Shown: positions 1-64,000 of the stretch, in pieces
How positions within the stretch are numbered: position 1 is the stretch's first letter
Layout: each line of letters begins with the position of its first letter
NCBI GenBank assembly: GCA_950295325.1
Contig: OX485804.1
Span: forward strand, 50,146,429-50,210,428
From: Polytrichum commune
Taxonomy: Eukaryota; Streptophyta; Polytrichopsida; Polytrichales; Polytrichaceae
Direction of reading: 5' to 3'
Length of the DNA: 64,000 bases
The notes under the pieces: model-generated
The model's database searches: none
Told to the model about the DNA's origin: nothing
Seen by the model: the letters and a program-made list of their open reading frames with translations, nothing else
Position numbers and translations under genes: made by a program

Positions 1-283
1 CCTATTATGGGGTTGACCTATTATTGCACTTGGTGGGAATTGCCTTGAAAGAGGTGAACCCTACAATGTCATGTGCATTCACAATATCTAATATGTGTCA
101 ACAACTTGGCAGTTGTGACACGAGGGAATTACTAAGATATGTGGGTGTTATGTGCTTTGTTATCTTTATCTTCAACTCCAACTAATTTAGATTTACACAA
201 AGAAACATGTGTTGCATTAGCAAATCTTTGATGAAGCATCAACAAAAATCAAATTGAAATCAAACATATCCTAATGGAGTTTC

Positions 284-629
284 ACTACACTAAATAGGTA
301 GATTAGTGTTGGAAACACTAATAGTCGACGAAAACGCTAAATGTAAATTGTCTCTATAGTGTTAGAACACTAAATGTCAACTCTAACACTATTTGTACGA
401 AGTAGTAACTTTAAATATTTACATGAGAGCATTTAGTGTTAGATGATATTTTGTAAATCTTGGAATGAAGAATTGAAGAAAGAAGAATATGAGAACCTCA
501 TAAAAGGTATAATTTGTTCAAACCCTATTCAAACACTAATTGTAATATCAGTTGAAAATTAGTGTTTTAGGTAACTATTGCATCTAACACTAATCTTCAT
601 CTAACACTAATCTACCTATTTAGTGTAGT
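284..629. mobile_element. MITE with perfect 27-bp terminal inverted repeats
   Basis: The segments 284-310 and 603-629 are perfect reverse complements of each other. They start ACTACACTAAATAGG and, at the other end, close with CCTATTTAGTGTAGT. The interior has no coding capacity and holds several short TAGTGTT/AACACTA hairpins. CACTA/TAGTG motifs at the ends suggest a CACTA-derived non-autonomous element, but no convincing 3-bp target duplication is visible, so the superfamily is tentative. Positions 1-283 upstream hold no gene that I can see. Confidence 0.8.
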
Positions 630-1640
630 TAGGTACTTCATCATAGAAACATTAGGTAAACTTAAGAGTTAGAAATAGCCCACAAAATGACGTCTAGTAA
701 CTAAGAGAGAAATGATGCAAAGCATACGTTGGCGTGAATGAGAGGCGCTACACACTTTATCAAAATTGTAGACTCATGTCATGCTTATGAATCAACAATA
801 AAGGTTGTCACTTACACTCTACGTTGTTTAGGGAAAGAAAAGAATCTTGGACTTCATCCAGAGTGGTTGTGACTTATTGAGAATAGACTAAAGATACCCA
901 CAATGAGCAAGTACATTATCATATAGGGAGCATGAACGGTCTCCTATTCACATTTTTCCAACCCACTTCTTTGCAGTAGACCAAGCATAATTATAGAACA
1001 TTAAAAAGAAAGCATAGGAGAATGAATGGCCACTTGAAGTATGAGGTTCGAGATACCACTCCCCTTTGTAGACTTGTTCACGACACAAAGTCAATATGAA
1101 ATGTCTAAAAAGCTTGCACCACATCACTATACAATCCGACTTTCTCAATACCTTAAAAATAAACACGATAACATCAAATCTACAAAAAATCCCAAAATTA
1201 TAAAACACCAAACACAACAAACAAAAGTATTTGTAGATCACCTATTGAAGCCCCACATTTAATCATTGTCACAAAAGAATGCAAACTTGTGGGAACCTAA
1301 TCAAAGACATCAAAACCTCCCAACCAACACTAGTAGAAAACTATGCTCAAAAATACTTTCAGCTCCGGTTTTTTTTACTAGCATGGTATGCAATCGTTGA
1401 ATGACTACAAATGTTCTTTTTTTTGGTTTTATGACTGCAATTTGAAACTTTGTGTGAGCCCAATCTGTGCCCACATTTCAACTTAACTGAAAATCATATT
1501 CAAGCACTAGGATTAGCATTTAGTTGAGTAGTTTAGAGGCTAGATGGGATGGAAGTGCCTTAAGTTTGGATTTAGTTGAATTAAAGTTAATGAGATCAAT
1601 ATTAATTAAAAGTGAAAAATCAAATAAAAGAGTAAAGCAT
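630..1640. other. AT-rich stretch without a gene
   Basis: Only short open frames with no recognisable protein are present. At about 1452 the string TGTGAGCCCAA followed by GCCCACAT resembles the start of the solo LTR at 1641. It may be the edge of an older relative into which the later copy inserted. Confidence 0.5.
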
Positions 1641-3156
1641 TGTGAGCCCAAAATGGTGCCCACATGTGGTGATTAACTCTTTGAAACCATTTTTAGTTTG
1701 ACTTTGATGTGTTATGATTATTCACAAAATATAAAAAGAATGAAGAGTGGTGTGGATTTAAGTTTAGACATTAGAGAGTGTTGTGTGGTTGTTTTGGTGT
1801 TTTAGCTCAATGGGTAAATACCTTGACTAGGTGAGTATGGAGGAAGGTGAGGCAAGGTGAGCTCCGCGGGTTAAATGCCCACATTGGGATCCACCTTGTT
1901 GGTTTAAGAAGGAAAAAAACTTTGTGGATGGGAGGAGTCCCTACTTAGAAGGGGAAGGTTAAGAGGTTGTGATTGGAGGCTCTAATCCTCTCACCCTATC
2001 CTTACCTCACTCCCCCTCTCTCCCTCTTTGCTACTTAAGGACCTCTCTCTCTCATTTTTTTTTCTCTCTCAAGTTCTCCCACGGGAGTGAGCTCTTATAG
2101 CTTGAAAGCCACGTGTGTGTATTAGTTAGCCCTTAGTGATGTTAGGGAGTTAGTTTAGTTAATTAGTCCAAATCATAAAAACCAAGTAGCAAAGTATTTA
2201 ATTAGAGGCTTAGGGTCACCAAATTAGCTTGTAGTTTGAAAGCCCTTTAGGTGGACTCCTAATTAGTGTGTGGGTTAGGGCCATTAATAAGCTTGGCCAA
2301 CCCTTAGTTGTGATTGTACTGAGCTCTGCCCAACAGACTAAGGAGCTACTGTTCGGCCAGCAGACTAAGGAACTACCGGTTCGGCCAGCAAACTAAGGGT
2401 TGTTGTTAAGCCGAAGTTACCACTAGATCAAGGGGCCTCGGCCCAGCAGACCAAGGAGCTACTGTTCGACCAGTAGACTAAGGAGCTACCGGTCCGGCCA
2501 GCATACTAAGGAGCTACCGGTTTGGCTAGCAGACTAAGGAGCTACCGGTTCGGCCAGCAGACTAAGGGTTGCTATTAAGCCGAAGTTACCACCAGATCAA
2601 GGGTAAACCAAGCCGAGCTGGGATTAGGAGACCTGAGAATTAGTTGGAGATTAAGTTAGTGAAACCATCACCTAATGAGTGATGTGGGTGACTTTAGAAT
2701 TAGGACTTAGGGAGATGGCTTAATTAGATTAGTCAATGTGTGAGTTGTGTGATTAGATAGCTAGGAGGGTGTGTGGTTTTTACAAGCAATTGTATTTGAG
2801 GTTAACCATTGAGGGAGTGTTTTTCAACACTTACATCCTTTTTGGTAAAAATCAATCACTTATATAACAATGGAGAAAGAGGAGGACTCTAGCAATGGCA
2901 AGGTGAAGGAGAGGATAATCAAAGGTACAAGGAGAATATCCTTGAGAGCTTGTGTTGCCAAGGCTGCCGGTTGGACTCTTGAGAAGGCCAATTCGGCCAC
3001 AAGCCAAGAGGCTACTACTAATAAACAAAGTGATTCAAAATGACATGAATGCCTTGGGATGTGAAGAGAGCATTTCTCAAGATACATACAATACATGTGA
3101 TTCTCAAAACCATCACCCGGACTAGGACGCTTAAGGGTGGTGGGTTTGGCCTCACA
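1641..3156 (+). mobile_element. Solo LTR, copy A (fossil)
   Basis: The segment starts TGTGAGCCCAAAATGG and ends GGCCTCACA, so it has TG...CA ends. It is flanked by a perfect 5-bp target duplication, AGCAT, at 1636-1640 and 3157-3161. Both ends match the element at 9372-10639 read on the minus strand, including a shared CGGACTAGGACG near the 3' end. No internal retroelement genes adjoin it, so it is a solo LTR. Sequence between the ends differs strongly from copy B, which implies considerable age. It contains a 27/28-bp tandem repeat. Confidence 0.8.
2334..2610 (+). repeat. 27/28-bp tandem repeat inside solo LTR A
   Basis: Units of the form CAGACTAAGGAGCTACCGG followed by TTCGGCCAG recur every 27-28 bp, with starts near 2334, 2361, 2389, 2447, 2474, 2502, 2530 and 2558. 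The two blocks are each closed by a copy of a GTTAAGCCGAAGTTACCAC segment, which makes a higher-order repeat. Confidence 0.8.
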
Positions 3157-3161
3157 AGCAT

Positions 3162-4660
3162 CTTTGAATTGAGTTTGATTGAGGATAAGTTAGAATTGGC
3201 TTATGCCAACGTTAATTAGTTGCTTAGGGTGAGTGTGGTGTTCGTTTAAGGGGGTGGGGCTCCTCCCGATTGTGGATAAGAATGTTGGATTGCCGGTAAG
3301 GAAAGGCAACAGGGGGTCCGAGGAAGCTCGGGGAGAGCTCTCTCATTTTGGGGATTTTCTAGAGATGAGGAGCAGAGAAGGTGGACTCAATGGAAGGGAG
3401 GCGGAAACCCTGTCCGTATGGGAAGTTTTTGTTGTGGAATCGAACATGAGCCGAAGTGCAACGGCTAGGGATATATTGATGGTGTTGAGGACAGGCAAAT
3501 GATGCTGCAAGGGAGCTCCAGCAACCACAGGGGTGTGTAAATGGTCGGGAAGACCAGGCACGGGGGGCTGGCAATCTACTCATGCGCTAGGAGCTTGACC
3601 ATGTTGGTGAAATCCCTCTTGCTGCAGCAACAAATGAAACCAGACAGAATTAGAGAGTGGGTTAACTAGCGCCTGGGGAGCTACGAAGAGGTTGCCGAGG
3701 TGAAGGCCGGATCAGTGCCGGTTGCCTAAAGGAACATCCGCAGACACAGAGAGCACAGGGACCCAGGCACGACTCTGATCTGGGAGGATGAGTTTGGCTC
3801 CTTTACCCTGATATCCTCTCTGCATTTTTTATCTTAGGTGGCGCATTGGAATTATTCCGAAAGCCTAGGGGCGACTGGTTTCTCTTTGGTCGTATGTTCT
3901 GCTCGGTGTGGATACCTCTTACCTTGAACTCAATCATCAGCGAGTTGGGGGGCGTTGCAGCACTAGTGCGGGTGCCGGTAAATCCACGGCGCTCCTTGGC
4001 CTGCACTCGCGACACTGCTTAATCCCTTGAGCTGCGAATTCCCGAAAAGGTTGGGAGAGGCATGATGGCCACTTCCTGTGTTGCATAGGAATGACTGCAG
4101 CTGCTGGATCGTGCTGGAGCAACCGAGTGCTTGAGAAGGAAGATGGATGTCAAGAGTGATGAGGGGTGACGATTCATACGCGGAAAAGGGTGCTACGCAA
4201 AGAGCCGATGCAGTGGTTCTGATTCTTGACTTCGTGGGACGGCCGTTTCGGAGTAAGGGGGATGATGGATGCAATGCCAAGGGAAGAGGGCGTATGACTT
4301 CTCAGTCCCAGAGTTAAGGGGTGTTTGCACCGGCTGGGAAATAAATACCATAATGGTCACTGTCTCAACAACTGGAGGAAAGGCTCAGATCCACGGTTGC
4401 ACTAGTTCGGGAGAGCTGTGAATCGGGCTTGAAGGAGAGGTTGAGAAGGGCGGCTCAAGGGAGTAAGGTAGTGACCAAATTTCACCCTTAATCAAAATGG
4501 CAGCCAACGAAGGTAATAGGGGAACCAGGGAAGTGACGGACCTGCAACTTAGAAGATACGCCGCTGGCACTAGGGTAGTGGTGAGGTAATGTGGGATTGG
4601 GTAGGAGCAGCATAGGTAGATAGAGAAGTTGGGCAGTGAACGGTTAGCTTAGGGCCTCAT
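3162..4660. other. GC-richer relic of unknown origin
   Basis: Base composition rises clearly above the AT-rich surroundings, as in the piggyBac relic further on. Open frames on both strands are short (at most about 105 codons) and match nothing I recognise. The most economical reading is a heavily decayed transposon or gene, but no family can be named. Confidence 0.35.
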
Positions 4661-5798
4661 TAGGCTTGTGGGATCCAAGGGATTTTTATGATTTGTGATA
4701 GCATTTGTGAATGCTTGAAGAGTGCTAATAAAAAGGGGTGTTTACACACCATCTCTCTCACATTGAATGCATGGAGGTTGCACTTATCCATGGGAAATTA
4801 GTCATGTGTAGAGGGGATCCCTTGCCCATACCACGACACACTTAAGGGTGGGGGTGATCTTGGCTCACACTTTGTGGCGTGTAATATACCGTTGGAAAGA
4901 TATTTCCAAGGCCATTCCAACAAAATACTACACGCTAGGAAATTCTTAAGACTTTAGTCACTAAATAAAACAAACAAATGATCTAAACAAATAAACACTC
5001 TAGTTAAGAAGATGTCATAATGTGTTCTTACCTTGTGCCGTAGTTTAGAATATAATTTTTTTTCTTCCGATAAGAGTTAAGGGCATGTCTAACCCTAAAT
5101 TGTTTACTTAACCTTGTGTGATCCGAGGCTCATCCTTCTTATGCGTGGCCTTGATGGCTTATCGGTCATTGAGGTATCATAGGTGGCAACTTGGCTGCCT
5201 ATCATGTGCAAGTATGGGCTCTTACCTTTATCAGGTAAGACCTTCCCATTCATTTGCTTTAGGCCATGGATTATTTCTCATATAGTAAATAGCTGGTGTA
5301 TTTCATCTTCTAGACCCCTAAGACCTAGTATTATATACCTTTTGGCTAGCCCACTTTAATGAATATTTATATATCTAGTGCATATATAAATATATAAATA
5401 TATATGAAAAAAAATCTATTTATCTATCTAGAGAGAGACTTCACCTTGATCATAGCCGTGAGCTCGTATGTGATCTAGGACGGATTTCTTGTATGCATAA
5501 ATAACAAAGACACACACACTCATGAAAGACACATTTGCATACCAAACCAAAACCAAGCATTAACAACACCCAAAAGTTGAGTATGACTTCAAATAACTCA
5601 TTTACCCATACAAGTTCAATTTTGTGAGATAATAGACATATCCACTAGAAATATTATACCCACATAACACACCAAACCCCTTAGACCCCCCCCCCACCAT
5701 TTCCTTAAAAAATGACTAGATTCCAAGTGCATATTACAAATAGCCTAAAAAAATCACTTTGAATACCCATCATGTCATGAATCATACCAACAGACTAA
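4661..5798. other. AT-rich stretch without a gene
   Basis: No coding signal is visible. A TA/TATC-rich microsatellite lies near 5360-5445 and a run of C near 5688. Confidence 0.5.
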
Positions 5799-6358
5799 GG
5801 GCCAGTTTACACCATGGACCTTGAAGTCATACCATGGAAGATGGTCTTTTTCCATGGTCCAACTTGATGCTCCAATTTGCATGGTCCAATTTCTTCAAAA
5901 AAATCAATTTACAAAACCTTTGGGCCCCTCAATAGGTGTAAACCGAATGTGGACCAAGAGGAACGACCATGCACCCAAAAGTGAATGTGCTGATTTTTTT
6001 TATTATATATGCCCAAAAAGGGCAGTTTTGAAAAAAAATCAAGGTTGACCATTCTCTTGTCTTCTTTTGTCTTCATCTTCTCTTCCTCAAAAAAATCTAA
6101 TTATAAACTTTTATAACATTTCTATGGTATGGGCCCTTGCCTTTTCTACCATAGCACCTCTTTTGCCTTTCCCACTTGGACCATGTGAGTGGATAATGTA
6201 AGCCTTGAAATGTGTCTTATGGGGACTTCAAACTCCATGGTCACTTTGACATATATTCTTTTGTGTAAATTGAAGTGGTCCCGGGAAGAGTTCAACAACC
6301 AATCACAAACTTTATTGGGCCTTGGGACAACTTCACGATCCACGGTGTAAACAACCCC
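5799..6358. mobile_element. PIF/Harbinger (Tourist-like) MITE
   Basis: The left end reads GGGCCAGTTTACACCATGGA and the right end is its imperfect inverse, TCCACGGTGTAAACAACCCC. The element is flanked by TAA at 5796-5798 and TAA at 6359-6361, the 3-bp TWA duplication typical of PIF/Harbinger. The GGGCC..GTTT terminus also fits that superfamily. The 560-bp interior encodes nothing convincing. Confidence 0.75.
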
Positions 6359-6361
6359 TAA

Positions 6362-7080
6362 TAATGACATCAATCATCCACCATATAATATGGTTTTTAA
6401 ATAATAAAAACTATCATAAATAATGAAAGCATTAGAAAGCTACACTAATTTTTGCAATTAGGTTGCCCCACATTAGTTCATCAACATTTCTAACTATTTT
6501 AAATATTCACTACCTCAGTACATTAGAAGAAAATTTGTCCACTACAAACATCTATTTCGACCTGTCCAATGCAACCCATGGCGACTTTACGTATAAATAT
6601 GTCAATTTGATTGTCTATCAGAGGGTTTTGATAGTCAATTGTCCAAAATTTGCAATAAAAAAAATCTTCCATCGACAACCAAAATGATTTTATTGTGCAT
6701 TTTCTCGCCATGACTCACAACAAGTGGTTGTAATGGACAATTTTCCTCTAATGGTAACAAGACAAGTTTTTATTTTTTATATTGTAGTTGCTATACGGTT
6801 TTCATTTAAACAATTATACATTTGGGTGAGTTTGTTTTGACATGAAGTAACTTGCATGGATAAAGAGACAACCTATCTGCAAGAGCAACCTATTTGCACA
6901 TATTAGAGTAGAAGAACTACAAATCCTCACCTCTTTGTTAGGGAAAAAATCAATGACAACTATACATCACACCGTAAGCAAATGCCTAACAATTCTCAAC
7001 CTCAATAGAAAGATACTAGACAATAAACAAATGTCAATGAATGCCTCCTAACACCCCCCCACACAACAACCTTCAATCCT
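6362..7080. other. AT-rich stretch without a gene
   Basis: Only short spurious frames are present. I see no repeat or RNA gene here. Confidence 0.5.
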
Positions 7081-7187
7081 CTTAGCCCTTAAATGGCTGA
7101 GCGTGCCGCTGTGGCACGTATAAATAGAATTTCCCGTATTTGTCTTCGATGCACAACTCAAATGGCTTTTGCACGCAAAGATGACAC

Positions 7188-7490
7188 ATGCCCTGTGCTA
7201 ATCCGGTTTCAATGAGCAAAAAATACCACTACTTCGACACTCCAGCTGGCAGATATTGTTGGATATACAATTTAGGGGATACGACAGCTGGATACTCGTA
7301 CTGTGTCAAAACCCGTTGTTTTACCGGGTCTGCCTTTGTCAACCTGGACAAGACCGTTGAGGGAATCCTAGCTCCAACAAGGCAGAAAAACGCGGGAACA
7401 GAGGGAATATCAGTTTGCCCACCGGAGGATCTACTTGCGCCGCAGTTTTGGAGAAGGAGGTTGTCCTCAAATTCTGCAGGACAATTGTAG
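7188..7490 (+). pseudogene. Possible upstream part of the piggyBac transposase relic
   Basis: This 100-codon open frame carries the pattern W-I-Y-N-L-x-D-T-T-A-G-Y followed about ten residues later by F-T-G. That resembles the piggyBac catalytic-core strand pair (KWGxKxxxLxDSxTGY...YTG). It lies upstream of, and in the same orientation as, the clearer piggyBac sequence from 8930, and shares its raised GC content. The usual preceding DE...FKGR block is not recognisable. The match is weak, so this may be coincidence. Confidence 0.35.
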
Positions 7491-7843
7491 TTGGCGATCA
7501 TGTAGGGGAGTGTTTCGATTGCAAGGACTGGTAGTGGGATGCATAGCCAACTGTTAGTGCAATCCGGGGAGGCTCGGGACGCGTGGGAGTGATGGTGACA
7601 AGGTTTGAGGGCTGCATTGTTTCGGATCCAATGCGGGGTTACAAATCACTTACGCGTAGTGCAATGTCTAGCAACCTCATAGAGGGAAGAGGGAGAACAA
7701 CAAGGACTCCTACTAGATCTAGTGCAAAGGCGGCGGTCTATTAGAGGGATTGCGACATCGATCATTTGCAGAAGTGGGGTGCCGATTTGGGAGGTGGTGG
7801 GGGATTTTTTTTGCAGTATAGTTGAGCAAGGACGAACCAGATT

Positions 7844-8965
7844 TTGGAGGCCTTCATCATGGAGTGGGGAATCCCACCACGAGCACCGGCCTCTCTGCAA
7901 GAGGAAGCTAAGGTCTTACATAACTGGGCGAAGGATCGTGGTGCCACTAGTCGGCAATGCGATCGTATTGTGGGGTTTCTGTTTGTCGAGTGGATGTGCA
8001 GGCTACCGTCACCTCCTCGCACCCATCGATCATCGGGGGTCACGGACACGCATTGGCACCGTTTCCTATTTAGGAGGCATGTCCAACACATTTTGGGGTG
8101 GACGCACCGATTGTCCAAGGGAGATCCAACTGGGTTTAGCGACGCCGTGAATTCATTGATCAGAACTAGGTTCTACCTGGAAGCCAGCCCAGACCGTCAT
8201 GGTGAGACTAGTGGAGGAGGCCAGGAACGCGGCGCGCCAGAGAGTTGCGCAATTATCACCAAAATCACACCCGGGGTGCAGCGGGATTTTGAGTGCATCG
8301 GCCAGCATGTCAACATGGCCACTGGATATGGTGGCACCCCGCAAGTGTTGTTGCTTCAACCGCAACAATTGGTGCCGGTGATGGGGGAATTTTCGCCTCC
8401 TGCAAGCCAAGAAGAATTCTTCCGCATTGGTGCACAAGGTAGGGGCAATTGGGGGAGTCAAACGGTGCGTCCGGGGGTTTGCGGAGGCAAAACTCTGAAT
8501 CGGACATTGGACCTACCAGAAAACGGGGCCGATGTGCCCCCAGCAGTTGTGGCCAGTAGGATTGTGGTGTCCCGAGGGCGCGGCGGCCGGGTCAAGGGAC
8601 TTGGCCGGGGAGGGCGAGGAGGGGGCAGACGTGGAAGGGTGGCACGAACACCTGGAGCTGGATGGATAGCACCAACAATTCTGAGCAATCGAACGAGCCC
8701 AATCTCATTGCGGCCAAGGTGTGCCCCGATTGGCAGAGGGGGCGTGAATGTGGACAATACTGAAGACATTGTAGATTTGAGTATGACTGATGAGCCATCA
8801 GGCTTAGAAGAGGATGACTGCTTACAGGGGTACCACACCCCGCCACGTCAACAACCATGGGCGCCGGCTAGTGAACAGCAGGTAGAGACGCTGCATCAAC
8901 CGGGAAACAACCTCTGCCAATTTTCGGTGTTGGATTTCGGTATTCGGGTGAAGAAGCGGTTTTGA
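7844..8965 (+). CDS. Unclassified 373-codon open frame in GC-rich relic
   Basis: This is the longest open frame in the GC-rich block before the piggyBac core. The N-terminal third has Trp-rich helices. The middle (about residues 240-270) is an Arg/Gly-rich RGG-type tract, and the C-terminal part is acidic then Pro/Gln-rich, probably disordered. I recognise no domain. It ends a few bases before the piggyBac reading begins in another frame. It could be the disordered N-terminal region of that transposase, part of another element nested in it, or a chance open frame in GC-rich DNA. No start context or intron signal decides between these. Confidence 0.3.
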   Translation: MEAFIMEWGIPPRAPASLQEEAKVLHNWAKDRGATSRQCDRIVGFLFVEWMCRLPSPPRTHRSSGVTDTHWHRFLFRRHVQHILGWTHRLSKGDPTGFSDAVNSLIRTRFYLEASPDRHGETSGGGQERGAPESCAIITKITPGVQRDFECIGQHVNMATGYGGTPQVLLLQPQQLVPVMGEFSPPASQEEFFRIGAQGRGNWGSQTVRPGVCGGKTLNRTLDLPENGADVPPAVVASRIVVSRGRGGRVKGLGRGGRGGGRRGRVARTPGAGWIAPTILSNRTSPISLRPRCAPIGRGGVNVDNTEDIVDLSMTDEPSGLEEDDCLQGYHTPPRQQPWAPASEQQVETLHQPGNNLCQFSVLDFGIRVKKRF

Positions 8966-9371
8966 TTGCAGTGCAGGGTCTGGAGCACCGTGGACATACA
9001 ATCCTCACCAACAATTCTTTACGAGCATCCCCCTAGCCATGTCACTGTTGACCCGGGGGTTTTGGTGCACTGGCACCGTAAAGAAAACTTCACGTGGTTT
9101 CCCTCCCTCACTTGCAGGGCTGCAGTCCAAGAGCAAGGTGAACATGCCTCCACGGGGGCACCTGAATGTGCGCATGCACCGGTCCCGTCAGGTAGCGGTT
9201 GTGTGTTGGGTGGACAACAAGCCGGTGTGGTTGTTATTCACTGCAATTGAACTGGTTGATACTGCAGTACGCGCTCCTTGCTGGGTTCAAGGGAATTTCT
9301 CCTTACGGCAAGAATTTGCGACATCTCCAATCCTCCTGGAGTATCAGCGCTACATGCGCGGGGTTGACGTC

Positions 9372-10639
9372 TGTCACCAAAAAGCCTCCACCCTTCAATT
9401 TCGTCCTAGTCCGAATGGAGAAGTTTATAATGACATGTAAAGATTTCTCTCTTTGTAACATAATGTATGATTCCAATCTATCGTTGGAATATACGCAACT
9501 TAGTCAAGTCTATACTACGTCTTCTTACACTCCTTAATCTCGAAGTTTGGAAGTTTGGAAGTTTGGACATAGTCTCGGTTTTTTGGCTCTCAAAAATTCA
9601 TATGAAGTCCAAAAAATGAGTTATTGGTATCCATGGATAGGTAATGAAGTCCTCTACATGAATATGCAATAATATTTCTACTGCCACAAAGTATATGGTC
9701 GCAATTCTACGCTGTTCCCTTTGAACCTACACCTTTTCACTAGTTTTTGGAAGTTTGGACATAGTCTCGGTTTTTTGGCTCTCAAAAATTCATATGAAGT
9801 CCAAAAAATGAGTTATTGGTATCCATGGATAGGTAATGAAGTCCTCTACATGAATATGTAATAATATTTCTACTGCCACAAAGTATATGGTCGCAATTCT
9901 ACGCTGTTCCCTTTGAATCTACATTTTTTCACTAGTTTTTGGAAGTTTGGACATAGTCTCGGTTTTTTGGCTCTCAAAAATTCATATGAAGTCCAACAAA
10001 ACTAAATGCTCCAATAAGAGACTTTGCACATCCGCATAAGTATAAGGCTAATCAATGTAAATCCAAGTATTCAAACAAAGCCATAAATTGAACTTTAAAT
10101 CATTCACGCCCAACTATTACTAACAAGAGGTCAAGCCCTCTTCAAGGCCAACTAGCCTTGGCTCCTAACCTTACATCCATGCATACACACGTGCTCCTAT
10201 CTTGTTTCCCACGCACCCACACTTATAACACGTGGAGTGCCAAAGAGCACGAAGGAAAGAGAGGATGAGTGAGGGAAGAATGAGGGATTATATAGTGAGT
10301 TTGAGGGGGTGAGCACCCTCAAGGCTCACGATAAGCCCTCGAGATTTCCTCCTACTTTGTAGGCTCTTATCTTATCTCCTAAGCCTTCCTCCCTCAAATG
10401 ATCAACAATGATCCTAATTCAAACATTTAACTAACCTTGGCTTTCTACCTACCACACTTTACCAAGGTTTGTCCTTCTTCTACTTAAATCCACTCCACAA
10501 AAGCCTAATGATTCAAACTAAGCTTTCTTCAAGCTTCACTCTTTTTATATTTTTGTGAATAATCATAAATCACCAAAACACCACTTGTAATGTTTTACAA
10601 GTGTTAACAACCAATGTGGGCATCAATTTTGGGCTCACA
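9372..10639 (-). mobile_element. Solo LTR, copy B (fossil), inserted in the piggyBac relic
   Basis: On the minus strand it starts TGTGAGCCCAAAATTGATGC and ends GGTGACA, matching both ends of copy A. It is flanked by ACGTC (9367-9371) and ATGTC (10640-10644), a 5-bp target duplication with one C-to-T difference, as expected from decay of a methylated CpG. It separates the GVDV and LDQ parts of the piggyBac transposase, so it is younger than that transposon. No internal retroelement genes are present. Confidence 0.85.
9555..9996. repeat. 192-bp tandem repeat (2.3 copies) in solo LTR B
   Basis: The string GGACATAGTCTCGG recurs at 9565, 9757 and 9949, an exact 192-bp period. The copies are almost identical, so the duplication is recent relative to the LTR. 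Copy A lacks it. Confidence 0.9.
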
Positions 10640-11046
10640 ATGTCCTTGATCAAATGAGGCAGGAGTACAGTGTCCAGTTATAATCGCACAAATGATGGCA
10701 CCGCCTCCTTCTATTTGTGTTTCACACTTCTTGCCAGAATGCTTATGTTTTATACAAGGAGGATGCTAATCGAGTGGGACTGCCAATTCAGAGCCATCTC
10801 TTGTGGCACTACACGTTGGGAATGCGCCTAATCGGCCCTTCGTTGGCAGGAGGTACACTCCGCGGACCTCACTAGCAACTCACTCCACCCGGATTTCACC
10901 GCATCGAGGGACATCCCCACCTCTTGCCGTGCCTGTGTGGTTTTCCAGAATAGGACGAGGCGATTCTGCAGAGGATGTGCAGGGGCGTTTATGTGCCAGG
11001 ATGCATGCTACATCACGGTGCATACCCAACCGGGCCATGCTATGAA

Positions 11047-14000
11047 TTTCCGGCTCTAATTGTTGAGGCGATCATGTAGTTGGTGATCGAAGTATAGGAT
11101 TTCCTAATGCCCGCAATAGGATTTCAGTTTTACTCCATTGCTCTCCTCTTTTGGGTTGACATTTGACATACATGAACTTTGTAAACCACTGTTTGTAAAC
11201 TCGTTTTTGTTCTTTGTTTTGTGAAGTCGTGTTTGTTCTCTATTATGAGAGTCCTTTGCGGTATGTGTTGTGTGGAAGTTGGTGATTTGTAGAAATGTCC
11301 GTGCTTCAACAACTTCCCGCGCTAATACCCTCGAGATTCACTGCCAGGTCGGTTGAAGCGTACTCTGTCATGCACAGTACCTTCACCACAGTGGCATTCC
11401 CTCCATCCTCCATTTGTCGCATTTGCTGGCTGTTGATCTTCTGTGCATGGGCTGGATTGTACAAAACAGTGCCAGGAGGTTGGCGTATTCAGAACGTACC
11501 CTTGTTTTCCTCGGGTCGCCCGCCACATAGAACTACTATGTCAGAAATGCTCACCGAAGGTGTAGAATCTCGCAAAATTCTTTGTAAAAAATCACTGACC
11601 TTCACATCTACTTATTCGAGGTGTACACCGCTCCGATCTTGCTTGCAACTTCTACAGATTTTTCGAGCTAAATCAAACTAGTCCACGCGCATCAAATATT
11701 CTCAGGTGGCACACAAAAGCTGAATCTTCTCCGCTGATGTAGGAGATGCGTGCTCGTAAAAATGACACCAGGTAATCGTCGGGTTGTCTTTCCATCGATG
11801 CGGCTGGATTTGCATAATTCCACTTCACACATCCAACATAAATTCGGTTGCCCGCCGTATATCACGGCTACAGTCCTCTTGCTACGGTTCCTGTGGGTCG
11901 TTTAGGGGTTAAAGGGAATGACCTACCAAAAGGCAAGCATTAAAACACTCCCTATCATAAACACAAGGAGAACCTCTTGAACTAATGGATTAATCTAAGG
12001 GGTTCTTGCTTTCATTGATGATTTATTCTGATTTTTATGTTTATTTTTATGTTTATTTTTTCTCCGCCTTTCCTTACTCTCTCACATTTTGACCTTCTCA
12101 CTCCACATAATAGTGCTTAACAAATAACAAATCTGATGAGATTCCATCCATAGAAAAGTCTAATTCCCTTCACTAGATTGGTTGACAAATGGAATTATGC
12201 TCTAAACAACCACCACTGAAATATTATTTTGCATGCTGCATGTCAGCTCTCAATATATGTTGTGAGGTATGCTCGGAGGTATGGGGCCATATTCTAGGCA
12301 CTTCCAACTTCCCAAGGAATCCTTGCCGTTGGATTGCTTTGAGAACTATCTCATCTAATCACAAATTACAAATCACCAATATCATTATTTCAAGTTTTGG
12401 AATTGGAAATGTCCAAAGTGAAGATTTCCTTTCTCTTTAAGTGATCACACATGCCCTCCAATTGTCATGGTATAGAGCTTACAACATGTTTCGTTTCTCT
12501 TGAAAGCAAAGTAGCATTATCTCACACATATGCATCTCTCATTTCTCATTAGGCTTGCTTTTGGCATCACGAACTGTGAAATACCCATCACAAATCTTGT
12601 CTCGTTCCAAAGTTTTATATCAGACTATTGATTTATAGAATGCAGTGGCAATTTTTCTAATCCTTTCTTTCCCCCAAGAGCCGCACATGCCTTCTCCCAA
12701 AGAGAGTATCCACTATGGAGCCATCTAGCCACTAGACTCCCCCATCCATGCAAACCTTTTGCACTTGTAGTCCCCCCCCCTCCCAAACTTATCCACATTT
12801 TGTTCCCGCTTTCTTTCTTTTGTCACATGTTTGTTTTAAAAATAAACTTGCATGTGGTCCCTTTGTGTTGGAAAGCTAGCTAGACATGTGTCCACCTTTC
12901 ATAGACTCCCACAAGCACCATCACCACATCAAAGAGGCATAACGCCCCATACTGCATCATGGGTAACATGATCAGTATCGGGTTAATGGGCTCACATTCA
13001 TGCCGGTACATGGTACGGGCGCTATTTTTTCTTTTCTTTTCTTACCACCACCACCACCACCACGTTGGCCATTGTATATAAATAGGTGCAACTCCAAATT
13101 AATCTCATTAAATGTTTGTCTTAAATGCGTATTATAAAATATACAACTATTAGTAAAAAAAATTAACTTCCTCATCCATCACGTCATCTACATTTAGAAG
13201 TTGATATTCTCCCTAGATGCCTGAACTTGGACTCCAACTTTGCAACCTACAACAAATTATTTGGAGGGTCAAATTAGAATGGTGCAAGCACAGTAAAGTG
13301 GACAGCTCATGATTCATGCCTAGTGTTTAGTCAAAGTGATTCAAAACTATAGACTAACTTTGAATTTTGTGAGGAAAAAAATCATAGACATTTTATATAT
13401 ATATATATTGGTATACAAAGCCAAGCAATTTATGATGAAGACTTTAAAAAAAATCTACATAATTTAGAAAACGGTGCATGTGGTGTGTAAGTAGATGGTA
13501 TTGAACAAGCAACAATTACTGTCTAAAAATTGATTAAAATATGATAAAATTGCTTTAAGTTGATAGTTCTCTACAAAAAAAATTGTGATGAGGCCCTCAA
13601 GTGAATAATGGATTTAAGGAATATAAGAAAATTCCCCAACTTTAAAACATTTAAGGTCAGAAAATCTACATCCAAAACATATTCAACCATTTGCTTTTGA
13701 GCATCGTTTTTAATAATAACTTTTGAAGATCTAAACTTGATATTCTACATTTGAGTATTTAACATAACAATAGAGGTCATCATGAAAAAAATCCAATCTA
13801 AACAACACTTTGCTATTACTTTTAGGCCTTTGACCTGAAAAATATGGTTTCAGTATATTGGAACATTCTTTTGGTCCATTTTACCAGGCTTGCACCTATA
13901 AGAATATGGGAAAATCTCTTAATATACATAGTTTAAGAAGCAATGTGATCAAACAATCATTTTGGATGTGTTTTTTTTTTTTATTCTTTTCTTTTCCTTT

Positions 14001-14792
14001 CCTTTCTTTTCTAAACAATACAAAATATATGCAATTAAAATGTGTCTACATCAAGAGGTGCGATTCACATCTAACAAAGTTTTTTTCATTCTATCACGGT
14101 GTTTGCTAACAAGAGCAAACACATACAATTCCAACATGTCCATAGTACATGCATACTAAGTATAAGTTTACTTAAAACTAGTTTAGGATTTGCATGCATC
14201 CAAACTTGAGTTAGATTTGTGTGCCATTGGAGACATCTCTCCCTAAATTTAATTTCCACATCATTGTTTAAGAGGTCCCGACCAATCATATGACAACACG
14301 TGGTACTTATTTAAGCAACTTTTGAAATCACGCTCACGTTCATCCCAAGTTCATATCACCTTTTTAAGAGTATCTTCTAGAATGTAGTAAGGGTAACTTC
14401 TCTCACATCATATGGATAATGAAAATTTCAACCTTCAATATCAATAAATTTACTGTGATTTTAGGACCCATTTTTGGTATAAATAGGTTTGCGCAAAGTG
14501 GACAATAAACTCATCCACTTGGTCTACAACCAACTTTTTGTTGGAGGAGAAGTATTCAATGGGCAATGAACATGCCATGATATGTGCCAATAATATATTT
14601 TAAGAGTTAAAGGTCGTATGCCGTCTCAATAGTAGGTTCGCACATGGCTATTATGGGTGGTGTTATATATGAAAATATGTATAATAAATGAGGGGTTTGA
14701 CATCATGCTTATATAAGGGTGACGTTTCAAGTGGACCTTTTGCCCATCTCGGCTCCATATAAGTTAGGTTTATGACTCACATCAACAAGTGA
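11047..14792. other. Stretch without a recognisable gene
   Basis: 11.05-11.9 kb keeps moderate GC content with open frames of up to 128 codons but no family match; it probably belongs to the piggyBac relic or its neighbour. From 11.9 kb the sequence is AT-rich with pyrimidine tracts, C-runs near 12772 and TA repeats near 13400. I find no gene, tRNA or further element. Confidence 0.45.
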
Positions 14793-14796
14793 GGTT

Positions 14797-14830
14797 AACA
14801 CTATATTAAACATTTCGGGACTTCTGAGTG
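14797..14830 (+). repeat. Candidate left terminal inverted repeat
   Basis: It starts AACACTATATTAAACATTTC and continues GGGACTTCTG. It pairs with 38267-38300 at 27 of 34 positions. Preceded by GGTT. Confidence 0.5.
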
Positions 14831-14865
14831 TCCCAAAATGAGAAAAACATGTGTACTGTTGCCCA

Positions 14866-15050
14866 TCGGGAACACGGGAACGTCATTGGGAACACGTTGG
14901 GGAACATGACTGGGAACATGGGAACATGGGAACACGGAAGGGAGCACCTATGAGGACAAGGGAACGTGTGAGGGAACGCTCATGGGGACTAGTGGATGTG
15001 CTTTGCGTGACATGAGCATTGGTGAGTCATGGATATGGGAACAAATAATT
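14866..15050 (+). repeat. GGGAAC-rich subterminal repeats, left
   Basis: About ten GGGAAC motifs occur here, including ATTGGGAAC, GGGAACATG and GGGAACACG variants, most of them within 14868-14980. The mirrored motif is found just inside the right terminus. Confidence 0.7.
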
Positions 15051-15393
15051 CTGGTAATGTTTGCATCCATGCATGCCTCCATAACATGCATCATGCACAC
15101 CTCTTACATGGAATATTGATAATATTCATTATTGGTTGGCATATTATAGAACATCACACATTACACGTGGACAAATGCTCGACACTTTTTTGAGAAGCCT
15201 TACATTAAGGTTGTGTATACACCACACATGTGGGTATGCCATTTCTGGCATCCCGCACGTAATGCTCCTGTTGGAGTTGGAACAAAAAATATTTCATTTG
15301 TCAAAATTGGACCACCCTAGCCCCTACAATCTAAACAAAGCAAGTTTGTTTCGTCTAGATCCAACCAGCATGCTTGTTAACCCTATTTTTTTA

Positions 15394-18300
15394 TCACCGC
15401 AAAGTGCGTCCACTAGATGGTCGTCTGCCTGTTGCATGTCCATGGCAACCTTGAGGCGCACTAGAGTCCACGACGTCCACCTCAACCACCCTCCGTCCAC
15501 GCTCTGCTGTTGAGCATCGTCGAAGATTATCTTTGGCAAATCCAATTTGCTCTGGTGGAATAGTAACCCTTAAGGGCTCAACATCTTGATGTTCTGGCAG
15601 AGGCCAAGCTGCCAATATGCAATCGATTGGTTGCCAGTCTGGAATGGAGTATTTCAAGTCACGTTTCCACTTGAAGTTGGGGTTTGAGTCCCACCCACTC
15701 CATTTCTTTGATAGGTCTCTGGCGGTTGAAGTGGGAGTGAACCATTGTACAAGAATTTGGCGTGGATGCTCTCCCGTGACATCCATGTTGGGTGCAGACA
15801 ACGCACGGCAAACCCAAATGGGTCGTACTATATCTTGTTCTTGGGGACGCAATATTAGCAAATGCCCTTCATGCACATTATCGGCGATGCGGAAAGCAGG
15901 TGCGGGACGAAGGTTTGCTGGACCAACATAATGGTGATCCGGCTGGTGCTCTTCCCGAAGCTCTCCATTATGCGAGAACGGATGGGCATCTAATTGGACT
16001 GTACTCCGTGGCCAGAATCCCTCAGCTAATGGCAAGCCGGGTGTGTACACGTTAGTGAGATGTGTTTGCAAGGCCTCCTTCACCCCTATCCAATATTGCA
16101 AGATATGCATGTGTGAAACCATGTATGCTCCAGTCGTGTCATGGTCACATATTGATTGCCAATAATCAATAAACCCTTGCAGACCCACAAGAACATCCTC
16201 AAGCTTGGCCATACCTCGAGGTGGTGCAGGAGAAGGGTCCCCGGATGGGAGACATGGCTCCCCTTTTATATTGGATTTCCACATCAATATACCATCTTTG
16301 GGCAACCACTCCTCGTGTGTGCTGAGCACTTTGTACTGCATAACAGGCCAACCATCATCTCGGACATAAAATTTGAACTGTTGGGCCTTTGTGTGCCCAA
16401 TGAGTTTGTTGTTACCATTGGGAATATGATCACCAACAAAGGCCCTCCAGTCCGGAAGTTCCTCGATCATATGCGGAATAACTGGAACTTTTTCCATATC
16501 CATGTACGATTTCATGAGGAGGGGGATAGTGGGGTAATCGTGTTCACGTAGGTCCATGCTCCATCTTCCAAATGATGCATCGATATCATCATGCGTATGA
16601 CCAACCAATAGGTAAGACACATGTACCTCCATGAATATTTTTTTCGCCGTGAGCAGAGACCAAAATGCCTTTACAAACCTGCACTTGTTGTCCTTCCAGC
16701 AATTATCAAGTTGAACATGCAGAACAGGTGGAAGGGGAATAGCTGGGATGGGCTCCGTTGGTGGAGGTCGTAATCCTTCCAAACATATATCACTCCCATG
16801 AAGGATAGCACGATAAAGAGGGGACCGCCCCGAACCCTTGAATAGATTGCGAGATGATGATATTGGAGATTCCTCCAAATCACGGAGAAGTCTCGCGAAT
16901 GAACCTACAGTATGGTTGCAATCTCCAGGGTACATATCCAGAGCATAGTGAGCATATCTCTCATCTCCATGTCCATGGGCCATCATTCCTGTTACAGAAA
17001 GTGGTAATTTTGTAAACATGTCAGTGTCTTTGTTCTTGGCAGCAAAGCATGGTGACGCAGTTTTGCCATGGTCCATTTTATCATGAATGATAGTCAACAC
17101 CTTTCGGGGGTGTTCAATCGAAAGAGCCCTCATACAACGGTACGCATTACGTGCAGATTCTTGCTGCGCTTGGTGCCTCGCCAACTGTTTTGAAAAACCA
17201 GTGTGGGCAGCTGAACCTTTGACATGTTGAAGAATAATGGCCGAAAGCGAATCACACTTTCCACAACGAGCAAAATTGTCACCAACCCTTTTCATAACGT
17301 AGTGTTTAAAGTAGTTATTCCGTATTTTGCTCAGGGTTGAGAGTGAAATTGGTTGCAAACCGCATTTCTTGTTGACCTGCAAAATTGCCAGATAAATAAC
17401 CATTATTGACACCTCCTATGAAGACCAATTCAAGAGTCGCATTGGTAATTTCAGAATAAGCCATTCGTTTTATGTATACTGAAGTATTTACACCAAGCGA
17501 TGAGAACAACTATATCATATGCTTACCTCATTGATGGTGACCAAAAATTTCTTCCATTTTGTCCCGCGAGGCAAGACCATTTCAACAACACGAGTACCAT
17601 TTGGCAAAGTGCGGGCCTTATGAGGCATCATGTCGGCTTTATCTTCCAGTAGCGTTGAAAGAGTGGCAGTAGCTTGTTGGGTGGATGTTCGATTCCGTTT
17701 CATGTTTAGATTCCCATGGTCACGTGGACGCATGCCACACTTGAATTCTGACCGGTTTCTGTAGAATGTTGTCTTTGAAATTGAAAAAATGTGTCTCCAT
17801 GCTTTTTCACAGACATTGCGACCACTCAAAGTGACAACATTCCTGAAATCGCCCGGAAGTGCATGTAATTGTCCATGGACCTCGAGTTGTTTGGCATGTC
17901 TCATGCGGCTTGAACAACTATAAAACTCGGTTCGCAATTTCAGAGCCTCATCCCTAGGAAAATACCTAGTGCACTCTCGATTGCAACAAACAATTGCGGA
18001 AAGCTGACAGATACTGGCATTATCAAGTATTTTCGATTTTTTCGTCGGTTTGATATGTAAGGATGTACGCAATGAGACATATGCCCTCTTCCCTTCATTC
18101 CTTCGTTTCTCTAGCAATTTGGTTTGCGCACGCAACCTCCATGCGCCCACATGAAGATGGTGTGCAAGTGTATATCTCTGGTGGAAAACTCCAGATATTG
18201 GCCACGATCTCAATGAGAACATCGATCCCATGTCCATCATACCCTCGATTGGTTCCATAATAAGGACCCCAACGTGATCTGCTCCAAGGCATTTGTCCTC

Positions 18301-18615
18301 TACACAATCCATTGGGTTGACATTACGGCAAATTCCCTTTGCAACATTTTCTCCATGTGCATTCACAAGCATAACTGGAATGTTCACCCACTGCTCCCTT
18401 TGAAGCCCACTACATTGCACATCAATATCCTCGGCACCAACATCGATTTCTTCTTCCGTGAATACTGCCTCGGAAAGAGATAATTCCTGTATGGAACTCA
18501 ACTTAATACATGTTCAAATCATCAAACGATATTGCAAGATACGGGTATATGACAGCAATGTGGGATGACAATATACCTCATCCGTATTAGCAGAGTCTGT
18601 ATCCGTTTGCTCCAT
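15394..18615 (-). CDS. DUF7869-type transposase-like protein, three exons
   Basis: Exons on the minus strand are 18615-18577, 18486-17527 and 17376-15394. The junctions GAG/GTATAT, ATACAG/GAA, GAG/GTAAGC and TTGCAG/GTC are all phase 0, giving about 993 residues. The short first exon starts at the ATG with M-E-Q-T-D-T-D. Exon 2 has a Cys-rich segment (C-C-N-R-E-C). Exon 3 carries the recognisable core: D-K-M-D-H-G-K-T near residue 432, V-Q-L-D-N-C-W-K-D-N-K near 557 and V-G-H-T-H-D-D-I-D near 593. This is the pattern of DUF7869 proteins found in plant, fungal and animal mobile genes. The three acidic sites look like an RNase-H-fold DDE/D triad (inference). The C-terminal part (about 860-950) is a Trp-rich reader-like domain of unknown role. 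No in-frame stop interrupts it, so it may be intact. A TATA box and a palindrome array lie upstream. Confidence 0.8.
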
Positions 18616-18639
18616 TTTCCTAAAAAACGACACCCTTAT

Positions 18640-19320
18640 TAATAACAATACATTATACAAGTTCTTAAGCCATAATATAACAGTGACAAGTAATTACTAA
18701 GACCGTCGACAACGCAACCACACCTATAAGAACGACCTCATGTTCAGTGAATCTAAAATGGATCTTCTAAAAGAGGCTACACATAGTAGAACCGGTGCAC
18801 GTGAGGATGCACTTCATCAAGAGGAACATCTACGGGGAAATCAAATGGTCAAGTGGAACCTCTGGAAAGGTCCACTTCAAGTAGAACATCTATGAGAACA
18901 TCCACTGTAAAGTGGAAACATGTCTTCGAGGTCCCAGTCGACGAGGACCTTGTAAGCTCAATGAAGAATGCACTATCCAGAGGATACTCAATGATGGATC
19001 CATTCGATCGCGTGGTCTCAATGACGGATCAACTAGATCGATTAGAACCAATTGACAAAAACCTTTGTGACCATGGACACGGGGATCCACTCGATCGAGG
19101 GGACCTCTCCAAGATGATCGACTCGATGTCTTGGATCCTCTCCTACATGATTCCCTTGAGGTAGAGGCTCCACTCGGTCGTGGATCCTATTGGAGAAAAT
19201 CCCTTTGGTATAGATGATTTTATTCGTGTATCCTCTCCTAGAGGATCCACTTGGTGGCGATGATCTTTTGAGAGCATCGTGTCCCATTTAGTCCTAGGAG
19301 GATTCACATCGTGGAGAGGA
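18640..19320. repeat. Degenerate palindrome zone 5' of the DUF7869 gene
   Basis: Imperfect relatives of the CCACTCGATCGAGTGG core are scattered here, for example near 18997, 19027, 19090 and 19168, mixed with GGTCCACTT and GGATCC motifs. It appears to be an older, eroded part of the array that begins at 19321. Confidence 0.55.
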
Positions 19321-19857
19321 TCCACTCGGTCGAGTGGATCCGCATCTAGAGGATCACTTGGTGTAAGAGGAGCCACTCGACCGACTGGATCTTCACCGAG
19401 AGGATCCCCCTGGTGTAAGAGGGTCCACTCGATCGAGTGGATCCTCCCCTAGCCCACCCCCTTCGTCTAAGAGGATCCACTGGATCGAGTAGATCCTCTC
19501 CTAGCCCACCCCCTTGTTGTAAGAGGGTCCACTCGATCGAGTGGATCCTCTTACACCAAGGGGGTGGGCTAGGAGAGGATCCACTGGATCGAGTGGATCC
19601 TCTCCTAGCCGACCCCCTTGCTGTAAGAGGATCCACTCGATCGAGTGGATCCTCTCCTAGCCGACCCCCTTGGTGTAAGAGGATCCACTCGATCGAGTGG
19701 ACCCTCTCCTAGCCCACCCCTTTGGTGTAAGAGGATCCACTCGATCGAGTGGATCCTCCCCTAGCCGATCCCCTTCGTCTAAGAGGATCCACTCGATCGA
19801 GTGGATCCTCTCCTAGCCGACCCCCTTGGTGTAAGAGGATCCACTCGATCGAGTGGA
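19321..19857. repeat. 52-bp tandem array built on an 18-bp palindrome
   Basis: TCCACTCGATCGAGTGGA or a close variant starts at 19321, 19372, 19424, 19476, 19528, 19580, 19632, 19684, 19736, 19788 and 19840. The spacing is 52 bp after the first step of 51. Most sites extend to GGATCC on each side. Spacers read CTCTCCTAGCC..ACCCCCTTGGTGTAAGA, and one unit is inverted. The array lies between the candidate core promoter (about 20080) and the ATG (18615) of the DUF7869 gene, so it is probably leader or 5' intron sequence. Confidence 0.9.
19492..19581. repeat. 90-bp near-perfect palindrome in the 52-bp array
   Basis: Arms extend 45 bp on each side of the centre at 19536/19537 with two mismatched pairs and no spacer. 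It arises because one array unit is inverted relative to its neighbours. It could extrude as a cruciform. Confidence 0.85.
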
Positions 19858-19895
19858 TCTGCGTGGCACAATCTCATCTGGAACGCTCATGATTT

Positions 19896-19911
19896 CCGTA
19901 CAGTTGTACGG
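19896..19911. promoter_or_regulatory. CCGTAC hairpin 38 bp from the palindrome array (DUF7869 side)
   Basis: CCGTACAGTTGTACGG is an inverted repeat with a 4-bp centre. It lies 38 bp beyond the last palindrome of the array, on the promoter side. A near-identical hairpin lies 35 bp before the first palindrome of the ParB-like gene's array. Confidence 0.6.
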
Positions 19912-20075
19912 ATAGGTGGAGAGCAGACCCAACAGCAAAGGTAGTGCAACACTATATTGAACTGCAAGTCTGGAAGAGAGCATGTACTCTATTTATGTGA
20001 GGCAACGGGAAGAAACGCATAGCTGGGTGGGGGCTCTCCAAGAGTGAGTGAAGACAATGAGGTTAGAGATATGAG

Positions 20076-20084
20076 CCTTTTATA
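20076..20084 (-). promoter_or_regulatory. TATA box candidate for the DUF7869 gene
   Basis: The minus strand reads TATAAAAGG here. It is followed about 30 bp later by a pyrimidine-rich CATTGTCTTCACTCACTC stretch suitable as a start site. The distance to the ATG is about 1.46 kb, so a long leader or a 5' intron spanning the array is implied. Confidence 0.5.
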
Positions 20085-23034
20085 GTAGTCGAGTCCGAAT
20101 TTGGTGGGAGATTCCACAGACGGGCCGGTACAGAAAATTTAAAGCTTCCCTCCCTATTGTACAAGGTCCTATCTTGAAGGACAAATTATTCTTTGGCAAG
20201 GTTAGGTAGTACAGAATGATGGTATAGCAAGCTGATGTGGTACGTGGTCCACGGGAGAACTCCATCCACTCATTTGTTGACAAGTGTCCGTCTAATTGAC
20301 CAATTGAAAGGAAATTTCCATTCATATTTGGACCATCAAATTTATCGAAGATTTTTAGATGACATTAATGGGGATCTACTAGTCAACGCAGATGTGGTCG
20401 AAGATTGAATGCAGTCAAGTCTCTATGAATGTTGCAGGTTGAGACTAGCTAAAGAATAACATATATAGAATCATAATGAGTAAGGCTAATAGAATGAACA
20501 TCGATGATTAATAAAACTGATTAGAAATAACTCAATTTATTACTCAATTTATTTGAAAATGAAGAACATAACGTTTTATAAAATAAAAGCATAAAAGATA
20601 ATACATAATTCAACTAAACTAATTGAAAGAAACATACCAAATGCTCAAATACTCAAGCATGATATACGTCACACATTCACTCCCATAAACAGTAGGAGGT
20701 CTGGAACTCTTCGTCGAAAGGGGTTTAAATACAACAAATTATGAAGTTTCGCAAAAAATATCCTAAATCTACTAGTCTTGCTCGTAGATGGAACACATAT
20801 ATCGATCGTAAGAAGTTGTTTTGCAAGAATGTCCTAAGGCCAACTAGCAAGCAAAATGGCTACTAATTCACCTAAGAGAAATTAAAATTGTTGCTTACAC
20901 GAGCATGCTTCTCAACTTTGAGTAAAGTATATCTCCTATTGCACGTTGACAAAGAATCATAGAAATAGAAGTTGGTTTTTAGAAGGGCTTTGAAAATTAG
21001 TGAAGTTTCACTACAAGCTAACTTTTGGGCGGCACTTTGAGTATTTGAATGTGTATTTGGTGGGCCATGGTAATGGTGACTTCTCTCACCATTAAAGAAT
21101 TCAAAGTTATCCCCTCCGTTTGAAATGCATTGGTGGATTTCAACCTTGAACATTGGTGGGGAGGCGTTGGCATGGTTGGGAAGCAACTCTCCATCCAATT
21201 TTGGAAACCCATTTTAGTTGAACTACCGCCTCATGTAAGTCCCAGTCTCATTTTGTGGACTTTAAAAACCAATTACGACTAACATTTATTCCAAGTCATG
21301 TGTTTCTATTAAATTGGCATAACAACCAACTTTTCATACACAATCTAAAAAGTATGTTCTACTCAGGTGGGACTCGACATTAGGATTTGGGTCCAAGAAA
21401 CTTAAATTCAATATGCCCCTTAACAACCTTACTCTCAAACTCAAGTTTGGACCCAAATGTGAAGATTTGTTGAACTCAAACTAAGGGGGGCATTTTCTTC
21501 AGTGCGGATCATGTCACACTAGCAATTCATTTGCTCACACCTTAGACCCTGATCCTACTGTGAACTCCTTGACCAAAGTTTTGCTTTCAACTAATAGGAC
21601 CACTTGAGTTTATTATAGTCTCTTTGGTCTTGGACCATAGTCACGTAAACTCGATGCAAGTTTGGTCAATGAAATGTAGTTGAAATTAAAGTACATGAAG
21701 ATGATGACAAAAAGGCTCACAATACATCAAGGGTGAGACAACTACTGAAAGTTTTGCAAAATACAATGGTTGAATATGTTCGTACCATATATAGGGGCTA
21801 AGGAAGGCTATAAATCTACCACCAAGGTCCACATGGTTGCACAACTCAAGGATCATGACATGAGACCCATGACAAGAATAAGATACTTAGAAATTATGTT
21901 TGTGATGGTGATATTGAATTTCATGTCAAGGCTTGGATCCATAGAAATCACTAGAGTTTTGGCCAACAATGTTATGGCTATATTGAGTATTTAAGTCATT
22001 TAAGTAAACATGGGCATAATTTCAAAATTTGGACTTTATGGTTCCTTTAACTCTTTGAGCGGATTTGTCAATACACTTTTGATACACCTAATTGTCATGG
22101 AAAATATGTGAATGCTTAGTAATTACCTAATTGTTATGTTACTAACATATGATGGGAGAAATCAAATATCTATTTTTTGACATTAATTTATATAAAAAAA
22201 TGTTTATACTGAAAATACAATCCAAACAACTACTATAACAATATCATGATCAACTTTGCATATCTAATTGGAGGATCTCACCATGCGGACATATCGTAGG
22301 ATCCCATGATAAAATTCAACACGTTATAATCTTGGACTTGGACTTAGTCCAATTTTACTTAAATTTTGATTATATTGAGTACCTCTTAAGTTTAACCCCT
22401 AAATGAACAAGGAACAAAAAAAATGACCAATTTTTCAATATATGTATAATAAATCTTCGTTTTGGCTTCCCGGACCCTAAGTTGGCGAGGTGCAATAGCA
22501 CCTCGGGGGGGGGGGGGGGTGATTTGTTGGAGTAACAATATACGTGCGAACAATTGATAGGGTATTTTAAAAACATGGGGACAAAAAATTGCCATTGCAA
22601 TGGACTTAAGAGCAAATATAGGGTATCAAAACCGGCACTGGACATCTTCAAAGTGCCATAGGGTATGGAATAGGTTAATTGGAATTCTAAGTAATGCAAG
22701 CCCCTTGATGTTTAGTGCTTGTCTATACATTGGATGCTAATTACTTGGGTAGGGTGATAATCTTTCACATGTAGTGTTTGCTGAAGTATTAAGGGAACCT
22801 TCACTAACTAGTACTATTCTTCAGTACAATCTAAATTACCTAGCTTCCCAGCAACCCAAAGCTTAAGGATTCCACTTCCAACATGTTCAAATGTGGTGGC
22901 ATGAGAGTGGAGAGTGGACAGGGGGTTATTTCCATTGGATGCGTTAAGATTTAAAATTTTCCACATTACTAACGTGAGAAATGGATAAGTTATTATTATA
23001 TTATTGCCAAGCGAGTCGTATTTCATTTGAAGAC

Positions 23035-23072
23035 AAACCCTAAACCCTAAACCCTAAACCCTAAACCCCTAA
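23035..23072. repeat. Interstitial plant-type telomere repeats
   Basis: Five consecutive AAACCCT units (complement TTTAGGG), the last imperfect. A shorter run, two to three units, lies at 25379-25397. Such short runs are common inside plant chromosomes and in plant gene promoters (telo-box) and do not mark a chromosome end. Confidence 0.85.
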
Positions 23073-24059
23073 CACATGCTCCACATAAAGCCTATGTCTC
23101 GTAATCGATTCTATCACATAATCCTCCAAAAACACACGCAATCTTGGAGCATATGGGCTCCGTGTTGTATACAAGTGAACTAGTTGTAACAAAAACTTCC
23201 GCCTCTATATTTGTCGGAGTGTACGCTAATGGAACTAGTTACATATGTATGTGCACTTGTATCTGAGTGTATGCACGGGCCGGGATTCGTGGCACTCAAG
23301 TAAAGTCATCCGGTAACAAAAATTCGTTGAGTCCATCAAGAAGCTCGGATGGAGCTTACTTTAGTTAAACACCACCGAGTTGGCATGTAAGACCCATTTT
23401 CTCCCTAATAGTTATTTTATAAATATTAATTAATTGTCAAGGGGCAATTATGATGTGGCCTTGGATGCATTAGCCTATTTTCTAACCTCCCATGAGTTGT
23501 TTCCAAGGCCATGATGTGGCTTTAAATTCCACATGGTTATTTTGATAAATATCGCAAGATATCAACGTGTGTAATATATAATTATGACGTGTTGTCATAG
23601 ACAATTTTTTGTTCATAATTTATTTATTTTACACGGGTGTGATTGCTCAAACATTTGTAATATGTCAAAATAATATATATCACCTTATGATAAATTGGTG
23701 AACTAAAAAAAATCCTGCCGTTAATGATTATTGTTATTATTATATGATATTTATTTTTAAATAAGTAATATACGGCATGTGATTTTAAAGATAATACAAT
23801 ATGTGATGAGGATAAATTATTACAAGAATTGAGATATTAGGCTATAGTCAGAAACTTATGATTTTCTGTCAGTATACCCCATCCATAACATTCAATTTGT
23901 CCCACAAGTCTAATTCCAAATAACATATCACATATTTAGACCTTATATTATATTACTTAAAAACATAATTGATATTCATAAATTTTTTTGTTATATGTTT
24001 TATATTCTATCTTCATTGTTTCATTTTGGACATCTTATGAACAGTTGCATTAATCTATC

Positions 24060-24440
24060 ATTAGAATGACAAAGATCATTTTAAATGGTAAGTCACAAAA
24101 TTATAACGTCAATGGTAATGAGGATTTTGTAATGTTTTTGACCTCCAAGTTAATTGCGTGGTTCATTAATGGTTTCACTTCCAGAATGAAATCCCAATCA
24201 ATTGCTTATTTACTAATTGGAAGTGCACATATATATTGGATTTTAGACCTTGAAGGTGAAGTGCACTCAATATTGGATTTGTAGTCAAGCGGCCTTCAAG
24301 AATGCAAGGGAAATTCTTTTTTTGGAAGTTGGGCAAGGCGGACAACAAATTTCGGTCGGGTTTAGAGAATTTCTCTACAAGGTTGCCCCAACCCAGATGG
24401 AATACCTCCGAAAGTTCGTGAGGGGGGTATTTAACGTCCA
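24060..24440 (+). repeat. Dispersed repeat R1, copy 1
   Basis: Similar over most of its length to 62283-62680 in the same orientation. Both share AGAATGACAAAGA, GGTAAGTCACAAAA, TCCAAGTTAATT, AAATCCCA.TCAATTGCTTA and CAAGAATGCAAGG in order. It is non-coding by my reading. Confidence 0.75.
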
Positions 24441-24609
24441 GCCATGTTACTTTTTCTTTAAAATAACCGGATTAGTAGTGATAGGTTGGCAACACAAGAT
24501 GGCCCCACTTGCTTCTATATGAGGCATTATGTATTTTTCATGTCTATACCCCTTTTATATTGCTACCTTAAGTATTAGATTAACCCACCCACATAATGTC
24601 AGCACAACG

Positions 24610-24960
24610 CTAAGATCCGACGTAATTGATTTAGAACAATCAATTCATGATGCCACATGGACATACATGTAGTAATGTCGATTGTGGCAATATATTTCAG
24701 AGTTGGTCAATCAAACATGAATTGATTGTTCTAAACTACAATTGGCGACTCAACCAATCATGAATTGATTGTTCCAAACTACAATTGGTTTCTCAATCAA
24801 TCATGATTCAATTGTGTAGTAATTGATTTGGAACAATCAATTCATGATGCCACAATGATTCTTGAGAGAGCAATTACTACCTCCCCCACCAATTGTGTAG
24901 TAATTGGTTCCTCAAATATACATGTGGCATCATGAAATGATTGTTCCATTTAGGGTTGGA
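24610..24960. repeat. Cluster of inverted and direct repeats
   Basis: The string GAACAATCAATTCATGATGCCACA and its complement occur several times, along with CTACAATTGG motifs. The arrangement suggests a small foldback or MITE-like element that has duplicated in place. Confidence 0.6.
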
Positions 24961-26539
24961 AGCTTATAATGGAGTTATTTAAGTAAAGACGGGTATTTCC
25001 CAAGATGACCATTGCTAGGTGAATAATAAAAATGTTTATAATCAAGTAGATTTAAAATCGTGGAATTACTCGAGAGAGTGAGAGACTATGAGAGACTCTG
25101 AGAAGCATGAGGTATCGTCAAAAGGTTTGGCATTTTCAGTCGATCCTACCCATTGACCCTTGATGATGATGATCCTCCATATTAAATGACTACAAGAATG
25201 TGATGCATGCAATAAGATAAATTCCGTAAGTCAAACCTTTTAATTTTCCTTAAGTACATTGCGTGTTATATTCATATGCAAAATGTCATATTCCCTTGGT
25301 CGTAAGAAGGTATGTTGCGAAGCCAAATGTGAAGCTATTCACAGATACTCAATGTCGTTCAAGTTGGCTATAGAATCTTAAACCCTAAACCCTAAACAGT
25401 TCGTAATGGTTGTATTGCCAACCATTCTTGCATGATCTTGCTCGTATACTTGCAATTGGATCATAATCATGTTGAAAGACGACGCACTTCGATATGACAT
25501 TGTTTTACAAGCTCATATAATTGCTACCGCCGAAGTTTTTTCTTGTATTGAAGTTTGAAAGATGCTATTATGAATTGATCCAAAGGTTGAATTTCGAGTA
25601 TAGGTACCGTTATTATCATGAAGTTCCCAAATTGAATAATTAGTGAAGTTCCTCTAGTTAGAGGAGGTTATGTTTTAACTCTTTTTATCATACCAACATT
25701 TTATGCATATCCTTACATAACACTAAAATTCAAAGTTGTAACTGTCACATATTACCAAAGTTGTGATTTAGTGTTTGAGTTTACATTTAATGTTACTTAC
25801 TTTCATAGGGTGTCTTTGACGTACTTTGATATTTTGTGTAATATGCGTACTTTGACATACTTGGATATGTTTTGTGTAATATGCGTCGTATTTAGTGCAT
25901 CAAACCTTAAATGTCATATTTGGTATAGGTAATGGTGCTATTCTGAATGATGCATTGCACTAACGACACGCTCAATACTGAAGTTGTAGTCACAGATGGG
26001 CATACCCATTGTCCAAATGTATTGTCTTCAATTCTATAATATCCTTTGTTCTCCATTCACTTGAACTATGGAGTGTAGGCAAGATGGACAACACATCTCC
26101 TTAATCCATACACTAGTAGACCATATATATGGAACGGGCTAGACTTGAATGTGCGTTTTCTAGTGGGGGTGGAATCCATAGAGGACCAATGCCAAGACAA
26201 TTTGGACCGGATGGATAGTGGAAATGTTCACAAGTGTTCACTCTTGTTCAAGGCCTTATTATGCAACATACCATGTCATATTACAGTTTTAATTACCTAT
26301 AGTTCCACTTCAAATCGACGCATGAACCATGCTTAGTATATACAAGTGAAATCCTCGTTTTAGATCATGTCAACTTATAATCAAATAATTGAAATTGTGA
26401 ACCCACAATTTACGGTCCTTATTCCCAATCCATAATCTCATGTGTGCAATAACTTTCGAAGGGCCTCAAGCACTTCAACCATGTTCCCAAATACAAGTCG
26501 GTAATTAGTGCCTCTAATGTCCAAATGAAAGTCACTAAT

Positions 26540-26855
26540 TAGTGTCTGTAATTGGCCTAACGAATGTCCTAGTTGGCATAATTGGCATGAGGGCTGGTTC
26601 ATATCATATGAAGTGGAGAGGCAATCATAATTGTTTTAAATTGTAATAAAATGCAAGCCAGTAATTGTTGAAGCCTATGTCCAAATACAAGTCACTAAAT
26701 GTCTCTAATGCTCAAATGCAAGTCACTCATTAGTGTCTAATGTGCAAATGGAAGCCACTAATTAGTATGTAATTGGCATAACGAATGTCCTAGTTGGTAT
26801 TAGAGGCATAAATGGCATGAGGGTTGGTTTATATCATATGAAGTGGATAGGTGTG
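26540..26855 (+). repeat. Local direct duplication of about 220 bp
   Basis: TAATTGGC.TAACGAATGTCC followed by TAGTTGG, then GGCATGAGGG.TGGTT and ATATCATATGAAGTGGA, occurs at about 26552 and again at about 26771. ACTAATTAGTGTCT and CAAATG.AAG.CACT strings are interspersed. Confidence 0.7.
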
Positions 26856-26889
26856 AAGTGGATAGGTCATCATTGATATAAACTTGAAG

Positions 26890-27173
26890 TTGTGACAAGC
26901 TAATAGGGGGTTGCATCCCCTAAAAGCACGCGTACCCCAGCAATTATGGAATGGTATGCGCGGATCTGAACCGTCCATGTTGACGGCCGAATCTGAACTG
27001 TCCGATGTGAGGAAGGGGCGCATCCCTTGGGCGCACTGACACCCCCCCTGACTCTTTTCGAGGAGGCCATTCTGCTCCCTCTCTTCCTGCTCCCTCTTCC
27101 CTTGCTGCTTCGCTTCCCTTCCTCTTCTCTCTCCTCCTGTTGCGGTGATCGGTGCATCGAATTCGCTGAAGGG
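26890..27173 (+). promoter_or_regulatory. GC-rich promoter/5' exon candidate for the ParB-like gene
   Basis: GC content rises sharply here, with a paired CTGAACCGTCCATG / CTGAACTGTCCGATG motif and then a long pyrimidine-rich tract (27050-27140) typical of plant leaders. It ends with a good donor, GAAGGG/GTGAGT, at 27173/27174. If the next acceptor is TTGCAG/GTCATGG at 29064/29065, the 5' intron would contain the 61-bp and 54-bp repeats and the palindrome array. No clean TATA box is visible. Confidence 0.35.
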
Positions 27174-27420
27174 GTGAGTTCCGGGCGGCGCTAGTTGCGG
27201 GAGGAGCGCATCTTGTGGAAGCGCTCGGCGGCCTTCGAATTCCCTCATCAATTCGATCCGTGGTATGTTTTGGAATTCATTGCATTTTGCATGCAATTCA
27301 TTGCATTTTGCTTGCAATTCATTGCATGTAGCTTGCAACTCTGCATTTTGCTTGGTGTGTTTTCCAATGCTTGCCAATCATGTATGTTTTGCTTGCAATT
27401 CAATCCACCTTGAACTTCTG

Positions 27421-27950
27421 AAAAGTTAACCCCTAAAGTTTAACTTCTGAACTTAATTCATTCCACCTTGAACTTCTGAAGTTAACTTCTGAACTTAATG
27501 TTAACTTGTCAACTTATAGATAACTTCTGAGATTAATCTTCAATTCTCAACTTGAAAGTTGTTAACTTGTCAACTTAAAGATAACTTCTAAACCCAATCT
27601 TCAATTCTGAACTTGAAAGTTGTTAACTTGTCAACTTAAAGATAACTTCTGAACCCAATCTTCAATTCTGAACTTGAAAGTTGTTAACTTGTCAACTTAA
27701 AGATAACTTCTGAACTTAATCTTCAATTCTGAACTTGAAAGTTGTTAACTTCTCAACTTATAGATAACTTTTCTGAGATTAATCTTCAATTCTGAACTTG
27801 AAAGTTGTTAACTTGTCAACTTAAAGATAACTTCTGAACTTAAAGATAACATCTGAACTTAATCTTCAATTCTGAACTTGAAAGTTGTTAACTTCTCAAC
27901 TGAAAGTTAACTTCTGAAGTGAAGAGTTAACTTCTGAACATGAAAGTTGT
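27421..27950 (+). repeat. 61-bp tandem repeat
   Basis: CTTGAAAGTTGTTAACTTGT recurs at 27551, 27612, 27673 and 27734, a 61-bp period, with shorter related units before and after. The repeat is built from TTAACTTCTGAA motifs. Confidence 0.85.
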
Positions 27951-28070
27951 GAATGCATACATTTTGTGAATGCATAAATTTTGTGAATGCCATCTTGTTT
28001 TAGTGAATGCATACATTTTGTGAATGCATAAATTTTGTGAATGCCATCTTGTTTTAGTGAATGCATACAG
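27951..28070 (+). repeat. 54-bp tandem repeat
   Basis: GAATGCATACATTTTGTGAA starts at 27951 and 28005, with a partial third unit at 28059 (54-bp period). Units also contain TGCCATCTTGTTTTAGT. Confidence 0.9.
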
Positions 28071-28500
28071 TTGAACCTAAATATGTGAACTCCTAGAAGT
28101 TGTCAATGCATAGTTCTGAATTGCTACTCTGAATTGCAATGCATAGTTATGAATTGCTACACTGAATTCAAGTGCATTCCAGAATGGTTCAATGGATTGG
28201 ATTGGATGCAATTCACAAAGGTCACCTCCAATTTCCCTTCAATAACTGTGTGTGCTGAATTGTTTCCAATGTGCTGAATGGTTTGCAATGTGCTGTATTT
28301 CCCTTCAATAACTCCTGAATTGTTTGCAAGGTCCATAGAAGACACTCAATTCACAAGACAGAATGCAGATACTCATTAAGGACTAAACCTGCATAGTCTC
28401 AATGACATGCAAGGGGATTGCAATTGTAAAAATCAAATTTAACTTAACCCACACTAATTTCCACCACTCAAGTCATTATCAGCCGTGTCATAATCAACAC

Positions 28501-28515
28501 TCCGTATTGTACGGA
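28501..28515. promoter_or_regulatory. TCCGTA hairpin 35 bp before the palindrome array (ParB side)
   Basis: TCCGTATTGTACGGA is an inverted repeat ending 35 bp before the first TCCACTCGATCGAGTGGA at 28551. It matches the hairpin at 19896-19911 in sequence and in position relative to its array. Confidence 0.6.
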
Positions 28516-28550
28516 CAAATTGGAGTGCTTGAACACAGGCAGTGGCCAGT

Positions 28551-28951
28551 TCCACTCGATCGAGTGGAAGTGGCCACTGCCTGGCCGCCTGGGTGTGCCC
28601 AGGGCACTGGCCACTTCCACTCGATCGAGTGGAATTGGCCACTGCATGGCCGCCTGGGTGTGCGCAAGGCAGTGGCCAGTGCCTGGCCGCTTGGGTGTGC
28701 GAAATGCAGTGGCCACTTCCACTCGATCGAGTGGAAGTGGCCACTGCATTTCGCACACCCAAGCGGCCAGGCACTGGCCATTTCCACTCGATCGAGTGGA
28801 ATTGGCCACTGCATGGCCGCTTGGGTGTGCGCAAGGCACTCGCCACTTCCACTCGATCAAGTGGAAGTGGCCAGTGCCTGGCCGCCTGGGTGTGCGCAGG
28901 ATTATCACCCCATTAACATCACACCTTCCAACTTCCACTCGATCGAGTGGA
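28551..28951. repeat. Palindrome array 5' of the ParB-like gene
   Basis: TCCACTCGATCGAGTGGA lies at 28551, 28616, 28718, 28783, 28848 (one mismatch) and 28934. Each is embedded in GGCCACTT/AAGTGGCC arms and separated by CTGGCCGC.TGGGTGTGCG spacers in both orientations. The core is the same as in the 19.3-19.9 kb array although the spacers are different. The block is open in nearly all frames because of its composition, which I treat as an artefact. Confidence 0.9.
28673..28780. repeat. Perfect 108-bp palindrome without spacer
   Basis: The two 54-bp arms are exact reverse complements about the centre at 28726/28727, within the third core site. Pairing fails just outside 28673 and 28780. Long perfect palindromes are normally unstable, so perfection suggests recent formation or active maintenance. 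Confidence 0.9.
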
Positions 28952-29067
28952 AGTTTCTTTTGAATGGAGTGGGTACTAGGGATAGACAAAACTTCTATAC
29001 AATTGAAGATCTCAATGGAATTGCCCATATTAATGTATTGATATTGTTTCCATGCCCATTGCAGGTC

Positions 29068-32000
29068 ATGGAGAGGGAGGTACTGTGGACAGACCTTGTT
29101 GGCACACTACAAGAAGGGCCAAATGGGCCCTACTGGGTTGTGAAGGACTCGCACTTGAAGCATTGGTCACTCCAAGTGCATCAAAAGGACAAGAGGTCTC
29201 CCTTGCAGTTATCATTTGCTTTTCGGATAGACAAGAGCTGGATTCCAAATCCTGGAAACCCTATAACCTTAGCTGCTGTGGGTACTAGGGATAGGCTAGA
29301 TATCTCAGTGCAAGAGGGACTCGAAGTGAGAGTACTATCCATTGATTGCAAAAAACATGTATTCCACTTGGAGCCATTTTTAGAGTCAATCTCAACGCTC
29401 CCTTCAAAGGACAAGGAAGACATACAGACAGTTATGGTATCTGGAGTATCGAAGAAGGCGATCAATTTTGTACTGGAGTCACTAGGGGATATCAATGAAA
29501 AGTTGAAAGCCGAACAAGAAGCATCATTGAAGCAGAGGAAGAAGCAAGCAGAGAATGTTCTAAAGCCAAGGACACATGATGGAGGGAGTAGCAGGTCGAC
29601 TCCCCAATCAAAGAAAGGGTCGCAGAAATCCGGCGACGATGATTTGCGAGGCACAACTGAGGCGAAGCCCAAAAAGAGAGGCGAGATTGTACAATTCTCC
29701 ACGGCAATGGATGCCGACGATATTGACAGGCCTGCGAGTACCAGAAACAAAGCGCATGGAAAGCGAGCATCATCACCAGAAAGGAAGACAAAGCCCAAGA
29801 AGATGAAGTCCACGGAGGAGGACACCCCCTTGGTGCTTACTGCAACAGAGAAGGGGAGGGTTATTACGCATGGCGAGGAACCCAGCCTCGAAGAAGCAGC
29901 AAAGGACCGGAAGAAGTTCATTCAACTTTTTGGACACCTCTATCCATTTGGGGTCGAAGCAGTCTTTAGGGTGAACATAAAAAAGATGACGAGCGCCAAA
30001 GCATATCAGGTCACTCGTCCACTAGATGATGCCGGGGTGGCGCTTATGAAGAACTACCTCGTTCAAACGCCACCCGCATGGCCCCATCACAATCTGTGCT
30101 TGATGCCCAAATTTAAGAAGGGGGAAAAATGGAGAGAAGGGATGACGTGGGACGACATAAAGGACGGACAGTTTGTTATCATCAACGGACAGCACAGCGT
30201 TGCTGCATCAAGGCAAATAATAGGCCATAGAGACACAGAGCCAGCATTGCGAGAAAAATTGAAGGTATGGCCGTGCACAATAGTTTGGAGCGATGATCCA
30301 AGCATGACTGTTCGACTCTCCTACACGTTGAATAACTCTAACTCATTCAACAAATTTACTCCAACATGGACAACACAGATCATGTACTGTCGCCGGGTGT
30401 GGGTGAAATTGGGAAGGCCTCATAAGCAGCGAGTCAATGCTGCTGAGGGATCTCTCGATCCAAATATGTCTACGGCCTGGAAGGTATGTCATACTCTATA
30501 TGTATAAAGGCTTAATAATAAGTGATCGTTTACTCCTAATTCATGGTTGTATACTATGGACCCCCACTCGATGTATTTATGCATTGTATGCAATGTATAC
30601 TATGAAACTACACTGCTGCGAGGGTTCCACTCGATCGAGAGGAACTACACTGCTGCAGGGGTTCCACTCGATCGAGAGGAACTACACTGCTGCAGGGATT
30701 CCACTCGATCGAGAGGAACTACACTGTTGTCTGTATGTTTAATATTATTTGTATGTATGTTTCATACTGTATGTATGGCCACTGCAAGTCTATGTTTCAT
30801 ATTGGCTCTTTTGTGACTCATAAATTCTGGTATTTTGACATGGCAGAATTTCACCACAAGTATGGAGGCGTCTTTCACAGCCATAGCTAGAGGAATCACC
30901 CACGCAGATCTGAATGCAGAGCTCACCCTCATCATGGCTCCAGATCCGACGTCTAGATTGTGGAGGAAGATTTTCATAGCACACGAAGAGGGCACACTCA
31001 TGAATCCAGATAAGCCTGGGTACACATTTCTGGATGACTACGTTGAGGCCCAACAGAAGCTGCGAGCCCGTCACGAAAAAAAGAAATCGCCTTCTGCGTT
31101 TGAAGAGAAGCCCTATGTCTGCAAACCTCTAACAAGGGAGACTTTCAAAAACATGGCCGGCCTTACACGGTCTGATTACTTCCTCTTGGCACAACGTATA
31201 CTGGATGTAAGGGATGGAGAGGATGTTCCCAGAGTGACACTGAGAGCGTCAAAGAACCCGAAAGTTTCGACCTTGAAGTCTTGGTCCAACTTTAGGAAGT
31301 GGAAGAATATCTTACTTCAAGAGTTGTCGTCACGCGATCCCAAACAGCGTGGTATATGGGGAAAGGATCCGGAGGGTTTTGATTGCGTTGACCGAGCCGT
31401 TTGGGGTAAATTCAAAAAGGAGCACGGGATCACAAAGGCAAAGTGGGTTAAGCTCTACCAGGTTGCGGGTGATACATGGCTCAATAAGAAGCGGTTGCCG
31501 AACAACAAGTACCTCGAGGCACCCCCTGCATGCGACCGATTGCTGCACGAATGGCTTCAAACAGATATGCGAGAATGCAGTTCCAAGGTCATCACTCGGT
31601 GGGTAGATTACAATTCAATCAAGAAGCAATTGGTAATCCCCCACCAAGACAATAGCGATATCCAGTGGTTGAGTAAAAACAACATATGTGCTGGATTTAT
31701 AGACTTCAGATTTATCCCTGGAAGCGTGGATCAACCTGTGGCCACTTCAGTCGTGGAGTCATTGGTCAAGTATGTTAGCAATCCCACATGGTCCCCGGGT
31801 CTCAAGCTTGTTCCTGCTTGGATGATTGTATCGGATCTCCGTAACCACACAGCTGCAGTTGAGTTCATATCTATGTTGTGTCGGAGGCATCCAGACACGT
31901 TTGTCAATGTACCATCATTCTATTTCCCCTGCCCCGCTGAGGATCTGCCACCATGCAAGGAAGTAGACAGCAAGAGGACTTCTCCGGCTCTTTATGTCGA

Positions 32001-33719
32001 CTTTCTGACGACCAAGCTGCTACCGAGGTTCAAAGTCTTCCCATGCCCCATGTTAGCTCCTGGATCTCGACGTTACACGGTTAGTCCCAAGCAGTGGTCC
32101 GAATTGACTTATGAAGTGAGTCGCGGCGAGCTGAGAATGGAAACGTATCTTACGTTCCTTAGCCACCTCGGATGCTCGGGAGCAGTGGTCATCAATTTCT
32201 TCGGAGGATTGAAGCCAATAGCTGCCGCACTGGTCAGTTCATTGCACCTCTCCGTTTCGCAACCTGTTCCATTCATTGGTATGCTCTCAACCATGCATTC
32301 TTTATTTTTGCTCATGAATTATTTGTGTGTGCAGATGAACGCATACAATGTATTTTCGTACATGGATTCGAATTTCATGCATACGTTCGCCGATAAATTG
32401 GCGCATATTCGTCCCCTTCGGGCTGTTGACTTCGAAGAGGAGGAGTCTCATTTTGATGCTCAACCTATTCGAGATGCATCCCCTCCCAAAATGCTGGTAC
32501 GTATACATTATTCCATGACTCAAGTGGTCACACCATATTCAGCTTCCAGTCGATCGACTGGAAGCTGGGTGGCCTTGCATTCCACTGACCTCTTTCATTC
32601 TTCCCATGGCCTAACATTCTTGATTTATGACAGGATTATGTCCCAAGAGACCATTCTCCCGTTGTCGGCATCGACAATATGGATATCGACAACCCTGTCT
32701 CTGATGGGGAAGATTACGAGGAGGCTCAAGATGATGACGACGAGCGGGAGGCACCAAGCGAGCAGGACACCGATGAGGTAAATAGCGAGCACGATGCTCA
32801 TTCCTTGCCTTTGGAGTTGCCCACTTCCCCTTTGCGAGCCAAGGCCCTCGACTTCGACTCAGTGATGGACGCACGCCGAGAGCATCCGGCAGAACCACCA
32901 GAGGAGGAAGACGATACCGAAAGAGATGCCGTTGGCGACGGCGAAGCCAACGAGGGCAATGAGGAAGATCAAGATGATCAAGAAGAAGATCAAGAGTATG
33001 ATCGCGACTCCGACCGTGAGGATGATCGTAATGACGACCGCGATATAGAGGAACTTCATGAGGCTAGTTCGAGGTCGTCCAGTTCAGATGATATCGGGCA
33101 AGACCTTCCTCCCCCGAGTTCATCGAAACCTAGTACATCCACGAGGAGTAGGCATGTACCTAGTAGATCACCCGCCAAAGAACTGCAGTGGAGACGACGA
33201 AAACAAAGACCGATGGAGCCTGTCATCACCGAATCTATGATGGAAGACAAGATTGTGGGTATTCTGAGCAAAACTTTGCCTCAGATGTTGTCGGGTATGT
33301 TTCAAGAAGCGATGTCTCAGGCCAAAGTTTTGCCCTTCCCACAACCGACTCAGATGACACCTTCAGTGCATGTCGCAACCTCGACTCGGCCCGAAGTCCC
33401 AATCGACCGAGTGGATGCAGATCAGGCTATTGCCGTGCAAGGTGTCGATGAGGATAAACCCCTGAACGTGCAAGCGGATACCCCGACTTTGGAAGTGGAT
33501 ACCCCGACGTTGGAAGTGGATGCCCCGACGTTAGAAGTGGATGCCCCGACGGTTGACATTGAGGCGTCGGCTATTGCCATGGAATTGGACTCCCCCGCCA
33601 CGGCTGATACGAATGTAAGTAATCTTTCCTAATGTTTTAGCACTTTGAATGCCCCTATACAAGTGACTGAATCTCCACCTGGATGTTTGATCCAGGTCCG
33701 AGACGGCGCACCATTGTGA
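29068..33719 (+). CDS. ParB-like domain protein with possible degenerate methyltransferase region, five exons
   Basis: Exons are 29068-30483, 30847-32232, 32335-32496, 32634-33614 and 33696-33719, all joined in phase 0, giving about 1322 residues. The ATG lies three bases after an acceptor (TTGCAG/GTC). Residues 1-290 have a novel N-terminal domain, a Lys-rich coiled stretch and a basic NLS-like tract. About 293-472 is ParB/sulfiredoxin-like: V-I-I-N-G-Q-H-S-V-A-A-S near 370 and later L-N-N-S-N. Exon 2 has W-M-I-V-S-D-L-R near 796 and V-V-I-N-F-F-G-G-L-K-P-I-A-A-A-L near 919. These sit where beta-class amino-methyltransferases have DPPY and the FxGxG motif, but the DPPY residues are absent, so activity is doubtful. 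Exon 4 is strongly acidic, then carries a 7-residue DTPTLEV tandem repeat (33479-33560). ParB-methyltransferase fusions are known in phages and bacteria; the comparison is inference. Confidence 0.6.
30607..30727 (+). repeat. 37-bp palindrome-bearing repeat in intron 1
   Basis: TTCCACTCGATCGAGAGGAA occurs at 30625, 30662 and 30699 (37-bp period), separated by CTACACTGCTGCAGGG. It is a variant of the leader palindrome with one asymmetric base per arm, inside the first coding intron of the ParB-like gene (30484-30846). Confidence 0.9.
32541..32566. repeat. 26-bp perfect palindrome in intron 3
   Basis: The centre is TCCAGTCGATCGACTGGA, extended by AGCT on both sides. It differs from the leader palindrome by a paired C/G exchange in both arms, so symmetry was kept while sequence changed. 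It lies in the intron 32497-32633. Confidence 0.9.
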
Positions 33720-33851
33720 AGCGTTCGTGATCGACTATGAAGCCAGATCCTTCGATCCATAGTTTAGTTTAGTTTGGTTTTTCCCATTCACGCCAGTGTA
33801 GACCGCCCTCAATGTGAAGGCAAGATGGAATATGTGCGCCTCTTTATTATG

Positions 33852-33857
33852 AATAAA
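33852..33857 (+). terminator. AATAAA poly(A) signal after the ParB-like stop
   Basis: AATAAA lies 133 bp after the stop of the short last exon and 42 bp before the next acceptor (TTATGCAG/TCT at 33899/33900). It could act as an intronic poly(A) signal if transcripts continue into the next gene. Confidence 0.5.
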
Positions 33858-33905
33858 GTCATTATTTCCCTTCATCCTTCAATTTTGTGTTTTATGCAGT
33901 CTTTA

Positions 33906-35779
33906 ATGCTCCGTTGGACTTCACAGGCTTCGTTGCCAATCTTAGAGCACGTGGATCTTCCGTCTACAATAATGCCTCTTCCAGCGTCGCCTTTGTTCGA
34001 TGGTGGGAAGAATAATCCATTGCCCATTTGTGGGCCCCTACAAGCACCGATAGCCACCGTAGCTTCTCGGCCTCCCCCGCCACTCTCGGACCCCTCGGAT
34101 TCTATTCCAGATACTCCTCCGCCGTCCCCTGTTGCATCGATCCCTTCACATCTGTTGCCCAATGTTGCGGGATGTTGCTCTCAGCCTGAGCCTTGCGCGA
34201 TGGAGTCCTCTCCCCAGTCACAAGTCGAGTTGCAAAAAGTCGACTTGCTACCTTCGACGTCTGTTGTGGAAGTCATCCCGACAGATCCGGCAAGTCCACA
34301 AGCCGACAACATTGTCCCCCAATCAGTGAAGAGATATTTGCAACGATGGCCACTCGGCGACAGCAAAGGCGACCCCAGATTTGACAACACCACTCTACAT
34401 GATTTCCGAGCAATGCACAATAAGCAAGACGAGGACAAGCGGCGGGCAGCTCTCATCGACAATGTCCCTAGTCATGTCAATGTAAGTTCCCGACATCCAT
34501 GACTACTTCCCGGTGCGTAAACTGCATATTTATGTAGCTATCTATGTATAGAGTTTTGCCCTCACATCGAATTTTACATCGCGTAGTTTTGGGTTCAGGG
34601 TCCCCAATGCACGAATACGGCTATGGATGCGCCTGTACCAAAACATCTTGTTTATGATAAGCTCTTTGTTTACGATGACACCTACCCAAAGGTCAATAGG
34701 CCTCTCCAAGTATTTACAAGGGAGATGGGAATCGCGTGTGCTAAAAGACTAATGTCTAAGTATCCTGAAGATCCCTCCTTAGGATCTTCTGATCTATGGG
34801 AATTCAATCCGATACGCTATGAGGTATTGGTCCGGTCACATATTACTGTTCTTAGGATTCTCGCTTTCGTATCCTCTGCGCCATTGACCTACCACCAAAA
34901 TATAACTAAGTCATGCATTGGTGAACTATATTATGCTTAGTTTAGTTCAATTGTTAAGTTCATGGTAGTAAGTTTAAGATGCTCACCATGGATTCATTTC
35001 GGCAGGCGCCTGCTGCTGTCCCCCGTCGAAGGTTCATTGTGGTGTTCGATTTAAATGGCATATTTTGCCACTGTACCCCCCGTCTCAAGAATATGGTAGC
35101 TGTCCCTACTTGGATAATGCAAGATCATGCGCTGGACAAAGATCCTGCCTTGGTAGGGCCCAAGGTTGTCCTCCCTAGACTGGGATACAAACAGTTTTGG
35201 GAGAGCATGTCTACAATGTACCATCTTTGCATTTGGTCCTCCATGAAAAAATCTACAGTCGATCTTGTGGTGGAGTATCTTTTTGCTGGGATGCCTAAAC
35301 CCGCTATGGTACTCGGCCAAGAGGATTGCATCACCTTCAAGGATATGTGGGGAAATGTCGTGAGGAACCCTTTGAAGCCACAATCTGTCTTGTTTTTCAA
35401 AAGTTTGACATCAAGGTTTTGGTGGCCACCTATATCCCTTGATGAAGGGAGGATTACTGCTACAATTTCCAACACCATACTTGTAGATGACTGCCCTTAC
35501 AAGTCTGCTTGTAATCCGGACGAGTGTGGCTTGTTTCCCAGTCCCTTCACCAATAACCGGGTCGACGATGCAGACATGACAAAGGTTCTCCTCCCTTTCT
35601 TTCAAAGTATGTTCTACTCACCAATGTCAGACGCACGCGATTTCTTGGTAAGACGTAGATTTGGGCAGCAACCTATCAGGCATAACGACGCAGTCAAGCT
35701 GGCAATTCAGAAATCCAACAAGTTTCCCAATCAACCCGCATTGCAACCCTTAGAGCCTGTGCAAAGAAAATTAGGCTAA
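33906..35779 (+). CDS. FCP1/NLI-interacting-factor-like HAD protein
   Basis: Exons are 33906-34481, 34599-34823 and 35006-35779, phase 0 at each junction (AAT/GTAAGT, TTCAG/GGT, GAG/GTATTG, CGGCAG/GCG), about 524 residues. The first 190 residues are Pro/Ser-rich and probably disordered. The third exon is the FCP1-homology domain of the HAD superfamily: V-V-F-D-L-N-G-I near residue 282 (motif I), C-I-W-S-S-M near 350, and I-L-V-D-D-C-P-Y-K near 427, closing with F-G-Q-Q-P-I. The second Asp of DxDx is Asn, as in the plant DLNG subgroup, so phosphatase activity is uncertain. The first ATG is chosen six bases after an acceptor; an upstream splice from 33614 in the same phase would fuse it to the ParB-like protein. 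A weak donor at 35759 could skip the stop at 35777. Confidence 0.65.
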
Positions 35780-35833
35780 CTAGCATAATTAGGATTATAT
35801 GCCATGTAACATTGTATTTCATGCTATCTTCAG

Positions 35834-36137
35834 TTTCCTCCTGCTGGATACACACCCTCAAGTTCCACACGATCTGCTTTCGTGTGCCCGGCACCGGGCC
35901 ATCTGCGCAATCAAGTCCTGGTGCAAGAAACTTCAGTAATGTGTCATCCATTGGATGCTCCAGTTCTGAAGGGCACTCACTCTGAAGATCTCTTCCACCA
36001 CTCCCAAACGACTGAAGGTTCCCATCTGGTAATTTTTGTGGCAATTCTCACTGCTTGAACATGGATAATGTTATTGAGTAAATGTTTTGTAATATTTCTA
36101 CACATCATTGTCAACGCAGGCTCATTTGCATGAATGA
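35834..36137 (+). CDS. Possible extra 3' exons of the FCP1-like gene
   Basis: After an acceptor (ATCTTCAG/TTT) the frame is open for 65 codons, 35834-36028, starting F-P-P-A-G-Y and ending at CTG/GTAATT. A second acceptor (CAACGCAG/GCT) at 36119/36120 gives a last exon A-H-L-H-E-stop. Both are phase 0, matching the upstream gene. They could be joined to it from the weak donor CCT/GTGCAA at 35758/35759. No domain is recognised. Confidence 0.4.
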
Positions 36138-36143
36138 CTGAGA

Positions 36144-36752
36144 ATGGATATGAATATGCATGGATGTATATGTCAAGAACAATGGAATGTAGTAAATTGG
36201 CCCAATGCTTGTCCCGTTGTCACCGTGCAGAATGTTGACCTCAATATGATCCCCCAATTGGAAGAATCGGCACCCCCTATTCAAACGTTGTCAATCGTAC
36301 GCCCGACCACTACACGCGATTACCAAATTTCGCTAATCGAATCAAGAGGCCCTAATTCAAGGGGTGTCCAAATGTTGCGTGCTGGATTGGCTGGCATTGG
36401 AAAGACTTATGTGCCTCAAGCAGTCGCGACTACAGTACCGTTTCCCCTTTTCAACGCGCAGGGTGCTGACCTCAATATGACTGGTCTACTGGACAGTTCA
36501 ACACCACCTACCGAAACAATGCGCATCCCCCGTCCCCTAGCTACCCGCGAGCATCAAATTGCTCTAATCGAATCAAGAGGACCTAATTCACGAGGTGTAC
36601 ATCTCTTGCATGCTGGACTAGCGGACATAGCCAAGACAGCTTCCCCTCACACCGGGCAGCCAATGGTCACCCCCCCTTTTGAAGCCACAATACATAATCT
36701 CCATTCTGATGGACAACTATTCCGTTTGTACCCTAAATATAGTAGAAGTTAA
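36144..36752 (+). CDS. Small protein with two 77-residue repeats
   Basis: The open frame has about 203 codons. Two copies of a module begin at residues 30 and 107 (nucleotides 36231 and 36462, a 77-codon period). They share D-L-N-M, then R-P..T-R..Q-I, L-I-E-S-R-G-P-N-S-R-G-V and A-G-L-A..K-T, at 36 of 59 compared positions. Each copy is directly preceded by an acceptor-like GTGCAG or GCGCAG in phase 0, so the duplication probably copied an exon with its splice border, and the true exon may start at 36231. I recognise no known domain. It lies between the FCP1-like gene and the next repeat protein, all on one strand. Confidence 0.5.
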   Translation: MDMNMHGCICQEQWNVVNWPNACPVVTVQNVDLNMIPQLEESAPPIQTLSIVRPTTTRDYQISLIESRGPNSRGVQMLRAGLAGIGKTYVPQAVATTVPFPLFNAQGADLNMTGLLDSSTPPTETMRIPRPLATREHQIALIESRGPNSRGVHLLHAGLADIAKTASPHTGQPMVTPPFEATIHNLHSDGQLFRLYPKYSRS

Positions 36753-37071
36753 AGTTCCCATACCAAATGTGTGAGGACATTCATACTTGTCTACTGCATT
36801 ACTGCATTATGTAATATATAAAAGGTGGCTAAACACATTCACTTGCCAATGCAGTTGTGTCCATCATCTGCATGTCTATGTACTCATTGTATGTAACCTA
36901 AATGACTTGCATGATTCAACATTTCCATGATGCCTTGGACTATCCTAAACCTCATATGTGTCTTGCATCAACATTTCCATGAACCACTGTATGCACTATG
37001 TAAGGCTGCCATTGTTTGTTGCACAAATATTCACGCGTGTACATATATTTCAAATGTCCTGCCAGGAGGTT

Positions 37072-37941
37072 ATGGACGCTCCTCCTGCCCGAGCCCCCTC
37101 ATGCCCATCTAGATTTGGGGAGTGGATCCAGAGATTACAAACAGCTGTTCCGGATGCCCCGTTGGACGCCCCAACAGAAGTGGGAAGTATGGATGACGAG
37201 TTTAAGAACTTAGCCAATGATATTGATGTGTGCACGGAGCGGTTCTGGCAACTACAAACAAATATGACTACAGCTCTGGATAGATATCAATGGTGCCGCT
37301 TGGTTGGAATGGATGCACACATGCTTGGTAGATTGGTGCATGCATCTATCGATATAGGGCTCACCATCCCCCAAGTGGAGTTCCTCCAACAACGTGTACC
37401 TGATTTGCACTTAATGGAGAAAGATATGTGGGAAGCCACACAAGAAATCGAACCTCATTTAGATGACCTACTCCATCCTGATTCGGAGGCGATGGTGAAC
37501 CATGTCTATGACAATGAGGAGGAGAACCTCCCAATCACACCAATGTTGGAAGCATGTCGGATGGACCAACCAACTCATGAGGAAAGGGGTCCGGTCGAGC
37601 CCCCAATGGGAGAGCATACAATTGACGACGAGTTTATTCACTTAGCAGAGGAGATTGATGAAGTTACAGATAAGTTTATGAAGCTACAAACGACTATGAC
37701 CACTGCTCTAGAGAGATATACGAAGTGTCTTTTGCTCAGCGATCGCATATACAACCTTGAGAGAGTGGTGCTTGCGGCACAACATATTGGGTTTGACTCT
37801 CAACAAATGGGCTATATCGAGAGCAAAATCCCAGACTTGATGTACATGGAGAAAGTTGCGTGGGAACAATCATTGGAAATCAAACCTCATTTGGAAAACA
37901 TATATGAGTCCATGCACAATCAAGTCAAAAACTTAGAGTAA
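37072..37941 (+). CDS. Helical protein with two 144-residue-spaced repeats
   Basis: The start is the ATG six bases after an acceptor (CTGCCAG/GAGGTT, phase 0), giving about 289 residues. Two helix-rich modules begin at 37189 and 37621 (432 bp, 144 codons apart). They share D-D-E-F..L-A..I-D..T-(E/D)-(R/K)-F..L-Q-T..M-T-T-A-L-(D/E)-R-Y, then P-D-L..M-E-K..W-E and I-(E/K)-P-H-L. The modules are predicted by eye to be amphipathic helices, possibly a coiled-coil or oligomerising protein. There is no signal peptide or membrane segment and no recognised family. The last gene before the right terminus, it is followed by AATAAA at 38079. Confidence 0.55.
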   Translation: MDAPPARAPSCPSRFGEWIQRLQTAVPDAPLDAPTEVGSMDDEFKNLANDIDVCTERFWQLQTNMTTALDRYQWCRLVGMDAHMLGRLVHASIDIGLTIPQVEFLQQRVPDLHLMEKDMWEATQEIEPHLDDLLHPDSEAMVNHVYDNEEENLPITPMLEACRMDQPTHEERGPVEPPMGEHTIDDEFIHLAEEIDEVTDKFMKLQTTMTTALERYTKCLLLSDRIYNLERVVLAAQHIGFDSQQMGYIESKIPDLMYMEKVAWEQSLEIKPHLENIYESMHNQVKNLE

Positions 37942-38078
37942 TTCCAGTTCAGCCATTTAAAATGCATTATACTTAGGACAATACTCAACACATTACGTAT
38001 CTTCTAGCATAGATGCGTGTTTCCTTGGAGGACATTGTGGGAGCAGTTCCCTCCATGTATGATCATTTCTTTTTGTTT

Positions 38079-38084
38079 AATAAA
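38079..38084 (+). terminator. AATAAA poly(A) signal near the right end of the element
   Basis: AATAAA lies 138 bp after the stop at 37941 and about 215 bp inside the right terminus. Confidence 0.55.
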
Positions 38085-38180
38085 ATCAACAGGCAAGCAA
38101 CTTTCTGGGGACCCATCAGATAGGTCCCCAGGTGTGTTCATGTTGTTGGTCACCCACATGGCAAATGCAAACTACCATTG

Positions 38181-38224
38181 GACTCAATGAGTTCCCAATG
38201 AGTTCCCAATGAGTTCCCAATGAG
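38181..38224 (+). repeat. GTTCCC subterminal repeats, right
   Basis: AATGAGTTCCC recurs every 11 bp (GTTCCC at 38191, 38202 and 38213). The complement, CATTGGGAACT, matches the CATTGGGAAC found in the left subterminal repeats. Confidence 0.75.
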
Positions 38225-38266
38225 TTGCGTATGAGGTCCCCACTATCATCACATATGTCCCAAAAT

Positions 38267-38300
38267 TACCCAAAAGTCCCATTATGTTTAATATGGTGTT
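38267..38300 (-). repeat. Candidate right terminal inverted repeat
   Basis: Its complement starts AACACCATATTAAACATAAT and continues GGGACTTTTG. It pairs with 14797-14830 at 27 of 34 positions and is followed by GGTT. Confidence 0.5.
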
Positions 38301-38310
38301 GGTTTTGTCA

Positions 38311-38558
38311 ACATATGGACTTTATGGTGGGACACCAGTGTCCCAAATAAAATTGGAGCCTCCTCAACGATTGGTTTTGTGGTTGTAAGTGATTGGGAAT
38401 AAAAACCAACTTTGAACATCAGAGCATGTAAAGGACGTTGAGATAATCTCAACGCCGCTTTGATTGCCTTCAACTGATCATTTCTGACGTCGACACGGGC
38501 TTCATGTGAGAACCGGTATATTATGGGACACTGGTGTCGTGCCATAAGGTCCATATGT
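38311..38558. mobile_element. MITE with about 40-bp inverted ends
   Basis: ACATATGGACTTTATGG..GGGACACCAGTGTCCCA at the left is mirrored by TGGGACACTGGTGTC..CCATAAGGTCCATATGT at the right. The interior is non-coding. It begins only 10 bp outside the candidate right terminus at 38300. No clear target duplication is seen. Confidence 0.7.
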
Positions 38559-41110
38559 ACATGATTATACCCTCTCCTATTCCATAAAATTAGTAGGCAT
38601 GGTTAAGGGATTTCCATCCTCTTTAGGCTCACATTGTAGCAATGAGTGTAAAAAATTGGCAGATGCAATGATTATCTTACCTTGATTCCATGGTCCACTG
38701 AGCAACGTGTACATGCTAGCTAATATTATGTAGGAAATATGGTTTGGAACACACTTCTTAGCCCCTTACTTCCCCAACTACAAATTTCTTGTTGATGGAA
38801 GATGTCTTCCATACATTGACTCCCCACCTAACTCATTCATATACAATCAAAATGAATGTAACCATCTGGCCAACATGGATATCTATGTATAGACACACGA
38901 GCCATGCAATTTGAAGATGATTAGAGTGTGTAAAAATATGTCAAAGTGGGAAATGATCATGTTTTTGTTGTGTTGGGAGCTCATGTGAGGTGTTGACTGC
39001 AATCAATAGTTGCCGCTTCAATGCAAACTTTGCTTGAACGTCAAATGCTTTTATTTTTGGTAAAAGTGAGTTTTATTTTATGTTCGTGTAGGAATGGTCT
39101 TTGTGCTCACATCAACCATTCATTTTAACATTTGGATAATCTCTAGATTTTAAGGGATTCTTCACATATATTTGATTAATCATATAGGACAATTAACATA
39201 CTCCAAATGCAAGGTGGCTAGCACATTTTGGCATGGGAATTTGTGAAATTGCTCCATCATTGAGTTGTTCCCATCTAGTGGATCACACAAGCCTTTAGCT
39301 CATTCTCTAGGTGAATTTGATTGGTCGAAGGTCTTGTGTTGGAGGATAAAACATGGCATTTTCTCGTGCATCACTTCCTTCAACTATTATAATCTAAAAA
39401 TCTCAATGGTTAGTCATGCCCCATTTTTCCTTCGTTATAGCTCATCTCCCATGTTTCAAGATCCTATGGACAAATCTCATTTTGACCTCAAAACTTGTCC
39501 ATGAAAATTCCACAACCAACATTGAGTGAAATGCACTCCAAACAAACCTTTAATGGGCTTGGGAAGTTAAGGGTCAATTTACACGGCAATCATTAGGACA
39601 TGAAAGCATTGGCATGTGTCAAGTCCAATCTACAATCACCGTAGGTTGGACTCAACACTTTTAAATGGGTTCATGTTCTACTAGCTAGCCATGTCAAATG
39701 AGAGGTGTGTTACGTAACAACGATTTCCACTAGTGTCTGTTGGTGGTAAGTGCCCTCCCCTCCCCTTCCACTTATATGTGCAATCAGGTTACCCCATACT
39801 AATTTATCAACATTCTACATTATTTGGAATATATATTGCTATGGTGACAAAATACATTTAAAAAATTTGCAGTTGCTATATGGGTGAATATAGACAAAGT
39901 TGTTAGTTTTTGTGATTGGATTTTGATCCAAGGTAATTTGCATGGGTGAAGTCTTGTGTAATTGGGATGTGGTACACCTCAATTTCATGAATCTTAGTCT
40001 TAGCATTCCTAAGGATCTTATCCTAGGGGGTGGACTCTTTGCTGAAAATCTAAATGATGTGCATGGATCACTTTGAATTTAAACACCCTATATACAAGAA
40101 GTTCAAATAGAAAACATACATATACATACAAATGGCATGCTAAATATTGGACTCATGTATTTATGCTAACTTAAGCTTTTCAATTTAATGTAATAAATGC
40201 GTTCACTACATATACAAACCATACATCGTGATTAAAATTAGACTTTATTACATATACAATCCACTTTCACTTTTCAATGAGAAAGTCATTGAATATTTTT
40301 CATTCATAGAATGTAACTCAATGATTATATTAAATAAACAAAGATAAGAGCACAATAACCTAGCCACAATCTAGAGAGTAAAACTAAAAGAAGCCTATGA
40401 GAGTTTCAAGAGCCTCTAGTTGTAGAAACCTAAAACTCAAATGCAAAACCTTATAAGAAGAATTATTATTGAGGACTTTGACCATATGAAAAAATGGATG
40501 AAAACGTGAAGTGGATGAAACCAACACATCAATATAGTATTTATGAAAATGTCACATTCACATGTGACAACTTTTTTTGGAAGGCCGACTCGAGTTTTAA
40601 TCTTGTGAATGCACTTCAACTTTTTGAAAAAATGCATTTTGAACTTATTTAGTATGGTCAACTACATAATAAGTTCATAAAGTAAAGAGGAAGTCATTTT
40701 ATATCATGAATGTTATGTTTTGATTGCTATCAAGAGTGTTTGAAATAACAACAAAAAAATAACATGTATGATTTAAAAGGACTTTTTCCCATGTTATCAC
40801 TTGCACATGCTACTAGCATTTTGTAAATACATCCAGATGTAGTTGATAAAAGTTGCCTCCAAAGACCAATTCAAGCTGGCCTTCCTTGCATTCAAGAAAT
40901 GTCATTTGTGACATTTCACAAATACCATGTTCATCTATTGTCAAAAAAAAATCTAAACCTTAGGGCCCTTTTTGTACATCTACCTTTACTTCATACAATT
41001 GAATAGCCTTTTTAAATGTACACACTAGAGAAAAGTAATACCTCTCCCTTATGCATATTATGTACGCTAATGCCTCAAATAATACCCCTTCTTACACTCA
41101 TGTTAGTTCA
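38559..41110. other. AT-rich stretch without a gene
   Basis: Only short spurious frames are visible; I see no repeat structure or RNA gene worth naming. Confidence 0.5.
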
Positions 41111-41112
41111 TA

Positions 41113-41297
41113 TGTGGTATGAAGAGTTCGCCCCCGCAGAGCTTATTACCTTTGGATCCAAAGATGTTGCAAGCTTTTGGAACTCGAGGGTGCATTTGGG
41201 GGAAAATCTAAAGTAGGAATACAACTCTATCAAAAGATCCTCCGCATGTCTCACCACCTCCAAATCATAGTGAGTTTGGACAACAAGGTTAGTTCCC
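41113..41297 (-). pseudogene. hAT-superfamily transposase scrap
   Basis: On the minus strand the reading T-N-L-V-V-Q-T..D-L-E-V-V-R-H-A-E-D-L-L..L-Y-S-Y-F..S-P-K..L-E-F-Q-K-L-A matches the conserved block of plant hAT/DUF4371-type transposases (NLVVQT..LL..LYxYFxxSPKRxLEFxKLA). The expected following K-I-L-K-N-V-K-T-R-W is not found and the upstream side runs into a G-run. It is an isolated fragment of about 60 residues. Confidence 0.6.
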
Positions 41298-41300
41298 GCC

Positions 41301-41319
41301 GGGGGGGGGGGGGGGGGGG
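41301..41319 (+). repeat. 19-G homopolymer
   Basis: An uninterrupted run of 19 G follows CCCGCC. Its complement creates a false proline tract in a minus-strand frame. The exact length may be unreliable because of sequencing error. Confidence 0.8.
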
Positions 41320-41639
41320 AATATATTCTCACCAATGGGGATTGTTGATTGCTCACTACCCCAAGATTCATGGAAGGGACAACAATATCAACGCAAGGCA
41401 CTGGGCTTGTGCCAACAACATTCGGATATGGTATAGAGAAAAATCTATGAAACTTGAAGCCTTTAGGAGGAGCTAGAGGCGGAGTTGTGGCTATGGCTAC
41501 AGCTATGGCCAAATGGTTAAGTGAAACTAAACAAAACACACTTGATGAACATACAAGAAACAAACTATGTTTTTTCAAAAAATACAAGAATACAAAGAGC
41601 ACATAATAAAGGGGTGGGGCAAACAAGAAACTAACTAGT

Positions 41640-42907
41640 GATATTCCAGCTACCCTTGGAGTACACCGGCAAGGGTTTTACTAACCCAAACACCACACCA
41701 CACAAACAACAAATCACACTCGCAAGGTTATGTGCACTTAAGTGCCAAAACACGACTTAAAAACATGGGCAACATCAGAGCAAATATGATCATTCCAACA
41801 AAGCAATGACAAAAGAAACCAAGAGAAAGGCATCATGAGCCTATAAAAGTAGCCAAAAAGAGATAGAGGTATTCAAACTCATATACAACAATCAGACCTT
41901 GAGAACATGACCATTTTCTAAAACAATTATCAAAACACACATAACAAGAAAGGTTGAACTATATATGATGTGCATAAAAACCTGCCACCAAGCTAAGTGC
42001 AACCCTCACAACTACAAAAAGAAAAAGAATAAAAATGATTATTTTAGAATTCAGGTATAACACACCCCAAGAAAAATCCACAACAATATAAAAATAACAA
42101 ACTTAAAACAATGAAAACAACAATAATGAAATGGGGAGAGGAAGAAAACATGCATGGTGGATACAAATAGGATATGGCAATTTGTAGTGGTCATGGCGGC
42201 ATCACACAATCCCCCAAGATGTTGGTCTCAATTTGCTCTTTAATGTCTCATGTACAACAACAAGGAGGCGAGTAGGTTGAGATCTCCGTGGAGAGTGCAA
42301 CAAACATGTTGGGTGGACTAGTTGGGGATGAATTAAATTGGGGAGGCATGACTCCAAAGTGGGGAGGTAGGTCTATGAATTGGGGAGGCATGGTGACAAG
42401 GTGGTGATCAATAGGGGAGCAAAGAGGGGGCTAGGTTAAGAACAATGCCACAAACAAAAAGGAGGTTGATGAAGGCAAGAAGCAAGACAAATATGGCAAC
42501 CACCACCAATCCAACAACAATGCAATTAGGTGGACAAAGAACAACAAGAGGCAAATGACGAAGATAGACGAGAACGACGACAATGAGAAGAGGGCGAGTG
42601 CGATTGAATCATGAGGATGCAAAGACGAACAAGATTTGTAGCAAAAGAAAATCGGCGATGGCGACCAACATCGAAAACATGATGAAGACTATCAAGAGCA
42701 GGCGGATGTTGTTGAGGACGAAAGTAAGAAGCCAAAGATAGGGAGGCGATACACCGGAGAACAAAGAGGATTAGCAAGATGGAGACGACAATGACAATGA
42801 CGACCATGACAAACATGAGGGCGTCAATTAGGATGAAAGAGAGGCCAAAGACGATTGATAACAAAGCACATGTACCTAAAGACAAAGATTTGTATGTGGA
42901 TCAACAC
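41640..42907. other. Purine-biased stretch without a gene
   Basis: GAC/AAC-rich near-repeats (ACAATGACAATGACGACC type) near 42.4-42.9 kb create long hydrophobic minus-strand frames that I consider compositional artefacts. Confidence 0.5.
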
Positions 42908-43500
42908 GGCCACACATGGGTAGATCACTCTAGGGCATTTTTGTGCACCACGTGCGGCTGGGGTTTTTTTGTTTTGGGGCTATTTACCTTCAAGGGTTGA
43001 ATTAAAGCCTCCCTATAATTACTTAAATTTAAAAAATGACCCATTTGTATGCACTCTTTCATTACTTATATTGTCCAAGTCACTGCAATTTTTTGTTCTC
43101 TATATTCCTTTTAAGTAATAAAAGCTAATCTACTTCCTAATGCAATTGACAAGTGTTGAGGGAAAGCATGGAAACAAAGAAGGGTGCAAACAATAATATC
43201 ATTGCAAACAGAGTTATGAAGAAAACACATAGGAGACCATAGCAAAGTAATACCATTGCAAACATTGTTATGATGAAAACACATAGGATCCTTATCTTCA
43301 GCCCCTATATTAATTTTACAAAAAAATAATGGCCCACGTTTTATGTCCATCTAACTTACTTATAATGAGATTGTCTACATTTAATGGCCCTTTCATTATT
43401 TGGAATTCCTTTATAATTTTTATTTCAAAAGATTTTAATCCTCTCTATATTATGCCGCACGTCGTTTTTAAAATGCACTAAGTGATCTACCCGTGCGGCC
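42908..43500. mobile_element. Non-autonomous element with about 35-bp inverted ends
   Basis: The left end, GGCCACACATGGGTAGATCA, then GGGCATTTTT, is mirrored by the right end, AAATGCACTAAGTGATCTAC, then CCGTGCGGCC. The interior is AT-rich, with a 54-bp direct duplication near 43185-43290 (CATTGCAAACA.AGTTATGA type). It sits within the GAC-rich stretch, which continues on both sides. The superfamily is unknown. Confidence 0.65.
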
Positions 43501-45801
43501 ACAATGACCATGACAAGGAAAATCAAGCGGGCATTGACCAAAAATAGGATGGCGAATGAAAGCTATGGGTGCCCAAGGATGACTAGTAGAGCAACAAAAT
43601 CAAGAGCAGAATGAGGAGTGCAATAAGGATGGAACAATGTGTTGACCAATAAGGTGGCACTTGCAAGGGTGATGACAATTACCGCATGGAGTGATGACGC
43701 CATGAACAACAAGACATCCCTTTGGCGCCACAAACGATGGATTGACCATTGAGATGACAACAAAGGCCAACATCAATGGAGGTGCAACAACAAGCAACAT
43801 ACATGAGGGTGTTGCTAAAGACCAACGAGAGCAAGAGCAAAGGATGACAAATGGCAAGCAATAGATGTGTCACTAGCACTAGCAATAGTTAGAAAAATAC
43901 AACGAGGATTTGTAGCCAAAATTGTGGAGCATTGCAACAATGCAATGAGCAAGAGGACATCGAGCCTAGGACGAGGATTGAAAAACTATTGAAGGCATGA
44001 GCATATGGTAGGTGGTGCTGCAAAAGGGAGGTGGCAAGTGGAGAGGCTAGGGGTTGGGAGGCCATGGAGCCAGTGAACAATTAATTGGGGCCATTGAAAG
44101 AGAAGGGTTGGCTTCATCTAGGATTAAGGGAGAGGGGATGGGCTCCAGGACCCTACACTGTAGGGTTTTTGGGCCCCATCAAGGGCCACGATGGCACCAA
44201 GTGGTGGTCACCCACACCCCCATGGCAGCAACATCCGGACTATCAATGTAAGGTGATTGGAAGTTATATAGTTGCCCACAACCATAATTGTTTCTGGGGG
44301 GGTTTACTAATTTAGCTAGGAAGGGATGGGTAGGATGGATATTGAAAGCTTAGGGTAATACATGTAAAAATAAAGGTTACACATGAAGCATGTGATCATA
44401 ATTATTCATATTTACACAACATTGAGCATCATCAATAACTAACTTTGTATTAAGCTTTTGAGGGCAAGTTACATGTGTAGGAAAATCTTTTCAAAACAAC
44501 TTCAATACACAATAGACACTAAACTTCATTTACAAAATCAAAGATTCTAAAATTTAACATAAATCAACAAAAAAAAAAAATACAAAACTTGGATGAGTCA
44601 TTTCAAAATGATTGTCCAACTATTCTATGAAATTGAAGGAATGTCAAAGAGGTAAAAGTTGGTCCAATAGAAGGCATCAATAATTAGACTCATATTTTCT
44701 TTTTTAAGAATTTTCCAAATCGAAATCAAATCTACCAATTAATAAGTCCATAATATAGTGCATTCTTCACCCTTGCAATGAGCCTTCATTCAAGGAACTT
44801 CATTGTGCCATTATAGCAAGATCATGAAGTTTTGATAAGGTAAAACAACAATTTCTCTATAATTTAGAGTGCAAGTTGAAGTTAAGAGTCTTGCATGCAC
44901 TTTAGGGGTCCATAAATGAAGCAAGAGATGATTGGACACATGATACTTAACCAAAATTGCTTGGTCACAAAAAGGAGTTTCACAACTCTCAACCCACAAT
45001 TCACCCAATTGCTAATCGGGTCATAAGTGAATTCTCTAATCAAATTATCAATCAAAATTGTATGTGGAGTTGCAATCCACAATGGGGACATATGCCTAAG
45101 TATGGTTACTCTAAGCATTACAACATATATGAGGGTTTGAAAAAGAAATAATGAATAAATGAGCACATGATCAAATCAACAAATCCAAACGAGGAACATG
45201 AGAGATGATCTTGGTGCATTTGGAGTCAAGGTGAAGAGCTTCTATATATAACCATCCAATAAACTCATAACTTAAGTTGAAAGTCATAGATGGCGTGTAA
45301 TAGTTTGTTCCCAAATACACAAATATACAAATATATAGGTCTAGATTCTAGGGTCACTTTGCTAACTAAACAACTTCCAAACCATAAATTGAATGCCTTG
45401 TCCATCTTCTACCTTATGTGCCAGTCAAGGATCTAACGCCGGTCAAGTATTTTCTATCTATAAAATGTCACATATCCTCACATGGTTGGGTGGGACCTCT
45501 TAAAATAGGATTTGAGAATTGACTTTCAAAACAATGTACCCAACCAATATAATAAAAAGAGATGCTTGAGAATTGGAGTCCAAGAATTAAATCTTGTAAT
45601 TTATGCCACCGACATTTTCACCTTGAGTATATTGAGGTTATTTGTATTGTGATACCATACTTTCCACTAGACTTTCACAGTTGAAAATATCATACCTTAT
45701 CCATCTTCCACCCTACGTGCAAGTCAAACTTGACAAAAAAATAACCAATTTTTCCATTGAGTGGCCAAGTTGGATTGGATTGGGAATATGTCATCTAAGG
45801 T
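43501..45801. other. Stretch without a gene
   Basis: 43.5-44.1 kb continues the GAC/ATGACA-rich composition. Beyond that it is AT-rich with a 12-A run near 44570. No feature is supported. Confidence 0.5.
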
Positions 45802-45811
45802 GCTAGAATTA

Positions 45812-46080
45812 AATAAATAAATAAATAACCAACGTCAGGCAACCCGACGTGAATTTGAGCCCGTTGGCCTTACCCTACTCAAGAATCCTCTTGGTGCAGG
45901 GTGTGATTTATTGCCTACCTTTAGGCACTGGGCGGGCTCTTAGCTTCCTATCTACTTAGCTAGTTTCTTCTATCAAGTAGAGAGAAGATTTCACAGTAGG
46001 AGTTGAACCGCCGACCACTCCATTCAAAAATGGGCACCTCTCCACTATCACCCGGTAGTTTAGGGTCATCTCAAACTAGA
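45812..46080 (-). mobile_element. tRNA-derived SINE with 10-bp target duplication
   Basis: The minus strand has an A-box-like TGATAGTGGAGAGG, then a perfect B box GGTTCAACTCC about 45 bp on, as in a tRNA-derived RNA polymerase III promoter. It ends in a TTATTTATTTATTTA tail. GCTAGAATTA lies on both sides (45802-45811 and 46081-46090), a 10-bp target-site duplication. Length is about 269 bp. The intact duplication suggests a relatively recent insertion. Confidence 0.85.
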
Positions 46081-46090
46081 GCTAGAATTA

Positions 46091-47647
46091 TATCTTATGG
46101 ATGCTTCTCTAAAGAAATTCAACTTGATAGACTTGGATGAAACACTATCATTGAATATCATTAGAATGGAACAGTTGATAGCATTTGAAAAATGTTATCA
46201 TCTTCAATGAATAGGATTAGGATTTGGTGGGACTTCTCAAACCATGAACTAGGAATTGAAGTTCGGCACAGACATGCCCAATCAGACTTGAACAAACTGT
46301 ATTGTGTATAAAAGATATTTGAACAAGTTGGAGGACTATGGTCTAAAAGGTGCTTTATGAAACGAAGGTCTCTTGAAGATTACAATCCAAAAGTCATATT
46401 TTATTTTTGCTGGACTCCATGTGTCGGTGGGTTCGCAGGAAGATGCTTGAAACAAAGTCATGTGATGAGTTCTTCAAAACTCCAAGTTTCCCTCTGACTA
46501 ACATAATCGTTCCCTCAAACAACTTCTATGTGCTTTTCCTATCCGCGTAGAGCAAGATATCATTCAAAACTTCCAAATTTTGGCCGTGAATGCACCTGTT
46601 ATGCCCCATAAATTCACTGACGTTTGTTTTATACATCCTTCCTGACTATTCTGGATCTCCTCCACTCAGGCATTATGACCCAGGTATATATACATAAATA
46701 CTTCTCTGTCTTCATGTGGTTATACTGCAACCCTGCCGAATGCCCAGAAATTGTTGGCCAAATCTTCTTGTCTTCCTTGACTTTGTACCAGCGAAATGAG
46801 TACTTATATGTGTCACGAATTTCTAGTTTCCTTTGCCTTATTCGATCGGTACTAAGTTCGAGTTTGTGAGTGTTCGTTGCCGAAGTTTGAGATTAAGACT
46901 TGATGGATTGCTTGAATTTCTAAGTAGTGTGAGGCTTGTAGACGAGACCCATCATATATTTGTATCACTGGATGAAGCATGTCCGTAATTAGAACACGGT
47001 GTTAGATTGACAAGCTTGCCCCAAAGGCCGTAACGTGAAAAGTAGTGAAGTTTGCATGTCGTTGCTTTCCACACAACAGCAGGAACAAGCTAGCTGTTTT
47101 TGCACAGGAATCGGTGCTTTCCAAGCCGTTTGTAGCAAAGATATGTGAGGTTCTTCTTCTTCTTCTTTTTCTCCTTCTTTGTCAGGAACGGGCTTGCTCT
47201 TGGGGAAAAAAAGGGTCGGCTGGCTTATCCACGCCCGTTCGAGGTGTTCACCTTTGAAAGGAGGCATTATTCTTTGGGGCCCTCTAATTCCCATAATGCC
47301 CGTCTCAGGAGTCCTTAGACCAACTCAAAAACGAAGAAACGCCGTGATTCACGCTGGTGGCAACATCGGAGTCATTTTTCGTCTTCTCCTTCTTACGACC
47401 TTTAGACGCCGCCCGTACCATTCTTCAGTCAAAATTTGCTGTTAGTAACCAGTTGGAGAATCGGGAAAGGTAGATACTGATATCGAGTAATTAGGTAATG
47501 TTAGAATTTGAAAGAGCTTTAGTCTGAATCTCGAGTCAAGTTTGCAGTGAAGGAGGACCTAATCAGGTTTAATTGAAAACAGATTGTCAATACCTGAGCG
47601 AGTGTGGCATGTGAGTTTACGAGCGAGTGAGTTGGTGTTCTTTGTAG
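46091..47647 (+). other. Upstream region of the AP2/ERF gene
   Basis: 46.1-46.9 kb has no gene that I recognise. From about 47.0 kb GC content rises, and a CTTCTTCTT pyrimidine tract lies at 47151-47182, consistent with promoter and leader. TTCTTTGTAG directly before the ATG at 47648 could be a splice acceptor from a 5' leader exon. Confidence 0.45.
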
Positions 47648-48553
47648 ATGAAGGAAGGAACCTATGAGCAGGAGGCCATCCTGCAATTTAGAAATGTGAT
47701 TGTTACAGATTCGGTGGAGCACCATTCGTATCAATGTGTTACGGAAGGGCTGGTGGAAGATTATCACGGCTACCGGCAAGTGATTTCAATCCTTCCAAAG
47801 GGGGAGACTCGATGCATCTCATACAAAATTGGCCGTCGAATTATTGGGATGCTTTTGAAGGGGGTGATTGGCAATAACGTCAAGGTACAATTCAAGTCGT
47901 CGAGTGCGGAGGGGCCTCCGAGCTACAAGATTGCGCCGACCGTTGACGCACAACATCAAATGGTGATCAATTCAACTACATATGAGCAACGCCGTTTCTT
48001 TGAGCCTGTGGTAAAATCTTTTGGCACAAACCCGGGACCGTTGCCGGTACCTTTGCAAAAGCTATTGGTCCTTCAGCCTTTACATTACACAAATGCATTT
48101 GATTCTTGGAAACAAGCGGAGAGGGTGGACATACAAGTGATTACTCGCACGGATATCTATGATCTCCGTGGGACCGACTTCGTTAAGCAAGAGTTTCGGA
48201 AGGCTTGGGTGGCGGAAAGAACAATCACACGGCAAATGGCTCAAGAACTCGAGCAACGAATCAGTGGACCGATGAGGCGATTCAAAGGTGTGCGCTGGCG
48301 GCCTGAACGTAAACATCCTTGGGTTGCTGAAATCAAGCTGCCGAAAAGGAAGAAGATGTGGATTGGCAACTACGATACTCAAGAGGAAGCCGCTCGGGCG
48401 TTCGATGTTGCAGCTGTTTTCCATAATCACCAAACAACTCTCAATTTTCAAGATTCTCTTCTAGTTGCATCTCAAACCATAATTGCATCACCATTCTTTG
48501 GTTTAGAACAATGTATTGAAGATGTCTCATTAGAAAGTGCACACCACACATGA
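47648..48553 (+). CDS. AP2/ERF-domain transcription factor
   Basis: AP2/ERF proteins are plant nuclear transcription factors that bind GCC-box or DRE-like DNA. This frame has 301 codons. One AP2 domain lies at about residues 212-269: F-K-G-V-R-W-R-P, W-V-A-E-I-K, K-M-W-I-G-N-Y-D-T, E-E-A-A-R-A-F-D-V-A-A, ending T-L-N-F. The usual R-P-W-G-K-W is replaced by R-P-E-R-K-H-P-W, a form I associate with lineage-specific ERFs of seed-free plants. The first 200 residues are a novel folded-looking domain (I-L-P-K-G-E-T-R-C, then I-G-R-R-I-I-G-M-L-L) with no family I know. The start is the first ATG after an in-frame TAG, itself part of an acceptor-like TTTGTAG. The coding part has no intron. It looks intact and is the only clear host gene here. 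Confidence 0.85.
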   Translation: MKEGTYEQEAILQFRNVIVTDSVEHHSYQCVTEGLVEDYHGYRQVISILPKGETRCISYKIGRRIIGMLLKGVIGNNVKVQFKSSSAEGPPSYKIAPTVDAQHQMVINSTTYEQRRFFEPVVKSFGTNPGPLPVPLQKLLVLQPLHYTNAFDSWKQAERVDIQVITRTDIYDLRGTDFVKQEFRKAWVAERTITRQMAQELEQRISGPMRRFKGVRWRPERKHPWVAEIKLPKRKKMWIGNYDTQEEAARAFDVAAVFHNHQTTLNFQDSLLVASQTIIASPFFGLEQCIEDVSLESAHHT

Positions 48554-48630
48554 GATGTCTTCGCACTTTCATTGTCGATTTGAAGAACTCAAACCTCCAT
48601 TAGCATTCCATATCACTGTTGAAATTCATC

Positions 48631-48636
48631 AATAAA
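48631..48636 (+). terminator. AATAAA poly(A) signal of the AP2/ERF gene
   Basis: AATAAA lies 78 bp after the stop codon. Confidence 0.6.
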
Positions 48637-48639
48637 ACC

Positions 48640-49084
48640 GATTCCTACAGTAAGAGTCAAAACCTTCTCAAAGCTTTTGGATCACCAGTTTGACATGGAT
48701 GTGATTGCAATTCATAGACCTTGATGTTTGCAAGTTTTGTGGTTTATTTTATTTCATAGGTGACCTAATGTTGGAGATGGTTTGTGGCCTTTGCGATGAA
48801 CTCTGAAGTGCTCAGCCATTAAAGTTTCAACCAACGTGTTGGGCATGTTCGTACATTTCAAATTTTAGGCGTTTTATAAACGTAAAATTTTATGCACTAG
48901 AGTTGAATTGAAGAGGAGGATGGGTTGGTTATGGGTTGGCTTGGCTTCAATTTTGGTGTGGATGCAAGATAGAGAAGAAAAAATGCCACTTGTAGTTAAT
49001 TAGTTGTCCATAATGACTCCCAAGTAGGTTACCTAGTCACCGCAACACTTGGATGCTTGAGAATAGAAGGTGATTGTGTGCACA
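48640..49084. other. 3' flank of the AP2/ERF gene, no gene
   Basis: No coding signal or repeat is seen. Confidence 0.45.
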
Positions 49085-49520
49085 CATATAAAAGAGAAAT
49101 CTTCTCCAAGTGGACTTCTCCTTTGTGTTACACTAAGTATTGTATTTGGTGTCAACAATTCTATTTGTCTTGCATAATACTAATTGTAAACCACCCGTGT
49201 ATGTAGTGTCACCAACACTAAGTGTAAATAACATTATTTGTTATTCCTTGTAAAAACAATTTAAGCATTATAGATTACAATGTTGCAATTATTGTCACTT
49301 ACTAAGTGTTTTTTCATCCAAATTTCAATTATCCATGACATTTTCCATTATAAAATTGCTAGAATGCAAAACACCAAACTTTGTCTCAATAATTGGCATT
49401 TGGATGATCTAAATTTGGGATGATATTACTTGTAGGCTTATTCATAAGAAGTGTCATTGAAAAAATTACCACAATGACATGAAATGCCATATGACAGTGA
49501 ATACACTATTTAGTGTGGTG
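49085..49520 (+). repeat. Dispersed repeat R2, copy 1
   Basis: Similar in order to 63165-63560: AGTGTCACCAA, CATTATTTGT, TTGTAAAAA, GTTGCAATT, ATCCAAATTT, CATAAGAAGTGTCAT, AATGCCATATGACA, ending TTAGTGTGG. ACACTAA-type motifs at the start and TTAGTGT at the end suggest a MITE-like family. Confidence 0.7.
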
Positions 49521-49984
49521 CAATCATGAATTTGCACTTGAGCCATGTGGCTGGAGAATACTTCACTTTTGCCATGACATAGATCAATAGTTTTTAGTTT
49601 CTTATGTTAAATATCTTTGTCATGGGAGAGTGGTATGTTTGTAGAGAGAATTAGCCTATGCTTGTGTGTCTAGGAAAACTTAATTGCCTTCATAGATTGC
49701 AACATAATTTTAAAATCTCCCTCTTTGTATCACTAGTTTGTGAATCCGTACGTCTAGATTTGTACAACCACAAGAAAGATAGTGACTGAATGGTTTGATG
49801 TGTGGTTAGGGGACACAATTGAAGATAATCATTTGCTTGAGTCAAAGGAGGAGATCATGTACCTTTCATTTTATAATATATTTTCGATTTGACTTGAAAC
49901 CCCAATAATTCTAAACAATTATTTTACCCCTAAATTCTTTCATTTGAGTTCATATAGAGTAATATCCCAAAACATGATATTTCA

Positions 49985-50230
49985 TTATTGTTATTATTAT
50001 TATTATTATGTAAATAATTCCTCAAAGTGAACATGCAGGGGACACTTTTCATTGCCCCCCTAATGGTACATGTTGTTATTTAAATAAACAACTCATAAAC
50101 AATCTCAATATCCTCATGTAAAGTAATATATATAGAAATATAATTAATAAATATTAAGTAAATGTATCAATCATCGTCAATGGTCGGGTGAAGCATTGTG
50201 GAGCCCTTTCTATATATATATATATATATA
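49985..50230 (+). repeat. Microsatellites
   Basis: A (TTA)n run lies at about 49988-50010 and a (TA)n run of about ten units at about 50210-50230. Confidence 0.8.
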
Positions 50231-50754
50231 CCCAAAAATTTCAAATAGAACAATGCACAGTGAACTTGTGAAAGTCATAAGAGGTTTGAGACGATCTTAT
50301 GACATTGGTTACAAGTCACACATTTTTTGACCTATGCTTTTGTTGACATGCAAGGTTGAAAATCCTCCCGTAGTCCTTCCAAGACATCATGTTGTAAGCC
50401 TTGCCACCAAATCTCCATCACCGCAAACACTTGTGCTTCACTGATACACATTGAGTTGAAAATATGAAAGGGATCAAGAGTGTTTGACGATCACTTCGGT
50501 ACTCACTACAAAGGTTTGAATCTTGTAGGTACTAAGAGTCAATAATGAGTCATAAGCTCGTGCGAAATTGATGATCTTTTAGTAAAGTAACTAAAGGCAT
50601 GTTCAATAACATGGCCTGATTGCAATGTCAAATATATTCACATCGATTTGAATGCAATTCAAAACACCGGTGTCGTCATAATGTAGGCTTGACACCAGTG
50701 TATTAACTAGTCCGCAAGACTAGACTAGTGGGGGCTGACAATTATAGGTGGAAA

Positions 50755-51000
50755 GCTGTGCCCAGGAAGTTTTTGGGCATAGTCGGTCAAGATCCTTGTG
50801 ATTCTAAATCCAACCGCTTACATGTTGACATCGGCTGGTTTTGCTTTATTATTTGAGGTATATTCTTCTATAGATTCCTCTAAAATGATCGGTAATTCTT
50901 TTGAAGTCTTGAACTTCAACTGGTTATTTATCAAATTCAACCGGTTCATCTCTAACTAATCGCCAGTTCTTCCCAAGCAGTGGTGGAAAGCATGAAACAC
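50755..51000 (+). repeat. Dispersed repeat R3, copy 1
   Basis: Similar to 59985-60230 in the same orientation: TTTTTGGGCATA, TCAAGATCCT, TCCAACC, TTACATGTT, CTCCTCTAAAATGAT, TTGGTTATTT.TCAAA. It is non-coding. Confidence 0.7.
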
Positions 51001-53200
51001 CCATTTGAGGGTAGTATGTCATGTGAGGGAACCCAACTGAATCCAACACCATAATGGTCTCAAGATGTATGAAAAGACCATGTGAGATCAATCCTAGGGT
51101 GGATTTGGTGCCTATCCTTTGAATTGGCCAAGGCTTCATCCTCTTCCTTGAACAATAGAGTTATTTGTAAAGTGAAGCAGATGAAACCATGGGTTTAGTC
51201 TCAAACCTTGAGTTCATGAGAATTAATACAAAGCCATCCAAGTTGTTTTAATGCTCAAATTATCATATATTGTACAAAGAGCGGTGTCAAGTTATTAAAA
51301 ATCAGATTTCTAGCTTGTCCTACTAGGATAAGTGGGCCAAGCTACCCTTGCATAGGTCCATCTTGAATTTAGGATGACAGGTCCCATGCGCATACCCTAT
51401 TTTTTTTCCTAAAATTCTCTCAAATTTTGAGAGGTGGGAGGAGGGGGGCTCCCAAAGTTTGCACCCAACTCCCAAAACATGCTCCAATGTACAACGAGCT
51501 AAGCTCTTAATAGGAAGTTTTCTCAAAGGGACTTTATGAATGAATCCAATGTATGAGGTTCTATTTGATAATATTTATGTCCATTGTATGTTAGCTCATG
51601 TTGTCATTTTGTGGGCATTTAGTACAAATATATTGCTTAAGATGGTCACATAATACATTGTTCAAAATCTTAAATTATACTTTTAACAAACCTATTTGGT
51701 AAATTTGCACATGCCATCATATGAAACCACTTGGCAAGTATTCCAGTGTCCAATATAATACACTATTATTATAAGAGTATGATTTGATAGAGGGATGCAA
51801 TCATGTGAATGATGAGTGGCGATTGGTAATTTCATGTGTGATGAGGAGGGAAATAGTGTTGGTTTCGCACATACTTTTATCCTATGATCATGGTTTTTAA
51901 AAATGAACATTGTCTATTAAAATATGAAAGTGGGATTGAAACAAACTCATATATATTTTATTATTTTACATTTTGTTATGTTATGTATTGTGGTGCTTTT
52001 GGGCCACCCCCTTCCGAGGGAGCCTAAAAGTATCACACAAGACCTTCGGTAAAGGTAGCATGCACTTGCAGGTGCCCAAGCCGAACCCGGATGATAGGTG
52101 TATAACGTGAGTATTTAGATTTTTGGAAGGAAATTAAATATGCGTTGTAGTATCTTCGGAGGTTGGACCTTAGTTTTTTTACTATTGTGGCTCTAAATTC
52201 CACTAATCGATTTCATATCTAGTTCTAACCTTAACCTACAATCTATTCTATGCGTAGACGCACCAACTTTGAAACCAAGACAATCCTAATTTGTGAATTG
52301 GGATGGTTCTGATACATACCAACCGGGTGTGATTCATACCACCCTAGCTCAATGAATGGAATAACGACGATTTGATGGACCATTCAATTCTTCCTATTTC
52401 ATTACTTAATTATATTTAATTTCCTAAACAGGGGGACTTGGCCTGAGTTCCACCCTTTACACAAATTCCTTCTTAATTAGTGAATTTCGTTTGTACATCC
52501 TACCTCACTATATTTATATATTAGGCATCATTCTTTATATGGTTGGTGCACCCCTTAACTCGGAACCTTCTAAAGCCTCGTATAAGTCTGTTCAAGGTCG
52601 AGTGACATCTCAAATCCTTTGGACTTCAATGGTCCAAAGGGTGGTGTCACTCTACCGAATTAAGTTTCTGATTCGGATATCTTACCAACAAAGGTTTATG
52701 ATTTGTTTTGTAAGTTTTTAATTGTTAACTGTGTTTACACTGGATAGATCACGAAATTCAACTTATTGGGACTAGAGTAACGGAAAACCTGTAGATTCAA
52801 CATGTTGCACAATCTTCATAAATTTGGCCATTACTCCCAATCCATAGGGCCAACAACATAATAGTGAATTTGCGGATCATCAATCCTACCTTTCCACCAA
52901 CAACATTCAGAGTAGTCATGTCGGTGATTAATCCGACTTACCACATACAAAATTTGCTAATAAATAATGTTACTACCACAAAACATACCAAGGGGTCCGA
53001 AAACAATGGAGTTGGCTATTCTCTTGGCGGTCTAGTGGTCAAACTACTTGACCTTATGAAATAGGTGAGTGGGTCTAGGGATGCATGCCTTGGCTGCGCT
53101 CCCTCCAACCCTAAATAAAAAGCTAAAATTAGTTAGTTTACCTCAATTCTCTTTGGTTAATTGGGCTTGATGTAGGCCGAGCTGCTACCTCATTCCTTGT
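51001..53200. other. AT-rich stretch without a gene
   Basis: No feature is supported. The 66-codon frame at 52864-53064 has no recognisable domain. Confidence 0.45.
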
Positions 53201-53439
53201 TTCACTTCCCGAACGTCGACCTTGTCTCATTCCTTGTAACTAGTTTGATTGTAAAGCTTACATTAGTTAACAATTAAAACATCAATTCTCTCTTTTGCAC
53301 TGTAATTTAGGCCTAAACATAAAAAATTTACTTAGGACGCGTAATTATCTTTCTAACGATCTAAAAATCATTATAATCGGATAAAAAATGCAAAAGTTAT
53401 AAGGGTTGGAACAACGAGATTGATTCAACCGATCCTTCC

Positions 53440-54110
53440 AACCCACCTATCCAACTTCCAACTTCAAGAATTCATAGTAAATTCATTACTACTTTGATTT
53501 GGGTTTTTCTTACACCATTCAAAAGCTGGTGACAAGGTCTAATTGAGAAAAATATGTTATCAAAAAATTCGGCTAAGATGAATCCAGCAGACTCCTTGTA
53601 ATGCAACAGTCAATTGGAAAATTTCAAACTCCATATTCCATCTTTAGAAATTCATATCTAATTCATTTCTTATCCAAATCAAATATTTTAAATGACCTTG
53701 GAAAGATATTAAGAAGATCTATTGAGAAAAAACTATTATTAGCAAGTTAATAAAAAATGAATCTAGTAGACTTCATGTAATACAACAGTCAACGAGAAAT
53801 TTTCAAATTATAGATCTCGCCTTCAAGAACTCATATTTAATTCATGTCTTAGTCAAATCAAATTTTCTAGAAAAATTTGGAAAGCTAGACACCATATCTA
53901 CTTAGGAAAAATAAAACTTTTAAAAATGTAAAAATCTATTGGGCTAGCTGGTTTGATCCAGCAGCCACTTCCCAAAGAAACACCTTATCTTTCTAATCTC
54001 CTCCTTTGAAAATTCATAACTAATTGTCATCTTAAGCAAATCACAAATGAAAAATGGCTACAAATAGCTATAAAAATCTCTATAAGGAAAAAATTATAAA
54101 CATTTTGGTA
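53440..54110 (+). repeat. Divergent tandem repeats of about 180 bp
   Basis: Segments of the form GAATTCATA..TAATTCAT, TCAAAT, GGAAAG.T, AGAAAA, AATCTAG.AGACT..TGTAAT.CAACAGTCAA recur three to four times with strong divergence. They run into R4 copy 1 and may belong to the same retroelement LTR. Confidence 0.55.
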
Positions 54111-54129
54111 TAAATCATGAACTAAGCTT

Positions 54130-55110
54130 TCAAGGCATTGGCAGCTGAGGTCTACAATGCCTCTACTTGCAATCCTACAATCCACCTACCTCTACAAGAT
54201 GTAACCTTAATCAATAATCCATTTCTAGATGTGGACTTTCATTCATGGAAGTCCAATCCTATGTTGATCATCGCGTTGCTGGAGCAACACCACGACAATC
54301 CGAATCATACTAGGCAACTATGGCCTCACATTGGGCCAATGCCCATGAAGACCGTATCGTTCGGCCTCGGGTGGGTGAGGCCAGACCACCTCACCCATAT
54401 AAGCCTCTAGGACTCTACGCAGGGCCCTTACCCCACCGTCAAGAAACCTCTTGTTTCTCTACCAAAAGTTGGGGTCAAGTAGATATTTTCCCTTAGCTAT
54501 TGGGCCTAGAAGCCCCCAGCAGCTTTAGACCATCATTACTTCTTTGTGTGATGTCTGATGCGAACAAGCAGCCACTCCATCTTCATTTGCGTTTCATGTA
54601 GATGCCGATGGAATCATCATTTACTCCATTTAGGCAAGAATTGAGGAAGTTATTGCTATTTAAACCCTAGCAGTCCCGGGAATCACTCCCAGACACTGTT
54701 GTACCAGGGCGTTGTCCCGGGATAGCGCCCCATTTAAATTGCCATAACTCCTAGCTCCGATTGAGGTGTTCTTGAGCATTCTAGAATCACCATGCCATGA
54801 GCTATGCATAGCTCATGGCCTTACCCTCATGCTTCCTAGTCTTCGTGGGTGGGAAACAATCTCAACGTCCGGGGCCCTCATCTGTACTAGGATCACTTGG
54901 GCTCTTCCACCAACGGCGCAACAAGTCCCGGGTGTCATTGCGGGGTCCCCTTGTGTCCATGGTGGTTTGGGCACTGCTCATAGAGAGGTGCACGACAGAA
55001 CCCTTTCTCACAATTTCGGCTCAGGGTTTTTTTCGGTTGAGGTTGCCACCCTCTCGCCGAGGTGGCTCCGATGGGAAACCTTAAAAACAATTCTAATTTT
55101 TTGCCATTGA
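54130..55110 (+). repeat. Dispersed repeat R4, copy 1 (possible LTR part)
   Basis: It matches 60300-61130 in opposite orientation over several hundred bases, for example GTTGATCATCGCGTTGCTGG, CACATTGGGCCAATGCCCAT, CCTCTAGGACTCTACGCAGG, CTAGCTCCGATTGAGGTGTT. GC content is higher than the surroundings. It is non-coding and probably a retroelement LTR fragment. Confidence 0.75.
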
Positions 55111-55130
55111 GTTGGCAAGGGAGCAAATGG

Positions 55131-56057
55131 GCAAGTAGCCCCTTTATTCACTTCTTTTTTTCTTCAAAAGTCTTCAAGCTGATTTTTTTGCTTCTTACGC
55201 CAAACACCTCCAATTGTCTTGTGTAGTCCATATTAACTTAAAAACTAACATTTGCTTAGCTAACATCTACTAACTTAAATCTAAGCTAGTTGTTTTTACT
55301 AGCTAGCATATTTTTTCTATTTCGCTATTTTCTAGCACTACTTAGTTTTAATTTAAACAACCTCATCCTTCATTATAATATTTTTATTTCCGGTTGAAGG
55401 CCTGAAGCCCTCAGTACTTCACCTTCCTTCTTCTAGGCTAAATGCTAAATGAACTAATTTTCCCTAAATTCCCTATCAATTCTAACTTTTAATACTAACA
55501 TCCTAACTAAAAGTGATCCCGCAGAATGGTGGACCACTTTTATGGTTCACATATATCGGCCATCAGGGGAGTTGCTCATTCGAGCGCTACAAAGTCCAAC
55601 TCTTGCTCGCACACCAATCCTGGGTACACGGTCACCTGCATGCATACAACCACTTGCACATATATTTTTGTTTTGTTTTGTTTTATTAATGTTATTATTA
55701 TTATTACTTGCATTTTATACTTTCAAATATGTGAAGAAAAAAAATACTATATTAAAGCCAAAAAACACTTCAAAATCGCCACACTCCCCTACCGGACTGG
55801 GTTTGTGTCTATCTAAGACACTCCCTCCGCCTTACGGGAGCAACTTGGAGCTATAGAAGAAAAAAAATTCAATCCACTTCCTTCCTCTTCGGAGAGAGTT
55901 CGGACTACAAGAGCAATTTCCAGGCGTTGAAAAAGAAGGTCCCCCTATTGGTTCCCTTCAAACAATGACCATGGAGGGCCGACCTCTAACCTAGCACCTA
56001 TTGCAGGAATTGAAAACCCTCCGCCTTTGCTTTGGGTCTAAAGATATCACATCGCAT
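55131..56057. other. Stretch between R4 and the gypsy fossil, no gene
   Basis: AT-rich with an ATT microsatellite near 55690. AATAGGGGGACC on the minus strand near 55942 could be a polypurine tract of the neighbouring gypsy fossil, but no LTR was identified. Confidence 0.4.
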
Positions 56058-59000
56058 TTAATTCACTAGTCGCACATGTCGTACGTTATACAACTTGCAC
56101 TGACCCCCGTTAGTTCGTGTAGGGAAATATGTGCCATCAAGTGTAGCCAATTGAATCGAATTATTGTCATACACGTTCGTGATCCAAAAGGGGCCCAACC
56201 ACAAGGCGTCATACTTACCTGGGAACTCCAGTTTCTTCGCATCTTGGAGCATCACCAGCGTCCCGGGTTGCAAAGTTCTTGTTTTGTGTCGTTTGTCGAA
56301 GACGGCCTTGCGCCTCCATTGCATCGCCTCGAGATGTTGCACACTAGCTCGTCGTCGCTCACTAAGACTCTCTAACATTAACAACATATCTGACAGTGAC
56401 TCGGCTACCGTAAGTTGTGAATGAACTGCAATTTGCAAAGAGGGGATCTCGAGCTCAATTGGGAGCACTGCTTCAATCCCATATACAAGGGCAAATGGCG
56501 TTTGTTTGGTTGTCACCTTGAAAGTTGTCATGTAAGCCCAGAGCGCCGAGGACAGCTTCACATCCCAGTCCCGTTTGTTGTCGTTGACTATCTTGTGTAG
56601 GATCCTCACTACGGTTTGGTTAGCTCTCTCAGCCAACCCATTAGTTTGAGGGTGGCAAGGAGTGGTTTTGCGGTGCTCAATGCCATACCCCTCCGTCATT
56701 GCTTCAATTAATTCGTTCAAGAAATGGGTCCCGCGATCACTAACCAATACCTTTGGTACTCCGAATCGAACAATCACGTTCTTGTGCAAGAATGCCGCAG
56801 TGATCACGGCGTTTGCTACCTTCACCGCCTTGGCTTCTGCTCATTTCGTGAGGTAATCTACCGCGATTATTATGTAGGCCATTTTCCACAGCGATGTTGG
56901 GTGGACGGGTCCTACGTAAGCAATTCCCCACATCTCGAAGGGTGTCAGGGGAAGCGATGGAATCAAGGGTAATTCTAGCCTCAAGTTGTTCCTAGAATAC
57001 CTTTGGCATGCGTCACACTTTGCGGCGTGAGCTTGCACATCCGCGGACATAGTTGGCCAAAAATAACTAGCCCTTAACGCCTTTTGGACAGTTAACCTAC
57101 CTAAGAAGTGCCCCCCCGCACTCACTATCGTGGCAAGCTATTAAAGCTTTGGGGACCTCCGCATATGACAAGCATCTGTGGAGGACCCCATCGACTCCCC
57201 GTCGATACGACCTGTTTGCGATTATCGCAAAGTGTCTACTATTTGTTCGGACCTTTCTTCTCTCAATTTTGCTGAGTTTCGAGGGCATTCATTGCGTGCT
57301 AAGGAACTCCGCGATGTGGCCATACCATTCATGGGTTGCACTTACCAAAAACAAGTCCGCATCCAACAATTCGTCCTCAATGTCTTCAGTTCCTAGCTTG
57401 TTGGAGATGCGGGACAAATGGTCCGTTTGTTTGTGCATCCTACCCGGCTTATATTCAACAGTCTAGTCAAACTCCTCAAGGAGCAACACCCACCTAGCTA
57501 GCTAAGCGCCCACAGAGGTATGGTTTGTTGACCAAGTATTTGAGAGCGAGGTGGTCCACAAAAAATACTATTGGGTTCAAAAAGAGGTAGTGTCTAAGTT
57601 TTTTGACACTCAACACCATGGCTAGGCATTCCCTTTCCGTGGTTGAGTAATTCCTCTCCGCAGTTGTGAGTTGTTTGCTTGCAAATGCCACTGGCCTATC
57701 TTTCTTCTCATCGCCGTAAGGTTGGCACAAGGTTGCCCCCGCTGCGACTGACGAGGCATCGCAGTAAACACGAAATGGCACGTCCCAGTTCGGGGGTACA
57801 AGGCAAGGATATGAGGTGAGTTTGGCCTTCAAGGCATCAAATCCTACCTGACATTCAGGAGTCCAAACGTATTGCGTCTCCTTATGAGTCAAGTTCGTAA
57901 GGGGCAATGCTGCGGTAGCGTAATCGGACATAATGTCTCGGTACCATCCAAAGTGGCCCAACACACTTTGAATGCTTTGTACCGTGGTCGGGGGTTCCAG
58001 GTTGGTAATTACCTTTATCTTCTCGGGATCTGGTTTTTTCCCGTCTTTGAGACCACATACCCTAGCAAAACTCCCCGAGTTATGGCTACGTACATTTTGG
58101 ATGGATTGAGGGCTATTCCATTGGCCCTACACTTCACAAAGCAAGCCCTCAGTGCCTCAAGATGAGCTACCTTTGTCGTTTGGGTGCTAAAATCGTCGAT
58201 GAACACCGACATCGTGAGGTGGAGTAACTTAAAAAACACTGCCATTACCACACGTTGGAAGGTTGATGGCCCATTGCAGAGCCCAAATGGCATTACCAAG
58301 TAGATAAACGTACCCCAAGGTGTAGTAAAGGCGGTCTTCTGATAATCCTTGGGGTCGATAGATACTTGGTTGTATCCCGAGTAACCGTCCATGAACGTGT
58401 ACAACTCGTGGCCGGCTACCTCATCTAGTATTTGGTTAATGAATGGTAAAGGGAAATGGTCCTTTTGGGTGGCCGCATTCAACTTCCTATAATCGATGCA
58501 CACCCGAAGTTTACCATTCTTCTTCTTCACCATTACCATTGGCGAAACCCAATTCGTGATTTCAACTGGTCGGATGAATCTAGCCTCCAATATTTTCTCG
58601 AGCTCTACTTTCACTACTAGTTGGAGGCAAGGGTTCATTTGCCGTTCCTTTTGGCGGATTGGTTTAGCCCCTAGGATTAGTGGAATTGAATGTTGGGCTA
58701 GATGTGGAGGTATACCCTTGAGATCCTTATAAAACCACGCGAAAATGTCTCTGAACTCTACGACTAACTTTGAGTATTCAATGATTTCCCTGGGAGATAG
58801 TTGTGAACCCATCTTGATGGGTTTAGGTTCCTCACCGGGTAAACTAACATCAATTTCCTGCTAGTCTGCATCCGAAACTCTTGTGGGGTTGGTTGGGCTT
58901 TTATACCAATCGTTTGGCACCGAGGGATACGACGCAAAATCATGGCCTACCTGAATTCCGGTAGAGGTGTTCCTGAAATGCAAGGATGGAAGAATATCTT

Positions 59001-59124
59001 CTTCGAGCAAAAGGTCCTCTAGGCCTATAGGTTGCGTGCCATCAATCTCGAAGGAATAAATTGCCTCAAGCGGTAGGTCATCGGCCGAGTATACAAAAAA
59101 AAAGCTCCGGTATACTAAAACCAT
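56058..59124 (-). mobile_element. Broken Ty3/gypsy retrotransposon pol (fossil)
   Basis: Reading on the minus strand the parts follow the Ty3/gypsy order: reverse transcriptase (58015-58812, with K-L-R-V-C-I-D-Y-R-K-L-N, M-P-F-G-L-C-N and F-I-D-D), RNase H (57494-57964), and integrase (56058-57125, zinc-binding H-H-C-C part, D and D-R-G..E core motifs, then a G-P-F module). Upstream to 59124 is a short unassigned remnant. Gag and protease are not recognised and no matching pair of LTRs was found. The coding sequence is interrupted in roughly four to six places. It is clearly inactive and moderately old. Confidence 0.9.
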
Positions 59125-59984
59125 AATTTATTATTATTAAACACCTAAGTAGTAGAAAAATGTTTATTAAATTGGATTTTTTCTCATGGTGACATGTGGT
59201 AATGTGTTAGGTCAAATATAGAATATCAAGATGACATCTTTAAAACTTATTATAAAAAGTATTGCTCAAAATGTAATGGTTGATTTTGGTTTTGGACGTA
59301 GTTTCATGACCTTAAATATTTTGAAGTTGGATTTTTTTCTTTATATTCCTTGAGTTCATTATAAACTTGAGGGCAGAATTAGAAGAAATTGTACAGAAAC
59401 ATCAATGTTATGTAGTTTTATCATTTTTTCAACAAATACTAGACAATTATGTGTTCAATAAATCTACAATTTGCACAATATTTGCATTGTCTTCTAAAAT
59501 ATGTAGAATTTTTTTGAAAAAAAATATGGCAACGTAAATTGCTTGGCTTTGTAGACCAATGTGTCTTTCAAATGTTTATGATTTTTTCCTTCACAAAATT
59601 TGAAGTTAGTATATAATTTTGAATCACTTTCACTTAAACCTATGTAGGGAAATGGAGTTGTGTACTTGACCATGATTGTGCCCAAGGTAAAAACAGTCTA
59701 GTAGAAACATGAGCCCCATTGGATAGGTTTGTGGTTTATTCATCTCATAAGGTTCTTTCTAGATTAATTTGGGAACTCTAATGTTAATTTTAAACTCAAA
59801 CTGTACAAATAATGAATTCTACATGCTATAGTAGAATCGCATACATTTTCAACTTGGGTAATAGTGGTAAGGACCGTCAAAGACTTGCGCGTCCAGTTTG
59901 GCCATAAGGATGGTAGTGCTCAAAGTGTCCACGGTAGGTGTTTCTACTTTTCTTTTACCCTAGAAACTTTTTGTGTCTAGCCTT
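59125..59984. other. AT-rich stretch without a gene
   Basis: No feature is supported. Confidence 0.45.
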
Positions 59985-60230
59985 GCAAACTAATGCCCAA
60001 GGAGATTTTTGGGCATAATCAATCAAGATCCTAGTGTTTCCAAGTCCAACCAGTTACATGTTCACATCTTTCGGTTATCTTTATTGACGTGAGGTGCATT
60101 CTATGAACTCCTCTAAAATGATGAATAACTTATATGAATTCTTCAACTATGATTGGTTATTTGTCAAACTCAGTTGGTTTATATATAACTAATGGTCGGT
60201 TCTCCCCATTAATTGTTGCATAATACATGC
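59985..60230 (+). repeat. Dispersed repeat R3, copy 2
   Basis: Partner of 50755-51000 in the same orientation. It lies directly before the inverted R4 copy. Confidence 0.7.
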
Positions 60231-60299
60231 CCTAAACGTTCAAGGCCAAATAGGTAATATGTATGAAGGGCTAGCAAAACATATTTGGGAAAAATATAG

Positions 60300-61130
60300 A
60301 CTATCTTTGTCGCGCACCTCTCCATGAGGAGTGCCCTGAAACACCATGGGCACAAGGGGGACCCCGGAGTGACACCTGGGACTTGTGGCGCCGTTGGTGA
60401 GAGGGCCTAAGTGATCCTAGTATGGGTGAGGGCCCCCGGTGTTGGGAACGCCTCCCACCCACGGAGACTAGGAGGCACGAGGGTAAGGCCATAAGCTATG
60501 CGTAGTTTATGGCATGTAGATTCTAGAATGCTCAAGAACACCTCAATCGGAGGTGTGAGCTAGGAGTTATGGCAATTTGAGTGGGGCGCTGTCCCTGGTA
60601 CAGCAGTGCCTGGGAGTGATTCCCGGGACTGCTAAGGTTTGAACAGGCATAACTTCCTTACTACTTGCCCAAATGGGACAAGTGAGGAGTCCATCGGCAT
60701 CTACGTGAAGCTTAAATGAAGATGGAGTGGTTTCTTGCTAGCATCAGACATCATACAAGGAAGTTATGATGGTCTAAAGCTCTTGGGGGCTTCTAAGCCC
60801 AACAACTAAGGGAAAATGTCTACTTGGCCCCAACTCTTGGTAGAGAAACAAGAGGTTTCTTGACAGTGGGGTAGGGGCCCTGCGTAGAGTCCTAGAGGCT
60901 TATATGGGTGAGGTGGTGTGGCCTCACCCACCCGAGGGCGAATGGCACAGCCTTCATGGGCATTGGCCCAATGTGAGGCCATAGTTGCCTAGTATGGTTC
61001 GGGTTGTCGTAGTGTTGCTCCAGCAACGCGATGATCAACATAGGATTGGACTTCCATGGATGGAAGTCCACATCTAGAAATGGGTTACTGATTAAGGGAT
61101 GAGTCCCGAAAGCAAAGTAGGAGGGTTGGT
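60300..61130 (-). repeat. Dispersed repeat R4, copy 2 (possible LTR part)
   Basis: Inverse of 54130-55110. With that copy it brackets the gypsy fossil, but the opposite orientation rules out the two being the LTR pair of one element. Confidence 0.75.
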
Positions 61131-62282
61131 TCCCCTCCTATGAACTATAAGGTCCAGGGTAGGAGGAACTAACCATTAGCATGGTGGAATGCGAAGGGTT
61201 AGTGCTCGTAACCTTTGCTAGAAATGAAAATTGGCAAGATTGTTAAGGGGGCTAGCAAAAGTTGCGACAATCTCAACGTCACCCCAAATCACAATACCAA
61301 GCATGCATAAGACCACCCATTCTCCATACCATATTCTTACTAGGAGGAATAAATGGAATTCACATAATGTTTTCCCAATAAACCAAACCCCAATAGAATC
61401 CACACGGGAAAACTTCACCATACTACACCACATTGCCCAACAAACAGAAACAAAATGCCACAAAGTAATTCAATAAACTAGATTTACAACATCATTATCA
61501 TATATGAAATCTGACAACCATATTATCCCCATAGGCTCTAAAAAGATACAAAGTCTCCCCAAATCTTTTTAAAGAAATCATCCAACAAATCCACATACTT
61601 TTCCCAACAACCCTACCCCCAACCATCACCGTCACACCCACACCAACACATAACAACAGTAATACTCACCCTCAACATGAAATCATATCCAGAATACACA
61701 TACAATCATCACAACCACTAAAACTACCACCCAAAAGACAAACGGGCAGCCTAAACCCTCCAAGAACAATACCTATGTCAATGGACTACATCAAAAACCA
61801 CCAGCATCAAATGGGTGGTTGAATCACAATTCTTCCATCTAGACTAAGACAACATCACATTCGACCACAACCTATTGTGAAGACCTCACCGAGGTCTAAA
61901 ATGAAAGGTAACATATAACAGAAAAAAACCTCAAAGAAAGAGAGAGAGGACCAGACCAGAGCTTCCATTTCCGGAACCTTGAACATGGCAAAGCGAACGC
62001 CTGCGTTTGCCCAACGGTCGGCCTAGGCAGCCACACCACGAGGACGAAGAAAAATGACAAGTAAGCCAAAGCCAGCAAAAAAAAAGGCTGCAAAAGGAAG
62101 AACTGGTTGAAGACAACATGTCAGGACCTGGCCCCAGGGATTAATTAGATTTAATTAGACTTAGTTACATTCAATCACACTTCATTAGTTTAAATGTATA
62201 TGAATACTTTGTGAAAATAGAAGGCATAAACTAGACTATAATATATAACATACTAAAAATGAAACCCTAATTTAAGTTCCAT
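61131..62282. other. Stretch without a gene
   Basis: 61.25-61.87 kb is strongly A/C-biased. No coding signal or known repeat is seen. Confidence 0.45.
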
Positions 62283-62680
62283 TTTAGAATGACAAAGACC
62301 CTTTCAATGGTAAGTCACAAAAATTATAACCGTAGTGCTAATGAAGATTTTGAATTTTTTTTGACTTCCAAGTTAATTACATGCTTTATTGGTGGTCTCA
62401 CTTTGAAATTGAAATCCCAGTCAATTGCTTACTTAATCAATGGAAGTGAACATACATGTTGGATTTGGAACCTTGAAGATGAAGTGCACTCAATATGGGA
62501 TTTGTGAATAAGTGACCTTCAAGAATGCAAGGACAATGATTTTTTTCGAAGTCGGGTGGACGGGCAATAGTTTTCGGTCCGGTCCAAAAAATCTTGATTT
62601 TCTGGACGGACCGCTGCCCATGCCCGAATATTCCTCCCCCGAAAAGTTCGTGGAGGTGAACTTGACATCCTCCAAACTTA
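62283..62680 (+). repeat. Dispersed repeat R1, copy 2
   Basis: Partner of 24060-24440 in the same orientation. Confidence 0.75.
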
Positions 62681-63010
62681 GTACATAGTGACAAGATGAT
62701 AAGCACGAACTGAGCCTAAGTTACTGTAGTTCCCACACGTCTACTCATCAATCCTAAGAGTCAATGATTTTGTGCCAATACCATATGACAGTAAACACAA
62801 TATTTTAGTGTAATATTCTTTTTATTCTATTTCATTATTGCAGAATGAATAACTTCGACCAAGCCATACTAAATTAGCATGCGTGGAGTGGCACCCCGGC
62901 CATCCCAAACTTAGCACATAGTGACAAGATGATAAGCACGAACCAAGCCTAAGTTGCTGTCGTACCACATGTCTACTCATCTTAGTTTCCAGGAGTCTAT
63001 GATTCCGCCA
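62670..63010 (+). repeat. Local direct duplication of about 228 bp
   Basis: CCAAACTTAG.ACATAGTGAC, then AAGATGATAAGCACGAAC, AGCCTAAGTT.CTGT and GTCTACTCATC occur at about 62673 and again at about 62904. Confidence 0.8.
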
Positions 63011-63164
63011 CCGCCCTTGCAAGTTGAGAGGTGTGAGCCTGGCCTGTTAAGATTTCCCTTCATTTGGACGTGGAGAACTGACTGCTACACTGTTTTGCCT
63101 AATTAGTGTGGGTTACCATTGGGATTTATGTCCTGCTAGGCCATTTTACTGGGAGTATTACTTC

Positions 63165-63560
63165 TCACCCAAATAACGTAAGTACACTACATATGATATT
63201 TAGTGTCACCAATTCTGATTGTCATGCTCAATACTAACTCTAAACCGCGGTATAGTGCCACCAACTCTACATGTTGACCCAACATTATTTGTCACTCTTT
63301 GTAAAAAATTCGGGCGGTTATAGATTTGCAGTGTTGCAATTGATGTCACTTATCAAGTGGTTTTCCATCCAAATTTTGAACTATCCATGGCAATGTTTCA
63401 TCACAAGTTGACAAGGGTAGGTAGGGTCTTGGCCAATGTATGAACTCATCCATTATCTAGGACAATATTTGTTCACTTATGCATAAGAAGTGTCATCCGA
63501 GGAGTTACCATAATGACATTAAATGCCATATGACACTATCTATCATATTAGTGTAGTTAG
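63165..63560 (+). repeat. Dispersed repeat R2, copy 2
   Basis: Partner of 49085-49520. A further R2-like end (GCCATATGACAGTAAACACA) lies at about 62775-62815, so copies may be nested. 63561-64000 shows nothing else. Confidence 0.7.
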
Positions 63561-64000
63561 TAAGCACACCAAAGAATATGATATAACCTAGTTGGTAAAA
63601 AATGATACTCTTAGTGAAATGTTTTAGCAACACGTAACCTTAAATGGTAACCCTCACTAATTAGACAAACAATGTACACAATTATAGACGAACATGTTAA
63701 GTTTGAGAAGTAATTGGTTGAAGTTCAAGACTTCCAAAAAATTACCAATCATTAAAAGGAATCTCTTAAAAATTCCTCAATCAATAAAGAAAAACAAAAG
63801 ATCACAACATGTACAACCTAACCTCCGTAATGTCGCTCCCTCTCTTATATATTGAAACCCTAGGGAATGGATGTTGATGTTGGAGCCAAATTGTCCAAAT
63901 ATTTATTATACATCCTATAATAGGAATGACTATGTTTTCACCTTGGGTAATAAAATTAGTGGTAGGGGCCAACTCAAAGAGGTGGGTTAGGTGCCTTGGT

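Follow-up and report, generated by a model that had tools for sequence, protein, structure and literature searches.

The stretch of 64,000 nucleotides analyzed here (the window) raises the question of whether a DUF7869 gene that points left and the coding sequence that points away from it on the plus strand belong to one mobile element, or to two unrelated elements that happen to lie side by side. The initial annotation had proposed a single unit from position 14797 to 38300, and whole-length copies with both ends, target-site duplications (TSDs) and recurrent pairing of the two genes bear this out: the interval is one DNA transposon of 23,504 bp (Table 1). Its terminal inverted repeats are imperfect, with 27 of 34 positions identical (left, AACACTATATTAAACAT...; complement of the right, AACACCATATTAAACAT...), and both ends begin with AACAC. 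When the left 34 bases were compared in inverted orientation with the window, the right end was the sole match with at least 25 identical positions. GGTT lies directly outside each end, and GGGAAC occurs 10 times in the left 304 bases, four times in the right 301 bases and 39 times window-wide (both strands), so that the weak inverted ends, the GGTT flanks and the common subterminal repeats described earlier were all recovered.

Table 1. Features of the element, in order of window position.
Feature	Position	Strand	Evidence
Left target-site duplication, GGTT	14793..14796		sequence
Left terminal inverted repeat, 34 bases, 27 identical to right end	14797..14830	+	copies and end alignment
Left subterminal GGGAAC repeats, 10 in first 304 bases	14868..15042	+	sequence
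DUF7869 exon 3, 660 codons and stop; HDKMD / QLDNC / GHTHDDID	15394..17376	-	Pfam PF25273 E=6.5e-41; Ka/Ks 0.15-0.21
DUF7869 exon 2	17527..18486	-	GT-AG introns in phase; Ka/Ks 0.25-0.29
DUF7869 exon 1, proposed start codon	18577..18615	-	spliced frame
Palindrome array A, upstream of DUF7869 gene, 8 TCGATCGA-centered sites (typical GGATCCACTCGATCGAGTGGATCC)	19091..19852		palindrome search
Palindrome array B, upstream of large gene, 5 sites (typical ACTTCCACTCGATCGAGTGGAAGT)	28556..28946		palindrome search
Large gene exon 1, basic linker and ParB-like motif region (IINGQHSVAASRQI)	29068..30483	+	relatives; Ka/Ks of ParB-like region 0.12
Three palindromic sites, intron 1 (GTTCCACTCGATCGAGAGGAAC, imperfect)	30631..30712		palindrome search
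Large gene exon 2, possible degenerate methyltransferase-like region, by eye	30847..32232	+	Ka/Ks 0.10-0.14; no Pfam/NCBIfam match
Large gene exon 3	32335..32496	+	spliced frame
Palindrome, intron 3 (CAGCTTCCAGTCGATCGACTGGAAGCTG)	32540..32567		palindrome search
Large gene exon 4, acidic, low complexity	32634..33614	+	Ka/Ks 0.34-0.39
Large gene exon 5	33900..34481	+	Ka/Ks 0.56-0.62 for surrounding ORF
Large gene exon 6	34599..34823	+	spliced frame
Large gene exon 7, FCP1/NIF-like phosphatase domain (FDLNGIF) and stop	35006..35779	+	PF03031 E=7e-11; Ka/Ks 0.22-0.24 vs C7 and C6b
Downstream ORF, 202 aa, weakly constrained	36144..36752	+	Ka/Ks 0.32-0.36 vs C7 and C6b; 0.47 vs deleted C2 copy
Downstream ORF, 327 aa, internally duplicated	36958..37941	+	Ka/Ks 0.53-0.56 vs C7 and C6b; 0.73 vs deleted C2 copy
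Right subterminal GGGAAC repeats	38190..38218	-	sequence
Right terminal inverted repeat	38267..38300	-	copies and end alignment
Right target-site duplication, GGTT	38301..38304		sequence

Copies were sought in one genome, the window's own, where the element proved to belong to a large family. Searches with both ends, as the initial annotation had recommended, recovered several copies that end exactly at 14797 and 38300. The right-end query held 20 flanking bases, so matches could have run outward; 39 of 41 right-end rows begin at query bases 17-21, 33 of them exactly at base 21 (base 38300), the remaining two being the window itself and the second piece of one locus. Position 38300 is thus a breakpoint genome-wide. 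On the left, four copies (C4, both from C6 and the deleted one from C2) begin to align with the whole window at 14797, the C7 copy at 14796 and the C1 copy at 14793. The 4-bp duplications expected around true copies are perfect in all 11 elements for which both ends were found (0.78-48.6 kb), and their sequences all differ (GGTT, CATG, ATGT, TTTG, GTAC, CTTA, CCTT, CTTG, AAAA, ATGA and TTTA). The locus at C2:42.77 Mb was left out of this count, as no left end lay in the 501 bases taken, and the right end alone was read at C1:55.98 Mb, C6:41.34 Mb, C1:7.84 Mb and C2:3.00 Mb. Undeleted elements measure 21.7-48.6 kb; two copies reduced by internal deletion to 4.2 and 0.78 kb retain both ends and their duplications, and look as if they had been moved in trans. 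DUF7869 copies ending elsewhere, or termini that never act as breakpoints, had been named beforehand as signs of two separate elements. Neither was seen in the close family, and a distant DUF7869 element at C7:2.39 Mb has no AACAC-type end when up to 6 substitutions are allowed.

The joined flanks of the C4 copy, which are a repeat, continue uninterrupted across the junction in all 40 matches scored among 3,007 first-look candidates, 18 of them at 100% identity; these are empty sites. The nearest copy of the element, at C6:38.16 Mb, differs by 35 mismatches in 23,566 aligned columns (indels not counted) and movement was therefore recent; 27 of these mismatches fall in 19626-22590. The C4 copy has 118 mismatches in 22,041 aligned columns.

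The three exons of the DUF7869 gene give a spliced frame of 993 aa without internal stops. Acidic motifs D, D and GHTH[DE]D[IV]D occur in the order seen, by motif, in DDE transposases; the first is present in 9 of 9 rows covering that stretch, the second D in 9 of 11 (S or N in the other two) and the third in 11 of 11. We take the DNC..NK / GHT..D..F pattern of the protein to resemble that of Sola transposases. Judged by these motifs, the protein is probably a DDE-type transposase. A single-sequence AF2 model of its core had a pLDDT of 36, too low for reading a fold, a PDB sequence search gave nothing meaningful (best E 0.1), an open literature search for DUF7869 found no paper, and a search for relatives among viral contigs gave one pattern match, none being confirmed. 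The genome holds 1,491 first-look DUF7869 candidates. Stops interrupt the matched stretch in 34 of 66 DUF7869 frames, and the C7 and C6b copies have stops in some exons.

Where four plus-strand genes had been annotated, we found mainly one gene, with seven exons and a spliced frame of 1,841 aa. The predicted protein contains a ParB-like motif, a part that is possibly methylase-derived (by eye) and an FCP1/NIF-like domain. The FCP1-like portion of the cargo first described is upheld by Pfam (NIF domain, PF03031, 42.5 bits vs. a cut-off of 21.8), whereas the ParB-like portion is a motif alone, with no family match. The family scan took the first 988 residues as one sequence and the remainder as separate ORFs. 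In the ParB-like region, no Pfam, NCBIfam or PHROGs family exceeded threshold and no PDB sequence matched, and Foldseek with a low-confidence single-sequence AF2 model returned 0 matches at E<=0.001; a distant relative gave sub-threshold hits (E 0.074 and 0.2), and GQHSV of the motif is kept in a relative with 24% identity. Neither the middle part nor its counterpart in the distant relative matched a methylase family in Pfam or NCBIfam. An FGG..AAL pattern can be seen by eye in the middle part. NCBIfam and PHROGs yielded a dullard-like hit below cut-off for the FCP1 part, other hits having E 0.11 or worse. NIF/FCP1 phosphatases carry the catalytic motif DxDx(T/V); in both the window copy and the distant relative this reads FDLNG, not DxD, and catalysis by the FCP1-like domain is therefore doubtful. 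Ka/Ks relative to C7 and C6b is 0.10-0.29 for DUF7869 exons 2-3, the ParB-like region, exon 2 and the FCP1-like exon (the last leaving out a 45-codon, 66%-identical piece of the deleted C2 copy, at 0.53), which indicates purifying selection on both divergent genes. Constraint is weak on ORF6 and on the final ORF, with Ka/Ks of 0.53-0.62.

The divergent layout recurs in the genome. An FCP1-like exon lies divergent from the DUF7869 gene, within 70 kb, in 55 of 66 scored DUF7869 genes, vs. a random expectation of 0.46 on average and 4 at most (1000 randomizations). In eight of the 66, an FCP1-like exon is present at up to 70 kb but is arranged differently. The two genes lie 60-65 kb from each other in three pairs, and four pairs (C2:23.26-23.29 Mb, C6:4.95-4.98 Mb) interleave with one another and are perhaps spurious. 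This count used 76 of 141 FCP1-like rows, with 58 distant rows used separately and 7 second fragments entering no count.

Palindrome arrays, which the initial annotation had not anticipated, precede both genes and also occur in introns; the sequence of the palindromes differs in other lineages. All 17 occurrences of TCGATCGA in the window lie inside the element. Perfect palindromes of at least 18 bases and 30% G+C number 13 inside the element vs. 1 in the other 40.5 kb, and shuffling the element (two-base blocks, 200 shuffles) gave a mean of 0.06 and a maximum of 1. The accessory protein may dock at these palindromes.

Exact shared inverted ends, a fixed 4-bp duplication and the empty site of the C4 copy place the element among class II TIR transposons. 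CACTA/EnSpm elements, which have a 3-bp TSD and CACTA terminal bases, were rejected on the 4-bp TSD and the AACAC ends, as were KDZ/Zisupton elements, with their 8-bp TSD, on the 4-bp TSD and Polinton/Maverick elements on finding no PolB or retroviral-like integrase in the ten ORFs scanned. In bacterial ParB-parS, a ParB protein is encoded beside palindrome clusters, and a protein with a ParB-like motif is likewise encoded beside palindromes here, a likeness of working; unlike ParB-parS, this is a transposon in a plant-like genome, with no ParB family match and no ParA-type gene among the scanned ORFs. VANDALs are Mutator-type elements. In the excerpted account of VANDAL/VANC of Arabidopsis, tandem motif arrays that differ between lineages lie in upstream non-coding sequence and introns and are gained and lost, and VANC has been demonstrated to bind its motifs with loss of methylation, the VANC21 motif YAGTATTAY being short and not palindromic (PMC5735166). 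As far as that account goes, our element is similar in having element-specific arrays upstream and in introns, beside an element-encoded accessory protein, but its motifs are palindromic, and binding and an effect on methylation are here a proposal. Going by the excerpted descriptions, the closest known system is Sola1-1 of the brown alga Ectocarpus. Sola1-1_Ec32 is a 21.5-kb giant transposon, classed as Sola-1, with an accessory protein of 1,104 aa that bears a ParB-like and a recognized DNA methyltransferase domain and is encoded on the strand opposite the transposase; its authors suggested that ParB-like proteins of this sort may attach to the transposon that encodes them and alter it epigenetically (excerpts of PMC12477816). 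The giant size and the large ParB-like-motif protein opposite the transposase are common to both, whereas the protein here has 1,841 aa, an FCP1-like domain and no recognized methyltransferase, the TSD of our element is 4 bp, and palindrome arrays do not figure in those excerpts. The initial view that no described element has such cargo is thus right in part, since that source describes a ParB-like/methyltransferase gene opposite the transposase. Sola2 elements, in the portion of the source at hand, have 4-bp, AT-rich TSDs and, in Dictyostelium fasciculatum, an 888-aa transposase (PMC3627910). Compared by description, Sola2 shares the 4-bp TSD and a transposase of comparable length (993 aa here), but the duplications here are varied, e.g., GGTT.

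Our preferred reading, to which we give a probability of roughly 0.8, is that of a giant TIR DNA transposon with a DUF7869 transposase and a dedicated, palindrome-recognizing accessory protein of 1,841 aa. The transposase would act on the ends, and perhaps also on the subterminal GGGAAC repeats, cut the element out and insert it with a 4-bp stagger. The accessory, rather than being random cargo, would recognize the element's own palindromes and control its transcription or its escape from silencing. More tentatively, and at somewhat less than even odds, we propose by analogy that the protein loads on the arrays of its own lineage and sustains transcription of the element in the face of host silencing, and that protein and palindrome co-evolve, with a private palindrome per lineage; such a system would resemble parS in its anatomy and VANC in its effect.

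It is quite possible, if on balance improbable, that the palindromes instead have a function for the transposase, in replication or in chromatin, or are no more than unstable satellite repeats. The number of array A sites varies among near-identical copies (8 in our element, 17 in C4 and 3 in C6), as such roles would allow, but palindromy is retained while the arms, and in some lineages the core too, change, and three lineages (our own, C3:1.97 Mb and C7:2.39 Mb) preserve the positions ahead of both genes. We consider it unlikely that the large gene is host-captured passenger cargo, as in Pack-MULEs, and does nothing for the element. Phosphatase domains of the FCP1-like kind are widespread in eukaryotes, Ks of the outer exons is lower than that of the middle, parts having therefore been exchanged, and the 4.2- and 0.78-kb copies moved after losing most or all of the gene, all of which would suit a passenger. 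Against this, the gene is under purifying selection, a ParB-like exon lies between the DUF7869 and FCP1-like genes in 51 of the 55 pairs (28 of 90 ParB-like matches fall outside the pairs), and 36 of 40 right ends have an FCP1-like exon on their inner side, in 33 cases no more than 4 kb away, two of the four exceptions being the deleted copies; this last count used 40 of the 41 right-end rows (the second piece of one locus was dropped) and 74 of the 141 FCP1-like rows. A virus-like or Polinton-like self-replicating element is very improbable: the undeleted size and multi-domain protein would fit, but the TSD is 4 bp, and no family of polymerases, integrases or capsid proteins scored above cut-off in the ten ORFs scanned, which leave 20.5-28 kb without a scanned ORF. 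That two unrelated elements were juxtaposed by chance, with 14.8 and 38.3 kb coincidental, has a negligible likelihood, for although the terminal match is modest and 11 of 66 DUF7869 genes have no divergent FCP1-like partner within 70 kb, the common ends and duplications already refute it, as do whole-length copies, the divergent pairs and the empty site.

The ends, TSD, empty site and copies that surround DUF7869, a domain of unknown function, suggest a transposase, and a plant-like genome proves to contain giant elements with a ParB-like accessory in abundance. The system is a candidate for VANC-like, sequence-specific transposon control that is apparently unrelated in sequence to VANC, and its palindromes give directly testable predictions of binding.

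The initial annotation had proposed a single multi-gene element at 14797-38300, and its ends proved to be real: the first 34 bases match the complement of the last 34 at 27 positions, GGTT directly flanks both sides, and copies elsewhere break at the same points. No second inverted place with at least 25 matches to the left 34 bases occurs elsewhere in the window. The window lies at C2:50146429-50210428 of its genome (64 contigs, here C1, C2, etc., 408 Mb in total). When this genome was searched with the element's right end plus 20 flanking bases, 39 of 41 rows began at query positions 17-21, no more than four bases from base 38300, and 33 began exactly at that base. The left-end query started at the element end itself (51 rows; 34 from query base 1, four from bases 2-5, and 13 internal pieces), and the left breakpoint is better seen in whole-window alignments. 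These start at 14797 for four copies, at 14796 for C7 and at 14793 for C1, and they stop at 38300 (38301 for the deleted C2 copy). The genome search that the annotation had recommended thus recovered several copies ending at these points, and all 11 elements with both ends carry a perfect 4-bp target-site duplication (TSD). In the window element and five copies (6/6) the duplications also differ from one another (GGTT, CATG, TTTG, ATGT, CTTA, and GTAC). Nested insertions are likely in the 42-49-kb elements, because the FCP1-like exon of the C3 48.6-kb element is split into two matches.

Coordinates of element copies, further elements with both ends, and palindromes of other element lineages
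Feature	Location	Remarks
Complete copy	C6:38162520-38185711	Whole-window alignment
Complete copy	C4:27835849-27860007	Whole-window alignment
Complete copy	C7:14740227-14763257	Whole-window alignment
Complete copy (C6b)	C6:38871691-38895379	Whole-window alignment
Internally deleted copy, 4.2 kb	C2:26525989-26530216	Whole-window alignment
Element with both ends, 41.9 kb	C5:17369203-17411084	TSD CCTT
Element with both ends, 48.6 kb	C3:27379344-27427903	TSD CTTG
Element with both ends, 26.4 kb	C2:54960057-54986461	TSD AAAA
Element with both ends, 21.7 kb	C4:12052611-12074298	TSD ATGA
Non-autonomous copy with both ends, 0.78 kb (L045)	C1:53900886-53901669	TSD TTTA; first base G, not A
Palindrome CACTTTC-ACTCGATCGAGT-GAAAGTG	C3:1.97-1.98 Mb	10 sites, before both genes; same core, other arms
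Palindrome GGACGCGCGTCC or GAACGCGCGTTC	C7:2.39-2.41 Mb	11 sites, before both genes and beyond
Palindrome TCTCGGCCGAGA	C2:18.05 Mb	3 sites, DUF7869 side only
Palindrome GAACGATCGTTC	C5:31.81 Mb	Single site

An empty-site query was made by joining the two flanks of the C4 copy with the duplication kept once. Its junction was crossed uninterrupted in 40 of 40 scored matches (198-200 bases; of 3,007 first-look candidates), 18 of them at 100% identity. Therefore, the C4 copy inserted into one member of a high-copy repeat family, the other members being free of the element. Empty sites, which the annotation had called decisive if seen in relatives, thus exist for this copy within the own genome. 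Judged by how few mismatches separate the copies, transposition is evidently recent: 35 in 23,566 aligned columns vs. the C6:38.16 Mb copy (indels, mostly in repeat arrays, uncounted), 27 of which fall in 19626-22590, and 118 in 22,041 columns vs. the C4 copy. By our own Nei-Gojobori script, Ks vs. C7 and C6b was 0.06-0.11 for the DUF7869 exons, ORF7, the FCP1-like exon and ORF9, and 0.14 for the last ORF, vs. 0.23-0.40 for the stretch that runs from the ParB-like region through ORF6, so that the middle of the large gene (29089-34499) is several times as divergent as the outer parts. This mosaic suggests exchange of a central module between lineages.

The genes also travel together. Matches in the own genome were scored for the best candidates only, and counts are lower bounds: at least 66 DUF7869 relatives (of 2,332 first-look candidates), at least 141 FCP1-like (of 1,043) and at least 90 ParB-like (of 929). 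A divergent FCP1-like exon lies within 70 kb of 55 of the 66 scored DUF7869 genes (within 38 kb for 52); 1000 random trials averaged 0.46 such genes and reached at most 4. For eight of the 66, an FCP1-like exon within 70 kb is arranged differently. Of the 55 pairs, four interleave and are doubtful (C2:23.26-23.29 Mb and C6:4.95-4.98 Mb); these loci hold mirror-image DUF7869/FCP1-like sets resembling inverted duplicates of elements. In 51 of the 55 pairs a ParB-like exon sits between the two genes, oriented as expected; three of the remaining four are interleaved pairs, and 28 of 90 ParB-like matches fall outside pairs. An FCP1-like exon lies inside, within 20 kb of the right end, at 36 of 40 right ends (within 4 kb at 33); two of the other four belong to short deleted copies. 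Among distant families, 7 of 12 DUF7869/FCP1-like pairs <30 kb apart show the divergent arrangement (on average 0.35 and at most 4 in 500 random trials). Every part has a homologue in the C7:2.39-2.41 Mb element (identity 44-50% for DUF7869, 24% for the ParB-like stretch, 31% for FCP1-like); the ends of this element were looked for and not found.

The minus-strand gene, spliced from sequence, consists of three exons separated by GT-AG introns; its product of 993 aa has DUF7869 as its only Pfam match. Its core was aligned with the longest open stretch of each of 12 relatives from the own genome. The first motif, [HI]D[KG]MD, was present in all nine rows covering that place. The second, Q.DN, was seen in 9 of 11 rows and replaced by QASN or QMNN in the remaining two, and all 11 of 11 had GHTH[DE]D[IV]D. 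A DDE/D transposase would be expected to show acidic motifs in this order, and we consider the protein to be a transposase with a probability of about 0.85. Ka/Ks vs. C7 and C6b is 0.20 and 0.15 for exon 3 and 0.27 and 0.29 for exon 2. Several copies are decayed: at least one stop interrupts 34 of the 66 DUF7869 matches, and some exons of C7 and C6b also contain stops. The domain is very abundant genome-wide: all 150 scored of 1,491 first-look candidates exceed the Pfam cut-off, and none of 14 control genomes gave a DUF7869 match. Many scored copies have open frames of 502 and 692 aa.

The four plus-strand genes of the initial annotation are mostly one: by predicted splicing, seven exons at 29068-35779, with all introns GT-AG and in phase, form a single 1,841-aa frame free of internal stops. 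The last exon encodes an FCP1/NIF phosphatase domain (E 7e-11) that reads DLNG in place of the acidic pair, the usual motif of this family. The label ParB-like is based on IINGQHSVAAS in exon 1, conserved as IIDGQHSVMAA in the 24%-identical relative; nothing exceeded threshold in Pfam, NCBIfam, PHROGs or PDB, and the relative's motif gave sub-threshold matches to DUF6551 (E 0.074) and DUF1015 (E 0.2). Exon 2 terminates in VVINFFGG...AAL, which by eye resembles the S-adenosylmethionine motif that DNA methylases carry, a likeness that family searches did not support. Ka/Ks vs. C7 and C6b is 0.12 for the ParB-like region, 0.14 and 0.10 for exon 2, 0.24 and 0.22 for FCP1-like, 0.34-0.39 for ORF5, 0.56-0.62 for ORF6, and 0.53-0.56 for the last ORF.

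The window has 17 TCGATCGA octamers, none of them outside the element. Each is the center of a palindrome with a perfect stretch of 10-108 bases, and together they form four clusters: one upstream of the DUF7869 gene, one upstream of the large gene, and one each in introns 1 and 3 of the latter. Perfect palindromes of ≥18 bases with G+C ≥30% number 13 in the element vs. one in the other 40.5 kb of the window (mean 0.06 after shuffling the element in two-base blocks). The one outside is a perfect 26-bp GCCATGAGCTATGCATAGCTCATGGC at 54794-54819. The two upstream clusters and the one in intron 1 are also present in the four other complete copies, where site numbers differ strongly; the array upstream of the DUF7869 gene has eight sites in the window element, 17 in C4, three in C6, five in C7, and seven in C6b. 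Stretches of four other elements yielded the palindromes of other lineages (Table). Upstream of the large gene, 27470-28070 holds tandem-like AACTTCTGAACTTAATCTTCAATTCTGAACTTGAAAGTTGTTAACTTGTC-type repeats with indels between copies.

Elsewhere in the window are LTR retrotransposon remains (56058-58860, minus strand; RVT_1, RNase H, and a sub-cut-off integrase match), an ORF with an AP2 domain (47648-48553; 34.8 vs. a cut-off of 33.3 bits), which gives the genome a plant-like look, and a 0.8-1 kb repeat (60308-61269 and, inverted, 54205-54998) that occurs many times around C1:21.26-21.28 Mb.

Giant DNA transposons described in Ectocarpus are KDZ, EnSpm, and Sola-1 elements, mostly >10 kb (PMC12477816). 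The 4-bp TSD fits Sola2 (PMC3627910), a candidate superfamily for the element. By term counts, the words Sola, ParB, and phosphatase are absent from a 2019 giant-transposon review (PMC6431247), and the largely open-access literature searched gave no account of DUF7869 elements, the FCP1-like fusion or the palindrome arrays.

The probable DUF7869 transposase would act on the element ends and perhaps also on the subterminal GGGAAC repeats. It is speculation that the FCP1-like domain acts on RNA polymerase II. For the large protein we favor, tentatively and at somewhat less than even odds, the reading that it recognizes its own element's palindromes. In Arabidopsis, the accessory protein VANC is reported to cause loss of DNA methylation and derepression, and its targets are likewise motif arrays upstream and in introns, with tandem gain and loss and differences between lineages (PMC5735166).
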